DNA of 49,315 nucleotides, taken from the NCBI GenBank assembly GCA_030655315.1, contig JAURVT010000051.1, positions 1-49,315 on the forward strand, given 5' to 3'. This document shows, in pieces, positions 1-49,315 of the stretch (positions are counted from its first letter, which is position 1; every line of letters starts with the position of its first letter). The position numbers and the translations under genes were made by a program. Below the pieces are notes generated by a model. The model had not been told where the DNA came from, ran no database searches, and saw only the letters and a list, made by a program, of their open reading frames with translations. Source of the DNA: Nocardioidaceae bacterium (GTDB lineage: Bacteria > Actinomycetota > Actinomycetes > Propionibacteriales > Nocardioidaceae).

Positions 1-1201
1 CGCCGACGCCGAGACCGGACGCGCTGGCCCGGCGGCGCTGCGGGCGCGGCGTGCGGCGCTGGCCGCGTCCCGCCTGGGCGAGGCGGTGCGGGGCGGCTGG
101 ACCGAGGTCAGGTCGATCCAGACCGACGAGCTCCGCGAGAAGCGCGCCGTCCTCGACCGCCCGCTCGACCGGTGGGCCACCGCCGCGTGGGAGCGCGCCC
201 TGGGCGACGAGGTCTGGCGCCACTTCGACCCGCACCTGTGGGACTACGAGCTCGCCTTCGGCCCCGAGATCGACCGCCTCGAGCCCGATCTCGTCCACGC
301 CAACGACTTCCGGATGAGCGGGGTCGGCGCGCGCGCCGTCACCCGTCTGCGGGGCGCCGGGCGTGAGACCCGGCTGGTCTACGACTGCCACGAGTGGGTC
401 CCGGGCATGTCGCCGCGCACCCGTCACGGCCGGTGGATCGCCGCGCAGGCGGCCTACGAGCGCGTCTTCATCCACGCCGCCGACGCGGTCACCACCGTCT
501 CCGAGCCGCTCGCCGACCTGCTGGTCGAGGAGCACGGCCTCGCGACGCGTCCGGCGGTGGTGCTCAACGCGCCCGTCGTCGACCCGCCCACCGGCGAGGA
601 GGCGGGCCCGACGGTCCGCGACCGCTGCGGGCTGGACGACGACGTCCCCCTGCTGGTCTACAGCGGCGTGCTCGCCCCCCAGCGCGGCGTCGGCACGATG
701 GTCGAGGCGATGCCGGCGCTGCCGGGCGTCCACGTGGCGCTCGTCGTGTCGAGCCCGACGTCCCCCTTCGCCCTGGAGCTGGTGGCGCGCGCCACCGAGC
801 TCGGTGTCGAGGACCGGCTGCACTTCTGCCCGTACGTCGCGCCCGAGCACGTCGTCCGCTACGTCTCGACGGCCACGGTCGGCGTGCACCCCACCACGCA
901 CCTGCCCAACCACGAGATCTCGCTGGCCACCAAGTTCTTCGAGTACGCCCACGCGCGCATCCCGATCGTCGTCAGCGACGTCCGCACGATGTCCGAGGCG
1001 GTCCGGCGGCACGAGATCGGCGAGGTGTTCGTGGCCGAGGACGTCGCCGACTACGCCCGCGCGGTGCGTACCGTCCTGGGCGACCCCGAGCGCTACCAGA
1101 AGGCCTACGACGACCACCGCGAGATGCAGGACGAGTGGACGTGGGAGCGCCAGGCCGACGTCCTCGACGCCGTCTACGCCCGGCTGGTGGAGGGCCGATG
1201 A
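1..1201 (+). CDS. GT4-family glycosyltransferase, 5'-truncated by window edge
   Basis: The reading frame is open from base 2, so the true start lies upstream of the window; about 400 C-terminal codons are present. The protein carries the features of a paralogous GT4 set in this window: HANDF (about base 297), YDCHEWVPG in the acceptor/linker part, then a C-terminal Rossmann domain opening with LVYSGVLAPQRG and ending with the donor-site region around EISLATKFFEYAHARIP. It is closely similar to the products at 1198-2700, 27316-28830 and 32583-34112. It should be a cytosolic enzyme adding a sugar from an NDP donor during glycopolymer assembly; donor and acceptor cannot be told from sequence. 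Its TGA overlaps the next gene's ATG (ATGA), so it heads or continues an operon of five tightly coupled genes. Confidence 0.85.
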   Translation, partial: ADAETGRAGPAALRARRAALAASRLGEAVRGGWTEVRSIQTDELREKRAVLDRPLDRWATAAWERALGDEVWRHFDPHLWDYELAFGPEIDRLEPDLVHANDFRMSGVGARAVTRLRGAGRETRLVYDCHEWVPGMSPRTRHGRWIAAQAAYERVFIHAADAVTTVSEPLADLLVEEHGLATRPAVVLNAPVVDPPTGEEAGPTVRDRCGLDDDVPLLVYSGVLAPQRGVGTMVEAMPALPGVHVALVVSSPTSPFALELVARATELGVEDRLHFCPYVAPEHVVRYVSTATVGVHPTTHLPNHEISLATKFFEYAHARIPIVVSDVRTMSEAVRRHEIGEVFVAEDVADYARAVRTVLGDPERYQKAYDDHREMQDEWTWERQADVLDAVYARLVEGR

Positions 1202-2700
1202 CCACCCGGGGCCGTGTCGTGATGCTCGTGCACAAGGCCGTCGAGGGCGACTCGCGGGTGCAGAAGCAGGCCCGGTCCGCGGCCGAGCGCGGTTGGGACG
1301 TGGTGCTGCTCGGACGCTCGCCCGACGGCCACGAGCACGTCAGCCACCTCGGCGAGGCCGAGGTCCGGCTCGTCCCGGTCCCGGTGCCGCTCAAGCAGCG
1401 CCCCTACGAGACGAGGGCCGCCTGGTGGCGCGCGCCGCTGGCCTACGGCACCGGCCGCGTCGGCCGCTACCGCGTGGCGGTGGCGCGGGCCGGCCAGGTC
1501 GAGCAGACGGTCCGTCGCGCCGCGGCCTCCGCCGCCGGTGAGGGCGGGCGCGACGTGTCCCTGGTGGCCGCCCGCGTGCTCACGGCCGGCTACGCCAAGG
1601 CCACCCGGGTGCGGCTCTCGCGCACGGTCTCCGCGCAGCGTCGCCGCCGGTTGCTCGACCGGCCCCTCGACCGCGCCACCACCGCCCTGCGGGTCCGCCT
1701 CGGCGGCGTCCGGGCCTGGCGGACGCTGCACCCGGCCATCCACGACCTCGACCTCGCCCTCGGCCCCGTGGTCGACGAGCTGCGTCCCGACGTGGTGCAC
1801 GCCAACGACTTCACCACGCTCGGCATCGCGGTCACGGCCTCGTGGCGCGCCCGCGCCGAGGGCCGCCGTGTCGCGGTCGTCTGGGACGCGCACGAGTTCC
1901 TGCCCGGGATCACCGCGTGGGACAAGAACCCGCGCTGGATGCCCGCGCAGCAGGCGTACGAGGCCGAGCACGCCCCCTACGCCGACGCCGTCGTCACCGT
2001 CTCGCCCCGGCTGGCCGAGCTGCTGCAGCAGCAGCACGACCTGCCCGTCCTGCCCCGTGTCGTGCTCAACGCGCCCGAGGCCGAGCAGCGCGCCCGTGCC
2101 GAGGGCGTGCCGCGCGACCTGCGCACCGACTGCGGCATCGGCGACGACGACCCGCTCCTGGTCTACAGCGGCGGCGCGGCGCCCCAGCGCGGCCTCGGCT
2201 CCCTCGTCGACGCGCTCGCCGACCTGCCCGGCGTGCACCTGGCCCTGGTGCTCCCGGCGTCCGACCGGCCCTACCCGCGAAGCCTCGTCGAGCGCGCGAC
2301 GGCGCTCGGCGTCGACGACCGGCTGCACCTGCTGCCGTACGTCGAGGTGGACGAGGTGCCCCGCTACCTGTCGGGCGCCGACGTCGGCGTGATCCCGATC
2401 CTGCACGTGCTGAACCACGAGATCGCCCTGATCACCAAGTTCTTCGAGTACGCGCACGCCCGCATCCCCGTCGTCGTCAGCGACGTCGAGACGATGGCCG
2501 CCGCGGTCCGCGACGTCGGCCACGGCGAGGTGTTCGTCGCCGACGACGCCGCCGGGCTCGCCGCAGCGGTGCGCCGCGTGCTCGACGACCCCGAGCGCTA
2601 CCGCGCGGCCTACGACCGTCCGGGGCTGCTCGACGCGTGGTCCTGGGAGCGCCAGGTCGACGTCCTCGACTCCGTCTACGCCGAGGTCACCGCGCGGTGA
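1198..2700 (+). CDS. GT4-family glycosyltransferase (500 aa)
   Basis: A complete paralogue of the preceding gene. It starts with ATG at 1198, inside the stop of the upstream gene. The N-terminal Rossmann half opens with RGRVVMLVHKAVEGDSRVQK, a typical acceptor-domain start (a GDSRV-type motif with a basic residue nearby). An Arg/Ala-rich helical insertion of about 100 residues follows, then HANDF, WDAHEFLPG and the donor domain starting LLVYSGGAAPQRG, with the late motif ALITKFFEYAHARIP. It is probably a cytosolic retaining glycosyltransferase of polysaccharide or teichoic-acid-like polymer synthesis. Its last codons overlap the GTG of the epimerase gene (GTGA), so the two are probably translationally coupled. 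Specificity is unknown. Confidence 0.87.
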   Translation: MTTRGRVVMLVHKAVEGDSRVQKQARSAAERGWDVVLLGRSPDGHEHVSHLGEAEVRLVPVPVPLKQRPYETRAAWWRAPLAYGTGRVGRYRVAVARAGQVEQTVRRAAASAAGEGGRDVSLVAARVLTAGYAKATRVRLSRTVSAQRRRRLLDRPLDRATTALRVRLGGVRAWRTLHPAIHDLDLALGPVVDELRPDVVHANDFTTLGIAVTASWRARAEGRRVAVVWDAHEFLPGITAWDKNPRWMPAQQAYEAEHAPYADAVVTVSPRLAELLQQQHDLPVLPRVVLNAPEAEQRARAEGVPRDLRTDCGIGDDDPLLVYSGGAAPQRGLGSLVDALADLPGVHLALVLPASDRPYPRSLVERATALGVDDRLHLLPYVEVDEVPRYLSGADVGVIPILHVLNHEIALITKFFEYAHARIPVVVSDVETMAAAVRDVGHGEVFVADDAAGLAAAVRRVLDDPERYRAAYDRPGLLDAWSWERQVDVLDSVYAEVTAR

Positions 2701-3794
2701 GGGTCGTCAGCGTCGTCGGGGCCCGGCCCCAGCTGGTCAAGCTGGCGGCGGTCGCGGCGGCGTTCGAGGGCACGCCCCACGAGCACGTGATCGTCCACAC
2801 CGGTCAGCACTACGACGCCGACCTGTCCGACGTGTTCTTCGACGGCCTCGGCATCCCCGCGCCCGACGTGCACCTCGGCGTCGGCTCGGGCAGCCACGGC
2901 GTGCAGACCGGCGCCGTGCTCAGCGCCATGGACGCCGTGCTCGACGCCCGGCGTCCCGACTGGGTGCTCGTCTACGGCGACACCAACTCGACGCTGGCCG
3001 GGGCACTGTCGGCGGTCAAGCTGCACCTGCCCGTCGCGCACCTCGAGGCCGGCCTGCGCTCGTTCAACCGGCGGATGCCCGAGGAGCACAACCGGGTGCT
3101 CACCGACCACGCCGCCGACCTCCTGCTCGCGCCCACCCAGGACGCCGTCGACCACCTCGCCGTCGAGGGGCTGGCCGAGCGCACCGAGCTGGTCGGCGAC
3201 GTGATGGCCGACGTGTGCCTGCGCGTCCGTGACGCCGTCCACGCCGGCGACCACCCGCCGCCGGTGCTCCCCGACGGCATCGACCCGTCCGCGCCGTACC
3301 TCCTCGCGACGCTGCACCGGCCCGACAACACCGACGACCCGGCGCGGCTCGACGCCCTGCTCGACGCGCTCGCGGCCCTGCCCGTGCCCGTCGCGCTGCT
3401 CGCCCACCCGCGCCTGGTCGCCCGCGCGGCGGCGCACGGCCTCGACCTCGCCCGGGGGTCGGTGCGTCCCGGGCGTCCGCTGCCGTACGCCGGGCTCGTC
3501 GCGGCGGTCGAGGGATCGGTCGGCGTCGTCACCGACTCCGGCGGCCTGCAGAAGGAGGCGCGCTGGCTGCGGCGTCCCTGCACGACGCTGCGTCCCGAGA
3601 CCGAGTGGCTCGAGACGCTCGCCCACGGCTGGAACGTCCTCGTCCCCGACCCCCACCTCGACCCGGTCGACCGCTGGGTCGCCACCGCCACCCGGACGGC
3701 CCCCGTGGTGGTCGACGACCCCGACGCGCCCGACGTCGGCGGCGCCGCGCACCGCGTGGTCGACGCGCTGACCCGTCACCGGAGCCCGACGTGA
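2697..3794 (+). CDS. wbpI: Non-hydrolysing UDP-sugar 2-epimerase, WbpI-like (UDP-GlcNAc3NAcA 2-epimerase)
   Basis: This is a 365-aa enzyme of the WecB/MnaA/WbpI fold, close to the family's usual length. The GTG at 2697 overlaps the previous stop. Visible motifs are GARPQ (8-12), HTGQHYD (34-40), GVGSGSHG (61-68), YGDTNST (93-99), HLEAGLRS (115-122), PEEHNR (128-133), SGGLQKEA (281-288) and RPETEW (299-304). The GARPQ, GSGSHG and SFNRRMPEE wording resembles WbpI/WlbD-type epimerases, which convert UDP-2,3-diacetamido-2,3-dideoxyglucuronate to the manno form, more than E. coli WecB with its GTRPE start. The other WbpI-pathway enzymes are at 7245, 30483, 31592 and 44779. The alternative is plain UDP-GlcNAc 2-epimerase (UDP-ManNAc formation). 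The fold and epimerase role are secure; the exact substrate is inferred. Confidence 0.9.
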   Translation: MRVVSVVGARPQLVKLAAVAAAFEGTPHEHVIVHTGQHYDADLSDVFFDGLGIPAPDVHLGVGSGSHGVQTGAVLSAMDAVLDARRPDWVLVYGDTNSTLAGALSAVKLHLPVAHLEAGLRSFNRRMPEEHNRVLTDHAADLLLAPTQDAVDHLAVEGLAERTELVGDVMADVCLRVRDAVHAGDHPPPVLPDGIDPSAPYLLATLHRPDNTDDPARLDALLDALAALPVPVALLAHPRLVARAAAHGLDLARGSVRPGRPLPYAGLVAAVEGSVGVVTDSGGLQKEARWLRRPCTTLRPETEWLETLAHGWNVLVPDPHLDPVDRWVATATRTAPVVVDDPDAPDVGGAAHRVVDALTRHRSPT

Positions 3795-5107
3795 CCCGCC
3801 CGCACCTGCTGTTCCTCGCCGTCGGCTTCCCGCCGGCCGCCAAGAGCTCGACCTACCGCCTGCGCGAGATGGCCAACCAGCTGGTGGCCGCCGGCTGGGA
3901 CGTCACCGTGCTCACCACCGTCGACGAGTCCTGGGAGCGCGACTTCGGCGTCGACCTCACGCTGCTCGACGACGTCGACCCGGCCGTCCGCGTGGTCAAG
4001 CTGCCGCTGTTCCGGGAGGACCTCGAGACCGACGTGCGGCTGATGAGCCGCGAGCGCGCCGCCGACCCGCGCGGCTGGCGCCGGCGGCACCTCGCGCGCA
4101 ACGAGGACACGTTCCCCGAGGCGGCCTTCGGCGGCTGGCTGCCCGAGCTGTGCGCGGCCGTCGACCGCCTGCACGGCGAGCGCCCGGTCGACCTCGCCCT
4201 GGCCAGCTGCGTGCCCTACACCCTGCTGGGCGTGCTGCAGCACCTGCACGCGACGGCCGGCGTCCCCTACGCGGTGGACTACCGCGACGGCTGGTCGGTC
4301 GACGTGATCGGTGGCGACGAGGCCTTCGAGGTCGACTCCCGACGCGGACGTCTGGAGCGCGACGTGCTCGGCCGCGCCACGTGGATCACGTTCGTCAACG
4401 ACGCGATCGGCGACTTCTACGCGGGCCGCTTCCCCGAGCTCGCCCCGCGGATGCACGTGGTGCGCAACGGCTACGACCGCGCGAGCGTGCCGCCCGTCCG
4501 CCCGCAGGGGCCGCTCGCCGAGGACGGCGTGCACTTCGGCCACGTCGGCGTGCTGACGTTCCCCGTCGAGATGCTCGCCGCGCTCCTGGAGGGCTGGCGG
4601 CTCGCTCGCAGCCGTGACCCGCTCGTCGCGCGCTCGCGGCTCACCTTCCGCGGCCCCACCGGTGCCGGCCCGTTCCAGGGCGCCAACGACCACGTCGAGA
4701 TGCTGCGCCTCGCGGCGGGCGACGGCGTCGAGTACGGCGGACCGGTGCCCAAGGCGCAGATGGCCGACCTCTACGCCGGGTGGGACGCGCTCGTCCTGCT
4801 CGTCATGGGCGGCCGGTTCATGACGTCGGGCAAGGTCTACGAGTACGCCGCCACGGGCCTGCCGATCGTCTCGGCGCACGCCAAGGACCACGACGCGGCG
4901 GCCGTGCTCGAGGGCCGCGACCTGTGGACGGGGCCGCTGGGCGTCGACGTCGAGGCGCTCGCCGCCGGCTTCAGCGAGGCCGCGAGGTGGGCCGTCGAGG
5001 CCGACCGGTCCACCCGCGAGGTCGCCGCCGGGCACGGTCGCGGGTTCGCCCGCGACGACCTGATGCGCCGCGCGATCACCGCCCTCACCGCCGAGGTCCG
5101 GTCGTGA
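3791..5107 (+). CDS. GT4-like glycosyltransferase (438 aa)
   Basis: Starts at GTG 3791 within the epimerase stop (GTGA overlap). The N-terminus LLFLAVGFPPAAKSSTYR followed by REMANQLVAAGWDVTVLTT is the classic GT4 acceptor-domain start, with a Pro-Pro loop and a residue set after it for acceptor binding. Residues near DYRDGWSVDV and the linker VRNGYDRA lead into a donor domain with FGHVGVLTF and the C-terminal SGKVYEYAATGLPIVSAH motif, where E/Y residues usually contact the nucleotide-sugar. It differs from the HANDF-type paralogues around it and looks like a separate lineage (WbuB-like). No signal peptide or membrane segment is visible. It probably adds one sugar of the repeating unit. Confidence 0.82.
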   Translation: MTRPHLLFLAVGFPPAAKSSTYRLREMANQLVAAGWDVTVLTTVDESWERDFGVDLTLLDDVDPAVRVVKLPLFREDLETDVRLMSRERAADPRGWRRRHLARNEDTFPEAAFGGWLPELCAAVDRLHGERPVDLALASCVPYTLLGVLQHLHATAGVPYAVDYRDGWSVDVIGGDEAFEVDSRRGRLERDVLGRATWITFVNDAIGDFYAGRFPELAPRMHVVRNGYDRASVPPVRPQGPLAEDGVHFGHVGVLTFPVEMLAALLEGWRLARSRDPLVARSRLTFRGPTGAGPFQGANDHVEMLRLAAGDGVEYGGPVPKAQMADLYAGWDALVLLVMGGRFMTSGKVYEYAATGLPIVSAHAKDHDAAAVLEGRDLWTGPLGVDVEALAAGFSEAARWAVEADRSTREVAAGHGRGFARDDLMRRAITALTAEVRS

Positions 5108-5580
5108 GGAAGGCGCTGGTGGTCGTCGTCGGCGCGGCGCGTCCGGCCGTCCTCGTGGGGCACCTGGCCGAGCTCTCGGCGCGCGGCTTCGACGTCACCG
5201 TCGTCACCCCCAAGCGGCAGGCGGCCCGGTTCGCCGACGCGGGCGTCGCCCTCGTCACGATCAAGTCGCGCAAGGCCACCGCGCCGGAGGTGGTCGCCCG
5301 CATCGCCCTCAGCAAGCCCAAGGTCGTCGAGCACGCCCTGACCGCCGACCTCATCGTCGCGGCCGACGACCGCGCGCTGCTCACCGTCTGGCAGCTGGCC
5401 CGGGTCAACCGGACGGCCGTCGCGCGCTACGGCATGGCGCCCGCGCTGCGCGTGCTCGACGACGTCCCGCGCCGCACGTCCGCCCAGGTGCGGCGCGACC
5501 GGCTCCGGCACCGGGTGCGCGGGCTGCGACGCGTGGCGGTCACGCAGGCGCGGCGCGTCGTCCGGCGGGGCCGCACGTGA
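5104..5580 (+). CDS. Short Rossmann-like protein resembling the N-terminal part of a glycosyltransferase
   Basis: This 158-aa product starts with GTG at 5104 in a GTGA overlap with the GT4 gene. Its opening, KALVVVVGAARPAVLVGHLA followed by ELSARGFDVTVVTP, looks like the first beta-alpha-beta unit of a GT4/GT-B acceptor domain. The protein then ends in a very basic tail (many Arg, RRVVRRGRT) with no donor-binding domain. I do not recognise a named family. It could be a decayed glycosyltransferase, a regulatory half-protein that pairs with a neighbouring GT, or a membrane-surface scaffold that uses its basic tail. The frame is intact and the overlap retained, so it is probably expressed. Function unknown. 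Confidence 0.6.
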   Translation: MRKALVVVVGAARPAVLVGHLAELSARGFDVTVVTPKRQAARFADAGVALVTIKSRKATAPEVVARIALSKPKVVEHALTADLIVAADDRALLTVWQLARVNRTAVARYGMAPALRVLDDVPRRTSAQVRRDRLRHRVRGLRRVAVTQARRVVRRGRT

Positions 5581-5591
5581 GCGGCGTCGAG

Positions 5592-5597
5592 TACGCT
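5592..5597 (+). promoter_or_regulatory. -10 box TACGCT for the GT2 gene, leaderless start at GTG 5606
   Basis: TACGCT lies 8 nt before GTG 5606. This spacing recurs at several genes in the window and would place the transcription start on or next to the start codon. The box lies just after the stop of the upstream gene, giving the GT2 its own promoter inside the gene string. Confidence 0.4.
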
Positions 5598-5605
5598 CCG
5601 TGACC

Positions 5606-7219
5606 GTGGCGGCCACCGAGGTACCGGACGTCACCGTCGTCGTGGCGGTCTACAACACGATGCCGTACCTGACGGCGTGCCTGGAGTCGGTGGTCGAGCA
5701 GACGCTCGGCGTCGACCGCATCGCCGTCGTCGCCGTCGACGACGGGTCGACGGACGGCAGCGGCGCGGAGCTCGACCGGTTCGCCGCCGCGCACCCCGGG
5801 CTGCTGACCGTGCTCCGCCAGCCGAACTCCGGGGGACCCGCCGCCCCCAACAACCGGGCGCTCGAGGTGGCCACCGGCCGCTACGTGTTCTTCCTCGGCG
5901 CCGACGACCACCTCGGCACCGAGTCGCTGGAGCGCCTGGTGACGGCCGCCGACCAGCACGACGCCGACGTCGTGTTCGGCCGGATGGTGGGCACCAACGA
6001 CCGCCACGTGCACCAGAAGATCTACCGGCAGACCGACCTCGACCTCGACCTCTACGACTCCGAGCTGCCGTTCGCGCTGGCCAACACCAAGCTCTTCCGC
6101 CGCTCGCTGGTGGAGGAGCAGGGCCTGCGGTTCCCCGAGGACCTGAAGATCGGCAGCGACCAGACCTTCACCATCGCCGCGCTGGTGCACTCCCGGCGCA
6201 CCTGCGTCCTCGGCGACTACACCTTCTACTACGCCGTCCGGCGCCACGACGCGAGCAACATCTCCTACGACGCGACGTGGCGCGACCGGCTGTGGAGCGC
6301 GCGCCGGATCATGGACGAGGTGGCGACGCAGCTGCCGCCGGGCGAGCGGCGCGACGCCGTCCTGCGGCGCCACCTCACCTGGGAGCTGGCCAAGCTGCTC
6401 CGCGAGGACTTCCTCGAGCTCGACGAGGACGAGCAGGTCGAGCTCGTCGAGGGCGTCGGCAAGCTCTGCGACACCTACTTCACCGACGACCTCAAGCAGC
6501 TGATCGGCGTCAAGCGCCGGATCCGGCTGTGCCTGGCCGAGGCGCGCCGCGTCGACCTCCTGCGCGAGCTGCTCGCTCGCGAGCGCGAGCACGGCGACCC
6601 GCCGTTCGTGGCCGAGGCGGAGCGCGCCTTCGCCGCCTACCCCGGCTACGCGGGCGACCGCGGCGTCCCGCGCGAGTGGTACGAGCTGTTCGACGAGACC
6701 GTGGGCGGCCGGCTGCGCGACGGCGTGCGGGTGTCGTCGACCCGGCTCACCCGCCGCGGTCTCGCCCTGGAGGGGTCGCTGGGGGCGACGCCCGGGCACG
6801 TCGTCGTCGGCGTGCACCTGCGTGACGTCGAGCGTCGGCACGCCGGCGGTGCCCGGTCCGCCCGGCAGCCCGAGGAGCTGCCGCCCGCGGCCCCCGTCGA
6901 CACCCGCGTGGAGCCGTCCGACGACCTGCGGAGGGGGCCGGCGTCGACGTTCGCGACGGTCGTGCCGCTCGAGCGCCTCGGACGCGGCGGCATCGTCGCG
7001 CCCCGGCTGCGGGTGCAGCTCGGCGGCCACGCGTACGACCTGCCCGTGCACTGCGGCCACCTGCTGACCCGGCCCGAGCACGTCCGCTGGCACGGCCTGC
7101 GCCGGGTGCGGACCCTCGCCGTCCTGGACGACTCCGGCAACCTCGTGGTCGAGTCCTCGACCCTAGGATGGTCGTCGTCGATGAGACGGGTGGCGCAGCG
7201 CCTGCGCCGCCGTCGCTGA
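5606..7219 (+). CDS. GT2-family glycosyltransferase with C-terminal extension (537 aa)
   Basis: A GT-A fold inverting glycosyltransferase. It shows VTVVVAVYNTMPYL, the UDP-binding VDDGSTDGSG, the metal-binding GADDH after YVFFL, and a later SDQTF with YYAVRRHDASN, followed by a C-terminal region of about 250 residues that probably forms beta-rich domains. I chose GTG 5606 rather than GTG 5600 because a TACGCT -10 box at 5592-5597 fits a leaderless start at 5606; choosing 5600 adds only two codons. It is strongly similar to the GT2 at 34114-35703, including the long LFRRSLVEE and GSD-QPF/QTF stretches, so the two are paralogues. It acts in the cytosol on the growing glycopolymer. Donor unknown. 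Confidence 0.88.
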   Translation: MAATEVPDVTVVVAVYNTMPYLTACLESVVEQTLGVDRIAVVAVDDGSTDGSGAELDRFAAAHPGLLTVLRQPNSGGPAAPNNRALEVATGRYVFFLGADDHLGTESLERLVTAADQHDADVVFGRMVGTNDRHVHQKIYRQTDLDLDLYDSELPFALANTKLFRRSLVEEQGLRFPEDLKIGSDQTFTIAALVHSRRTCVLGDYTFYYAVRRHDASNISYDATWRDRLWSARRIMDEVATQLPPGERRDAVLRRHLTWELAKLLREDFLELDEDEQVELVEGVGKLCDTYFTDDLKQLIGVKRRIRLCLAEARRVDLLRELLAREREHGDPPFVAEAERAFAAYPGYAGDRGVPREWYELFDETVGGRLRDGVRVSSTRLTRRGLALEGSLGATPGHVVVGVHLRDVERRHAGGARSARQPEELPPAAPVDTRVEPSDDLRRGPASTFATVVPLERLGRGGIVAPRLRVQLGGHAYDLPVHCGHLLTRPEHVRWHGLRRVRTLAVLDDSGNLVVESSTLGWSSSMRRVAQRLRRRR

Positions 7220-7244
7220 CCCCGCACCCCACCCGAGGAGCACC

Positions 7245-8528
7245 ATGCAGATCGCCGTCGTGGCCCTGGGCAAGATCGGCCTCCCGCTGGCCGTCCAGTT
7301 CGCCGTCAAGGGCCACCGGGTGGTCGGCTGCGACGTCGACATCGCCCGCGTCGAGGCGGTCAACGCCGGCATCGAGCCCTTCCCCGGCGAGCACGACCTC
7401 GACGTCAGGCTCAAGGACGTCGTCGCGTCGGGCCTGCTGACGGCCACCACCGACACCGCCGCGGCGGTCGCCGGGTCCGACGCCGTGGTGATCGTGGTGC
7501 CCCTGTTCGTCGACGCCGACGGCGTGCCCGACTGGGGCTGGATGGACGCCGCCACCCGCTCGGTGGCCGCGGGCCTCAAGCCCGGCACGCTGGTGTCGTA
7601 CGAGACGACGCTGCCGGTCGGCACCACCCGCGACCGCTGGGCGCCGATGCTGCAGGAGGGCTCGGGCCTGGTGCCCGGGCAGGACTTCCAGCTGGTGTTC
7701 AGCCCCGAGCGCGTCCTCACCGGACGGGTCTTCGCCGACCTGCGTCGCTACCCCAAGCTCGTCGGCGGCATCGACGAGGCGTCGGCCGCGCGCGCCGTCG
7801 CGTTCTACGAGGAGGTCCTCGACTTCGACGACCGCCCCGACCTCGACCGCCCGAACGGCGTCTGGGACCTCGGCTCGTCCGAGGCGTCCGAGCTCGCCAA
7901 GCTCGCCGAGACCACCTACCGCGACGTCAACATCGCGCTGGCCAACCAGTTCGCCCGCTACGCCGACCGCGTGGGCATCGACGTCCGCAAGGTGATCGAG
8001 GCCAGCAACAGCCAGCCCTACAGCCACATCCACCAGCCCGGCATCGCCGTCGGCGGCCACTGCATCCCGATCTACCCGCAGATCTACCTGTGGAACGACC
8101 CCGAGGCCACCGTGGTGCGCACCGCCCGCCAGGCCAACGCCGCGATGCCCGAGTACGCCGTCGACCTCCTCGCCGCCGCCCACGGCGACCTGGACGGCGC
8201 GGGCGTCCTCGTCCTCGGCGCCGCCTACCGCGGCGGGGTGCAGGAGACCGCGTTCTCCGGCGTGTACCCGACCGTCGAGGCCCTGCGGGCCCGCGGCGCC
8301 GTCCCGTACGTCACCGACCCGCTCTTCACCGACGCCGACCTCGAGGCCCTCGGCCTCCCGCCGCACCGCGGCGAGCCCGTCGTCGCCGCCGTCCTCCAGG
8401 CCGACCACGCCGAGTACCGCACCCTCACCGAGGCCGACCTCCCCGGCGTCCGCGTCCTCGTCGACGGCCGCCGCACCACCGACCCCGCCCTCCTCGGCTC
8501 CATCCGTCGGGTGGTCATCGGGGGCTGA
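7245..8528 (+). CDS. UDP-HexNAc 6-dehydrogenase (WbpA/WecC family)
   Basis: This 427-aa protein belongs to the UDP-glucose/UDP-GlcNAc dehydrogenase superfamily. The N-terminal NAD domain has VALGKIGLPLA. The middle helices include SPERVLTGR and SEASELAKLAETTYRDVN. The catalytic Cys is residue 273 in GGHCIPIYP, and a C-terminal UDP-binding domain follows (VLGAAYRGGVQETAFS). These enzymes perform two successive NAD-dependent oxidations at C6, giving a uronic acid. Together with the epimerase at 2697 it could make UDP-ManNAcA (WecC role). With the aminotransferase, dehydrogenase and acetyltransferase elsewhere in the window it fits WbpA (UDP-GlcNAc to UDP-GlcNAcA). ATG 7245 follows a clear GAGGAG ribosome site, and a TAGGAT box at 7164-7169 may be its promoter. 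Confidence 0.88.
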   Translation: MQIAVVALGKIGLPLAVQFAVKGHRVVGCDVDIARVEAVNAGIEPFPGEHDLDVRLKDVVASGLLTATTDTAAAVAGSDAVVIVVPLFVDADGVPDWGWMDAATRSVAAGLKPGTLVSYETTLPVGTTRDRWAPMLQEGSGLVPGQDFQLVFSPERVLTGRVFADLRRYPKLVGGIDEASAARAVAFYEEVLDFDDRPDLDRPNGVWDLGSSEASELAKLAETTYRDVNIALANQFARYADRVGIDVRKVIEASNSQPYSHIHQPGIAVGGHCIPIYPQIYLWNDPEATVVRTARQANAAMPEYAVDLLAAAHGDLDGAGVLVLGAAYRGGVQETAFSGVYPTVEALRARGAVPYVTDPLFTDADLEALGLPPHRGEPVVAAVLQADHAEYRTLTEADLPGVRVLVDGRRTTDPALLGSIRRVVIGG

Positions 8529-8544
8529 CCTCCCCGCCCCCTTT

Positions 8545-8854
8545 CGCCGAGCGGCGCAAACTTGTCGGTTACCGGTCGGTAGACGGTCAGGTTTGCGCCG
8601 GTCGGCGGCAGGTTTGCGCCGTTCGGCGACCCGGGCTGCGAGGTGGGCCACGGAAGAGAAGCCGCGAGGACGCGTCGGCGTCGGTCGTCACGAGGGGCCG
8701 ACCGGCGGTGGGCGCGGCCCCACCGGCCCGTCCGGACGTGGGACCCGCCCCCGCGCGCCGTCGACCCGGGCGTCGAGCGGCGCAAACCTGCCGCCGAACG
8801 GCGCACATTCGTCGCTCTACCGACCGGTAACCGACGAGTTTGCGCCGGTCGGCG
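8545..8854. repeat. Pair of 84-bp inverted repeats in a convergent intergenic region
   Basis: The left arm (8545-8628) and right arm (8771-8854) align as inverted copies without gaps, with 12 mismatches over 84 positions by my hand alignment. They are separated by 142 bp. Each arm contains smaller inverted units GGCGCAAAC / GTTTGCGCC and the core GTCGGTTACCGGTCGGTAGA. The 350-bp gap 8529-8878 lies between two convergent genes and holds no plausible ORF. The element could be a bidirectional terminator, a REP-like palindromic unit or a MITE-like remnant. I see no flanking target duplication. Confidence 0.8.
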
Positions 8855-8878
8855 AGAGGACGCGGGGGCGGGGCGGGG

Positions 8879-9982
8879 TCAGCGGGGGGTGGGGGCGGAC
8901 TCGATGGAGCGGTGGACGGCCCGGCGGAGGCGGGAGCAGAGAGGCTTCTCGATGCCGTGGTGGATGGCGGCGGCGAGCAGGAGCACGGCGGCGAGGGCGA
9001 GGACGAGCACCGCGGGGACGGGGAGGCCGGTCTGGCGGATGAGCGAGATGAACCACCAGCCGATCTCCTCGTGGACGAGGTAGAGCGGGTAGGTGAGGAC
9101 GCCGGCGGTGGTCATCCAGCGTGCGTCGAGGTGCTGCAGGCGGGTGGTGGTGAGCACGACGACGGCGAGCAGGCCGAGGGTGATGCCGGCGGCGACGACC
9201 GTCCCGTTGAGGTCGGCGGCCACGGCGCCGTCGAACGAGCTCAGGTAGGGCCCGTCGGACTTCTGCACCACGACGAGCCAGTTGAGGACGATCAGCAGCA
9301 GGGGCGTGGCGCTCCAGCCCTCGCGGTGCACCAGGTAGAGCAGCATCCCGATCGCGAACAGCGGCGCGTAGTCCGGCTGCAGGAGGTCGTTGGCCAGCGC
9401 GACCCCGTTCAGCTGCCCGATGATCGCCAGCAGCGGCCACAGCGCGCACACCAGCAGGACGCGGGCGCGGGTGATGCCGATCCAGACGAACAGCCCGACG
9501 AGCAGGTAGAACTTCAGCTCGACCCAGAGCGTCCAGTACACGCCGTCGACGTGACGGACGTCGAGCGCGCGCTGCACCATCGTGAGGTTGACCAGCACCT
9601 CCTTGACGCCCATGTCGACGCGGCTGCCGGCCGTCTCGGGCCGGACCACCAGGATCAGCGCGGCGGTGAGCAGGACGCCCGCCCAGTAGGCGGGGTAGAG
9701 ACGTCCGACGCGTGACGCCGCGAAGCGTCCGACGTCGGCGCCCCAGGCGCTCATCAGGATGACGAAACCGCTGATCAGGAAGAACACGTGCACGCCGAGG
9801 TAGCCGTAGGCGGTGATCTCGCCGACCCGCGGGAAGACGTTCTCGACCGCGGTGCCCCAGGCGACGTTCTCGCGCGCGGTGAAGTGGAAGGCGACGACGG
9901 CCAGCGCGGCCACGAGGCGCAGCGCGTCGAGCGAGCGCAGGCGGGGGGCGCGGGCGGCGGTGGAGGCGGGGGTGGTGGTCAC
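8879..9982 (-). CDS. Membrane acyltransferase, acyltransferase-3 (OafA/WecH-like) family
   Basis: This 367-aa polytopic protein begins RSLDALRLVAALAVVAFHFT, the hallmark of acyltransferase-3 enzymes, with the conserved His at residue 33 in the first membrane helix. About ten hydrophobic segments follow, including YLGVHVFFLISGFVI, the second family motif. Such enzymes O-acylate (often O-acetylate) surface polysaccharides, so modification of this locus's polymer is likely. GTG 9982 is supported by a TACGCT -10 box (9992-9997 on the minus strand) 9 nt upstream, consistent with a leaderless message. The gene is divergent from the GT2 at 10021 across only 38 bp and convergent with the dehydrogenase at 7245. 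Confidence 0.85.
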   Translation of the reverse strand: MTTTPASTAARAPRLRSLDALRLVAALAVVAFHFTARENVAWGTAVENVFPRVGEITAYGYLGVHVFFLISGFVILMSAWGADVGRFAASRVGRLYPAYWAGVLLTAALILVVRPETAGSRVDMGVKEVLVNLTMVQRALDVRHVDGVYWTLWVELKFYLLVGLFVWIGITRARVLLVCALWPLLAIIGQLNGVALANDLLQPDYAPLFAIGMLLYLVHREGWSATPLLLIVLNWLVVVQKSDGPYLSSFDGAVAADLNGTVVAAGITLGLLAVVVLTTTRLQHLDARWMTTAGVLTYPLYLVHEEIGWWFISLIRQTGLPVPAVLVLALAAVLLLAAAIHHGIEKPLCSRLRRAVHRSIESAPTPR

Positions 9983-10020
9983 GGCCCGGTCAGCGTAGGC
10001 GGTGTCTCTAGGATGACCAG
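9983..10020. promoter_or_regulatory. Compact divergent leaderless promoters
   Basis: The 38-bp gap between two divergent genes holds a minus-strand TACGCT (9992-9997, 9 nt from GTG 9982) and a plus-strand TAGGAT (10009-10014, 6 nt from ATG 10021). Both genes would be transcribed from near their start codons. Each promoter's -35 region must overlap the other promoter or gene start, so the two should compete for polymerase. Confidence 0.5.
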
Positions 10021-11859
10021 ATGCTGGTCAGCGTCGTGGTGCCCACGTACCGGTCGGGCGAGGGGCTCGACCGGGTGATCGCGTCGCTCGACGCGCAGAC
10101 GATGCCCACCTCGGACTTCGAGGTGCTGTTCGTCGACGACGGGTCGCCCGACGACACCTTCGAGCGTCTGCAGGCGATCGCCGCCGACCGTCCGCACGTG
10201 CGGGTCGAGCAGATCGAGGGCTCGGGCTGGGCGAGCCGCCCGCGCAACGTCGGCACCGACCTCGCCCGCGGCGAGTACGTCCTGTTCATGGACCACGACG
10301 ACGAGCTGTGGCCCGACGCGCTCGAGCGCGCCTACGCGCTGGGCGCGCCCCACGGGGCCGACGTGATCAACCCCAAGGAGGTCCGCTCCCGCGGCTGGAA
10401 CTGGGGCCTCGACGTCTGGCAGCGCGACCGGATCGTCACCGGCGACGACCTGCACGTGAAGCTGATCTACCCGATGACGCCGCACAAGCTCTACCGCACC
10501 GCGTTCCTGCGCGAGCACGGCATCCGCTTCCGCGAGGGCTCCCGGATCCTGTGGGAGGACATCTACTTCAACACCGAGGTCTACGCGCACACGCAGGTGA
10601 TGGCGCTCTACGGGTCCGCGCCGTTCTACCACTGGATGGTCGGCACCGGCGCCAACAACTCGGCCACCTTCTCGCGCGAGGCCGACGAGTGGTGGGACAA
10701 CATCGAGCGGGTCGTCGACTACGCCGGGTCCGGCATCGTCCAGGGCGACGACCGGCGCTTCCTGCTCTCGCACCAGTACACCGGCCGGGTGCTCGCCATG
10801 TTCACCAAGTCGCTCCGGAGCCGGGACGAGGCGTTCCAGGAGGTCACGCGACGACGCGCGGTCGCGCTCGTCCAGCGGGCCATCCCCACCGAGGTCGACG
10901 ACCAGCTGCCGGCGTTCCAGCGGGCCCGGGCCGAGCTGCTCCGCGCCGGCGAGCTGGACGCGCTCGCCCGGCTGGTCGAGGTCGACGGCGGGGCGGTCAC
11001 CGCGCCCACCGTCACCGACCTGGCGTGGGACGGACGCGAGCTCGTCGTCTCCACCCGGACGCCGTGGGTGCGCGGCGGGGAGCCGTTCGCGTTCCGTCGC
11101 GAGGGCGACCGCCTGCTGCGCGACCTCCCCGGCGTCGAGGACCGGCTGAGCGACCACGCCCGCGACGTCACCACCGCCGTCCCGGGCGCCACCTCCCGGG
11201 TGTCGGTCCGCGACCGCGACACCCTCGCCGGGTGGATGGTCCCGACCGTGAGCACCGTCGAGGTCGGCGAGGGTCCGGCCGCGACGGTCACCGTCATGTC
11301 GGTGGCACGCGTGCCGGTCGACGGCAGCGACACCACGCCAAGCCTGCTCGGGGCCACCTGGGACCTCTCGGTGCGGTCGGCTCTCGCCGGCATGGGCGAG
11401 CACCGCCGGCTCGAGCACGACGGCGGGTCCGCCCTCGCCCTGGTCGACGGCACCGTCGTCGTCGCGTACGCCAACAAGACCGGGGTCCTGTCGATCGACA
11501 CCGGCGAGCGCGTGCGGCGGCTGCTGTCGTCCACCGGCGTCGTCGCGTCCAAGGCCCGGGCCGAGCGCGCCGGCGGCGGCCGCACCCGTCTGGTCCTGCC
11601 CCTCAAGCGGGTCCACGTCGTCGGCACCACCCGCCTGGACTGCGAGGTCGTGCTGCGTCCCCAGGGCCACGACGGCACCGACCGCGACCACGTGGTGCCC
11701 GCCGAGGTCGTCGCCGACGCCGACGGCGCCCGTGTCGAGGCCACCGTCGCGGTGCCGCGGGGGTCGTGGGACGTGCTCCTGCGCCGGGGCGAGCGCACCA
11801 AGTCCGCCAAGGTCGGGCTGACGGCCGGTCTCCTGCGTCGCGCGAGCCTCACCCGGTGA
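10021..11859 (+). CDS. GT2-family glycosyltransferase with C-terminal beta-sandwich region (612 aa)
   Basis: The N-terminal GT-A domain begins LVSVVVPTYRSGEGLDRVIA and has FVDDGSPDD (38-45) for the nucleotide and FMDHDDELW (89-97) as the metal site, so it looks catalytically competent. It resembles the GT2 halves of TagF-like teichoic acid enzymes. Residues from about 330 on are beta-rich, with repeated blocks (WDLSVRSALAGMGEHRRL; DGTVVVAYANKTGVLSIDTG) that also occur in the degenerate homologue at 17270-18727. It heads a three-gene operon with the glycerophosphotransferase at 11856 (GTGA overlap) and the GSC-motif protein at 13813. ATG 10021 lies 6 nt after TAGGAT, consistent with a leaderless start. 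Confidence 0.87.
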   Translation: MLVSVVVPTYRSGEGLDRVIASLDAQTMPTSDFEVLFVDDGSPDDTFERLQAIAADRPHVRVEQIEGSGWASRPRNVGTDLARGEYVLFMDHDDELWPDALERAYALGAPHGADVINPKEVRSRGWNWGLDVWQRDRIVTGDDLHVKLIYPMTPHKLYRTAFLREHGIRFREGSRILWEDIYFNTEVYAHTQVMALYGSAPFYHWMVGTGANNSATFSREADEWWDNIERVVDYAGSGIVQGDDRRFLLSHQYTGRVLAMFTKSLRSRDEAFQEVTRRRAVALVQRAIPTEVDDQLPAFQRARAELLRAGELDALARLVEVDGGAVTAPTVTDLAWDGRELVVSTRTPWVRGGEPFAFRREGDRLLRDLPGVEDRLSDHARDVTTAVPGATSRVSVRDRDTLAGWMVPTVSTVEVGEGPAATVTVMSVARVPVDGSDTTPSLLGATWDLSVRSALAGMGEHRRLEHDGGSALALVDGTVVVAYANKTGVLSIDTGERVRRLLSSTGVVASKARAERAGGGRTRLVLPLKRVHVVGTTRLDCEVVLRPQGHDGTDRDHVVPAEVVADADGARVEATVAVPRGSWDVLLRRGERTKSAKVGLTAGLLRRASLTR

Positions 11860-13811
11860 GGCTCGTGCTCGACGACCGCACCCGCGCCGCGGCGGCGGTC
11901 GCGGCCAGCGGGGCCGCCGTGGTCGCCGCGCTGGTCGGGGCGGCCGGTCTGCGCTGGGTGCTGCTGGCGGCGCTGCTCGCCGTCGCGGCCGCGGGAGCCG
12001 TCGCCTCCGAGGCCACCGAGCACTCCACCGGCTGGCGCCGACTGAGCCTGAACGGGACGTGGCGCTGGTGCCTGTGCTGGGTGGGCGTCGTCGCGTGCGG
12101 CGTCACCACGTGGGAGAGCCGCTGGGTGGCCCCCGTCGTCGTGGTCGGCGCCATCGCGCTGTCGGCCGTGCGTGGCGTCGGCCTGCTCGCCGTGGGCCGG
12201 GTCGCCCGCTCGCGCCAGCTCGACGCCGAGACCCGCAACGTCGACCTGTCGTCGCTGCGGCTGCCGCCGGCCCCTCCCGTCGAGCTGCTGCGTCGCGGCG
12301 ACCGCGTCCAGGCCGGCCTGCCCGTCGTGCTGCTGGCGCCGGCGGCCGTGCTCGACGACCCCGTGGTCATCGGGGTCCTGGCCGTCCTGGCCGTCGCGGG
12401 CGCGGCGGGCTGGACCGCCTGGACGCTGCGGCTCGCGCGACAGGTGTCGAAGGCACGGGGGCACCAGGCGCTCGACCTCGTGCGCCGGTTCCTCGACGAG
12501 CACGCTCCCGAGGTGGTGCTCTACCACGCCGAGAGCGCCGCCGGTGCCTACCAGGTCGACGTCTGGCTCTCGACGATGGAGCGCCTGCCCCGGCGCACCG
12601 TCGTGCTGGTGCGCAGCGCCGCCGCGATGCGTCGGATGGGCACGACCACGCTCCCCGTCGTGTGCGTGCCCCGCACCGTCGACTTCCTGTCGCTGCCGTT
12701 CACGACGGTCCGGGCCGCGCTCTACGTGGCCAACGTCGGCCCCAACCTGCACCTGCTGCGCCTGCCCCACGTCCGCTCGGCCTTCGTCGGGCACGGCGAC
12801 AGCGACAAGAGCGCGTCGGTCAACCCGTTCGCCAAGGTCTACGACGAGCTGTGGGTCGCCGGGCCGGCGGCCCGCGAGCGGTGGCACCGCGCCGACGTGG
12901 GGGTCGACGTCGACACCGTCGTCGAGGTGGGCCGTCCCCAGCTCGACCGTCTCGGGCCGCGTCCCGACGGCGCCGACGCGGCCCCCGCGGCTCCCGTCCG
13001 CACCGTGCTCTACGCCCCGACGTGGGAGGGCTGGAACGCCACGCAGGAGTACGGCTCGGTCGCCTTCCAGGGCCCCGACGTCGTCCGCGCGCTGATCGAC
13101 TCGCCGACGCCGGTGCGCGTCGTCTACAAGCCGCACCCGCTCACCGGCACCCGTGACCGCGCCGCCGCCGCGGGCCACGCCGAGATCGTCGCGATGCTGC
13201 GCCGCGCCAACGAGGAGCGCTCCTCCTGGCAGCCCCCGCCGTTCAGCGCGCCGTTCCAGTCGCCGCTGGCCGCCGCCCACGACGCCGCCGAGGCCTCAGT
13301 GCTCGCCGGACGCGAGGGCGTCATGGTCTCCGCGGTGGAGGCCGAGACGTCCCTGCAGGACGCCCAGCGTCGCTACCTGGCGGGCCTGCGGCCTGACGCG
13401 CACCTCGTGGTGGAGGGCTCCGACCTCGACCTGTACGCCCTGTTCGAGCTGGCCGACGTGCTCGTCACCGACGTGTCGAGCGTGCTCACCGACTTCCAGG
13501 CCACCGGACGTCCTTACGCCACCTGCAACACCACGCCGGCGACGGGCCCGGGCTTCGCCGCCCAGTTCCCGGCCAGCCGTGCCGGGGTGGTCATCGGGCG
13601 CGACGGCAGCGGGACCGACGAGCTGGTGGCCGTCGCGGGCGACCCCGCGGCCGACACCCGGGCCGGGGACCGCGCCCTGCTGCGTCGCGAGCTGCTCGGC
13701 GACACCTCCGAGCCGTCGCAGGCGCGGTTCGACGCGGCGGTCGACGCGCTCGTGGCCAGTGGCGACGAGCGGGCGCTACGCTTCCCGCCACCGCGCACGG
13801 CACCGGAGTGA
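11856..13811 (+). CDS. CDP-glycerol:polyol glycerophosphotransferase family protein with N-terminal membrane segments
   Basis: This 651-aa protein starts at GTG 11856 within the previous stop. Residues of about 8-60 and 65-105 plus a segment near 155-175 are hydrophobic and likely anchor it to the membrane. The C-terminal half matches the TagB/TagF glycerophosphotransferase family: FVGHGDSDKSASVNPF, VLYAPTWEGWN, VVYKPHPLTGTRD, and the near-terminal LADVLVTDVSSVLTDFQATG with its conserved Asp/Ser. Family members transfer glycerol- or ribitol-phosphate units from the CDP-activated form onto a lipid-linked primer or growing chain at the inner face of the membrane. Because this protein is membrane-embedded and lacks a GT2 domain, it may act as a primase or single-unit transferase; that is inference. 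Confidence 0.82.
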   Translation: MRLVLDDRTRAAAAVAASGAAVVAALVGAAGLRWVLLAALLAVAAAGAVASEATEHSTGWRRLSLNGTWRWCLCWVGVVACGVTTWESRWVAPVVVVGAIALSAVRGVGLLAVGRVARSRQLDAETRNVDLSSLRLPPAPPVELLRRGDRVQAGLPVVLLAPAAVLDDPVVIGVLAVLAVAGAAGWTAWTLRLARQVSKARGHQALDLVRRFLDEHAPEVVLYHAESAAGAYQVDVWLSTMERLPRRTVVLVRSAAAMRRMGTTTLPVVCVPRTVDFLSLPFTTVRAALYVANVGPNLHLLRLPHVRSAFVGHGDSDKSASVNPFAKVYDELWVAGPAARERWHRADVGVDVDTVVEVGRPQLDRLGPRPDGADAAPAAPVRTVLYAPTWEGWNATQEYGSVAFQGPDVVRALIDSPTPVRVVYKPHPLTGTRDRAAAAGHAEIVAMLRRANEERSSWQPPPFSAPFQSPLAAAHDAAEASVLAGREGVMVSAVEAETSLQDAQRRYLAGLRPDAHLVVEGSDLDLYALFELADVLVTDVSSVLTDFQATGRPYATCNTTPATGPGFAAQFPASRAGVVIGRDGSGTDELVAVAGDPAADTRAGDRALLRRELLGDTSEPSQARFDAAVDALVASGDERALRFPPPRTAPE

Positions 13812-13812
13812 C

Positions 13813-14820
13813 ATGACCAGCAGCGAGCCCGACCCGATCACGGTCGCCGTCATGGGCAGCTGCATCACGCGCGACGCGTTCAACACCCGCTTCAACCCCG
13901 ACTACAAGCGCTTCTACCGCTGCCCGCTGCTGCAGAACCAGTCGTCGGTGCTCGCGCTGATGTCCCCGCCGGTCGAGGTCGAGGTCGTCGGGATCGAGCC
14001 GATGGCCGAGTACGACCGGCGCAACGTCGAGACCGACCTGAACCGCGAGTTCCTCCAGCAGGTCGTGGCGCTGCAGCCGGACTACCTGGTGCTCGACTTC
14101 TTCGGCGACGTGCACTTCGGCTGCCTCGAGCTGCCCGACGGCCGGCTCGTCACCGACAACTACTGGAAGCTCTGGAAGACCACCTGGTACGCCGAGCAGC
14201 AGGCGGCGGGAGCGTTCACGCCCGTCAAGGCGCTCGCCGACGTCGACGCCTACGTCGAGCGCTGGACCGAGGCGCTCGACCGGTTCGTCGCCCACGTCCG
14301 CGAGGGATCGCCCCGCACGCGGCTCGTCGTGCACCGCGGGCACTACGTGTCGCACAAGCGCCGCGCCGGCGACGGCCGTCTGGTCCCGCTCAACCGGGGG
14401 CGCCGCCCGCAGATCGACCTCGCCCGCACGAACGCGCTGTGGTCGCGCCTGGACGACGTCGCGGTCGAGCGCAGCGGCGCCGCGTCGATCGACCTGACGG
14501 GGGAGCGGTGGACGTCGTACGACGAGCACCCGTGGGGCCCGTTCTTCGTCCACTACCCGCCGGAGTACTACCACCGGTTCCTCGCCGAGCTGCACCGCAT
14601 CCACCTGCGCGCGACGGCCGCCCCCGACGTGGTCGAGATGCTCGACTCCACCTGGGCCGCGGCCGCCGAGCAGGTCGCCGCGCTGGAGGCGACGGTCGGT
14701 CGACTGCGCGCCAAGGTGGCCCGGCTGCGTCGTCGCCCCGCCCCGACGCCCGCGCCCTCCCTGGCCGGACGGGTGCGGCGCCGGCTCCGGCGCTACGCCG
14801 GTGGCAGCGCGTCGAGGTAG
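13813..14820 (+). CDS. GSC-motif polysaccharide-locus protein (DUF6270-like)
   Basis: This 335-aa protein has ATG 13813 one base after the previous stop. It opens ITVAVMGSCITRDAFNTRF, which resembles DUF6270-type proteins found in surface-polysaccharide loci; the family assignment is from memory and moderately sure. The GSC at 15-17 and a late HYPPEYYHRF suggest a distant SGNH/GSCFA-like hydrolase or acyltransferase fold with Ser16 as candidate nucleophile. LVLDFFGDVHFG and LVVHRGHYV are core strands. Residues of about 275-310 (EQVAALEATVGRLRAKVARL) form a coiled coil with an Arg-rich tail. No signal peptide is seen, so it is cytosolic. It is third gene of the 10021 operon, and its last 28 bp overlap the 3' end of convergent rmlCD. 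Function unproven; a polymer or lipid-linked intermediate modifier is plausible. Confidence 0.65.
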   Translation: MTSSEPDPITVAVMGSCITRDAFNTRFNPDYKRFYRCPLLQNQSSVLALMSPPVEVEVVGIEPMAEYDRRNVETDLNREFLQQVVALQPDYLVLDFFGDVHFGCLELPDGRLVTDNYWKLWKTTWYAEQQAAGAFTPVKALADVDAYVERWTEALDRFVAHVREGSPRTRLVVHRGHYVSHKRRAGDGRLVPLNRGRRPQIDLARTNALWSRLDDVAVERSGAASIDLTGERWTSYDEHPWGPFFVHYPPEYYHRFLAELHRIHLRATAAPDVVEMLDSTWAAAAEQVAALEATVGRLRAKVARLRRRPAPTPAPSLAGRVRRRLRRYAGGSASR

Positions 14821-16192
14821 TCCCGCAGCGAGTCCGCGGCGTCCCGCGGGTCGAACCCGGCGGCCCTCACCTTGGTGAGGTCGAGCGTGCTCAGCGACGG
14901 GCGCGGCGCCACGCCGTCCTTGCCGTCGAGGTACTGCTCGGTGCTGAGGGGCGTGACGTCGGCGGCGTCGCGGCCACGGGCGACGTAGACCGCCCGCGCG
15001 AGGTCCGCCCACGAGGTGGGGTCGCCGCCACCGGTGAGGTTGTAGGTGCCGGACGGGGCGCCGGTGGCCACCAGGTGCACGATGCCGCGGGCGATCTCGT
15101 CGGTGAACGACAGCCGTCCGACCTGGTCGTCGATCACCGACGGCGAGACGCCCCGGTCGGCCAGCCCGGCCATGGTGCGGACGAAGTTCTTCCCCTCGCC
15201 CACCACCCAGCTGGTGCGGACCACGTAGTGGCGGGGGAGCGTCGCGACGAGGGCGTCGCCGGCGGCCTTGGTCTGGCCGTACACGCCGAGCGGCGAGAAC
15301 GGCTCGTCCTCGACGTGGTCACCGATGGTGCCGTCGAAGACGTAGTCCGACGACAGGTGCACGAGGGTCGCGCCGGCGGCACGGACGTGCTCGACGAGCG
15401 TGCCCACGGCGGCGACGTTGACCGCCCAGGCCTCGCGGCGTCCGTCGGGCGTCTCGGCGGCGTCGACCGCGGTGTGCGCCGCGGCGTTGACGACCACGTC
15501 GTACCGCGACCACGGCACGGCGGCCAGGCTCGCGGGGTCGGCGAGGTCGACCTCGTCGCGGCCGACGACGTGCGCGTCGGGGAGCGCCTGCGCCAGCGCG
15601 GTGCCGAGCTGGCCGCGTCCGCCGAGCACCAGGGTGCGGCGGCGCGGGAAGGGGGTGACCTCGGACAGCCGCGGGTGGGCCTTGTCGGCGTCGGACAGCT
15701 CGGCCTCGGCCAGCGGCACGGGCCACGGCACGGCGGCGGTCTCGTCGGCGAGGTTGAGGAACAGGTAGGACGCGCGGGCCTCGGCGCTCCAGTGGTCGTT
15801 GACCAGGTAGGAGTACGCGACCTCGTCGGTGAGCGTCTGGTAGCTGTTGCCGACGCCGCGCGGCACGAACACCGCGGTGTCGGGGCCCATCTCGACGGTG
15901 ACGACGGTGCCGAAGGTGTCGCCCTCGCGGAGGTCGACCCAGGCGCCGAAGATCCGGCCGGTGGCCACCGACACGAGCTTGTCCCAGGGCTCGGCGTGGA
16001 TGCCGCGGGTCGCGCCGCGCTTGGCGTTGAACGAGACGTTGTTCTGCACCGGGGTGAAGTCGGGCAGGCCGAGCGCGACCATCTTCTCGCGCTGCCAGTT
16101 CTCCTTGAACCAGCCGCGGTTGTCGCCGTGGACGGGCAGCGTCAGGACGAGCAGGCCGGGGATCGCGGTGGTGCGGGCGGACAGGTCGGTCA

Positions 16193-16193
<1 letters not shown>
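14793..16193 (-). CDS. rmlCD: RmlC-RmlD fusion: dTDP-4-dehydrorhamnose 3,5-epimerase / 4-reductase
   Basis: This 466-aa protein joins two enzymes of dTDP-L-rhamnose synthesis. Residues 1 to about 180 are an RmlC cupin with NNVSFNAKRGATRGIH, where His66 is the expected catalytic base. From about 186 a short-chain reductase domain shows GGRGQLG (191-197), SSDYVFDG and the YGQTK Tyr-x3-Lys pair, as in RmlD. The fused protein would convert dTDP-4-keto-6-deoxyglucose to dTDP-L-rhamnose in the cytosol. ATG 16193 overlaps the rmlB stop by one base (TGATG), so it is coupled to rmlB. Long open sequence exists upstream in frame, but it is the shadow of rmlB. The 3' end overlaps the convergent gene at 13813 by 28 bp. 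Confidence 0.93.
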
Positions 16194-19484
<3,291 letters not shown>

Positions 19485-19492
19485 GCCTCGCG

Positions 19493-19498
19493 ACACTA
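19493..19498 (-). promoter_or_regulatory. -10 box TAGTGT deciding the ATG 19484 start
   Basis: On the minus strand TAGTGT precedes ATG 19484 by 8 nt. Because it covers the alternative GTG at 19496, transcription from here excludes the longer protein. Confidence 0.35.
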
Positions 19499-19514
19499 CC
19501 GATGTCGGGCGGTT

Positions 19515-19688
19515 CTACGTCCGTAGTCGGGTGGTGAGTCCGTGGGCGACCTCGAACACCTGGCCGGTGGGGCTGGTCCAGCTGGTGGTGCCGGGTGCGG
19601 TCTTGACCGCTTTCCACCTGCTGTGGGTCTTCACGCGGCGGTGGTATCGGCACAGCAGGTGGGTGTTGCTCGACGTGGTGGTACCGCC
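19515..19688 (-). pseudogene. C-terminal remnant of an HNH endonuclease (DUF222/13E12-type)
   Basis: About 57 codons ending in TAG read THLLCRYHRRVKTHSRWK, then TTSWTSPTGQVFEV. This is the typical tail of a DUF222-family HNH nuclease: zinc/HNH Cys-x2-His-His-like turn, KTH, W, and TSPTG. Upstream of about 19688 the homology stops and the frame runs into repeat sequence, so the DUF222 domain and the first half of the HNH motif are missing. It belongs to a different subfamily from the intact gene at 29066. It is probably a decayed copy left by past recombination. Confidence 0.5.
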
Positions 19689-19812
19689 TGAGTCGTGCGA
19701 GCTCTTCTCGAGCGTCGAACCAGACTTCTGCGGCCATGTGTTCAACCTAGGGCGAGGGTCGGACAGTCTGTTTTGGCCAGCGCACGGTGGGTCGGGGTGC
19801 TCGCACGACGGC

Positions 19813-19968
19813 GCCGATCCGTCAGTTCGTCCGCACCCATCCGCTCGGAGGTCAGATCTCTGACGGCAGACGCCCGGGGCGGATAGGTGCAGCCGAACAG
19901 ACGGATCGGCTTCCTGGTTGCTGTGGCTTGCTGGGGCGGATGGGTGCGGCCGAACAGACGGATCGGCT
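19813..19968. repeat. Three copies of a ~32-36 bp intergenic repeat upstream of rmlA
   Basis: Two direct copies at 19876-19911 and 19933-19968 are identical at 34 of 36 positions, with shared core GCCGAACAGACGGATCGGCT. A third, inverted and more diverged copy lies at 19813-19844. Between the inverted and direct copies is a small dyad GTCAGA-TC-TCTGAC (19851-19864). The 515-bp region 19497-20011 holds only this array, the HNH remnant and the rmlA promoter. The inverted-plus-direct layout lets alternative hairpins form. It may be a REP-like family. Confidence 0.75.
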
Positions 19969-19998
19969 CCATGGCTGATGCGGCAGGTGAAGCCCACC

Positions 19999-20004
19999 TA
20001 GGAT
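19999..20004 (+). promoter_or_regulatory. -10 box TAGGAT of rmlA, leaderless
   Basis: TAGGAT is followed by 7 nt and then the rmlA ATG (20012). The last repeat copy ends 30 bp upstream, so the array abuts or overlaps the -35 region. The -35 itself (near CTGATG, 19975-19980) is weak. Confidence 0.5.
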
Positions 20005-20011
20005 CAGGCGC

Positions 20012-20884
20012 ATGCGTGGAATCGTCCTGGCCGGCGGAACGGGCTCTCGCCTGCACCCGATCACCCTCGGGATCAGCAAGCAGCTGACGCCCGTCTACGA
20101 CAAGCCGATGATCTACTACCCGCTGTCGACGCTGATCCTGGCGGGCATCCGCGACATCCTGGTGATCACGACGCCGCACGAGGCCGAGCAGTTCCAGCGG
20201 CTGCTGGGGGACGGCAGCCGGTTCGGGATCAACCTGTCGTACGTGCAGCAGCCGAGCCCGGACGGGCTGGCGCAGGCGTTCGTCCTGGGTGCGGACCACA
20301 TCGGCGACGACAAGGCGGCCCTCGTCCTCGGCGACAACATCTTCTACGGGCCCGGCATGGGCTCGCAGCTGCGGCGGTTCTCCGACGTCGAGGGTGGGGC
20401 GGTGTTCGGGTACGAGGTGGCCGACCCGTCCGCGTACGGCGTGGTGGAGTTCGCCGACGACGGCACGGTGCTGTCGCTGGAGGAGAAGCCCGAGCGCCCG
20501 CGCAGCTCGTTCGCGGTGCCCGGCCTGTACTTCTACGACAACGACGTGCTGCAGATCGCCGCCGACCTCAAGCCGTCACCGCGCGGCGAGCTGGAGATCA
20601 CCGACGTCAACCGCGTCTACCTCGAGCAGGGCCGTCTCAAGGTCGGCATCCTGCCCCGCGGCACCGCCTGGCTCGACACCGGCACGTTCGACTCGCTCAA
20701 CGACGCGTCCAACTACGTCCGCACCATCGAGAGCCGTCAGGGCACCAAGATCGGCTCCCCCGAGGAGGTCGCCTGGCGGGCGGGCTTCCTCACCGACGAC
20801 GAGCTGCGCGAGCGGGCCGAGCCCCTGGTCAAGAGCGGGTACGGCGCCTACCTCCTCGGCCTGCTGGAGCGCCGGCGCCGCTAG
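20012..20884 (+). CDS. rmlA: Glucose-1-phosphate thymidylyltransferase
   Basis: This 290-aa enzyme has the usual RmlA length. It makes dTDP-glucose from dTTP and glucose-1-phosphate, the first step to dTDP-L-rhamnose. The signature [13 protein letters not shown] (5-17) is followed by [18 protein letters not shown], with the catalytic basic residues. VLGDNIFYG and the sugar-binding [10 protein letters not shown] and GTAWLDTGT motifs are present. The start is fixed by the family N-terminus MRGIVLAGG and by a TAGGAT box 7 nt upstream. It is transcribed alone and convergent with the acyltransferase at 20890, 5 bp away. rmlB and rmlCD are about 3 kb upstream on the opposite strand. Confidence 0.97.
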
Positions 20885-20889
20885 GCCGC

Positions 20890-21987
20890 TCAAAACACCC
20901 GGCGCACCACGGGGATGCGGGAGGCGGCGAGGGCGAGGGCGAAGGAGAGCACCAGCACCACAGCGAAGCGGGCGAGGAGCTGGCCGACGGAGGTGGCGAC
21001 GAGCTCGCCGCCGATGCCGGGGAGCTCGAGCACGGCCTGGCGGACGAGGAGGTGGACGGCGAAGACGCCGAGAGTCACGCCGCCGAGGCGGTAGCCGACG
21101 CGCGCGAGGGTGGGGGAGCAGAGGACGTCGAGCAGGCCGCCGGGGCGGATGGTGGAGCGGCCGAGCACGAAGATCGAGATCGCGACGGCGGCGACGACGG
21201 GGCCGTAGTACTCCTCGGCGGGGGCGTAGCGCTCGATCGTGCCGGCGAGGCCGTCGACGCGGGCCCACTGCCAGACGAGCAGCGCCGAGCCGGCCACGGT
21301 GACCAGGGCGGTGAGGGCGAGGCGGGGGCCGCGCAGGACGACGTCGCGCAGGCCGTAGCCGATCAGGTAGTAGCCGAGGTAGGGGATCCACCAGGTCCAG
21401 GCGGTGTCGACCCAGATCAGGCCGCTCTCGCGGATCGGTGCGGTGACCACGCTGAGCACCATCATCGACAGCGCGCCCACACCGGCGAGACCCACCGCGC
21501 GGGACGAGACCTGCGCGACCCACGGCACCAGCACCGGCGTCACGAGCGCCAGTCCGAGGACGATCCAGAAGAAGTACAGGGCGGTGTAGAGGCGCCCGTC
21601 CATCACCTGGCCGAGGGTGACGCGCAGACCGGTCTCGCGGCCGTCGAGGAACACCACGTACGCCAGGTACACCAGGTGCCACACCACCACGGCGGGCACC
21701 AGACGCAGCGCGCGGCGACGCAGGAAGTCGCGGGGGCCGCGGTAGCGCGACGGGTCGAGCAGCAGGGCGCCGCTGACCATGACGAACACCGGCACGGCCC
21801 AGCGCGCGAGGAAGTCGGCGGTGACGGCGAGCTGGCCGACGGCGGTCTGCCGGTCGGGGTCGGACACCGCCGTGTTGCCGGTGAGGTGGATGACCACCAC
21901 GGCGACGATCGCGAACGTCCGCAGCCACGACACCCACGCGTGCCCACCGGTGGTGGTCCGCGGCGGGGTGCTGACGTCTGGCTGCAT
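20890..21987 (-). CDS. Membrane acyltransferase, acyltransferase-3 family
   Basis: This 365-aa polytopic protein has SWLRTFAIVAVVVIHLTGNT near the N-terminus with the family His at residue 34. WAVPVFVMVSGALLLDPSRY follows, then RRRALRLVPAVVVWHLVYL, the usual second and third motifs. Eight or more further hydrophobic segments follow. It probably O-acylates the surface polymer or a lipid-linked intermediate, taking the acyl group from a cytosolic or membrane donor. ATG 21987 has a GATACT -10 box (21997-22002 minus strand) 9 nt upstream. It is adjacent to the GT39 gene on the same strand (27-bp gap) and convergent with rmlA. The sequence does not tell which acyl group is moved. Confidence 0.83.
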   Translation of the reverse strand: MQPDVSTPPRTTTGGHAWVSWLRTFAIVAVVVIHLTGNTAVSDPDRQTAVGQLAVTADFLARWAVPVFVMVSGALLLDPSRYRGPRDFLRRRALRLVPAVVVWHLVYLAYVVFLDGRETGLRVTLGQVMDGRLYTALYFFWIVLGLALVTPVLVPWVAQVSSRAVGLAGVGALSMMVLSVVTAPIRESGLIWVDTAWTWWIPYLGYYLIGYGLRDVVLRGPRLALTALVTVAGSALLVWQWARVDGLAGTIERYAPAEEYYGPVVAAVAISIFVLGRSTIRPGGLLDVLCSPTLARVGYRLGGVTLGVFAVHLLVRQAVLELPGIGGELVATSVGQLLARFAVVLVLSFALALAASRIPVVRRVF

Positions 21988-21996
21988 GGCGCCCCC

Positions 21997-22002
21997 AGTA
22001 TC
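21997..22002 (-). promoter_or_regulatory. -10 box GATACT of the acyltransferase gene
   Basis: On the minus strand GATACT lies 9 nt before ATG 21987, in the 27-bp gap after the GT39 stop. It suggests an internal leaderless promoter in addition to read-through. Confidence 0.3.
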
Positions 22003-22014
22003 GCCGACGGCCGA

Positions 22015-23451
22015 TCAGTCCGAGCGCAGCCAGAGGGTGACGCGCTGGAACTCGTACGCCCTGTAGGCGTCGCCGCAGCGCTGCCGCCAGGCGGGGAGGT
22101 CGACGTCGAGCCGCGGGACGATCGTGTCGTCGGTGAGCAGGGCCGGGACGTCGCACGCCGGCTCGGGCGTGGTGGCGACGGTGGCCTGCGGCAGCGCGAC
22201 CCGCGCGGCCCGCGAGTCGCCCCAGACCACCACGGGGCCCGACGCGAGGCCGGCGTCGTCGAGCGCCTGTGCGGCGGCGTCGTAGTCCTGCGGCTGCATC
22301 CCCACGGTGCGGACGACGCCCGCCACCGCCGGCACGGCGAGCAGCACGACCGCCACGGCGGCGACTCCCGTGCGGACCACCGACCGGGGCACGGCGAGCA
22401 GGGACGCGAGCCCCACGGCCGCCATCACGCAGAGGAACGGCACCAGGGCCGCGTGGTAGTGCGGCAGCTTCAGCGACGACGCCACGAGGGCCAGCACCAT
22501 CACCGTCGACGTGGCCACCAGCACGACGCCGTCACCGCGCCGGACGAGCCGGGACGCGCCGAGCAGGGTGAGCGTCCACAGCGCTGCGAAGCCGAACCAG
22601 CCGAGGTACGCGGCCTGGTAGTAGAACGACGACCACCACGGCGGCGACGCGGTCACCGTGCCGGCGACGAGCATCGCGTGCCCGTCGGCGGCGTGGTCGA
22701 GCTGGAACTCGACGACGGTGGTGAGCGCCTGCCGCGCCACGGTGGGCCCCATGGGCAGGTAGGTGGCCGCGAACACGACCGCCGACACCACCCCCGCCAG
22801 CACCAGCGACCCGACCACCGGCAGCGGACGACGCCGCTGCCGGGCGGCGAGCAGCACCCCGGCCGCCGTGACGACCGCGACCGCCGACAGGACGCCCGTG
22901 AGCTTGCTGGCCGTGGCCAGGCCGACCATCGCCCCGGTAACCGCCCAGCGGCCGGCGGACGGGTGGTCGAGCAGTCGGACGGACGCGAGCACCGCGGCGA
23001 CCCCGAACAGGATCGTCGGACCCTCGAGGAGGGCGTACCGGTCGACGTGCTGGACGAGCACACCGGGCGCGAGCGGCAGGGCCCACCACAGGGTGGCGGC
23101 GCCGACGCCGGCCCACGCGCCGGCGTACCGACGGCCGAGCACGGCGACGAGGAGCCCGGTGAGGACGAAGCAGACGACGCCGAGCAGTCGGTCGGCAGCG
23201 AGGTCGGGCACGCCCAGGGGAGTGAGGACGGTGCGGAAGACCGCGATGAGCTCCTTGGCGAGCGGCGGGTGCTGCTGGTTCTGCGACCAGTCGCCCGTGA
23301 GCATCCCGGTGGCGGCGTCGCGGTAGATCGTCTCGTCGCCGACCGACGACGCGGTGGTGAGCCGCCAGGCACCGAGCACGAGCGCGACGACGCCGAGGCC
23401 GGCGAGGGTGCGGGCCGGTGCGACGGGAGGCGTCTCGCGGCGGCGGTGCAC
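22015..23451 (-). CDS. GT39/PMT-like integral membrane glycosyltransferase
   Basis: This 478-aa GT-C protein has about ten hydrophobic helices. The first extracellular loop carries GDETIYRD with the Asp39-Glu40 pair expected of PMT/ArnT-type enzymes, then QHPPLAKELIAVF (60-72). VDRYALLEGPTILFG is another family block. Such enzymes transfer a sugar from a polyprenyl-phosphate donor to a protein or glycan outside the membrane. The C-terminal about 80 residues are soluble (VVVWGDSRAARVALPQ). GTG 23451 is supported by a TAGGGT box 6 nt upstream. The neighbouring secreted CWB2 protein and surface polymer are both possible acceptors; that is inference. Upstream lie a strong hairpin and a candidate small RNA. 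Confidence 0.8.
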   Translation of the reverse strand: MHRRRETPPVAPARTLAGLGVVALVLGAWRLTTASSVGDETIYRDAATGMLTGDWSQNQQHPPLAKELIAVFRTVLTPLGVPDLAADRLLGVVCFVLTGLLVAVLGRRYAGAWAGVGAATLWWALPLAPGVLVQHVDRYALLEGPTILFGVAAVLASVRLLDHPSAGRWAVTGAMVGLATASKLTGVLSAVAVVTAAGVLLAARQRRRPLPVVGSLVLAGVVSAVVFAATYLPMGPTVARQALTTVVEFQLDHAADGHAMLVAGTVTASPPWWSSFYYQAAYLGWFGFAALWTLTLLGASRLVRRGDGVVLVATSTVMVLALVASSLKLPHYHAALVPFLCVMAAVGLASLLAVPRSVVRTGVAAVAVVLLAVPAVAGVVRTVGMQPQDYDAAAQALDDAGLASGPVVVWGDSRAARVALPQATVATTPEPACDVPALLTDDTIVPRLDVDLPAWRQRCGDAYRAYEFQRVTLWLRSD

Positions 23452-23457
23452 CGCGCC

Positions 23458-23463
23458 ACCCTA
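23458..23463 (-). promoter_or_regulatory. -10 box TAGGGT of the GT39 gene, leaderless
   Basis: On the minus strand TAGGGT precedes GTG 23451 by 6 nt. It lies 21 bp downstream of a strong hairpin that would terminate transcription arriving from upstream. Confidence 0.4.
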
Positions 23464-23484
23464 GTTCAGGTGGGCCGCATGGCC

Positions 23485-23518
23485 GTGCCCCGACGGTTCC
23501 GAAGAGCCGACGGGGCAC
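23485..23518 (-). terminator. Strong cUUCGg hairpin
   Basis: The arms GTGCCCCG and CGGGGCAC enclose a second stem CGGTTC/GAGCCG around a CGAA loop on the plus strand. On the minus strand this reads as an extra-stable C(UUCG)G tetraloop. There is no U-tract, which is common for actinobacterial terminators. Confidence 0.5.
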
Positions 23519-23600
23519 GGGTCCAGCAGGAGAACGACGACTCGACCCGTCGCCGGGTTCTGTGCCGTCCGGCTCGGATGCGATCGCTCACCCGAGACTA
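23485..23600 (-). ncRNA. Candidate small RNA between the CWB2 and GT39 genes
   Basis: On the minus strand a perfect-looking TATACT box (23607-23612) precedes about 116 nt of non-coding sequence. That sequence ends in a 34-nt hairpin (23485-23518) with 8 bp, an A/A mismatch, 6 bp and a cUUCGg tetraloop. The body includes CACAGAACCCGGCG followed by a GACGGGTCGAGTCGTC stem, similar to the 3' end of bacterial RNase P RNA, but the rest of RNase P is absent. No ORF with good codon usage is present. The 346-bp gap 23452-23797 otherwise holds the GT39 promoter, this RNA, a dyad and the CWB2 terminator. Speculative. Confidence 0.35.
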
Positions 23601-23606
23601 CTCAGA

Positions 23607-23612
23607 AGTATA
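23607..23612 (-). promoter_or_regulatory. -10 box TATACT for the candidate small RNA
   Basis: On the minus strand TATACT has, 17 nt upstream, only a partial -35 (CATACA). It could instead drive the GT39 gene with a long leader. A tandem GCGCTCGT pair occupies the spacer. Confidence 0.35.
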
Positions 23613-23655
23613 GCGCGCTCGTGCGCTCGTGTATGCCCGTGAGTCGGTCCCGAGA

Positions 23656-23674
23656 ACCCTGTGATCACTGGGGT
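23656..23674. promoter_or_regulatory. Dyad ACCC-t-GTGATCAC-t-GGGGT, possible operator
   Basis: An 8-bp perfect palindrome GTGATCAC is flanked by ACCC and GGGT arms. It sits 44 bp or more upstream of the TATACT box on the minus strand, where an activator or repressor could bind. No regulator is assigned. Confidence 0.25.
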
Positions 23675-23733
23675 CTGAGGGACACTAGGGGTCTCTCGCC
23701 TACCTGGGGGAGACCCTCGTCCGGACGTGCGAA

Positions 23734-23763
23734 AGGAGGGCCGGACCGAAGTCCGACCCCCCT
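23734..23763 (-). terminator. Terminator of the CWB2 gene
   Basis: About 35-65 nt after the CWB2 stop on the minus strand, a GC-rich stem of about 12 bp with two mismatches closes on a cUUCGg loop. It is followed by CTTTCG rather than a long U-tract. It separates the CWB2 gene from the small-RNA/GT39 region. Confidence 0.55.
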
Positions 23764-23797
23764 CTCAGGCGGTGCTAGGTGTTGCTGGTGCTACCGA

Positions 23798-25381
23798 TCA
23801 GCCGTCGCCGAGGGCACGGGCGATGCGGTCAACCTGAGCCTGCGAGGTCACAGCGGTCAGACCGAACACGGTGAGCTGGAAGCCACCGGTGGTGCGGTTG
23901 AGACCGTTGAGGTAGTTCGTCAGGCCAGCGCCCAGGGCGTTGCCGTTCTGCGCGAGCAGGGTCGGTCGACCGTTGACCGCGTTGTAGGGGCCAGCAGTCA
24001 GGGCGTCGGCGAAGAACGCACCGTTAGCAACAGCGGGCTCGGTGAGCGCGTCGGGGAATGCACCCTCGGTGCGGGCCCAGTTGGCGATGGCGACCGCGGT
24101 GGCGGTGCGCTCAGCGCCGCTGAGACGACGAACCGAGTTGCCGGTCGCGTTACGTGCAGCGTCGTCAATCGCGGTGAACGTCGCGGCCGAAACCGACGTC
24201 GTACCACCGGCAACCGCGACCTCAGCCGGGTTGAAGAGCTCGATCTGGTCACGAGCCTGCGACGTCAGAGCCGTCGGGGACGTCAGGACCAGGGGGCGAG
24301 CCAGCGCGTAAGAAACCGCACCGAAAGCAACGGCGTCGGCGAAGCCGGCACCGGAAGCGACGAGCACCGGGCGGGTGCTCGGACGGGTGGTCAGAGCCGA
24401 GTCCTGCGCGACGTTGGCGGCCTGGTTGGTCGCATAACGGTTCGCGCCACCGAGGCGGACGACCTGGATGGTGCCGGAGATCGCGCTGCCCTGGTTGTTA
24501 ATACGCAGGTTGCGGATCTGGTTCTCGACAGCCGAGCTCACGGCGGTGGTGCCACCGACGATGAAGACCTTACGAACCGGCGAGTCGAGCAGAGCCTGCT
24601 GCGTGGGAGCCGGCAGCGAGCCGGGCTTCGTCAGCAGGATGCCGGTGCTGGCACGCTGAGCAAGGTAGCTCGCGGAGAGCGCGTCGGGGAAGTCCTGCCC
24701 ACCGGCGATAACAGCCGTGGTTGCCGCGTTGTTGGTGGTCTCACGGAACGCCTGAGCGGCCGTGCCGTAACGGTCAGAGTCACCGATGCGGTTCAGGGTG
24801 CCGATGTTCGGCGGGACGCCCAGGGTGATGACCGTCTTGTCGAGGTCGTCGTCACCAAGGGCCGGCGCGTCGGCGTCGGGGCCAAAGCCACCGGTGCGCC
24901 CGAAGCGAAGGTCAACGTCGTCGGTCGCGGCGGTGGCCACGTCCACGCGAAGGCCCGAGACCGTCAGCGTGTCCTGGGTGGCGCTGGGCGAGCCGGCGAC
25001 AGTGATCGTGGCGATCTTGCCGGTGACGTCGTACTCGACGTCGTTGCCAGCGACCTGCGTGACCGTCGAGGCGCCGCCGTTGGTCGAGACCGTGACGTCG
25101 TCCTCGCTGGACGGCGTGAACACGCCGGGACCGTCGATGGTGAGGGTCAGCTCGTTGGTGCCGGGGAGGACGAAGTCGCCGTCCTCGTTCTCGTCCAGAA
25201 CGACCGAGTTCAGCTCAACGCCGTCCTGGCCCTGAGCGGCCTGAACCGGCGAAACCTGGAAAGAGGTGCCATTGATCTCGGCCGAGGCCGAGCCAGCGGT
25301 GCCAAGGGCGGTGCCGATGGCAAGGGCCGAGCCGAGACCGACGAAAGCGGTCTTGCGCAGCCAGTTGGTGTTGTTACTCAA
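23798..25381 (-). CDS. Secreted cell-wall-binding protein with three CWB2 repeats
   Basis: This 527-aa protein has a signal peptide (WLRKTAFVGLGSALAIGTAL, cleavage after SASA at about residue 34). Residues of about 35-190 are acidic and beta-rich (VSPVQAAQGQDGVELN onward). Three CWB2 (PF04122-type) domains follow at about 197-290, 307-405 and 415-527: RIGDSDRYGTA with IAGGQDFPDALSASYLA and VFIVGGTTAVS; RLGGANRYAT with ASGAGFADAVAFG; and RLSGAERTAT with ANGAFFADALTAGPYN. In clostridia CWB2 triplets bind an anionic wall polymer. TTG 25381 is preferred because AGGAGGA lies directly before it and the signal peptide follows; the longer GTG-started frame has no such support. Composition is visibly less GC-rich than neighbouring genes. 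Confidence 0.88.
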   Translation of the reverse strand: MSNNTNWLRKTAFVGLGSALAIGTALGTAGSASAEINGTSFQVSPVQAAQGQDGVELNSVVLDENEDGDFVLPGTNELTLTIDGPGVFTPSSEDDVTVSTNGGASTVTQVAGNDVEYDVTGKIATITVAGSPSATQDTLTVSGLRVDVATAATDDVDLRFGRTGGFGPDADAPALGDDDLDKTVITLGVPPNIGTLNRIGDSDRYGTAAQAFRETTNNAATTAVIAGGQDFPDALSASYLAQRASTGILLTKPGSLPAPTQQALLDSPVRKVFIVGGTTAVSSAVENQIRNLRINNQGSAISGTIQVVRLGGANRYATNQAANVAQDSALTTRPSTRPVLVASGAGFADAVAFGAVSYALARPLVLTSPTALTSQARDQIELFNPAEVAVAGGTTSVSAATFTAIDDAARNATGNSVRRLSGAERTATAVAIANWARTEGAFPDALTEPAVANGAFFADALTAGPYNAVNGRPTLLAQNGNALGAGLTNYLNGLNRTTGGFQLTVFGLTAVTSQAQVDRIARALGDG

Positions 25382-25385
25382 GATG

Positions 25386-25392
25386 TCCTCCT
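25386..25392 (-). promoter_or_regulatory. Strong ribosome-binding site AGGAGGA for a TTG start
   Basis: AGGAGGA lies 4 nt before TTG 25381 on the minus strand. It is the best Shine-Dalgarno match I saw in the window and fixes the start of the CWB2 protein, suggesting high expression despite the TTG codon. Confidence 0.75.
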
Positions 25393-25493
25393 GCAGACAT
25401 GTACATGGCAAATGGGGGGGATCCCCCGGATGGGAGAAGGCTCCCCCGGTTTGAAACTCGTCGTGCACGTAAGCCACCCCGAGTCCGCGAGTC

Positions 25494-25522
25494 ACCATAC
25501 AGGTGCCGCGGACCGCAGTTAA
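25494..25522 (-). promoter_or_regulatory. Promoter of the CWB2 gene (TTAACT-17-TATGGT)
   Basis: On the minus strand TTAACT (25517-25522) and TATGGT (25494-25499) are 17 nt apart, each matching 4 of 6 consensus bases. This gives a leader of roughly 105 nt, which contains a GGGGGATCCCCC-type palindrome. The region is one of the least GC-rich in the window. Confidence 0.4.
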
Positions 25523-25599
25523 CTTTCATCTGTGAAAACGCCGAGAGGCACCTGAGGGTTACGGGTGCTTCGAAAGATTTTTCAGATGACGTCGATCCG

Positions 25600-25627
25600 A
25601 CCTACGTTCAGCATGCTGATCGTAGGT
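25600..25627. promoter_or_regulatory. 28-bp near-perfect palindrome, possible operator
   Basis: Outer arms ACCTACG and CGTAGGT flank an inner perfect 12-mer TCAGCATGCTGA, with one mismatched pair between them. A GGTGCTTCGA direct repeat occurs at 25564-25573 and again overlapping the right arm (25625-25634). It lies in the 333-bp divergent gap 25382-25714 between the CWB2 and GT4 genes, positioned to control either. The gap contains no other gene. Confidence 0.55.
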
Positions 25628-25714
25628 GCTTCGAGGGTCACGTCGCTCCGGATTGGTGACAAAGCGCGGAAAACGTTGAGATTCCGGACATCAGACCGAC
25701 ATCCAGGAGCCCAG

Positions 25715-27346
25715 ATGCCCCCGCCGGAGGCCCCCCGTCCGCCCTCCCTACCCGTCGCGCGACTGCTCCTCCGGGCTCCGCGGATCGGCGACGAGCGTCG
25801 ATCCGAGGCCGCTCTGGTCGTTCTTCACGATTTGGTGACGTCCGCGAAGTGGGATGATGCCGCGCGTGTCGCGGGCGCTGCGCTAGGGCGGATCAAGTCG
25901 CCGGCCATGCGGGCCGACGTGCTGGACGCGGTGGTCACGCCGGCGCTGGCGGCGGGTGTGCAGTCGCCGCTGGTGCGCGACGCCTACGCGGCACGGTTGC
26001 GCGTGGCCGACCGTCAGCTCGCTCGCGGCAGGCACGCCGCTGCGGCCGCGTCCTACGACGCGGCGCTGAGGATCGCCTTCCACCGGGTGCTGCACTTCGA
26101 CGCCGGCACCTCCCCTCTGGCGGACGACCCGGCCGGCTACACCGAGCCGCTGCGCAGCAGTGCGGTCGCGCAGGCCGTCGCGGCGCCGCGAGGTCGAGAC
26201 GCGACCGTCGTCGGGCCGCGAGGGGACGGTGACGTGCGCCTGACCATCGCGACCGTGCGCAACGCGGACTTCCTTCCCGAGGTCCGTGCGCACTTCGCCG
26301 ACCGCCCGGGCTACGAGACGCGGTTCGTCGACGTCTTCGAGACCGACGTCGTCGACGGCAAGGCGGTGCTGCGGGCCACCGGTCCGCTGATCGGCAGGGT
26401 GCTGGCGGGGGAGCCGCCGGTCGACGCGGCGGCCGAGGCGGGGCTGCGGACGCTCGTCGACGGCGCCGACGTCCTGTTCGTCGAGTGGTGCACGGCGCTG
26501 GCGGTGCTGGTCGGCGCGGTCGACACCCGTGGCACCCGGGTGGTGGTGCGGGTGCACGCGTTCGAGCCGTTCACCCGGTGGCCGCAGTTGGTCGACTTCT
26601 CCCGCGTCGACGACGTGGTGTTCGTCAGCGACCACCTGCGCGACCTCACCGTCGCCGCCGTGCCCGGCCTGAGCGGCGCGTACGCGCCCCGGCTCCACGT
26701 GATCGCCAACGCGATGGACCTGCGGTCGCGGGTGCGTCCCAAGCCCGACGACTCCCGCTTCACGCTCGCGCTCATCGGCGCGGGCAAGGTGGTGAAGGAC
26801 CCGCGCTGGGCCGTCGAGGTGCTGCGGCGGCTGCGCGAGACCGACGAGCGGTACCGGCTGCTGCTCGTCGGCTCGGCGTTCCAGGACGACAAGAGCCCCG
26901 CCGAGGTCGAGTACGCCGCCGCGCTGCGCGCCGACCTCGCCGAGCTGGGCGACGCCGTCGAGGTGGTGCCGTTCACCGACGACGTGCCGGCGGTGCTGGA
27001 GCGGGTGGGCGTCGTGCTGAGCACGTCGAGCCGCGAGAGCTTCCACGTCGGACTCGTCGAGGGCGCCGCGAGCGGGGCGGTGCCCGTCGTCCGCGACTGG
27101 CCGTTCTTCCCCGGCGCCGCCGCGCGGCTGTTCGGCGACGACTGGGTGGTCGGCTCGCCCGAGGAGGCGGCACGCCGTGTCCTCGACCTCACCGCCGACG
27201 ACGGCACCTGGCGACGCGCGGGCGCCGACGCGTCGGCCCGCGTGGTCGACCGGTGGGACTGGACGACCGTCAGCCGGGAGTTCGAGCGGCTGCTCGTGCC
27301 GCTGCCGGGCGCCGGTCAGGTCGCGGACGGCACCAGCGAGGCGTAG
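25715..27346 (+). CDS. GT4-like glycosyltransferase with N-terminal helical region (543 aa)
   Basis: ATG 25715 follows AGGAG at a 6-nt distance; the longer open frame upstream runs through the lower-GC promoter/palindrome region and is rejected. Residues of about 1-165 are helical and Ala/Arg-rich (DDAARVAGAALGRIK; GRHAAAAASYDAAL), perhaps a TPR-like interaction module. The GT-B part begins VRLTIATVRNADFLPEVRAH, with GADVLFVEWCTALAVL and VVRVHAFEPFTRW. The donor domain has LALIGAGKVVKDPRWAVEVL and SSRESFHVGLVEGAASGAVP, whose Glu residues usually hold the nucleotide-sugar. It is cytosolic. The last 31 bp overlap the convergent GT4 gene. Donor unknown. Confidence 0.8.
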   Translation: MPPPEAPRPPSLPVARLLLRAPRIGDERRSEAALVVLHDLVTSAKWDDAARVAGAALGRIKSPAMRADVLDAVVTPALAAGVQSPLVRDAYAARLRVADRQLARGRHAAAAASYDAALRIAFHRVLHFDAGTSPLADDPAGYTEPLRSSAVAQAVAAPRGRDATVVGPRGDGDVRLTIATVRNADFLPEVRAHFADRPGYETRFVDVFETDVVDGKAVLRATGPLIGRVLAGEPPVDAAAEAGLRTLVDGADVLFVEWCTALAVLVGAVDTRGTRVVVRVHAFEPFTRWPQLVDFSRVDDVVFVSDHLRDLTVAAVPGLSGAYAPRLHVIANAMDLRSRVRPKPDDSRFTLALIGAGKVVKDPRWAVEVLRRLRETDERYRLLLVGSAFQDDKSPAEVEYAAALRADLAELGDAVEVVPFTDDVPAVLERVGVVLSTSSRESFHVGLVEGAASGAVPVVRDWPFFPGAAARLFGDDWVVGSPEEAARRVLDLTADDGTWRRAGADASARVVDRWDWTTVSREFERLLVPLPGAGQVADGTSEA

Positions 27347-28830
27347 ACCGCGTCGAGCACGTCGGCCTGCGGCTCCCACATCCACGAGGCGAGCAGCTCG
27401 GCGTGGGTGTCGTAGGCGGCGCGGTAGCGCTGCGGGTCGGCGAGGACCAGACGCAGGGCGCGCGCGTAGTCGTCCGCGTCGCCGGCGACGAACACCTCGC
27501 CGTTGCCGAGGCGGCGCGTGGTCTCGGACGTCGTGGTGAGGTCGCTGACCACGAGCGGCAGCCGGGCCTGGACGAACTCGTAGTACTTGGTCGGGAGGTC
27601 GACCTCGTGGTTCAGGTAGTGCAGCGACGGCGTGACGCCGACGTCGGCCGAGGCGAGGTGCCGGCAGATCCGGTCGACGGGCACGTAGGGGTGCACGTGG
27701 AAGCGGTCGGCGGCACCGAGCGCCTTGGCCTGCCGCTTGAGGTCGTTGACCCAGCGCGACGGACGGGCGAGCAGCGCCACGTGCACGTCGGGGAGCTGTG
27801 CGAGCGCCTCCACCATCACGTCGATGCCCCGCTGGGGCGCGACGGCGCCGGCGTAGACGACGAGCGGGACGTCGTCGGCCAGGCCGCAGAGCTCGCGGAT
27901 GCCCGGCTCGGGGTCGGGCGGCGCGTCGAGGCCGACCGTGGGGGCGTTGCGGACGATCACCGGGGTGGTCGTCAGGTGGTAGGTGTCGACCAGCAGCTCG
28001 ACCATCATCTCGGAGACGGTGACGACCGCGTCGGCCGCGCCCGCGTACTCCGCCTCGTGCGCCATCCGCGCCGGCAGCCAGCGCGGATGGGCCTGGTACA
28101 CGTGCTTGCCGGGCAGGAACTCGTGCGAGTCCCACACCAGCGACGCCGTCCGTCCCGCTGCGCGGGCCCGGGCGACGGCCCGCGCGCCGACGCCGAGCAT
28201 CCGGTCGTCGTTGGCGTGGACGAGGTCGGGCCGCAGCTCGTCGAGCACGGGCCCGAAGGCGAGCTCGAAGTCGAACAGCGCCGGCTCGAGGCGACGCCAG
28301 GCACGCTCGCCGAGCAGGGTGGTCCAGGCCTTCGTGGTCAGCTGGTCGAGGCGGCCGTCCATCGCGCGGCGGCGGGCACTGAGGTCGCGGCTGTGCTCGG
28401 CGCGCAGCTCGACCCACCTCTGCTCGGAGTCCAGCTGCAGCGCGCGGGCCTTGAGCGCGGCGAGCGTGACCTTGCGACGCGGGCCGCTCGTCCTCGCCCT
28501 CCGCGCAGCGGTGCGCTGCGCGGCGACCTCGGCCGTGCGGACCCGCATCAGCTGCAGGCGGTAGTCGGCCAGCGGGCCCGGCGGGTAGGCGAGCGGGTCG
28601 CGCAGCGGGGCGCGGCGGTACTCGTGGCGGCGGCGGGCCAGCGGGCTCGGCAGCGGGACCAGCCGCACCGTCGCGTCGCCGATCGTCCAGCTCTGCACCT
28701 CGGCGGTCGGCGAGACGCCCAGCAGCGTCACGTCCCACCCCCGCGCCGCGGCCGACCGGGCCTGCTTCTGCACGCGGGAGTCTCCCTCGACACCGTTGTC
28801 GACCAGCATCACGACGCGTCCTCGGGTCAC
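27316..28830 (-). CDS. GT4-family glycosyltransferase (504 aa)
   Basis: Another member of the HANDF/APQRG paralogue set. It begins TRGRVVMLVDNGVEGDSRVQ, followed by an Arg-rich helical insertion of about 100 residues, then HANDDRMLG, VWDSHEFLPG and donor-domain LVVYAGAVAPQRG. GTG 28830 is chosen over the longer frame because the paralogues start at the same point and ACGGTA (TACCGT on the minus strand, 28837-28842) sits 6 nt before it as a leaderless -10 box. Near the donor site DLPTKYYEFVQARLP differs slightly from the paralogues' TKFFEYAHARIP. It is monocistronic, divergent from the HNH gene, and overlaps the convergent GT4 at 25715 by 31 bp. Confidence 0.85.
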   Translation of the reverse strand: MTRGRVVMLVDNGVEGDSRVQKQARSAAARGWDVTLLGVSPTAEVQSWTIGDATVRLVPLPSPLARRRHEYRRAPLRDPLAYPPGPLADYRLQLMRVRTAEVAAQRTAARRARTSGPRRKVTLAALKARALQLDSEQRWVELRAEHSRDLSARRRAMDGRLDQLTTKAWTTLLGERAWRRLEPALFDFELAFGPVLDELRPDLVHANDDRMLGVGARAVARARAAGRTASLVWDSHEFLPGKHVYQAHPRWLPARMAHEAEYAGAADAVVTVSEMMVELLVDTYHLTTTPVIVRNAPTVGLDAPPDPEPGIRELCGLADDVPLVVYAGAVAPQRGIDVMVEALAQLPDVHVALLARPSRWVNDLKRQAKALGAADRFHVHPYVPVDRICRHLASADVGVTPSLHYLNHEVDLPTKYYEFVQARLPLVVSDLTTTSETTRRLGNGEVFVAGDADDYARALRLVLADPQRYRAAYDTHAELLASWMWEPQADVLDAVYASLVPSAT

Positions 28831-28836
28831 GGGGGG

Positions 28837-28842
28837 ACGGTA
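28837..28842 (-). promoter_or_regulatory. -10 box TACCGT of the GT4 gene, leaderless
   Basis: TACCGT on the minus strand is followed by six C residues and then GTG 28830. The poly-C gap contains no ribosome-binding site, so a leaderless start is the simplest reading. Confidence 0.4.
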
Positions 28843-28971
28843 CCAACGGTGTGTGGCTGCTTGGGGTTCGTGTGGAGGTGCTCCCGGCTCGCTGATCGTG
28901 GAGGTGCTCACGGGCGGCTACGGCCGGGGGCGGTCCGCGGCGGTGGGTCGCTCCGGCCGGGTGCGGGCTGT

Positions 28972-29001
28972 CATTTGCATCGTGCACAGACGGGTGCAAT
29001 G
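28972..29001. promoter_or_regulatory. Inverted repeat CATTTGCA / TGCAATG upstream of the HNH gene
   Basis: The arms are 15 nt apart with GTGCAC between them. They lie 27 bp before the TAGAAT -10 box of the HNH gene and could be an operator. The match is short and may be chance. Confidence 0.2.
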
Positions 29002-29027
29002 CCCTTCCCTGGTCGTCGCGTGTTTGG

Positions 29028-29048
29028 TAGAATCGAGCATACGTTCGA
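29028..29048 (+). promoter_or_regulatory. TAGAAT -10 box overlapped by a LexA (SOS) box
   Basis: TCGAGC-ATAC-GTTCGA at 29033-29048 matches the actinobacterial LexA consensus TCGAAC-N4-GTTCGA with one mismatch. It overlaps the last base of TAGAAT (29028-29033), so bound LexA would block polymerase. DUF222/13E12 genes of mycobacteria are known LexA targets, which supports the call. Confidence 0.75.
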
Positions 29049-29065
29049 TCTTTTGAGGACCTGTG

Positions 29066-30382
29066 ATGACTGTCTCCGCTCTCCCGTTCGCCGAGCACCC
29101 CGCGTTCGCGGTGCTGGCTGCGGTCGAGGGCGCGCTCGACGGCACCGACCTGTCGGCGTACGAGGGGCTCGGTGCGGCCGAGGCGACGCGGCTCGCTGGT
29201 CGCTGGCGCAAGATCGAGGCCCGCGTGGACGCCCATGTCGCGGCGGCTGTCCGCGCCGTGGACGAGTCGGGTGCGGCCACCAGGGCCGGCGCCACCTCGA
29301 CCGGGGCCCACCTGGCACGTGAGTTCGGCGGGGACCGGAACGCTGCGGCCCGCGACGTGCACCTGAGCAGAAGTCTGGCGACGGCGTCACTGACCGAGAA
29401 GGCCCTGGCCGACGGCGTGGTCTCGAAGGAGCAGGCCCGGCTCATCGCTCGGACCGTCAACGACCTTGCTGTGGACGTGTCGGACGAGACGCGCGCGACG
29501 TGCGAGCGCGCACTGATCGAGGTCGCGACGACGCTCACCTGGCGGGACCTGCAGTACCGCGCGGACCGGATCACCGACGTGTTCAAGCCCGTCCCCGAGG
29601 TCGACCAGGACGAGGGTCAGAAGGTCGAGGACCGCGAGCGCCAGGCGTACGAACGGTCGCAGCTCTGGATGCGGGACAACCGCGACGGAACCTGGGACGG
29701 GTCGTTCACCCTCCCCGAAGCCCAGGCCGGTGCGCTGAAGAACGCGTTGGACGGGTTCTCCGCGCCCCGCCGCCGCCATCTCGACGACAGCCAGGCCGAC
29801 ACCGACCTCACCTACCTGCAGCGCCAGGGCCGCGCGTTCGTCGCGTTGATCGACCACCTCCCCACCGACGGACTCCCCGACGCCGGCGGATCGGGCATGA
29901 CGGTCACGGTGAACCTCGACCTCCAGCAGCTGATCGACGGCATCGGGACGGCCACCACGTCCACCGGGCAGCGCATGAGCGCCGGCCAGGTGCGGCAGCA
30001 CGCCTGCCGGGTGGGGATCGTCCCGCAGGTCCTCGGAGGCCAGTCGCTCCCACTCGACCTGGGCCGCAAGCAACGACTTTTCACCCCGGCCCAACGGGTC
30101 GCGCTGGACCACCGGGACCAGGGGTGCGCGATGCCCGACTGCGACAGGCCCCCGTCGTGGTGCGAGGCCCACCACGCGACCAGCCCCTGGTCGCACGGCG
30201 GCAGCACCGATCTGGAGGACGGGGTGCTGCTCTGCGCCTTCCACCACCGGACGGTTCACGATGAGGACTGGATCATCACCTTCGAGACCGACGACCGACG
30301 TCCGGCGTTCATCCCCCCGGCCCGGATCGACCCCTATCGTCGCCCCCGCACCAGCACCCGATATCGACCGCGACGGACGTGA
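29066..30382 (+). CDS. DUF222 / 13E12-type HNH endonuclease-like protein
   Basis: This 438-aa protein has ATG 29066 seven nt after GAGG; an in-frame GTG at 29063 is less well placed. The N-terminal 300 residues are the DUF222 helical domain (AARDVHLSRSLATASLTEKA, SKEQARLIARTVNDL, RDLQYRADRITDVF). The C-terminus (about 345-400) is an HNH nuclease/zinc motif with CAMPDCDRPPSWCEAHHA, WSHGGSTDLEDGVLLC and AFHHRTVH. The biochemical role is not established; many copies occur per actinobacterial genome. The LexA box over its promoter implies DNA-damage induction. It is unrelated to the polysaccharide genes around it and may mark an insertion point between two parts of the locus. Confidence 0.9.
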   Translation: MTVSALPFAEHPAFAVLAAVEGALDGTDLSAYEGLGAAEATRLAGRWRKIEARVDAHVAAAVRAVDESGAATRAGATSTGAHLAREFGGDRNAAARDVHLSRSLATASLTEKALADGVVSKEQARLIARTVNDLAVDVSDETRATCERALIEVATTLTWRDLQYRADRITDVFKPVPEVDQDEGQKVEDRERQAYERSQLWMRDNRDGTWDGSFTLPEAQAGALKNALDGFSAPRRRHLDDSQADTDLTYLQRQGRAFVALIDHLPTDGLPDAGGSGMTVTVNLDLQQLIDGIGTATTSTGQRMSAGQVRQHACRVGIVPQVLGGQSLPLDLGRKQRLFTPAQRVALDHRDQGCAMPDCDRPPSWCEAHHATSPWSHGGSTDLEDGVLLCAFHHRTVHDEDWIITFETDDRRPAFIPPARIDPYRRPRTSTRYRPRRT

Positions 30383-30390
30383 GGATCGGC

Positions 30391-30421
30391 CCTCCGGCAC
30401 CGCCCCAGCGGTACCGGGAGG
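30391..30421 (+). terminator. Hairpin after the HNH gene
   Basis: CCTCC-GG-ACCGC pairs with GCGGT-CC-GGAGG around a CCCA loop, with one mismatch and one bulge, 9 nt after the stop. No U-tract is present. It would insulate the aminotransferase operon. Confidence 0.4.
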
Positions 30422-30436
30422 ACGGGCCTGCTCTGT

Positions 30437-30442
30437 TAGCGT
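30437..30442 (+). promoter_or_regulatory. -10 box TAGCGT of the aminotransferase operon
   Basis: TAGCGT lies about 40 bp before TTG 30483, leaving a leader of about 34 nt. An AAGGAG ribosome site at 30472-30477 decides the TTG start. It follows the HNH terminator hairpin. Confidence 0.35.
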
Positions 30443-30482
30443 GGCGACCGCTCCCTCGCGGTGACCGATCTAAGGAGACCTC

Positions 30483-31595
30483 TTGTCGACGGACGCGTTC
30501 ATCCCCCCGGCTCGCCCGGTCATCGACGACCAGGACATCGACGCCGCGGTGCGAGTGCTTCGCAGCGGCATGGTGGTCCAGGGGCCCGAGGTCGAGGCGT
30601 TCGAGGCCGAGTTCTCCAAGGTCGTCGACGGGCGTCACTGCGTGGCCGTCAACTCCGGGACGTCGGCGCTGCACCTGTCGCTGTCGGCGCTCGGGATCGG
30701 GCCCGGTGACGAGGTCGTCGTGCCGTCGTTCACCTTCGCGGCCAGCGGCAACGCCGTCCGGCTCGTCGGGGCCACGCCGGTGTTCGTCGACGTCGACCCC
30801 CGGACGTTCACGCTCGACCCCGACGCGGTGCGGGCGGCCGTCGGGCCGAGGACGGCCGGGATCATGCCGGTGCACCTCTACGGGCTGCCGGCCGACATGA
30901 CGCAGATCCAGCAGATCGCCGACGAGCACGGGCTCGCCGTCCTCGAGGACGCGGCCCAGGCGCACGCGGCCCGGTGGGACGACGTGCCCGTCGGGGCCAT
31001 CGGCAACGCCGGCTGCTTCAGCTTCTACCCGACCAAGAACATGCACTCGCTCGAGGGCGGGATGATCACCACCGGCGACGCCCAGGTGGCACGCACGCTG
31101 CGGCTGCTGCGCAACCAGGGCATGGAGGCGCGCTACGCCAACGAGATCGTCGGGCACAACGTCCGGCTCACCGACGTCGCCGCCGCGATCGGCCGCACCC
31201 AGCTGACCCGGCTCGAGACATGGACCGAGCAGCGCCGGGCCAACGCCGCCACGCTCAGCGCCGGTCTGGCCGACGTCGCCGGCATCACCACCCCGCTGGT
31301 GCCCGAGCAGGCGCGGCACGTCTACCACCAGTACACGATCCGGATCGCCGACGGCCGCCGCGACGCCGTCCAGGCCCACCTGCGCGAGCAGCAGATCGGC
31401 AGCGCCGCCTACTACCCGACGCCGGTGCACCGCCTGCCCGCGTTCCTGGACGAGGACGGCAAGCCCACGGTCGAGCTGCCGCACACCGAGGAAGTGGCGC
31501 TCGAGGTGCTGTCGCTCCCGGTGTACCCCGGCCTCACCGACGACGAGCTGTCCCGCGTCGTCGAGGGCGTGCGCGGCGCGGTGAGCGCGGCGTGA
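30483..31595 (+). CDS. wbpE: DegT/DnrJ/EryC1 sugar aminotransferase, WbpE-like
   Basis: This 370-aa PLP enzyme has a TTG start with AAGGAG five nt before. Visible are PPARPVIDDQDIDAAVRVL, VNSGTSALHLSLSALGIGPG, VVPSFTFAASGNAV, the Asp of LEDAAQAHAA and the PLP lysine Lys185 in SFYPTKNM. The next gene, overlapping by GTGA, is a Gfo/Idh dehydrogenase. That pair is the signature of WbpB-WbpE, which oxidise C3 of UDP-GlcNAcA and then aminate it using glutamate to give UDP-GlcNAc3NA. A WbpD-like acetyltransferase (44779) and WbpI-like epimerase (2697) in the same window support this. Other DegT reactions at C3 or C4 remain possible. Confidence 0.87.
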   Translation: MSTDAFIPPARPVIDDQDIDAAVRVLRSGMVVQGPEVEAFEAEFSKVVDGRHCVAVNSGTSALHLSLSALGIGPGDEVVVPSFTFAASGNAVRLVGATPVFVDVDPRTFTLDPDAVRAAVGPRTAGIMPVHLYGLPADMTQIQQIADEHGLAVLEDAAQAHAARWDDVPVGAIGNAGCFSFYPTKNMHSLEGGMITTGDAQVARTLRLLRNQGMEARYANEIVGHNVRLTDVAAAIGRTQLTRLETWTEQRRANAATLSAGLADVAGITTPLVPEQARHVYHQYTIRIADGRRDAVQAHLREQQIGSAAYYPTPVHRLPAFLDEDGKPTVELPHTEEVALEVLSLPVYPGLTDDELSRVVEGVRGAVSAA

Positions 31596-32593
31596 CCACC
31601 CTGCGCGCCGGCCTCGTCGGCCTCGGGGCGATGGGCCGCAACCACGCCCGCGTGCTCGGCGGCCTCGACGGCGTCGACCTCGTCGGCGTCAGCGACCCCG
31701 CCGCCGGGGCCCAGGCGGCCACGCTCGGCGTGCCCGTCGTCGACGACGTCGAGCAGCTGATCGCGCTCGGCCTCGACTACGCCGTCGTCGCATGCCCCAC
31801 CGCGTTCCACGAGGAGGTCGCGCTCGCGCTCGCCGCGGCCGGCGTGTGCGCGCTGATCGAGAAGCCGCTGGCGCACGACGTCGCCGCGGCGCGACGCGTG
31901 GTCGAGGCGTTCGAGTCGCGCGGCCTGGTGGCCGGCGTGGGCCACGTCGAGCGGTTCAACGCCTCGCTGCTGAGCCTGCGCGAGCGGCTGGCCGCGGGCG
32001 AGCTCGGCGACGTCTACCAGGTGGCCACGCGTCGCCAGGGCCCGTTCCCCGCGAGGATCGCCGACGTCGGCGTCGTCAAGGACCTCGCCACGCACGACAT
32101 CGACCTCACCTCCTGGGTGGTCGGCAGCCACTACGCGAGCCTGTCGGCGCGCACGTCGCGGCGCAGCGGCCGCGAGCACGAGGACATGGTGGCCGTCGCG
32201 GCCAGCCTGAAGGACGGCACCACGGTCTCGCACCTGGTCAACTGGCTGAGCCCGCTCAAGGAGCGCTCCACCGTCGTCACCGGTGACCGCGGGTGCTTCA
32301 TCGCCGACACCCTCACCGCCGACCTCACCTTCTACGCCAACGGCGCGATCACGTCGGACTGGGACGCGATCCGCAACTTCCGCGGCGTCTCCGAGGGCGA
32401 CGTGCTGCGCTACGCGCTGGCCAAGCGCGAGCCGCTCGTCGTCGAGCACGAGCGGTTCCGCGACGCTGTGCGCGGCGAGGACACCGAGATCGTCACGCTG
32501 CGCGAGGGCCTGCGCACGGTCGAGGTGGCCGAGGCGATCCTGCGGGCCGCCGACACCGAGAGCGTCGTCCAGGTCGACCACGATGGCGCGTGA
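31592..32593 (+). CDS. wbpB: Gfo/Idh/MocA oxidoreductase, WbpB/WlbA-like
   Basis: This 333-aa NAD(P)-dependent dehydrogenase has GTG 31592 overlapping the aminotransferase stop. The N-terminal Rossmann fold is LRAGLVGLGAMGRNHARVL, and the active-site Glu90-Lys91-Pro92 of the family sits in CALIEKPLAHD. GHVERFN and KDLATHDIDL (with the His-x3-Asp-like catalytic region) lie in the C-terminal beta-sheet domain. By family and neighbours it oxidises the C3 hydroxyl of UDP-N-acetylglucosaminuronate to the 3-keto form used by the adjacent aminotransferase. It ends 11 bp inside the following GT4 gene, so all four genes 30483-35703 form one operon. Confidence 0.85.
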   Translation: MTTLRAGLVGLGAMGRNHARVLGGLDGVDLVGVSDPAAGAQAATLGVPVVDDVEQLIALGLDYAVVACPTAFHEEVALALAAAGVCALIEKPLAHDVAAARRVVEAFESRGLVAGVGHVERFNASLLSLRERLAAGELGDVYQVATRRQGPFPARIADVGVVKDLATHDIDLTSWVVGSHYASLSARTSRRSGREHEDMVAVAASLKDGTTVSHLVNWLSPLKERSTVVTGDRGCFIADTLTADLTFYANGAITSDWDAIRNFRGVSEGDVLRYALAKREPLVVEHERFRDAVRGEDTEIVTLREGLRTVEVAEAILRAADTESVVQVDHDGA

Positions 32594-34112
32594 TCGGGGC
32601 CGCGGCCGTGTGGTGATGCTGGTCGACAACTTCATCACCGGCGACTCCCGGGTCCAGAAGCAGGCCGCCTCGATGGCCGCCGCCGGCTGGGACGTCGTCC
32701 TGGTGGGACGCTCGCGTGACAGCAAGCTGCGCCGCAGCACGATCGGCGAGGCCCGGGTGCTGCAGGTGCCGATGGCGCTGCCGCTCAAGCGGCGCCGCCA
32801 CGAGTACCGACGGGCGCCGCTGCGCTCGCCGCTGGCCTACCCCGCCGGACCGCTGACCGACTACCGGCTGCAGCGCACGCGTGCCGCGGTCGTCGACCTG
32901 CAGAGCCGGATCGACCTCGCCGGACCGTCCGCCTCGCCGGCGGCGCGGGCGCGACGCTCCGCGCTCGGAGCCCGGCTGGCCGGGGCGCGCGTCAGGCAGC
33001 GGTGGGTGGAGCTCCGGGCGGACCGCACCCGGGCGCTGCTCGAGGCGCGCCGGGCCATGACGAGCCCGCTCGACCGCCTCACCACCGCGTTCTGGACGCA
33101 GACGATGGGCGATCGCGCCTGGCGCCGGCTCGACCCGAGCCTGTGGGACTGGGAGGTCGCCTACGGCCCCCAGGTCGACCGGCTCAAGCCCGACATCATC
33201 CACGCCAACGACTTCCGGATGCTCGGCGTCGCGATCCGCGGCGCGCGGCGGCTGCGCGCCCAGGGCCGCAAGGTGAGCGTCGTGTGGGACGCGCACGAGT
33301 TCCTGCCCGGCATCAAGCCGTGGCACGACCACCCGCGCTGGCACGTCGCGCAGATCGCCAACGAGAAGGAGTACGGGCGGCACGCCGACGTCGTCACCAC
33401 CGTGTCCGAGAGCCTCGCCTCGCTGCTCGTGGAGCAGCACGGGCTCACCGAGCGTCCGCGGGTCGTGCTCAACGCGCCCACGGCGAGCGACGGCCTCGAC
33501 CGCGACGTCGTCGGCCTCCGCGACGACCTCGGGCTCGACGAGGACACTCCGCTGATGGTCTACAGCGGGCTCGCCGCCCCGCAGCGCGGACTGATGCTGA
33601 TGGTCGAGGCGCTGCCGGAGCTGCCGGGCGTCCACGCCGCGTTCGTGGTGCCGGCGCCCGACAACGCGTTCGTGCAGTCGCTCCTCGAGCGGGCCCGTGA
33701 GCTGGGCGTCGACGGCCGCGTGCACACGCGGCCGTACGTCGCCTACGACGAGGTGGTGCCGTACCTGCGCAGCGCCGACCTCGGCGTCATCCCGATCGAC
33801 CACTGGCCGAACCACGAGATCGCGCTGATCACCAAGTTCTTCGAGTACTCGCACGCGCGGCTGCCGCTGGTGGTCAGCGACGTCGAGGCGATGGGCGACC
33901 TCACCCGCGAGACCGGGCAGGGCGAGGTGTTCACCGCGGGCGACGCCGGCGCGCTGGCCGACGCCGTCCGGGCCGTGCTCGACGACCCGAAGCGCTACCG
34001 TGCCGCCTACGACGAGCCGGGCCGGCTCGACTCGTGGACGTGGGAGGCTCAGGCGGTGGTGCTCGACGAGGTGTACGCGTCGGTGCTGCCGCGCGCCCGC
34101 AAGGCCCGCTGA
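32583..34112 (+). CDS. GT4-family glycosyltransferase (509 aa)
   Basis: The fourth member of the HANDF paralogue set. ATG 32583 overlaps the dehydrogenase end by 11 bp. It begins RGRGRVVMLVDNFITGDSRV, has the Arg-rich insertion (RRRHEYRRAPLRSPLAYPAG), HANDFRMLGVA, VWDAHEFLPG and the donor domain LMVYSGLAAPQRG, ending with ALITKFFEYSHARLP. The RRRHEYRRAPLR stretch is shared with the 27316 product, so these two are probably the closest pair. It sits directly upstream of a GT2 with a one-base gap, repeating the GT4 + GT2 association of the left part of the locus. It acts in the cytosol; donor unknown. Confidence 0.87.
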   Translation: MARDRGRGRVVMLVDNFITGDSRVQKQAASMAAAGWDVVLVGRSRDSKLRRSTIGEARVLQVPMALPLKRRRHEYRRAPLRSPLAYPAGPLTDYRLQRTRAAVVDLQSRIDLAGPSASPAARARRSALGARLAGARVRQRWVELRADRTRALLEARRAMTSPLDRLTTAFWTQTMGDRAWRRLDPSLWDWEVAYGPQVDRLKPDIIHANDFRMLGVAIRGARRLRAQGRKVSVVWDAHEFLPGIKPWHDHPRWHVAQIANEKEYGRHADVVTTVSESLASLLVEQHGLTERPRVVLNAPTASDGLDRDVVGLRDDLGLDEDTPLMVYSGLAAPQRGLMLMVEALPELPGVHAAFVVPAPDNAFVQSLLERARELGVDGRVHTRPYVAYDEVVPYLRSADLGVIPIDHWPNHEIALITKFFEYSHARLPLVVSDVEAMGDLTRETGQGEVFTAGDAGALADAVRAVLDDPKRYRAAYDEPGRLDSWTWEAQAVVLDEVYASVLPRARKAR

Positions 34113-34113
34113 G

Positions 34114-35703
34114 ATGACGCCCGACGTCAGCGTCGTCGTCCCCGTCTACAACACGATGCCGTACCTGCGGGAGTGCCTGGACTCGCTCGTCGCGCAGACC
34201 ATCGGGCTCGACCGGCTGGAGGTCGTGGCCGTCGACGACGGCTCCACCGACGGCAGCGGCGAGCTGCTCGACGAGTACGCGGCCCGCCACCCCGGCACCG
34301 TCGTGGTGGCGCACCAGGCCAACTCCGGCGGGCCCGCGAGCCCGTGCAACGCGGGGCTCGACCTCGCGCGCGGCCGGTACGTCTTCTTCCTGGGCGCCGA
34401 CGACCACCTGGGTGCCGAGGCGCTCGAGCGGCTCGTCGACGCCGCCGACCGGTGGGAGTCCGACGTCGTGTTCGGCACGATGGAGGGCGTCAACGGCCGC
34501 TACGTGCACCAGGCGATGTTCGACCGGACGCGCGAGTCGGTGACGTTCGAGCAGAACCCGCTGGCGTTCGCGGTGTCGAACACCAAGCTGTTCCGCCGGA
34601 GCCTGGTGGAGGAGCACGACCTGCGGTACCGCGAGGACATGCGGGTGGGCAGCGACCAGCCGTTCACCGTCGAGGCCATGGTGCTCGCGCGCAAGATCTC
34701 GGTGCTCGCGGACTACACCTACTACTACGCCGTGCGACGGCACGACGCGAGCAACATCTCCTACGCCACGACCTGGCTCGAGCGGGCCACCGACATCCAC
34801 GTCGTGATGGACCACATCGCCTCGGTGGTGCCCGAGGGCGCCCTGCTCGACGCGATCCTGGTGCGGCACTTCTCGTGGGAGCTGTCCAAGCTACTCAAGG
34901 CCGACTTCCTCGACCTCGCGCCCGACGACCAGCGACGGCTCTGCAGCATCATCAGCGTCACCTGCCAGGACTTCCTGACGCCGGGGGTCGAGCGCCGGCT
35001 GTGGGCGACGGCCCGCGTCCGCCTGCGTCAGGCCGCGGCCCTCGACGTCGACGGCCTGGCCGCGACGATCGTCTTCCAGCGCGACCACCACGCGCCCCTG
35101 GTGCAGGACGGCCGCGACCTGTTCGTCTGGGCGCCCGGGTTCGGCGACACCGTGCCGCGCGCGTGGTGCGCGGTCACCGCCGAGGGCAGCTGGGACCGGT
35201 TGCTGCGCGAGCTGCCCATGGACGAGCCGGTGGTCGTCGACGGCCACCTGGTGCTCGGCGGGTCGGTCGCGCTGATCGACCCGGCCGGCGCCGGGGCGTC
35301 GATCATCTGGCGCAACCTGTCGCGTCACGAGGTGCTGCCGCTCGTGCGGCGCCACCCCCGCGGCGAGGCACCGTCCGACGTGGTCGGCCCGGTCGAGCTG
35401 GTGGCGGGCGCACCGGGGGAGCCGTCGCGCTGGAGCGCCCGGGTGCCGTTGGACGAGCTGCTGGCCAGCGACCAGGACGAGGCGATGCGGTGGTCGCCCG
35501 CGCTGCGGCTCGACGTGGGGGAGCACACCTACGAGCTCGCCGTGCGTCTTCCCGAGGTGAAGGGGGCTGCGGTCGCCACCCGCGGGCTCGCCACCTACCG
35601 GGTGGTGACCCGGGTCGACGACCGCGACGTGGTCTACCTGCGGCGCCGACGGCTCGGTCTGCGCGAGGGCCTCGGCGCCCGACGTCGCACCCGCGCAAGC
35701 TGA
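34114..35703 (+). CDS. GT2-family glycosyltransferase (529 aa), paralogue of the 5606 gene
   Basis: ATG 34114 follows the GT4 stop by one base. The GT-A domain has VSVVVPVYNTMPYLRECL, VVAVDDGSTDGSG, and YVFFLGADDH for metal and donor, then NTKLFRRSLVEEHDLRY, GSDQPFTVEAM and YYAVRRHDASNISYA. These stretches recur almost unchanged in the 5606 gene, so the two are recent or strongly constrained paralogues; the C-terminal region from about 300 is more divergent. As the last gene of the 30483 operon it is likely to act on the diacetamido-uronic acid polymer made by that operon. Whether it transfers that sugar itself is open. Confidence 0.88.
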   Translation: MTPDVSVVVPVYNTMPYLRECLDSLVAQTIGLDRLEVVAVDDGSTDGSGELLDEYAARHPGTVVVAHQANSGGPASPCNAGLDLARGRYVFFLGADDHLGAEALERLVDAADRWESDVVFGTMEGVNGRYVHQAMFDRTRESVTFEQNPLAFAVSNTKLFRRSLVEEHDLRYREDMRVGSDQPFTVEAMVLARKISVLADYTYYYAVRRHDASNISYATTWLERATDIHVVMDHIASVVPEGALLDAILVRHFSWELSKLLKADFLDLAPDDQRRLCSIISVTCQDFLTPGVERRLWATARVRLRQAAALDVDGLAATIVFQRDHHAPLVQDGRDLFVWAPGFGDTVPRAWCAVTAEGSWDRLLRELPMDEPVVVDGHLVLGGSVALIDPAGAGASIIWRNLSRHEVLPLVRRHPRGEAPSDVVGPVELVAGAPGEPSRWSARVPLDELLASDQDEAMRWSPALRLDVGEHTYELAVRLPEVKGAAVATRGLATYRVVTRVDDRDVVYLRRRRLGLREGLGARRRTRAS

Positions 35704-35894
35704 GCCCTGGGATCGGCCCACTGAAAGTCCATGCTGGGTGACACGAGTCGACCGGCGTCGAGAAACGGCCATTGCTGACCCCCGGAGACATGGCCTCGTC
35801 CCTTTTGCCTACTTCGGGTCGGTCTTGAGACATGGCGAGGGGTCTTGGCCGAGAATATTTCCACAGACCACCAGAATCTCTCGGGAGCATCGCA

Positions 35895-36500
35895 ATGGAT
35901 ACATGTGTGAACGGCCACCGGGCCGAGCCAGCGCAACGATTCTGCGATCAGTGCGGGGTCGTCCTCGCCAGAGAGGTGGGGGGTTCCGTCTCCACGGCCG
36001 GGTCAGATGCTGAGACGCCCACCGCCGCCGGGCCCGTGCCAGTGCCTGGTAGTTCGACCCCGGACATTAGTCAGGCGCCGAATAAGACAGCTCGCGTGAT
36101 CGGCGTTGCCTTGGCTGCGCTAGTTCTGGTGGGCGCGTGCGCTGGACTCGCCGCGGTGTTTGGGTCCTCCGAGGAGGACAACGTCGCGGACGAGGATGTG
36201 TCTCTCGAGGCGGACTACGCCCCGTCCTTCGGCAATTCCTGTGTCGACGATCTCGCTCGTGCAGCTGCTGAGCAGCTCGACGCGGACGTCTATGGGGGAG
36301 AGGCCCAGTCGGTTATCGACGAGTACGGACGATCCAGCAAAATGTGGCACAACGTCGAGGAGATCACCTACTTGGCAAGCCTGCGTAGAGACTCGTCCGG
36401 GATCGACGAAGCTATCGCGTACGTGATCGAGCAGGCCACTGACCGGTGTGCCACAGACTCACGAGCAGGTTCCGACGACCCGTACTCGTACGACTACTGA
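35895..36500 (+). CDS. Zinc-ribbon single-pass membrane protein
   Basis: This 201-aa protein has ATG 35895 with GGGAG nine nt before. Residues 4-20 (Cys4-x3-His8, Cys17-x2-Cys20) look like a small zinc ribbon. A Ser/Thr/Pro-rich linker follows, then one membrane helix at about 68-90 (VIGVALAALVLVGACAGLAA) and an acidic outer domain with two cysteines (NSCVDD, TDRCATDS) that may form a disulfide. The topology implies a cytosolic zinc ribbon and an extracellular sensor or binding domain. I do not recognise the outer domain. The gene and its 191-bp upstream region are visibly richer in A/T than the surrounding genes, suggesting separate acquisition. No partner gene is evident. Confidence 0.65.
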   Translation: MDTCVNGHRAEPAQRFCDQCGVVLAREVGGSVSTAGSDAETPTAAGPVPVPGSSTPDISQAPNKTARVIGVALAALVLVGACAGLAAVFGSSEEDNVADEDVSLEADYAPSFGNSCVDDLARAAAEQLDADVYGGEAQSVIDEYGRSSKMWHNVEEITYLASLRRDSSGIDEAIAYVIEQATDRCATDSRAGSDDPYSYDY

Positions 36501-36574
36501 CATCCCGCGCTTTCGCGTGAAGATCAAAAGCTCTACGCACCAGACCGTGAGTGTCCAGACAAGTTGTTCGACTG

Positions 36575-37669
36575 TTATCGAGCGCGCCTGCGTCGGCCGC
36601 GGCGCTCGGCGGGCCGCAGGAGCCACTCGACCGGTGGGGAGACCAGCGGCGAGGCGAGCCACTCCACGGCGCGGGTGGACAGCAGGGCGCTCCAGGCGAC
36701 GGCGACGGCCACCAGGACGAGCACCTGGGTGTTCGTGTTGACGTCGGCGAGGAACCAGCCCTGCCGGCCGGCGACGGCGATCGGGAACAGGTGGAGCAGG
36801 TAGACCGTCATCGTGCGGCGGCCGCCGCGGCTGATGGCGATCTCACCGCGCGGCACGAGCGCGATCGCGCAGGCGATGAGCCCGAACGCGACGACGATCG
36901 CGGCGAGGCGGACCCCGGGCGTCCACCACTCGGTGAACTGCAGACGGTCGTAGTTCCACTCGCCCTGGACCCACTTGCGCAGGCGGTACTCGCGGGCGAA
37001 GTCGGCGTAGCGGATGCTGCCGGCGACGGTGCCCGCCATCACCAGCAGCGCGAGCACCCGGACCGCGGGGCGACGCAGCACGTCGATCGCCCGGGTGGAC
37101 CAGCCACGCTGGTGCAAAGCCCAGCCCGCGACGAAGAACGGCAGGAACACGAGCGTCCGCGAGGCGGCCATGGGGGTGCCGACCGTGGCCCACAGGCCGC
37201 TGGCGCAGGAGATCACCACGGCGATCGTCACCGGGAAGCGGGTGGCGGCGAGGACGGGGAGCGTCAGGCGCCACACCGCGAGCGCGACGAGGAACCACAG
37301 GTGCCACGACGGGGTGGCGAAGTCGACCGCGCGGACCTCGCTGCCCTGGACCCACCCCATCGCCGCCCAGAGCACCTGGAAGACCACGTACGGGGCGACC
37401 ACCTGGCGCAGCAGCACGGCGCCCTCGCGGGTGGTGAACCGCTCGGCCTTGGCGAAGCGTCCGGCCGCGAAGGCGAACAGCGGCATGTGGAAGGCGTAGA
37501 TCGTCAGGTAGAGGCCGAAGGCGAGGTCGTTCTGGTTGGGCACCTCGATCGTGTGCCCCACCACGACGAGCGTGATGGCCACCCAGCGCAGGTTGTCCCA
37601 GAGCGGGTCGCGCGCCACCGGGGCGGCGGCCGGCGCGGGCGCCTGCTCCGCCCGGGCGGTGTCGGTCAC
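36575..37669 (-). CDS. Membrane acyltransferase, acyltransferase-3 family
   Basis: This 364-aa polytopic protein opens its first helix with DNLRWVAITLVVVGHTIEVP (conserved His39). YAFHMPLFAFAAGRFAK and PSWHLWFLVALAVWRL follow, in the pattern of acyltransferase-3 enzymes such as fucose O-acetyltransferases. GTG 37669 overlaps the stop of the upstream TagF-like gene (GTGA), so the two are co-translated. This suggests that it acylates the polymer or polyol-phosphate made by that enzyme. The C-terminus is very basic. Its 3' end lies 74 bp from the zinc-ribbon gene, in a short lower-GC gap with no clear terminator. Confidence 0.83.
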   Translation of the reverse strand: MTDTARAEQAPAPAAAPVARDPLWDNLRWVAITLVVVGHTIEVPNQNDLAFGLYLTIYAFHMPLFAFAAGRFAKAERFTTREGAVLLRQVVAPYVVFQVLWAAMGWVQGSEVRAVDFATPSWHLWFLVALAVWRLTLPVLAATRFPVTIAVVISCASGLWATVGTPMAASRTLVFLPFFVAGWALHQRGWSTRAIDVLRRPAVRVLALLVMAGTVAGSIRYADFAREYRLRKWVQGEWNYDRLQFTEWWTPGVRLAAIVVAFGLIACAIALVPRGEIAISRGGRRTMTVYLLHLFPIAVAGRQGWFLADVNTNTQVLVLVAVAVAWSALLSTRAVEWLASPLVSPPVEWLLRPAERRGRRRRAR

Positions 37670-40600
37670 GCCGGCTCGTCGCCGAGGAGCGCGCGGGCGA
37701 CGCGCCCGGTGGCCTTGCCGTCGTGGAGGGCGTTGAAGCGGCGGTTGAACGCCGCGACCTCCTCGCCGTACCGGGCCCGCAGGGCGGGCAGGTCGGCCAG
37801 CGCCTCGGCGGTCTGCTCGGTGGTGGTGGTACGCGGTCCGGGCGTGGTGCCGTCGTAGGGGAACAGCGGCGGACGGCCCTTGAAGTACGTGTCGAGGTCG
37901 GGCACGAAGAACACCATCGGCTTGCCGGTGAGCGCCCAGTCGAAGCGGAGCGAGGAGTAGTCGAGCACCGCGGCGTCGGCGGCGATCGTCAGGTCGTTGA
38001 TGTCGGGGTAGTCGGTGGCGTCGACGACCTGGGCGCGTCCGAGCTCGCGGACGTGCTCGCGCTGGTTGTTGTTGTGCCCGCGCAGGAGCAGGACGTGGTC
38101 GGGCCCGAGGGCGCGCGTGAGGACGTCGAGGTCGAGCTCGTCGAACCGCTTGGCCGCGAACACCCGGGTGGTGAGGTGGTCGCGGTAGGTGGGGGCGTAC
38201 ATGACGACCGTCTTGGCCGGGTCGATGCCCAGCCGGCGGAGGACCCGCTCGCGGACCTGCGCCGCAGCGTCGTCGGGCTGGACGAGCGCGTCGCAGCGCG
38301 GGTAGCCCGTCACGAGGATCTCGCCGGTGTAGTCGTACTCGTCGCGGTACATCTGCGCGGTGTCGTCGCTGGGGACGACGATCGCGTCCCACTCGGCGTT
38401 GCGACGGGCCGTCTCGCGGTCGATGCGGCCGGGCGTGAACATCCGGCCCTCCCAGAAGGTGCGGCCCATCGACTTGAACGGGTAGCCGTGGAACGTCTGG
38501 ACGTAGCGCTGGTGCGGGCGGGTGAGGAAGAAGGGGTCGAAGTCGACGTTGGTGCACAGCCAGCGCGCGCGGCCGATGGTCTCGTACCACTCGCGGCTGA
38601 ACATCAGGACGGGCACGCCGCCCTCGGGGACGATCGTCGAGCGGTCGGCGACGCCCCAGTAGAGGGTCAGGTCGGGGCGGGTCTCGCGCAGGTGGTGGTG
38701 CAGCGCGAGCTGGCTGTCGGCGGCCACCTCGCCGCGGTAGCACTGGAGGTAGACCGCGTCCTCGGGCTCCTGCACCGTCTCGCGGAACCACGTCTTGAGC
38801 TCGCGCTGGCGCGGGCGGCTGCGCTCGGTGAGGTCGAGCGGCGGGTGGATCGTCAGACGAGTCTCGCCGACCCGGGCGTAGCTGAAGCGGCTGGTCAGCC
38901 AGCTGCCGGTGCGCTCGACGGGCATGGCGGCGACGAGCTCGGGGGTGCCGTCGGCGGCCACCGTCGAGCCGTCGGGGGCGGTGGCCACCAGCTGGTAGTG
39001 CCCGCACGGCACGGCGGCCGGCTCGAGGTCGAACAGCGAGACCGTGGTGGGGAAGCGCAGCGTCAGCTCGTGGTCGCCGACGTCCTCGACGGCCTCGGGC
39101 GCGACGGAGAGCCGGTCGTTGGTGATCGAGGTGGTCCGGACCACCTGCTCGTCCAGGCCGTCCCAGACGACGCGGACGCGCAGGGCGTCGTCGTCGGCGA
39201 CGGTCTGCGTCACCTCGAGCCGGGGGCGGTCGACCAGGGCGACGGCGCGGGCGTCGGGGGTGCGGCGCCACCAGCCGTGACCGGCACCGGCCGAGCCCAC
39301 GGCGTGACGGGACTCGGAGCCGGGCCAGCGGACGGGCTCGAGCGACCCGTCGGGCAGCACGACGCGGACGTCCCAGGTGCCCTGCTCGTCACCGGTGGCG
39401 GCGGGGAGGTCGAGCGCGAAGTCGAAGGCCTGTGCCCCGGCACCGCGGGGGCCGACCTCGACCCGCTCGCCGGTGCCACGACGTGACGCGCGCACGGCCT
39501 GCGGACGGCCGGGACCGGCCCAGGTGAAGGTGCCGGTGACGCGGCGGCCGGACGCGGCGAGCGCGGTGGTGGTCAGCGCGTCGGTGACGAGGGTGAGGCC
39601 GAGGCCGCGGCCGCTGTCGAAGGCGGGGACGACGAGCCGCCCGCCCACCCAGCGCGCCTCGGGGGAGGCGGCCGACGAGCCGGCGGTGAAGTCGAGGACG
39701 TGGCCGTCGCGCTGGATGCCGGCGGAGGCGACGTGCACCTCGAGGTCGTGCGTCGGGTCGCCGGCCGTCCTCGCCCAGGCGGCGACGTCGACGCGGGCGA
39801 CGAACCCGCCGCCGGTGTAGCTGACGTTGATCTCACGGGCGTGGGTGGCGGCCGCGGGCGCCGGCGCCATCGTGACGTCGAGCGGGGTGCGGGCGCCGGT
39901 GGCGCCGTCGACGAGGGCCAGGGCGACCTCGACCGGGTACCGCTCGGTGTCGACGCCGCGGACGTGGGCCCAGCCGCGCAGCTCGAGCACGTCGTCGTCC
40001 GCCCAGACCAGGCGGTCGATCGTGGCCTGCAGCGAGACCTCGCTGTCGGCGAGGCGCAGCAGGTGCGCCGGCACGGGCGTCTCGAGCCCGAGCCCCTCGA
40101 CCAGCGACGCGTCGACGGCGACGACGCCGTCGGTGACCGACGTGGGCGGGATGTTGCCGTAGGCGCGCAGCATCTCGGCGACGGTCTCGAGGTCGTCCCA
40201 GGCGCCGTGGGCGGCGAGGTGGGTGCGGATCTTCTGGTGCACGCGGACGGCGCGCCAGACCCGGTCGTCGTCGGTGCCGGCGGCGTCGACGTAGTGGGCG
40301 AGCGCCTGCTGCAGCCGGGCGCGGTAGGTCTCGCCGCTCTGCAGCGCGTAGGTGATGTAGAGGGAGAGGTCGGTGTCGAGGACGCGCGACAGCCAGGCCG
40401 CCTGGATCGCGGGCGAGGCCTCCTTCTCGAGGATCGCGTGCGCCTCGCGCTTCACCGCGATCCGGTCGAGCAGGTTCTGCAGCTCGTGCTTCTGCTGGCT
40501 GGTGGACGACTTGTCCTCGCGGACGCGCCAGTGGTACGTGACGCGCTTGAGCACGTCGAACGACGTGGCGCGGACGAACGCCGCCACCATCGGCACGTGG

Positions 40601-41253
40601 TCCTCGTAGGCGCCGGGCCCGAAGCCGCCGATCTGGTCGATCCAGAACTGACGGCGGATCACCCGGTTGCAGGCGATGACGTCCTGCAGCACGTCGGGGA
40701 AGTCGTCGATCGTGATGCCGATGCGGTCGCGGTCGTGCACCAGCTGGACCCAGCCGGGGTTGGTGGTCTTGCCGTTGGTGGTGCGGCGGACCGAGCCGAT
40801 GGCGAAGTCCGACCCGCTGCGGCGCAGGGCGACGACCATCGCGCGGTAGGCGCCGGCCGGGACGACGTCGTCGGCGTCGAGGAACGTCAGGTAGGTCCCG
40901 CGGGCCTGCTGGACGCCGAGGTTGCGGGCGGGTCCCTGGCCGGCGTTCTCCTGGCGGAGCAGCGTGACGCGGGGGTCGCGGGCGGCGTACTCGGCGACGA
41001 TCTCCGACGTGTCGTCGGTGGACCCGTCGTCGACGACGATGACCTCGAGGCTGGTGAGCGACTGGCCCAGCGCGCTGTCGAGGCAGGCGCGGACGTAGGA
41101 CGACACGTTGTAGGCCGGGACGACCACGCTGAGGCTCGGGACCCCGTCGTCGGACAGCCGGGAGCGCTGGTCGCGGACGCGCGCGCGGAAGGCCGGCGGC
41201 AGCCGGTGCCACGCAGCCTGCGCGAGGCGCGCGGGGCGCTGCCACTGCTTCAT
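37666..41253 (-). CDS. TagF-like bifunctional protein: active GT2 + CDP-glycerol glycerophosphotransferase (1195 aa)
   Basis: ATG 41253 is the start; the frame upstream has no homology. Residues of about 40-300 form a GT2 domain with LSVVVPAYNVSSYVRACL, VVDDGSTDD (74-82) and FLDADDVVPAG (125-135), apparently active. The middle 300-820 is beta-rich and of unknown role. The C-terminal about 365 residues match the TagF polymerase: VYLQCYRGEVAADSQLALH, FHGYPFKSMG, VVMYAPTYRD, LLLRGHNNN, and DINDLTIAADAAVLDYSSLR with the conserved Asp-Tyr-Ser-Ser. It should add sugars and polyol-phosphate alternately or in sequence to a glycosylated polyprenyl acceptor at the membrane. It is divergent from its partner at 41375 and coupled to the acyltransferase at 36575. 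Confidence 0.9.
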   Translation of the reverse strand: MKQWQRPARLAQAAWHRLPPAFRARVRDQRSRLSDDGVPSLSVVVPAYNVSSYVRACLDSALGQSLTSLEVIVVDDGSTDDTSEIVAEYAARDPRVTLLRQENAGQGPARNLGVQQARGTYLTFLDADDVVPAGAYRAMVVALRRSGSDFAIGSVRRTTNGKTTNPGWVQLVHDRDRIGITIDDFPDVLQDVIACNRVIRRQFWIDQIGGFGPGAYEDHVPMVAAFVRATSFDVLKRVTYHWRVREDKSSTSQQKHELQNLLDRIAVKREAHAILEKEASPAIQAAWLSRVLDTDLSLYITYALQSGETYRARLQQALAHYVDAAGTDDDRVWRAVRVHQKIRTHLAAHGAWDDLETVAEMLRAYGNIPPTSVTDGVVAVDASLVEGLGLETPVPAHLLRLADSEVSLQATIDRLVWADDDVLELRGWAHVRGVDTERYPVEVALALVDGATGARTPLDVTMAPAPAAATHAREINVSYTGGGFVARVDVAAWARTAGDPTHDLEVHVASAGIQRDGHVLDFTAGSSAASPEARWVGGRLVVPAFDSGRGLGLTLVTDALTTTALAASGRRVTGTFTWAGPGRPQAVRASRRGTGERVEVGPRGAGAQAFDFALDLPAATGDEQGTWDVRVVLPDGSLEPVRWPGSESRHAVGSAGAGHGWWRRTPDARAVALVDRPRLEVTQTVADDDALRVRVVWDGLDEQVVRTTSITNDRLSVAPEAVEDVGDHELTLRFPTTVSLFDLEPAAVPCGHYQLVATAPDGSTVAADGTPELVAAMPVERTGSWLTSRFSYARVGETRLTIHPPLDLTERSRPRQRELKTWFRETVQEPEDAVYLQCYRGEVAADSQLALHHHLRETRPDLTLYWGVADRSTIVPEGGVPVLMFSREWYETIGRARWLCTNVDFDPFFLTRPHQRYVQTFHGYPFKSMGRTFWEGRMFTPGRIDRETARRNAEWDAIVVPSDDTAQMYRDEYDYTGEILVTGYPRCDALVQPDDAAAQVRERVLRRLGIDPAKTVVMYAPTYRDHLTTRVFAAKRFDELDLDVLTRALGPDHVLLLRGHNNNQREHVRELGRAQVVDATDYPDINDLTIAADAAVLDYSSLRFDWALTGKPMVFFVPDLDTYFKGRPPLFPYDGTTPGPRTTTTEQTAEALADLPALRARYGEEVAAFNRRFNALHDGKATGRVARALLGDEPA

Positions 41254-41290
41254 CCCGTGATCCCTCTCGTGTCCGTTCTGCGTCACCGGG

Positions 41291-41345
41291 AGCCTACAAG
41301 CCGTGGTGGGTGCGGACTCCCACCCGCGCGGCCCTGGGATACGGT
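41291..41345. promoter_or_regulatory. Divergent promoters between the two TagF-like genes
   Basis: The 121-bp gap 41254-41374 has a minus-strand TAGGCT (41291-41296), giving a leader of about 30 nt for the 37666 gene. A plus-strand TACGGT (41340-41345) gives a leader of about 23 nt for the 41375 gene. The two giants probably share control. Confidence 0.35.
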
Positions 41346-41374
41346 CAGCGGGTCGTCGAGGTCGAGGATCGTCC

Positions 41375-44300
41375 ATGAGCCCTGCCGATTCCGTCGGCCG
41401 CCGGATCGCCCGGCGCATCACCCGCGTGACCCGCCGCGCGGCCCCCACGGTCGCCGCGGGGGCGTCGGGTCCCCGACTGAGCGTCGTGGTCGACGTGCGC
41501 GAGGCCGACGAGCCGTTCCTCGGCGAGTGCGTGGCGTCCGTGCTGGCCCAGAAGCCACGGCTCGAGGTGCTGCTGGTGCTGCGTGCGGGCGCGGCCGCGG
41601 CGCACGCGGCGGCCGAGCGCCTGGCGGCCGACGACCCGCGCGTCCGGGTGGTCGAGGCCGCGGCGGTGGACGAGGTCGCGTCGCGCGCCGCGGGCGTCGC
41701 CGAGGTCGCCGGTGACCTCCTGGTGTTCCTGCGCGGGTGCGACACGGTGCCCGCGGGCTCGTACGCGCCGATGGTGAAGGTGCTCGACGACGGTGGCGTC
41801 GACCTCGCGCTCGGACGGACCCGCACCCGCCGTGGCCGACCCGACCCGAGCCTCCTCGACCCCACGCCCACGCCCCGCACGGACGTCGAGGCGTGCCCGT
41901 CGGCGCTGACCGACCCCCACCTCGGCGGCCGGATGACTCGTCGCGCCCTCTGGGACTCGCTCGGCGAGGAGCCCGGCGGCGGCGCGGAGCCGCAGGGGAT
42001 GGAGCGCGCCCTGCTCGCGGTGCTGGCGGCACGGTCGTTCGCCGTGGTCGACCGGGTCGTGAACGAGGTGCACGAGCGGGCGGCGGGCGCGCCGATCGGC
42101 ACCATCCGCCCGCTGACGCCGTCGGTGGGCGACGTGGTCGAGGCGCTCGCGCGGCTCGACGCCGTGGTGCGCGAGCGTCGTCCGGCCCTGGTGGACGCGT
42201 GGTCCCAGGCCGTGCTGACGTGCCACCTGCTGCGCTACGTCGAGGACGCCGAGCGGTTCGACGCCGACTCCTGGCGGACGGTGCGCGACGCCGTCCGGAC
42301 GTTCCGGGCACGACTCGACGGGCCGCCGGCGGTGCGGTCGTTCGAGACCGCCGTGGTGCTCGCGCTCGCCGAGGCCGACCGGCAGCCCGAGCTGGCGGCG
42401 TTCGTCGCGTCGCGCTGGTACGAGGTGCCGCACGTCGACACCGTGGTCTCCGGCGCGTCGGTGCACGCGCGGGTGCCGCAGGCAGACCTGCCGGTCGACC
42501 CCGCGCTCCTCGAGCTGCCCGAGGCCCAGACGCCGCTGACGCTCTCGCTGCGCTCGGCCCGGTGGGACGACGACGTGCTCGAGCTGGTGGTGTGGGCCGC
42601 GGTGCGGCGCGTGGAGCAGACCGACGACGTGACCGCGCAGGTCCGGCTCGTCGGGACGGGTGGGCCGCGTCCGGTGGACGTCGTCGTCCGCGACGACGTG
42701 GCCGTCAGCCGGTGGGCGGGCGACCGCTACCAGTCGCACGACCGCGGGGTGCTCGTCGTGCGCGTGGGCGCGGACGACCTCGAGGCGCTGGACGACGAGG
42801 CGCTGATCGAGGTGACGCTGCAGGTCGGCGGCGTGGTGCGGACCGCGACGGTGGCGGCGGCCGACCGGTTCGGCGCCCTGGCGCCGGGGGCTCGGGGCAC
42901 GCTCGGGCGGAAGCACTGGCTGCGCGACCGGCCGCGTCCGGCACTGGTGGCGCGGCACGTGCGGGCGAGCGCGATCGAGATCGCCGTCGACGGTCGCAAG
43001 GTGTCGGGCATCGCCTCGGCCCCCGTGGTGGCGGTGCGTGGCAAGGAGCAGGTGGAGGCGACGTCGTCGGACGCCGCGTTCGTGCTCGACCTGCCCGCGG
43101 TCGCGTCGACCGCGGAGACCCCGCCGCGCTGGGAGCTGCACGGCCGCGGCGAGGACGGCGCGCTGGTGCCGCTGGACGCCGACCGCTGCGACGTCCTGGG
43201 TGACAGCGGCCTGCACGCCACCGCGCGCGGCGCCGTGGTCGTCGACGACCTGGGCGGACGCTGGCAGGTGACGGCGGTGCGCGTCGAGGGCGAGGTGCTC
43301 GAGCTGGGGGGCCGCTGGTGCGGTGAGGCGCTCGAGGCGTCGGTCCGGTTGGCCGGCCCCGTGGTCGCGGAGGGCGTGCTCGGCGACGGGCACGCGTCGC
43401 TGCCGCTGACGGCGTCCCGCGGGGGCGGGCCGGAGCTGCCGCTGCCGTCGGGCTCGTACCGCGTGGAGGTGACCGTCGGGGGACGCGCGCTCCCGGCGGT
43501 GTGGGCCGACGACGTGCGCTCCCGGGCGGGCGAGCGGGTCGACACCGAGAGCCTGCGGATCGACCTGCGCCAGGGCGGCGGGCCGTGGCTCGTGCTCGCG
43601 GTCGGACCGCGCGTGGGCGACGACGAGGTCGGGCCGCGCGCGCAGGAGGTGCTGCGGCACCGGGCCGCGTCGGCGCCCGTCGTGCTGGAGGACGCGGTGT
43701 ACCTGCAGTCCTACGACGGCCGCGCCGCCGTCGACTCGCCGCTCGCGCTCCACACCGAGCTGCGGCGGCGCGACGAGGGCCACGTCCTGTTCTGGGGCGT
43801 GCGCGACCTGTCGACGCCGCTGCCCGAGGGTGGGGTCCCGCTGGTGATCGGCAGCCGCGAGTGGCACCGGGTGGTCGCCGGCGCGCGGCACCTGGTGAGC
43901 AACGTCGACTTCGACCGGCGCGTGCGGATGCTGCCGCACCAGCGCTTCCTGCAGACGTTCCACGGGTACCCGTCCAAGGCGATGGGGCTCGGGCTGTGGC
44001 GGGCCAAGGGGTTCACGCCGCGCCGCATCGAGGCCGAGCGGCGCCGGACGGTGGAGGAGTGGACCGCCATCCTCACGCCCACGCCCGAGATGGACCTGCA
44101 CTACCGCGAGCAGTACGGCTACGACGGCCCGATCCTCGACCGCGGCCTGCCGCGCGACGACGTGCTGGTCTCGCCCGGGGCCGACGACGTGCGCCGCCGC
44201 ACCCGCGAGCGGCTCGGCATCGGGCCCGACCAGGTGGCCGTGCTGTACGCGCCGACCTGGCGCGACGACGTCGCCACCGGCTACGAGAGCGCGCCCGGCG

Positions 44301-44782
44301 TCACCCACCTCGACCCGTACGCGACCGCCGCGCGGCTCGGCGACGGGTACGTCGTGCTGGTGCGCGGCCACCGCTTCCACGCCCCCGCGGGGGTCACCGG
44401 CGACGGCGGCGTCGTCGACGTCACCGACCACCCCGACGTCAACGACCTGATCCTCGCGAGCGACGTGGGGGTCTTCGACTACTCGTCCATCCGCTTCGAC
44501 TTCGCGGTGACGGGACGCCCGATGGTGTTCCTGGTGCCCGACCTGGAGTCGTACGCCGGCGGCGGCCGCGGCTTCCTGTTCCCCTTCGAGGACTCCGCCC
44601 CGGGCCCCCTGCTCCGCGACGCCCGCGAGGTGGTCGACGTGCTCCGCGACCCCGCCGCGCTCGCCCGCGCCCACGCGTCCGACCTCGCCGCGTTCAACGC
44701 CCGCTTCAACCCCCACCACGACGGCGGCGCGTCGGCGCGCGTCGTCGACGCCTTCTTCGGGGACCGGGGCCTCGGGGGCTAG
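41375..44782 (+). CDS. TagF-like protein: degenerate GT2 + CDP-glycerol glycerophosphotransferase (1135 aa)
   Basis: ATG 41375 has GAGG seven nt upstream. The N-terminal domain aligns with the 37666 GT2 (RLSVVVDVREADEPFLGECV), but the Asp-Asp-Gly-Ser is Leu-Arg-Ala-Gly (69-72) and the metal site is Arg-Gly-Cys-Asp (120-123), so sugar transfer is probably lost. The middle is beta-rich. The C-terminal about 360 residues keep the polymerase motifs: VYLQSYDGRAAVDSPLALH, FHGYPSKAMG, VAVLYAPTWRDD, LVRGHRFH and VNDLILASDVGVFDYSSIRF. It may thus only transfer polyol-phosphate, with the GT2-like part used for binding. Its TAG stop shares the bases CTAG with the stop of the convergent acetyltransferase gene. 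Confidence 0.88.
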   Translation: MSPADSVGRRIARRITRVTRRAAPTVAAGASGPRLSVVVDVREADEPFLGECVASVLAQKPRLEVLLVLRAGAAAAHAAAERLAADDPRVRVVEAAAVDEVASRAAGVAEVAGDLLVFLRGCDTVPAGSYAPMVKVLDDGGVDLALGRTRTRRGRPDPSLLDPTPTPRTDVEACPSALTDPHLGGRMTRRALWDSLGEEPGGGAEPQGMERALLAVLAARSFAVVDRVVNEVHERAAGAPIGTIRPLTPSVGDVVEALARLDAVVRERRPALVDAWSQAVLTCHLLRYVEDAERFDADSWRTVRDAVRTFRARLDGPPAVRSFETAVVLALAEADRQPELAAFVASRWYEVPHVDTVVSGASVHARVPQADLPVDPALLELPEAQTPLTLSLRSARWDDDVLELVVWAAVRRVEQTDDVTAQVRLVGTGGPRPVDVVVRDDVAVSRWAGDRYQSHDRGVLVVRVGADDLEALDDEALIEVTLQVGGVVRTATVAAADRFGALAPGARGTLGRKHWLRDRPRPALVARHVRASAIEIAVDGRKVSGIASAPVVAVRGKEQVEATSSDAAFVLDLPAVASTAETPPRWELHGRGEDGALVPLDADRCDVLGDSGLHATARGAVVVDDLGGRWQVTAVRVEGEVLELGGRWCGEALEASVRLAGPVVAEGVLGDGHASLPLTASRGGGPELPLPSGSYRVEVTVGGRALPAVWADDVRSRAGERVDTESLRIDLRQGGGPWLVLAVGPRVGDDEVGPRAQEVLRHRAASAPVVLEDAVYLQSYDGRAAVDSPLALHTELRRRDEGHVLFWGVRDLSTPLPEGGVPLVIGSREWHRVVAGARHLVSNVDFDRRVRMLPHQRFLQTFHGYPSKAMGLGLWRAKGFTPRRIEAERRRTVEEWTAILTPTPEMDLHYREQYGYDGPILDRGLPRDDVLVSPGADDVRRRTRERLGIGPDQVAVLYAPTWRDDVATGYESAPGVTHLDPYATAARLGDGYVVLVRGHRFHAPAGVTGDGGVVDVTDHPDVNDLILASDVGVFDYSSIRFDFAVTGRPMVFLVPDLESYAGGGRGFLFPFEDSAPGPLLRDAREVVDVLRDPAALARAHASDLAAFNARFNPHHDGGASARVVDAFFGDRGLGG

Positions 44783-44817
44783 GCCTCCGGGGGCTGGGCC
44801 TCCGGGGCCTGGGCCTC
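44768..44817. repeat. 15-bp tandem repeat across a convergent gene junction
   Basis: Units GGCCTCGGGGGCTA, GGCCTCCGGGGGCTG and GGCCTCCGGGGCCTG, plus a partial fourth, run through both stop codons. On the minus strand they encode the Ala/Pro/Glu repeats (QAPEAQPPEA) at the end of the acetyltransferase. Replication slippage here would change that tail. Confidence 0.7.
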
Positions 44818-45402
44818 GACCGGCTCCAGGCCGTCGGCGACCTCGCGGTAGAGGCGGCCGGTGCCGGGGCAGCGCCAGCCGTCGTCGTCCTGCTCGAGCC
44901 GGACGCCGGCGTGGCCGACCCAGCCGATCCGTCGGGCGGGGACACCGACCACGAGACCGAACGGCGGCACGTCCCGCGTGACGACCGATCCCGCCGCGAC
45001 CATCGCCCAGGCCCCGATCCGCAGCGGTGCGACGCAGACCGCGCGGGCGCCGACCGAGGCCCCGTCGCCGATCTCGACGCCGACGGGCTCCCAGTCGGCG
45101 CCGGACTTGAGCGACCCGTCGGGGTTGACGGCGCGCGGGTTGCGGTCGTTGGTGAGCACGACGGCCGGGCCGATGAAGACGCCGTCGCCGAGGCGCGCCG
45201 GCTCGTAGACGAGGGCGTGGTTCTGCAGCTTGCAGTGGTCGCCGATCTCGACGCCCGCGCCCACGTAGGCGCCGCGCCCCACGACGCAGCCCGCGCCGAG
45301 GACCGCGCCCTCGCGCACCTGGGCGAGCTCCCAGACGGTGGTCCCGTCGCCCACGGTCGCCTGCTCGGACACCTGGGCGGTCGGCTTGACGGTGGGGCTC
45401 AT
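44779..45402 (-). CDS. wbpD: Hexapeptide-repeat N-acetyltransferase, WbpD-like
   Basis: This 207-aa left-handed beta-helix protein has repeated hexapeptides (VGDGTTVWELAQVREGAVLG, VGAGVEIGDHCKLQNHALVY, VFIGPAVVLTNDRNPRAVN, VGARAVCVAPLRIGAWAMVA). It ends the fold with VVVGVPARRIGWVGHAG, a wording typical of WbpD/WlbB-type enzymes. Those acetylate the 3-amino group of UDP-GlcNAc3NA from acetyl-CoA, giving UDP-GlcNAc3NAcA. It completes the set with the genes at 7245, 30483, 31592 and 2697. The C-terminal about 40 residues (WRCPGTGRLYREV, then an Ala/Pro/Glu repeat) are an extension. The promoter TAGGCT is at 45450-45455. It is monocistronic; overlap with the 41375 gene is 4 bp. Confidence 0.87.
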   Translation of the reverse strand: MSPTVKPTAQVSEQATVGDGTTVWELAQVREGAVLGAGCVVGRGAYVGAGVEIGDHCKLQNHALVYEPARLGDGVFIGPAVVLTNDRNPRAVNPDGSLKSGADWEPVGVEIGDGASVGARAVCVAPLRIGAWAMVAAGSVVTRDVPPFGLVVGVPARRIGWVGHAGVRLEQDDDGWRCPGTGRLYREVADGLEPVEAQAPEAQPPEA

Positions 45403-45449
45403 CGCGGCACTTCCTCACGGTGGAGCGGGGCGGCACGGTGCGGGGCGCC

Positions 45450-45475
45450 AGCCTAGCCAGCACCCGCCCTATCCT
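45450..45475. promoter_or_regulatory. Divergent -10 boxes for the WbpD-like and OafA-like genes
   Basis: TAGGCT on the minus strand (45450-45455) and TATCCT on the plus strand (45470-45475) lie 14 bp apart in the 109-bp gap. The leaders would be about 40 and 30 nt. Confidence 0.35.
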
Positions 45476-45511
45476 GGCGACTCCGTCGTCCCACCCGTCC
45501 CCGAGGTCCCG

Positions 45512-47620
45512 TTGAGCCGCATCGCCGTGCCCGTGGAGCAGGAGGCGCGACCCTCGCGCACCGGGGTGCGGGTCGACGTGCAGGGCCTGCGGGCCGTCGC
45601 GGTGTCCCTCGTGCTCGTCTACCACCTGTGGCCGTCGGGCCTCACGGGCGGATTCACGGGCGTCGACGTGTTCCTGGTGATCTCGGGGTTCCTCATCACC
45701 GCGCACCTGCTGTCGCGGCCCCCGCGGACGGCGGGCGACCTCGCGGCGTTCTGGGGCCGGCGGCTCCGACGGCTGCTGCCCGCGTCGCTGCTGGTGCTGC
45801 TCGTGACGCTCGTCGCGTCGCGGCTCGTGGCCCCCGAGACGCAGTGGGAGACCACGTCGCGCCAGGTGCGCGCGGCGGCGCTGTACGTCGTCAACTGGCT
45901 GCTCGCGTCGGACTCGGTGGACTACCTGGCCTCCGAGGCGGCACCGTCCCCGGTGCAGCACTTCTGGTCGCTGTCGGTGGAGGAGCAGTTCTACGCGTTC
46001 TGGCCGGTGCTGCTGCTCGTGCTGGCTCTCGTCGCCCGCCGCTCGGGAGCGTCGCTGCGGACGGCGAGCGCGCTCGGCCTCGGCGCGGTGGTGGCCGCGT
46101 CGCTCGCGTACTCGGTGCACGAGACCGCGACCAACCCCGCCAGCGCCTACTTCGTGACCCCCACCCGCGTCTGGGAGCTGGGCGTCGGCGGGCTGCTCGC
46201 CGTCGCGGTCACGCTCGGGCCGCGCCTGCACCCCGGCGCCGCGGTGCGCGCCGGGCTCGCCTGGGCCGGGCTCGTCGCGATCGCCGTCACCGCGCTGACC
46301 TACACCTCGGCCACGCCGTTCCCCGGCTGGCAGGCCGCGCTCCCCGTGCTCGGTGCCGCCGCGGTCATCGGCGCGGACGCACCCCTCGGCGGCTGGTCGC
46401 CGAACCGCGTGCTCGCGCTCCGACCGGTGCAGTGGCTGGGCGACGTGTCGTACTCGGTCTACCTGTGGCACTGGCCGATCATCGTGCTCCTGCCGTACGC
46501 GAGCGGCGGCTCGATCGGGGTGCTCGACGCCGCGGTCGTGCTCGTGGTGACGCTGGTGCTCGCCGCGCTCACCAAGCGGTTCGTCGAGGACCCCTTCCGG
46601 GCCGGCCGCCTGCGCCTCGGCCTGCGCCCGACCTACGGGCTCGCCGCGGCGGGCATGGCGGTCGTCGTGGTGGCGGTCTCGGTGCAGCTGGTCGAGGTGG
46701 ACCGGCGCGACGCCGCCGCGGCGGCCGACCTGCAGCGCGTGATGTCGGGCGACGACCCCTGCTTCGGCGCGGCGGCGCTCGCCCGCGGCGCGGCGCAGTG
46801 CCCCGCCACGTCCGACCCGCTCGTCCCCGCGCCCGCCCAGGCCGCCGCCGACAAGTCCCAGGCCTACGCCGACGTGCCGGGCGGACGGAGCTGCTTCGCC
46901 GCGCAGCCGCAGTTCGCCGACGTGCGCTGCACCTTCGGCGACGCCGACGCGCGCACGCGCGTCGCGCTCGTCGGCAACTCCCACGCCGGCCAGTGGCTGC
47001 CCGCGCTGCAGCGGCTCGGGGAGGCGCACGGCTGGCGGATCGACACCTTCCTCGCGTCGCGCTGCGCGCTCGCCGACGTGCGCCAGGCGCTCGACACCCC
47101 CGCCTACAGCCGGGCCTGCCGCAGCTGGGTCGACCGGACCACCGACGCGGTCGCCGCCGGCGGGTTCGACCTGGTGGTGATGACCAACCGGATCTCGGTG
47201 CCCGCGACGGGGGAGACGTTCGCCTCCACCGCCCCGGCCTTCGAGCGCGGGTACGCGCGGGTGCTCGACGCGCTCGACGCGGTGCCGGTGGTGACGATCC
47301 ACGACACGCCGTTCCCCGGGTCGACCCTCGACGGCTTCGTGCCCGACTGCCTCGCCGCCGAGGACGAGCGCGCGTCGCGGTGCTCGGGCCCGCGGGGCAC
47401 GTGGGTGCGGCCCGACCCGGTGACGCGGGCCGTCGAGGCCGTCGACCGGCCGGACGTCACCACCGTCGACCTGAACGACCTGATCTGCGGGCGCGACACC
47501 TGCGCCGGCGCCGTCGGGGGCACCCCGGTCTACTTCGACAACTCGCACCTCACGGCCACCTACGCACGCACGCTCGCGCCCTTCCTCGACCCGACGCTGG
47601 AGCGCGCGCTCGCGAGGTGA
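45512..47620 (+). CDS. OafA-type O-acyltransferase with C-terminal SGNH domain (702 aa)
   Basis: TTG 45512 follows GAGG by 5 nt; GTG 45527 is a possible alternative. The N-terminal about 350 residues form the acyltransferase-3 membrane domain: [20 protein letters not shown] with its conserved His, [15 protein letters not shown], the [13 protein letters not shown] loop, and [16 protein letters not shown]. After the last helix (about 385-400) comes an extracytoplasmic SGNH hydrolase-like domain with [16 protein letters not shown] (nucleophile Ser) and YFDNSHLT near the end (catalytic Asp/His). Such fusions move an acyl group across the membrane and onto glycans outside, as in peptidoglycan or polysaccharide O-acetylation. 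It is the only one of the four acyltransferases here that has its own SGNH domain. Confidence 0.9.
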
Positions 47621-47673
47621 CCCGCCCGGGCGTGACCTGGGGCACACGCCTCGTCGCGGCGTCGTGGCCGACC

Positions 47674-47679
47674 TAGACT
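47674..47679 (+). promoter_or_regulatory. -10 box TAGACT of the DUF2520-panC operon
   Basis: TAGACT precedes ATG 47737 by about 57 bp. The ribosome site is GAAGAAGG (47724-47731). The leader contains a GGTACCCGCTCGCCGGGACG segment that can form a short stem. Confidence 0.35.
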
Positions 47680-47736
47680 CGTGGTGTCCGATCGTCTGGT
47701 ACCCGCTCGCCGGGACGGGAACGAAGAAGGCACCAC

Positions 47737-48654
47737 ATGAACCACCGCTCTGTCACCCCGCGCACCGTCGGCGTGGTCGGCGCCGGCCGCGTCGGCGCGG
47801 TCGTCGCGTCCCGGCTGCGCGCCGCCGGTCACCTGGTGGTCGCCGCCACCGGCCGCTCGGCCGCCACCCGCACCCGGGTCGAGACGCTGCTGCCCGGCGT
47901 CCCGCTCACCACGGCCGCCCGGGCCGCCGACGCGAGCGACCTGCTCGTGCTCGCCGTGCCCGACGACTCGCTCGTCGCGCTGGTGGAGGAGCTCGCCGCC
48001 GACGGCCACCTGCGCCCCGGCCAGGTCGTGCTGCACACCAGCGGACGGCACGGGCTGGCCGCGCTGGCCGCGGCCGCCGCGGTGGGCGCCCGTCCCGTCG
48101 CGATGCACCCCGCCATGACGTTCACCGGCACCGACGTCGACCTCGAGCGGCTCACGGGCTGCGTGTTCGGCCTCACCGTCGGGGACGACGACGCCGCGCT
48201 CGCCGAGGGGATCGTCGCCGACCTCGGCGGGCGTCCCGTCCGCATCCCCGAGGACCAGCGCACCACCTACCACGCGGCCCTGGCGCACGGTGCCAACCAC
48301 CTCGTCACCCTCGTCTCGCAGTCGATGGACCTGCTGCGCAGCACCGGAGCCGACGACCCGTCCGCGCTGCTGCGCCCGCTGCTGCAGGCCGCGCTCGACA
48401 ACGTCCTCGCCTACGGCGGCGCGGCCCTGACCGGCCCCGTGGCCCGCGGCGACGTCGAGACGCTGGCCGCCCACCTCGTCGCGCTCGGCGACGCGCCCGC
48501 GTCGACCCACGACGCGTACCTCGCGATGGCCCGTGCCACCGCCGACCGTGCCGTCGCCGACGGGCGCCTGGCGCCGGCCCGCGGCGCCGACGTCCGTCGC
48601 GTCCTCGACGAGGCCGACTGGGACACCATGGCCCACCTGGCGGCAGGGCTGTGA
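47737..48654 (+). CDS. DUF2520 Rossmann-like protein (putative oxidoreductase)
   Basis: This 305-aa protein has an N-terminal NAD(P)-binding fold, [20 protein letters not shown] with the GxGxxG motif. [18 protein letters not shown] and MHPAMTFTG follow, then a helical C-terminal domain ([16 protein letters not shown]). This layout is typical of the DUF2520/ketopantoate-reductase-like group that often precedes panC in actinobacteria. Its GTGA overlap with panC suggests a role in pantothenate synthesis, perhaps reduction of ketopantoate to pantoate, but the activity is unproven. It begins a housekeeping segment at the edge of the glycopolymer locus. Confidence 0.82.
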
Positions 48655-49315
48655 GCGGCCCGCTGGTCGTCGCCGCCACCCGCGCCGACCTCGACGCGCT
48701 GCTGCGCGAGCGCGGTGGACGCGTCGCGCTCGTCCCGACGATGGGGGCGCTGCACGAGGGGCACGAGACGCTGCTGCGGCACGCCGTCGAGCGCGCCGAC
48801 ACCACGGTGGCCTCGGTGTTCGTCAACCCCACGCAGTTCGCGCCGGGGGAGGACCTCGACCGCTACCCGCGCACGCTCGACGACGACCTCGTCCGCTGCG
48901 ACAAGGCCGGCGTCGACGTGGTGTTCGCGCCGTCGGTCGACGAGATGTACCCCGGCTGGCCCTCGCCCGACACCGTCTCGGTCGACCCCGGTCCGCTCGG
49001 CACGGTGCTCGAGGGCGCGAGCCGTCCCACCCACTTCCGCGGCGTGCTGACCGTGGTCGCCAAGCTGCTGGGCCTGGTGCGCCCCGACCTCGCCGTCTTC
49101 GGCGAGAAGGACTACCAGCAGCTCGCGCTCGTCACCCGGATGGCGCGCACGCTCTGCCTGCCGGTCGACGTGCTCGGCGCGCCCACCGTCCGCGAGGACG
49201 ACGGGCTCGCGATGTCGTCGCGCAACCGCTTCCTCGACGACGCGCAGCGCCGCGACGCGGTCGCGCTGAGCCGCGCGCTCGACGCGGGCGTCGCCGTCGC
49301 GGCCGGCGGCCACGA
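48651..49315 (+). CDS. panC: Pantoate-beta-alanine ligase, 3'-truncated by window edge
   Basis: From GTG 48651, inside the previous stop, the frame is open to the window end (221 codons). It reads [17 protein letters not shown], the ATP-binding HIGH-like signature of PanC (28-38), then [54 protein letters not shown] and [12 protein letters not shown] with the KMSKS-like motif. The enzyme condenses pantoate and beta-alanine with ATP in the cytosol, giving pantothenate for CoA. About 60-80 C-terminal residues should lie beyond the edge. Confidence 0.96.

Follow-up and report, generated by a model that had tools for sequence, protein, structure and literature searches.

A predicted five-enzyme gene set for UDP-ManNAc3NAcA, widely spaced in a putative wall-polymer region of a Nocardioidaceae bacterium

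Results

A Nocardioidaceae bacterium appears to carry the full five-enzyme set for the rare acidic sugar ManNAc3NAcA. The window, by which we mean the whole 49,315-nt stretch analysed (GCA_030655315.1, contig JAURVT010000051.1, positions 1-49,315, forward strand; the host is a high-GC actinomycete), encodes all five enzyme families of the UDP-ManNAc3NAcA pathway. These are a predicted UDP-GlcNAc3NAcA 2-epimerase (UtrH/WbpI-like; 2697-3794, +, 365 aa, PF02350), a UDP-sugar 6-dehydrogenase (UtrD-like; 7245-8528, +, 427 aa, UDPG_MGDP_dh domains), a DegT-family sugar aminotransferase (UtrA-like; 30483-31595, +, 370 aa, PF01041, TTG start), a Gfo/Idh UDP-sugar 3-dehydrogenase (UtrB-like; 31592-32593, +, 333 aa; start 31592 chosen over a longer reading possible from 30974) and a hexapeptide N-acetyltransferase (UtrJ/WbpD/WlbB-like; 44779-45402, -, 207 aa). 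All five reading frames are open and full length, and ORF, Pfam and NCBIfam checks place the five families at the starts given by an earlier sequence-only reading of this DNA. The words GARPQ, GSGSHG and SFNRRMPEE, which it assigned to the epimerase, are all present there; VGVPARRIGW does occur in the acetyltransferase, though not as its ending, since the C-terminus lies some 45 residues further on. Gene spacing and strand fit the three operons it proposed, with predicted transcription units for the epimerase and 6-dehydrogenase (86-8528, +), the aminotransferase and 3-dehydrogenase (30483-35703, +) and the acetyltransferase (44779-45402, -).

The five enzymes are a co-inherited set. An epimerase of the close type occurs in 44 of the actinomycete genomes; all 44 also contain the other four enzymes, and the aminotransferase adjoins the 3-dehydrogenase in every one (gap 0-198 bp). 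Eight hand-picked genomes with only a distant epimerase type have no aminotransferase, 3-dehydrogenase or 6-dehydrogenase. Among 296 class-level genomes, 41 have both the close epimerase (>300 bits) and the 3-dehydrogenase (E up to 1e-90), none has the epimerase only, 18 have the dehydrogenase only and 237 have neither (Fisher p = 2e-36, uncorrected for relatedness). Of at least 576 confirmed loci, 79 of the 80 best named are titled as actinomycetes.

Judged by similarity and key residues, the epimerase is WbpI-like rather than WecB-like. Its best PDB match is 8sxv, a UDP-2,3-diacetamido-2,3-dideoxy-glucuronic acid 2-epimerase (331 bits), ahead of the next kind, the UDP-GlcNAc 2-epimerase 4neq (215 bits), and of 1vgv (100 bits), which we take to be E. 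coli WecB. It is 50% identical to the Thermus enzyme and 52% to a WbpI-like Deinococcus epimerase, and it is the sole PF02350 match found in the host genome. The alignment shows that it keeps Trp307 and Tyr96 (Thermus numbering), where E. coli WecB has Arg and His. Position 307 is Trp in 113/113 close relatives (109 distinct sequences) and Arg in 14/14 distant epimerases (13 distinct sequences), while Tyr96 alone is not diagnostic, being found in eight of the 14 distant Arg307 epimerases as well. The Ala18 place is Leu in the window epimerase and all 113 close relatives, Ala18 being kept in the Deinococcus and two haloarchaeal epimerases having Trp307; Lys245 of the allosteric pocket is replaced by Ala. 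NCBIfam names the epimerase wecB (223 bits, cut-off 210), but that model picks up the Deinococcus epimerase of the WbpI kind too (307 bits), and the name is therefore no guide to WbpI versus WecB. Grouping with WecB, which the earlier reading had set as a refutation of the pathway, is thus not what was found.

The aminotransferase (PF01041, 430 bits; 42% identical to its Deinococcus counterpart) contains the motif FSFYPTKN, whose lysine presumably holds PLP, and FSFYP.KN is found in 7b0d, 2oga and QdtB. In PDB searches WbpE scored 235 bits, against 305 for 7b0d, 297 for 2oga, 253 for QdtB and 240 for perosamine synthetases; with a profile WbpE reached 297 bits, behind 382, 339, 311 and 320, respectively. 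The enzyme probably acts at C-3; these scores do not tie it to WbpE. The 6-dehydrogenase passes the NDP-sugDHase cut-off (274 bits versus 190) and matches NCBIfam UDP-ManNAc dehydrogenase models below their cut-offs; its best PDB match, 4r16 (212 bits), is a family-level match only, and nothing in these searches links it specifically to WbpA. It is 80% identical to its counterpart in the same-family relative G020 and up to 81% to those of Streptomyces and Micromonospora loci. The acetyltransferase is of the WbpD/WlbB kind, with 38% identity to its Deinococcus counterpart and a best PDB match to 3mqg, a lipopolysaccharides biosynthesis acetyltransferase that we take to be WlbB (126 bits; next match 84 bits).

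The sequence-only reading had called the pathway the Wbp route, which is supported only in part: the five-enzyme set and the WbpI-like epimerase agree with it, but the 3-dehydrogenase is not of the WbpB type and is nearest to GnnA. Its best PDB match by sequence is 7bvj (75 bits; 110 with a profile), which is GnnA according to the fold search and ranks first there too, although by a small margin (E 2.8e-25 for the first row, with a different Gfo/Idh enzyme third at 8.9e-25, a weak separation). Not far behind by sequence comes the entry 3q2k (54 bits; 74 with a profile), presumably WlbA, the 3-dehydrogenase of Bordetella. The best NCBIfam match is NF040723, an archaeal UDP-GlcNAc 3-dehydrogenase (195 bits, under the cut-off of 450). 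WbpB-named entries are absent among the 56 PDB matches of the sequence search and among the best 60 of 72 in the profile search, whereas a control, the Deinococcus 3-dehydrogenase encoded beside the WbpI-like epimerase, gives WbpB matches of 426 and 346 bits. This places the window enzyme outside the WbpB subfamily of Pseudomonas and Thermus, the branch, as distinct from WlbA, that the comparison covers.

With a non-WbpB enzyme that is nearest to GnnA, C-3 may be oxidised before C-6 in this host. The same sugar would then be made by oxidising and aminating UDP-GlcNAc at C-3 first and oxidising C-6 later, an order that we regard as a serious but not the favoured possibility. The GnnA and NF040723 matches and the lack of a WbpB match seen in the searches above argue for it; against it, kinship to GnnA at 27% is no proof of the substrate, GnnA stands out only weakly from other Gfo/Idh enzymes by fold, 3q2k lies close behind and the NF040723 score is far below cut-off. 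Its sole competitor is the Wbp order, in which C-6 comes first, and it can stand alongside the wall-polymer explanation favoured below; it also departs from the view of the Utr route as a "similar pathway to Pseudomonas". More speculatively, actinomycetes including the Streptomyces Utr producers might use a hybrid route, with GnnA-type C-3 oxidation first, C-6 oxidation late and WbpD/WbpI-type finishing, in which case the 3-dehydrogenase of genomes without a close epimerase (18 of the 296 sampled) would serve GlcNAc3NAcA polymers such as the one in S. antibioticus. Either way, a non-WbpB 3-dehydrogenase makes the step order a concrete, testable question.

The Utr-type locus was described in Streptomyces in 2025. 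According to the accessible part of PMC13274773, the Utr locus of S. griseus is responsible for a teichuronic acid that contains ManNAc3NAcA and is attached to wall teichoic acid; it comprises ten Utr proteins, with utrA-E and utrF-J as separate units and with UtrE 4-epimerase and UtrI acetyltransferase-type genes varying between species. Eight of these proteins (UtrA, B, C, D, F, G, H and J) have counterparts in the window, in broken order; matching was by similarity and place relative to loci of Streptomyces other than S. griseus and to the gene list in that part of the paper. These matches support well the anionic, diamino-uronic wall polymer that had been predicted. Four Streptomyces loci and G220 have the order J, H, G, F and then, on the opposite strand, a gene in the E place, D, C, B, A, which agrees with the two published units (PMC13274773, accessible part). 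In the window we saw nothing like the UtrE 4-epimerase except RmlB, at about 30%, and identified no UtrI counterpart; the G020 and G220 loci each have an NAD-dependent epimerase family gene, and G220 has an uncharacterised gene with no Pfam match between epimerase and acetyltransferase.

Two UtrC-like GT2 proteins have a TarS linker. The one in the aminotransferase unit (34114-35703, +; TarS_linker 37 bits, cut-off 27) groups with G020 and Nocardioidaceae copies in a tree (98/96, with a long-branch warning); the second (5600-7219, +; 51 bits), which adjoins the 6-dehydrogenase, is 45% identical to it and has a weakly supported tree place. By place and similarity, 3791-5107 (+) encodes a UtrG-like GT4-like glycosyltransferase, 51-55% identical to the post-epimerase gene in G020, G220, G170 and the four Streptomyces loci. 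It is followed, where relatives have their UtrF-like gene, by a 158-aa ORF (5104-5580, +) that resembles the N-terminal part of a UtrF-like protein (43% over 53 aa to G220_F, 25% over 153 aa to G020_F) and had no match in a Pfam search. The UtrF-like glycosyltransferase at 25907-27346 (+) corresponds to the C-terminal part only (45% over 470 aa to G020_F residues 232-697; 43% to G220_F residues 240-707), and UtrF-like alignments start late in several relatives too. Two GT4 paralogues with glycosyltransferase Pfam matches head the epimerase unit (86-2700, +) and are 53-54% identical to each other and to a Pfam-identified GT4 protein in the aminotransferase unit (32610-34112, +), itself 56% identical to Micromonospora and G012 copies. 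Genes for dTDP-rhamnose encode an RmlC-RmlD fusion and RmlB (14793-17191, -) and RmlA (20012-20884, +; TIGR01207 460 bits, cut-off 361); RmlB exceeds its NCBIfam cut-off, and the fusion passes the Pfam RmlC and RmlD cut-offs but not those of NCBIfam.

The window also encodes a GT2 plus CDP-glycerol glycerophosphotransferase (TagF-like; 37666-41253, -; PF04464 249 bits; 51% over 1191 aa in G020) and a second TagF-like protein (41375-44782, +; PF04464 247 bits; 46% over at least 727 aa in G020, where the alignment reaches the edge of the compared stretch). The host genome has a further TagF-like protein and, on another contig, an IspD-SDR (TarIJ-like) fusion beside TagG/TagH-like genes, these TarIJ- and TagGH-like genes scoring below NCBIfam cut-offs. 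The fusion might itself be an IspD, because the genome search gave no other strong IspD-family match (a second one reached 31 bits), although G302 has a 62% relative some 18 kb beyond the acetyltransferase gene.

The five genes span 42.7 kb, the widest among the 37 genomes in which a single contig carries the epimerase and the other four (the other 36, 5.0-23.6 kb; median of all 37, 10.8 kb). They are thus spread unusually far apart, although "normally contiguous", as the earlier reading put it, is only partly right for actinomycetes. In G020, seven genes form one run, H-G-F-A-B-C-D, with Rml, TagF-like, DUF2520-like and panC genes within about 40 kb. Because of this compact run and the UtrF N-terminal-like ORF beside the epimerase operon, the scatter looks like a lineage-specific rearrangement, in a direction that we infer, rather than a three-operon design. 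It is unlikely that the spread is instead a functional arrangement for separate regulation: the acetyltransferase does lie apart on the opposite strand in five relatives, 12-14 kb from the aminotransferase in G302, G220 and G170 and 4-5 kb from it in G020 and G012, so that this part of the proposed design is common to relatives, and S. griseus has two separate units (PMC13274773, accessible part), but the G020 run with many of the same neighbours, the UtrF-like N-terminal ORF and the doubled UtrC speak against it. Set beside the G020 order, the window seems to hold an intact gene set pulled apart.

Discussion

We consider it likely that the window is a wall-polymer island making UDP-ManNAc3NAcA, that the sugar enters a polymer resembling teichuronic acid, which most likely sits on wall teichoic acid in the manner of the S. 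griseus Utr product, and that its wide spacing arose by rearrangement of a compact G020-like order. From gene content, kinship, co-occurrence, synteny and key residues we infer the activities, step order, teichoic acid linkage, polymer structure and rearrangement direction. The 3-dehydrogenase and 3-aminotransferase would aminate UDP-GlcNAc, or the sugar nucleotide already oxidised at C-6, at its C-3 position, the hexapeptide enzyme would acetylate the new amino group, the 6-dehydrogenase would give the uronic acid and the 2-epimerase UDP-ManNAc3NAcA. TarS-like and GT4 transferases would assemble the chain, and the added GT4 and rhamnose genes suggest a larger repeat. We counted against this explanation the unseen UtrE-like gene and unidentified UtrI, the C-terminal-only UtrF-like gene, the epimerase Leu for Ala18 and Ala for Lys245, a Utr match that relies on other Streptomyces loci and the published text, and the sub-threshold TarIJ- and TagGH-like genes on another contig, of which the first may be an IspD.

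There is a small chance that the sugar ends up in a different surface glycan, either a capsule or an S-layer/protein glycan. The region does encode a CWB2 surface protein (23798-25381) and a PMT_2 membrane protein (22015-23451), but it also has TarS-linker transferases, TagF-like proteins and Utr-like gene kinds, and the Pfam matches of the 33 window proteins (two matchless) include no polysaccharide polymerase, flippase or ABC exporter. Still less probable is a decaying locus that makes no complete polymer, as the UtrF-like gene without its N-terminal domain could suggest; the five enzyme frames are intact, and late-starting UtrF-like alignments recur in relatives. Synthesis of ManNAcA by WecB/WecC-type enzymes, with an unrelated aminotransferase/dehydrogenase pair, is largely refuted, its wecB call and sub-threshold UDP-ManNAc dehydrogenase matches being outweighed by Trp307 with Tyr96, the 44/44 co-occurrence and the wecB model's match to the Deinococcus epimerase.

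If the wall-polymer explanation holds, teichuronic acid loci of the Utr type occur in another family as well, here as a wall island that includes rhamnose genes. In Streptomyces this polymer has been described as an umbrella-toxin receptor.

Among known systems, GnnA of Acidithiobacillus ferrooxidans, a UDP-GlcNAc 3-dehydrogenase (7bvj, 7bvk) with a presumed role in lipid A, is the nearest solved structure to the window 3-dehydrogenase by sequence, at 27% identity, and ranks first by predicted fold; its source is an organism with LPS. The Wbp pathway of Pseudomonas, Thermus and Deinococcus (PMC10622841, accessible part) is similar in its WbpI-like epimerase, WbpD/WlbB-like acetyltransferase and DegT aminotransferase, and differs in that the window 3-dehydrogenase is not a WbpB relative and the window epimerase has Leu for Ala18. 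The wall/matrix polysaccharide of Cutibacterium acnes is an actinomycete polymer with the same sugar (PMC6598116, accessible part), the comparison here being one of sugar content. Closest is the S. griseus Utr locus (PMC13274773, accessible part), for which a ManNAc3NAcA polymer and the responsible genes have been published, so that the combination is not new in actinomycetes: the window shares UtrA/B/C/D/F/G/H/J relatives, TarS-linker transferases and TagF-like genes, adds extra GT4 copies, rhamnose genes and acyltransferase-3 genes, and differs in its reduced UtrF-like gene, doubled UtrC and 42.7-kb five-gene span.

The five-enzyme set

The source genome amounts to 4.18 Mb in 57 contigs, and the window, which is the entire contig C44, holds 33 genes by a simple gene call, with a GC content of 66.8-77.0% in 2-kb steps. 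Gene call and family matches recovered all five enzyme genes named by the sequence-only reading, at their positions and in their families, and spacing and strand agree with its division into three units. The 2-epimerase (2697) and the 6-dehydrogenase (7245) lie in a forward-strand unit at 86-8528, the aminotransferase (30483) and the 3-dehydrogenase (31592) in a second forward-strand unit at 30483-35703, and the acetyltransferase stands alone on the reverse strand (44779-45402). The motif VGVPARRIGW, taken in that reading for the end of the acetyltransferase, is located about 45 residues upstream of the C-terminus.

The set, placed in a wall-polymer locus of the type published as the Streptomyces griseus teichuronic acid (Utr) locus, is real and co-inherited; the polymer, its linkage and the order of steps are what we infer from sequence. 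Relatives of the other four proteins were found in all 44 genomes with a close epimerase (>300 bits; drawn from 81 family-level and 296 class-level genomes), a few of them cut by contig ends. Eight hand-picked genomes with weaker epimerases served as a contrast: at the limits used, no match to the aminotransferase or to either dehydrogenase came from any of them, and one gave an acetyltransferase match (124 bits). Of the 296 genomes sampled at class level, 41 have both epimerase and 3-dehydrogenase, 18 the dehydrogenase only, none the epimerase only and 237 neither, in a test that ignores relatedness. The 18 dehydrogenase-only genomes may resemble S. antibioticus, which according to the accessible text of PMC13274773 has no utrH and produces a GlcNAc3NAcA homopolymer.

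Predicted specificity of the epimerase

A PDB sequence search with the window epimerase gave 331 bits to a UDP-GlcNAc3NAcA 2-epimerase structure, 215 to the next kind (4neq) and 100 to 1vgv, which we take to be E. coli WecB. Substrate choice of the UDP-GlcNAc3NAcA enzyme is set, in the accessible part of PMC10622841, by Trp307 (Arg in UDP-GlcNAc enzymes), Tyr96 and Ala18 (Thermus numbering). The window epimerase has Trp, Tyr and Leu at these positions, two of the three marks. We compared 127 other epimerase loci, of which 113 are close (at least 58% identity, 109 distinct sequences) and 14 distant (13 distinct). All 113 close epimerases carry Trp, Tyr and Leu, so the third mark differs across the whole lineage. 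Trp307 is the telling mark, because all 14 distant epimerases have Arg there, yet eight of them have Tyr96 and eight have Ala18. The compared catalytic residues are kept in the window enzyme, and Lys245 of the allosteric pocket is replaced by Ala.

The key residues and bit scores led us to reject a WecB/WecC pair. The window epimerase is also the sole PF02350 match found in the genome, which leaves no other epimerase of that family to supply UDP-ManNAc to a WecC-type dehydrogenase. A plasmid search for the epimerase returned three matches, all distant. One locus (L148) encodes an epimerase with 63% identity to that of the window; its record bears the Bacillota name Sporosarcina beigongshangi, and transfer, mislabelling or a mixed assembly may lie behind it.

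Correspondence to the Utr locus

As described in the accessible text of PMC13274773, S. griseus utrA-E encode an aminotransferase, an oxidase, a TarS-like transferase, a UDP-sugar dehydrogenase and a 4-epimerase, and the divergent utrF-J two glycosyltransferases, a 2-epimerase (utrH), an acetyltransferase (utrI) and an N-acetyltransferase (utrJ); the polymer is a ManNAc3NAcA-GalNAc chain attached to wall teichoic acid. We mapped the window genes onto 19 of 80 named loci, six of them from Streptomyces other than S. griseus itself. Judged by similarity and place, the putative counterparts in the window are UtrA (30483), UtrB (31592), UtrC (34114, with a second copy at 5600), UtrD (7245), the C-terminal part of UtrF (25907), UtrG (3791) and UtrH (2697), all on the forward strand, and UtrJ (44779) on the reverse strand; these cover eight Utr proteins, and UtrE and UtrI are not claimed.

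Four of the six Streptomyces loci (L074, L078, L082 and L086) show the order J, H, G, F and, on the opposite strand, a gene in the place of E followed by D, C, B and A. The complete Utr order was also seen in the actinomycete genome G220, where the gene in the place of E belongs to the NAD-dependent epimerase family. The other two Streptomyces loci, L079 (S. anulatus) and L095, are without matches to F and to the place of E. The gene content of L079 agrees with the S. anulatus cluster, which in the accessible text of PMC13274773 is without an epimerase and an O-acetyltransferase gene.

Probable rearrangement of the window locus

In 37 genomes all five genes lie on the contig of the epimerase. 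The window has the widest span, 42.7 kb; the other 36 range from 5.0 to 23.6 kb, and the median of all 37 is 10.8 kb. The aminotransferase adjoins the 3-dehydrogenase in all 44 genomes (gap 0-198 bp). In G020, a genome of the same family, the epimerase, UtrG, UtrF, UtrA, UtrB, UtrC and UtrD form one same-strand run, with UtrJ next on the opposite strand, and within about 40 kb are relatives of RmlCD, RmlB, RmlA, both TagF-like proteins, the DUF6270 and DUF2520 genes and panC. In the window UtrD is grouped with the epimerase, and UtrA and UtrB are 22 kb distant.

The G020 gene directly following UtrG encodes a UtrF-like protein of 698 aa. At the corresponding place the window carries a 158-aa ORF similar to the N-terminal part of that protein; this ORF and the gene at 25907 would fit a break through utrF, possibly by a single insertion. 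However, UtrF-like alignments start at or after residue 134 in 8 of 37 relatives (L152, cut by a contig end, was left out), 25907-27346 shares its highest identity with a short UtrF-like form, and the tree leaves the window copy unplaced on a long branch. In L126, one of these eight cases, an N-terminal match lies just upstream. The short forms in relatives and the unplaced copy would also suit a separate remnant rather than a break.

In the tree, the UtrC-like gene at 34114 clusters with the copies of G020 and of Nocardioidaceae (98/96, flagged for the meeting of long branches), and that at 5600 is weakly placed. At 45% identity the two are not a recent duplicate. The genome has 22 PF02720 matches, and one of them, a DUF222 gene (29066-30382), lies between the UtrF part and UtrA. 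Of 11 other copies compared with this gene, 8 are 74-83% identical in DNA and the remaining three gave no match at 1e-10. Our guess is that the gene could have been a recombination site.

Candidate wall teichoic acid genes elsewhere in the genome

Contig C15 encodes an IspD-SDR fusion resembling TarIJ together with TagG/TagH-like genes, all under NCBIfam cut-offs, and contig C11 a further TagF-like protein. These genes favour a predicted wall teichoic acid. The fusion might instead act as IspD, since the genome search gave no other strong match to the IspD family. A 62% relative sits past the acetyltransferase in the actinomycete genome G302, and at the limits used the 100-kb stretches of G020 and G012, both genomes of the same family as the window, gave no TarIJ, TarG or TarH match. 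The wall-polymer genes of C15 (L163, 3869-13254) comprise a CDP-alcohol transferase, a weak PF04464 pair, a pyruvyl transferase, the fusion and the TagG/TagH-like exporter, with 190 bases from the final called gene to the contig end.

Other features of the window

The convergent genes 7245-8528 and 8879-9982 flank a long imperfect inverted repeat (8532-8867; 103-nt arms, 83% complementary, 130 nt apart), and the predicted folding energy of 8525-8875 is far lower than that of 100 shuffled versions (z -14.6). A search of 192 loci for the repeat's word GGTTTGCGCCG gave one, L070, overlapping the same place. A single ORF at 14793-16196 is an RmlC-RmlD fusion (G020 relative 63% identical over 457 of 467 aa), and 17270-18727 encodes a 485-aa protein with no Pfam match. 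Two 52-nt direct repeats (19876-19984; 87% alike, starts 57 nt apart) lie just upstream of rmlA (20012). Within the wall-polymer island, 23798-25381 encodes a CWB2 cell-wall-binding repeat protein, in the lowest-GC 2-kb step (66.8%).

Comparison with known pathways

The sequence-only reading had seen the complete Wbp route here. By PDB matches the acetyltransferase is of the WbpD/WlbB kind and the epimerase of the WbpI kind; the 3-dehydrogenase, however, is not of the WbpB kind. WbpB was absent from its 56 PDB matches and from the 60 listed of its 72 profile matches. The 3-dehydrogenase of a control, a Deinococcus plasmid with an epimerase carrying Trp307, Tyr96 and Ala18 and a pathway that is itself predicted, reached 426 and 346 bits against WbpB structures; the window enzyme is 25% identical to it over an alignment of just 131 residues. 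Its nearest structure by sequence is the UDP-GlcNAc 3-dehydrogenase GnnA (7bvj; 75 bits, profile 110), which a search with the predicted fold (mean pLDDT 83 for the model) also ranks first, by a small margin over other Gfo/Idh enzymes; the sequence scores of 3q2k, presumably Bordetella WlbA, are somewhat lower (54 bits, profile 74). The aminotransferase shares 42% identity with its Deinococcus counterpart, and WbpE is no closer to it than other sugar aminotransferases are. Oxidation at C-3 and C-6 could therefore proceed in either order.

Among the matches listed in literature available without subscription (ManNAc3NAcA, diamino-uronic acids, GnnA, teichuronic acids), PMC13274773 was, by titles and abstract openings, the one paper we recognised as describing an actinomycete ManNAc3NAcA locus at gene level. 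The window locus adds to a kind already published, in a layout that looks rearranged, and its putative difference from the Wbp route in the first steps is testable.
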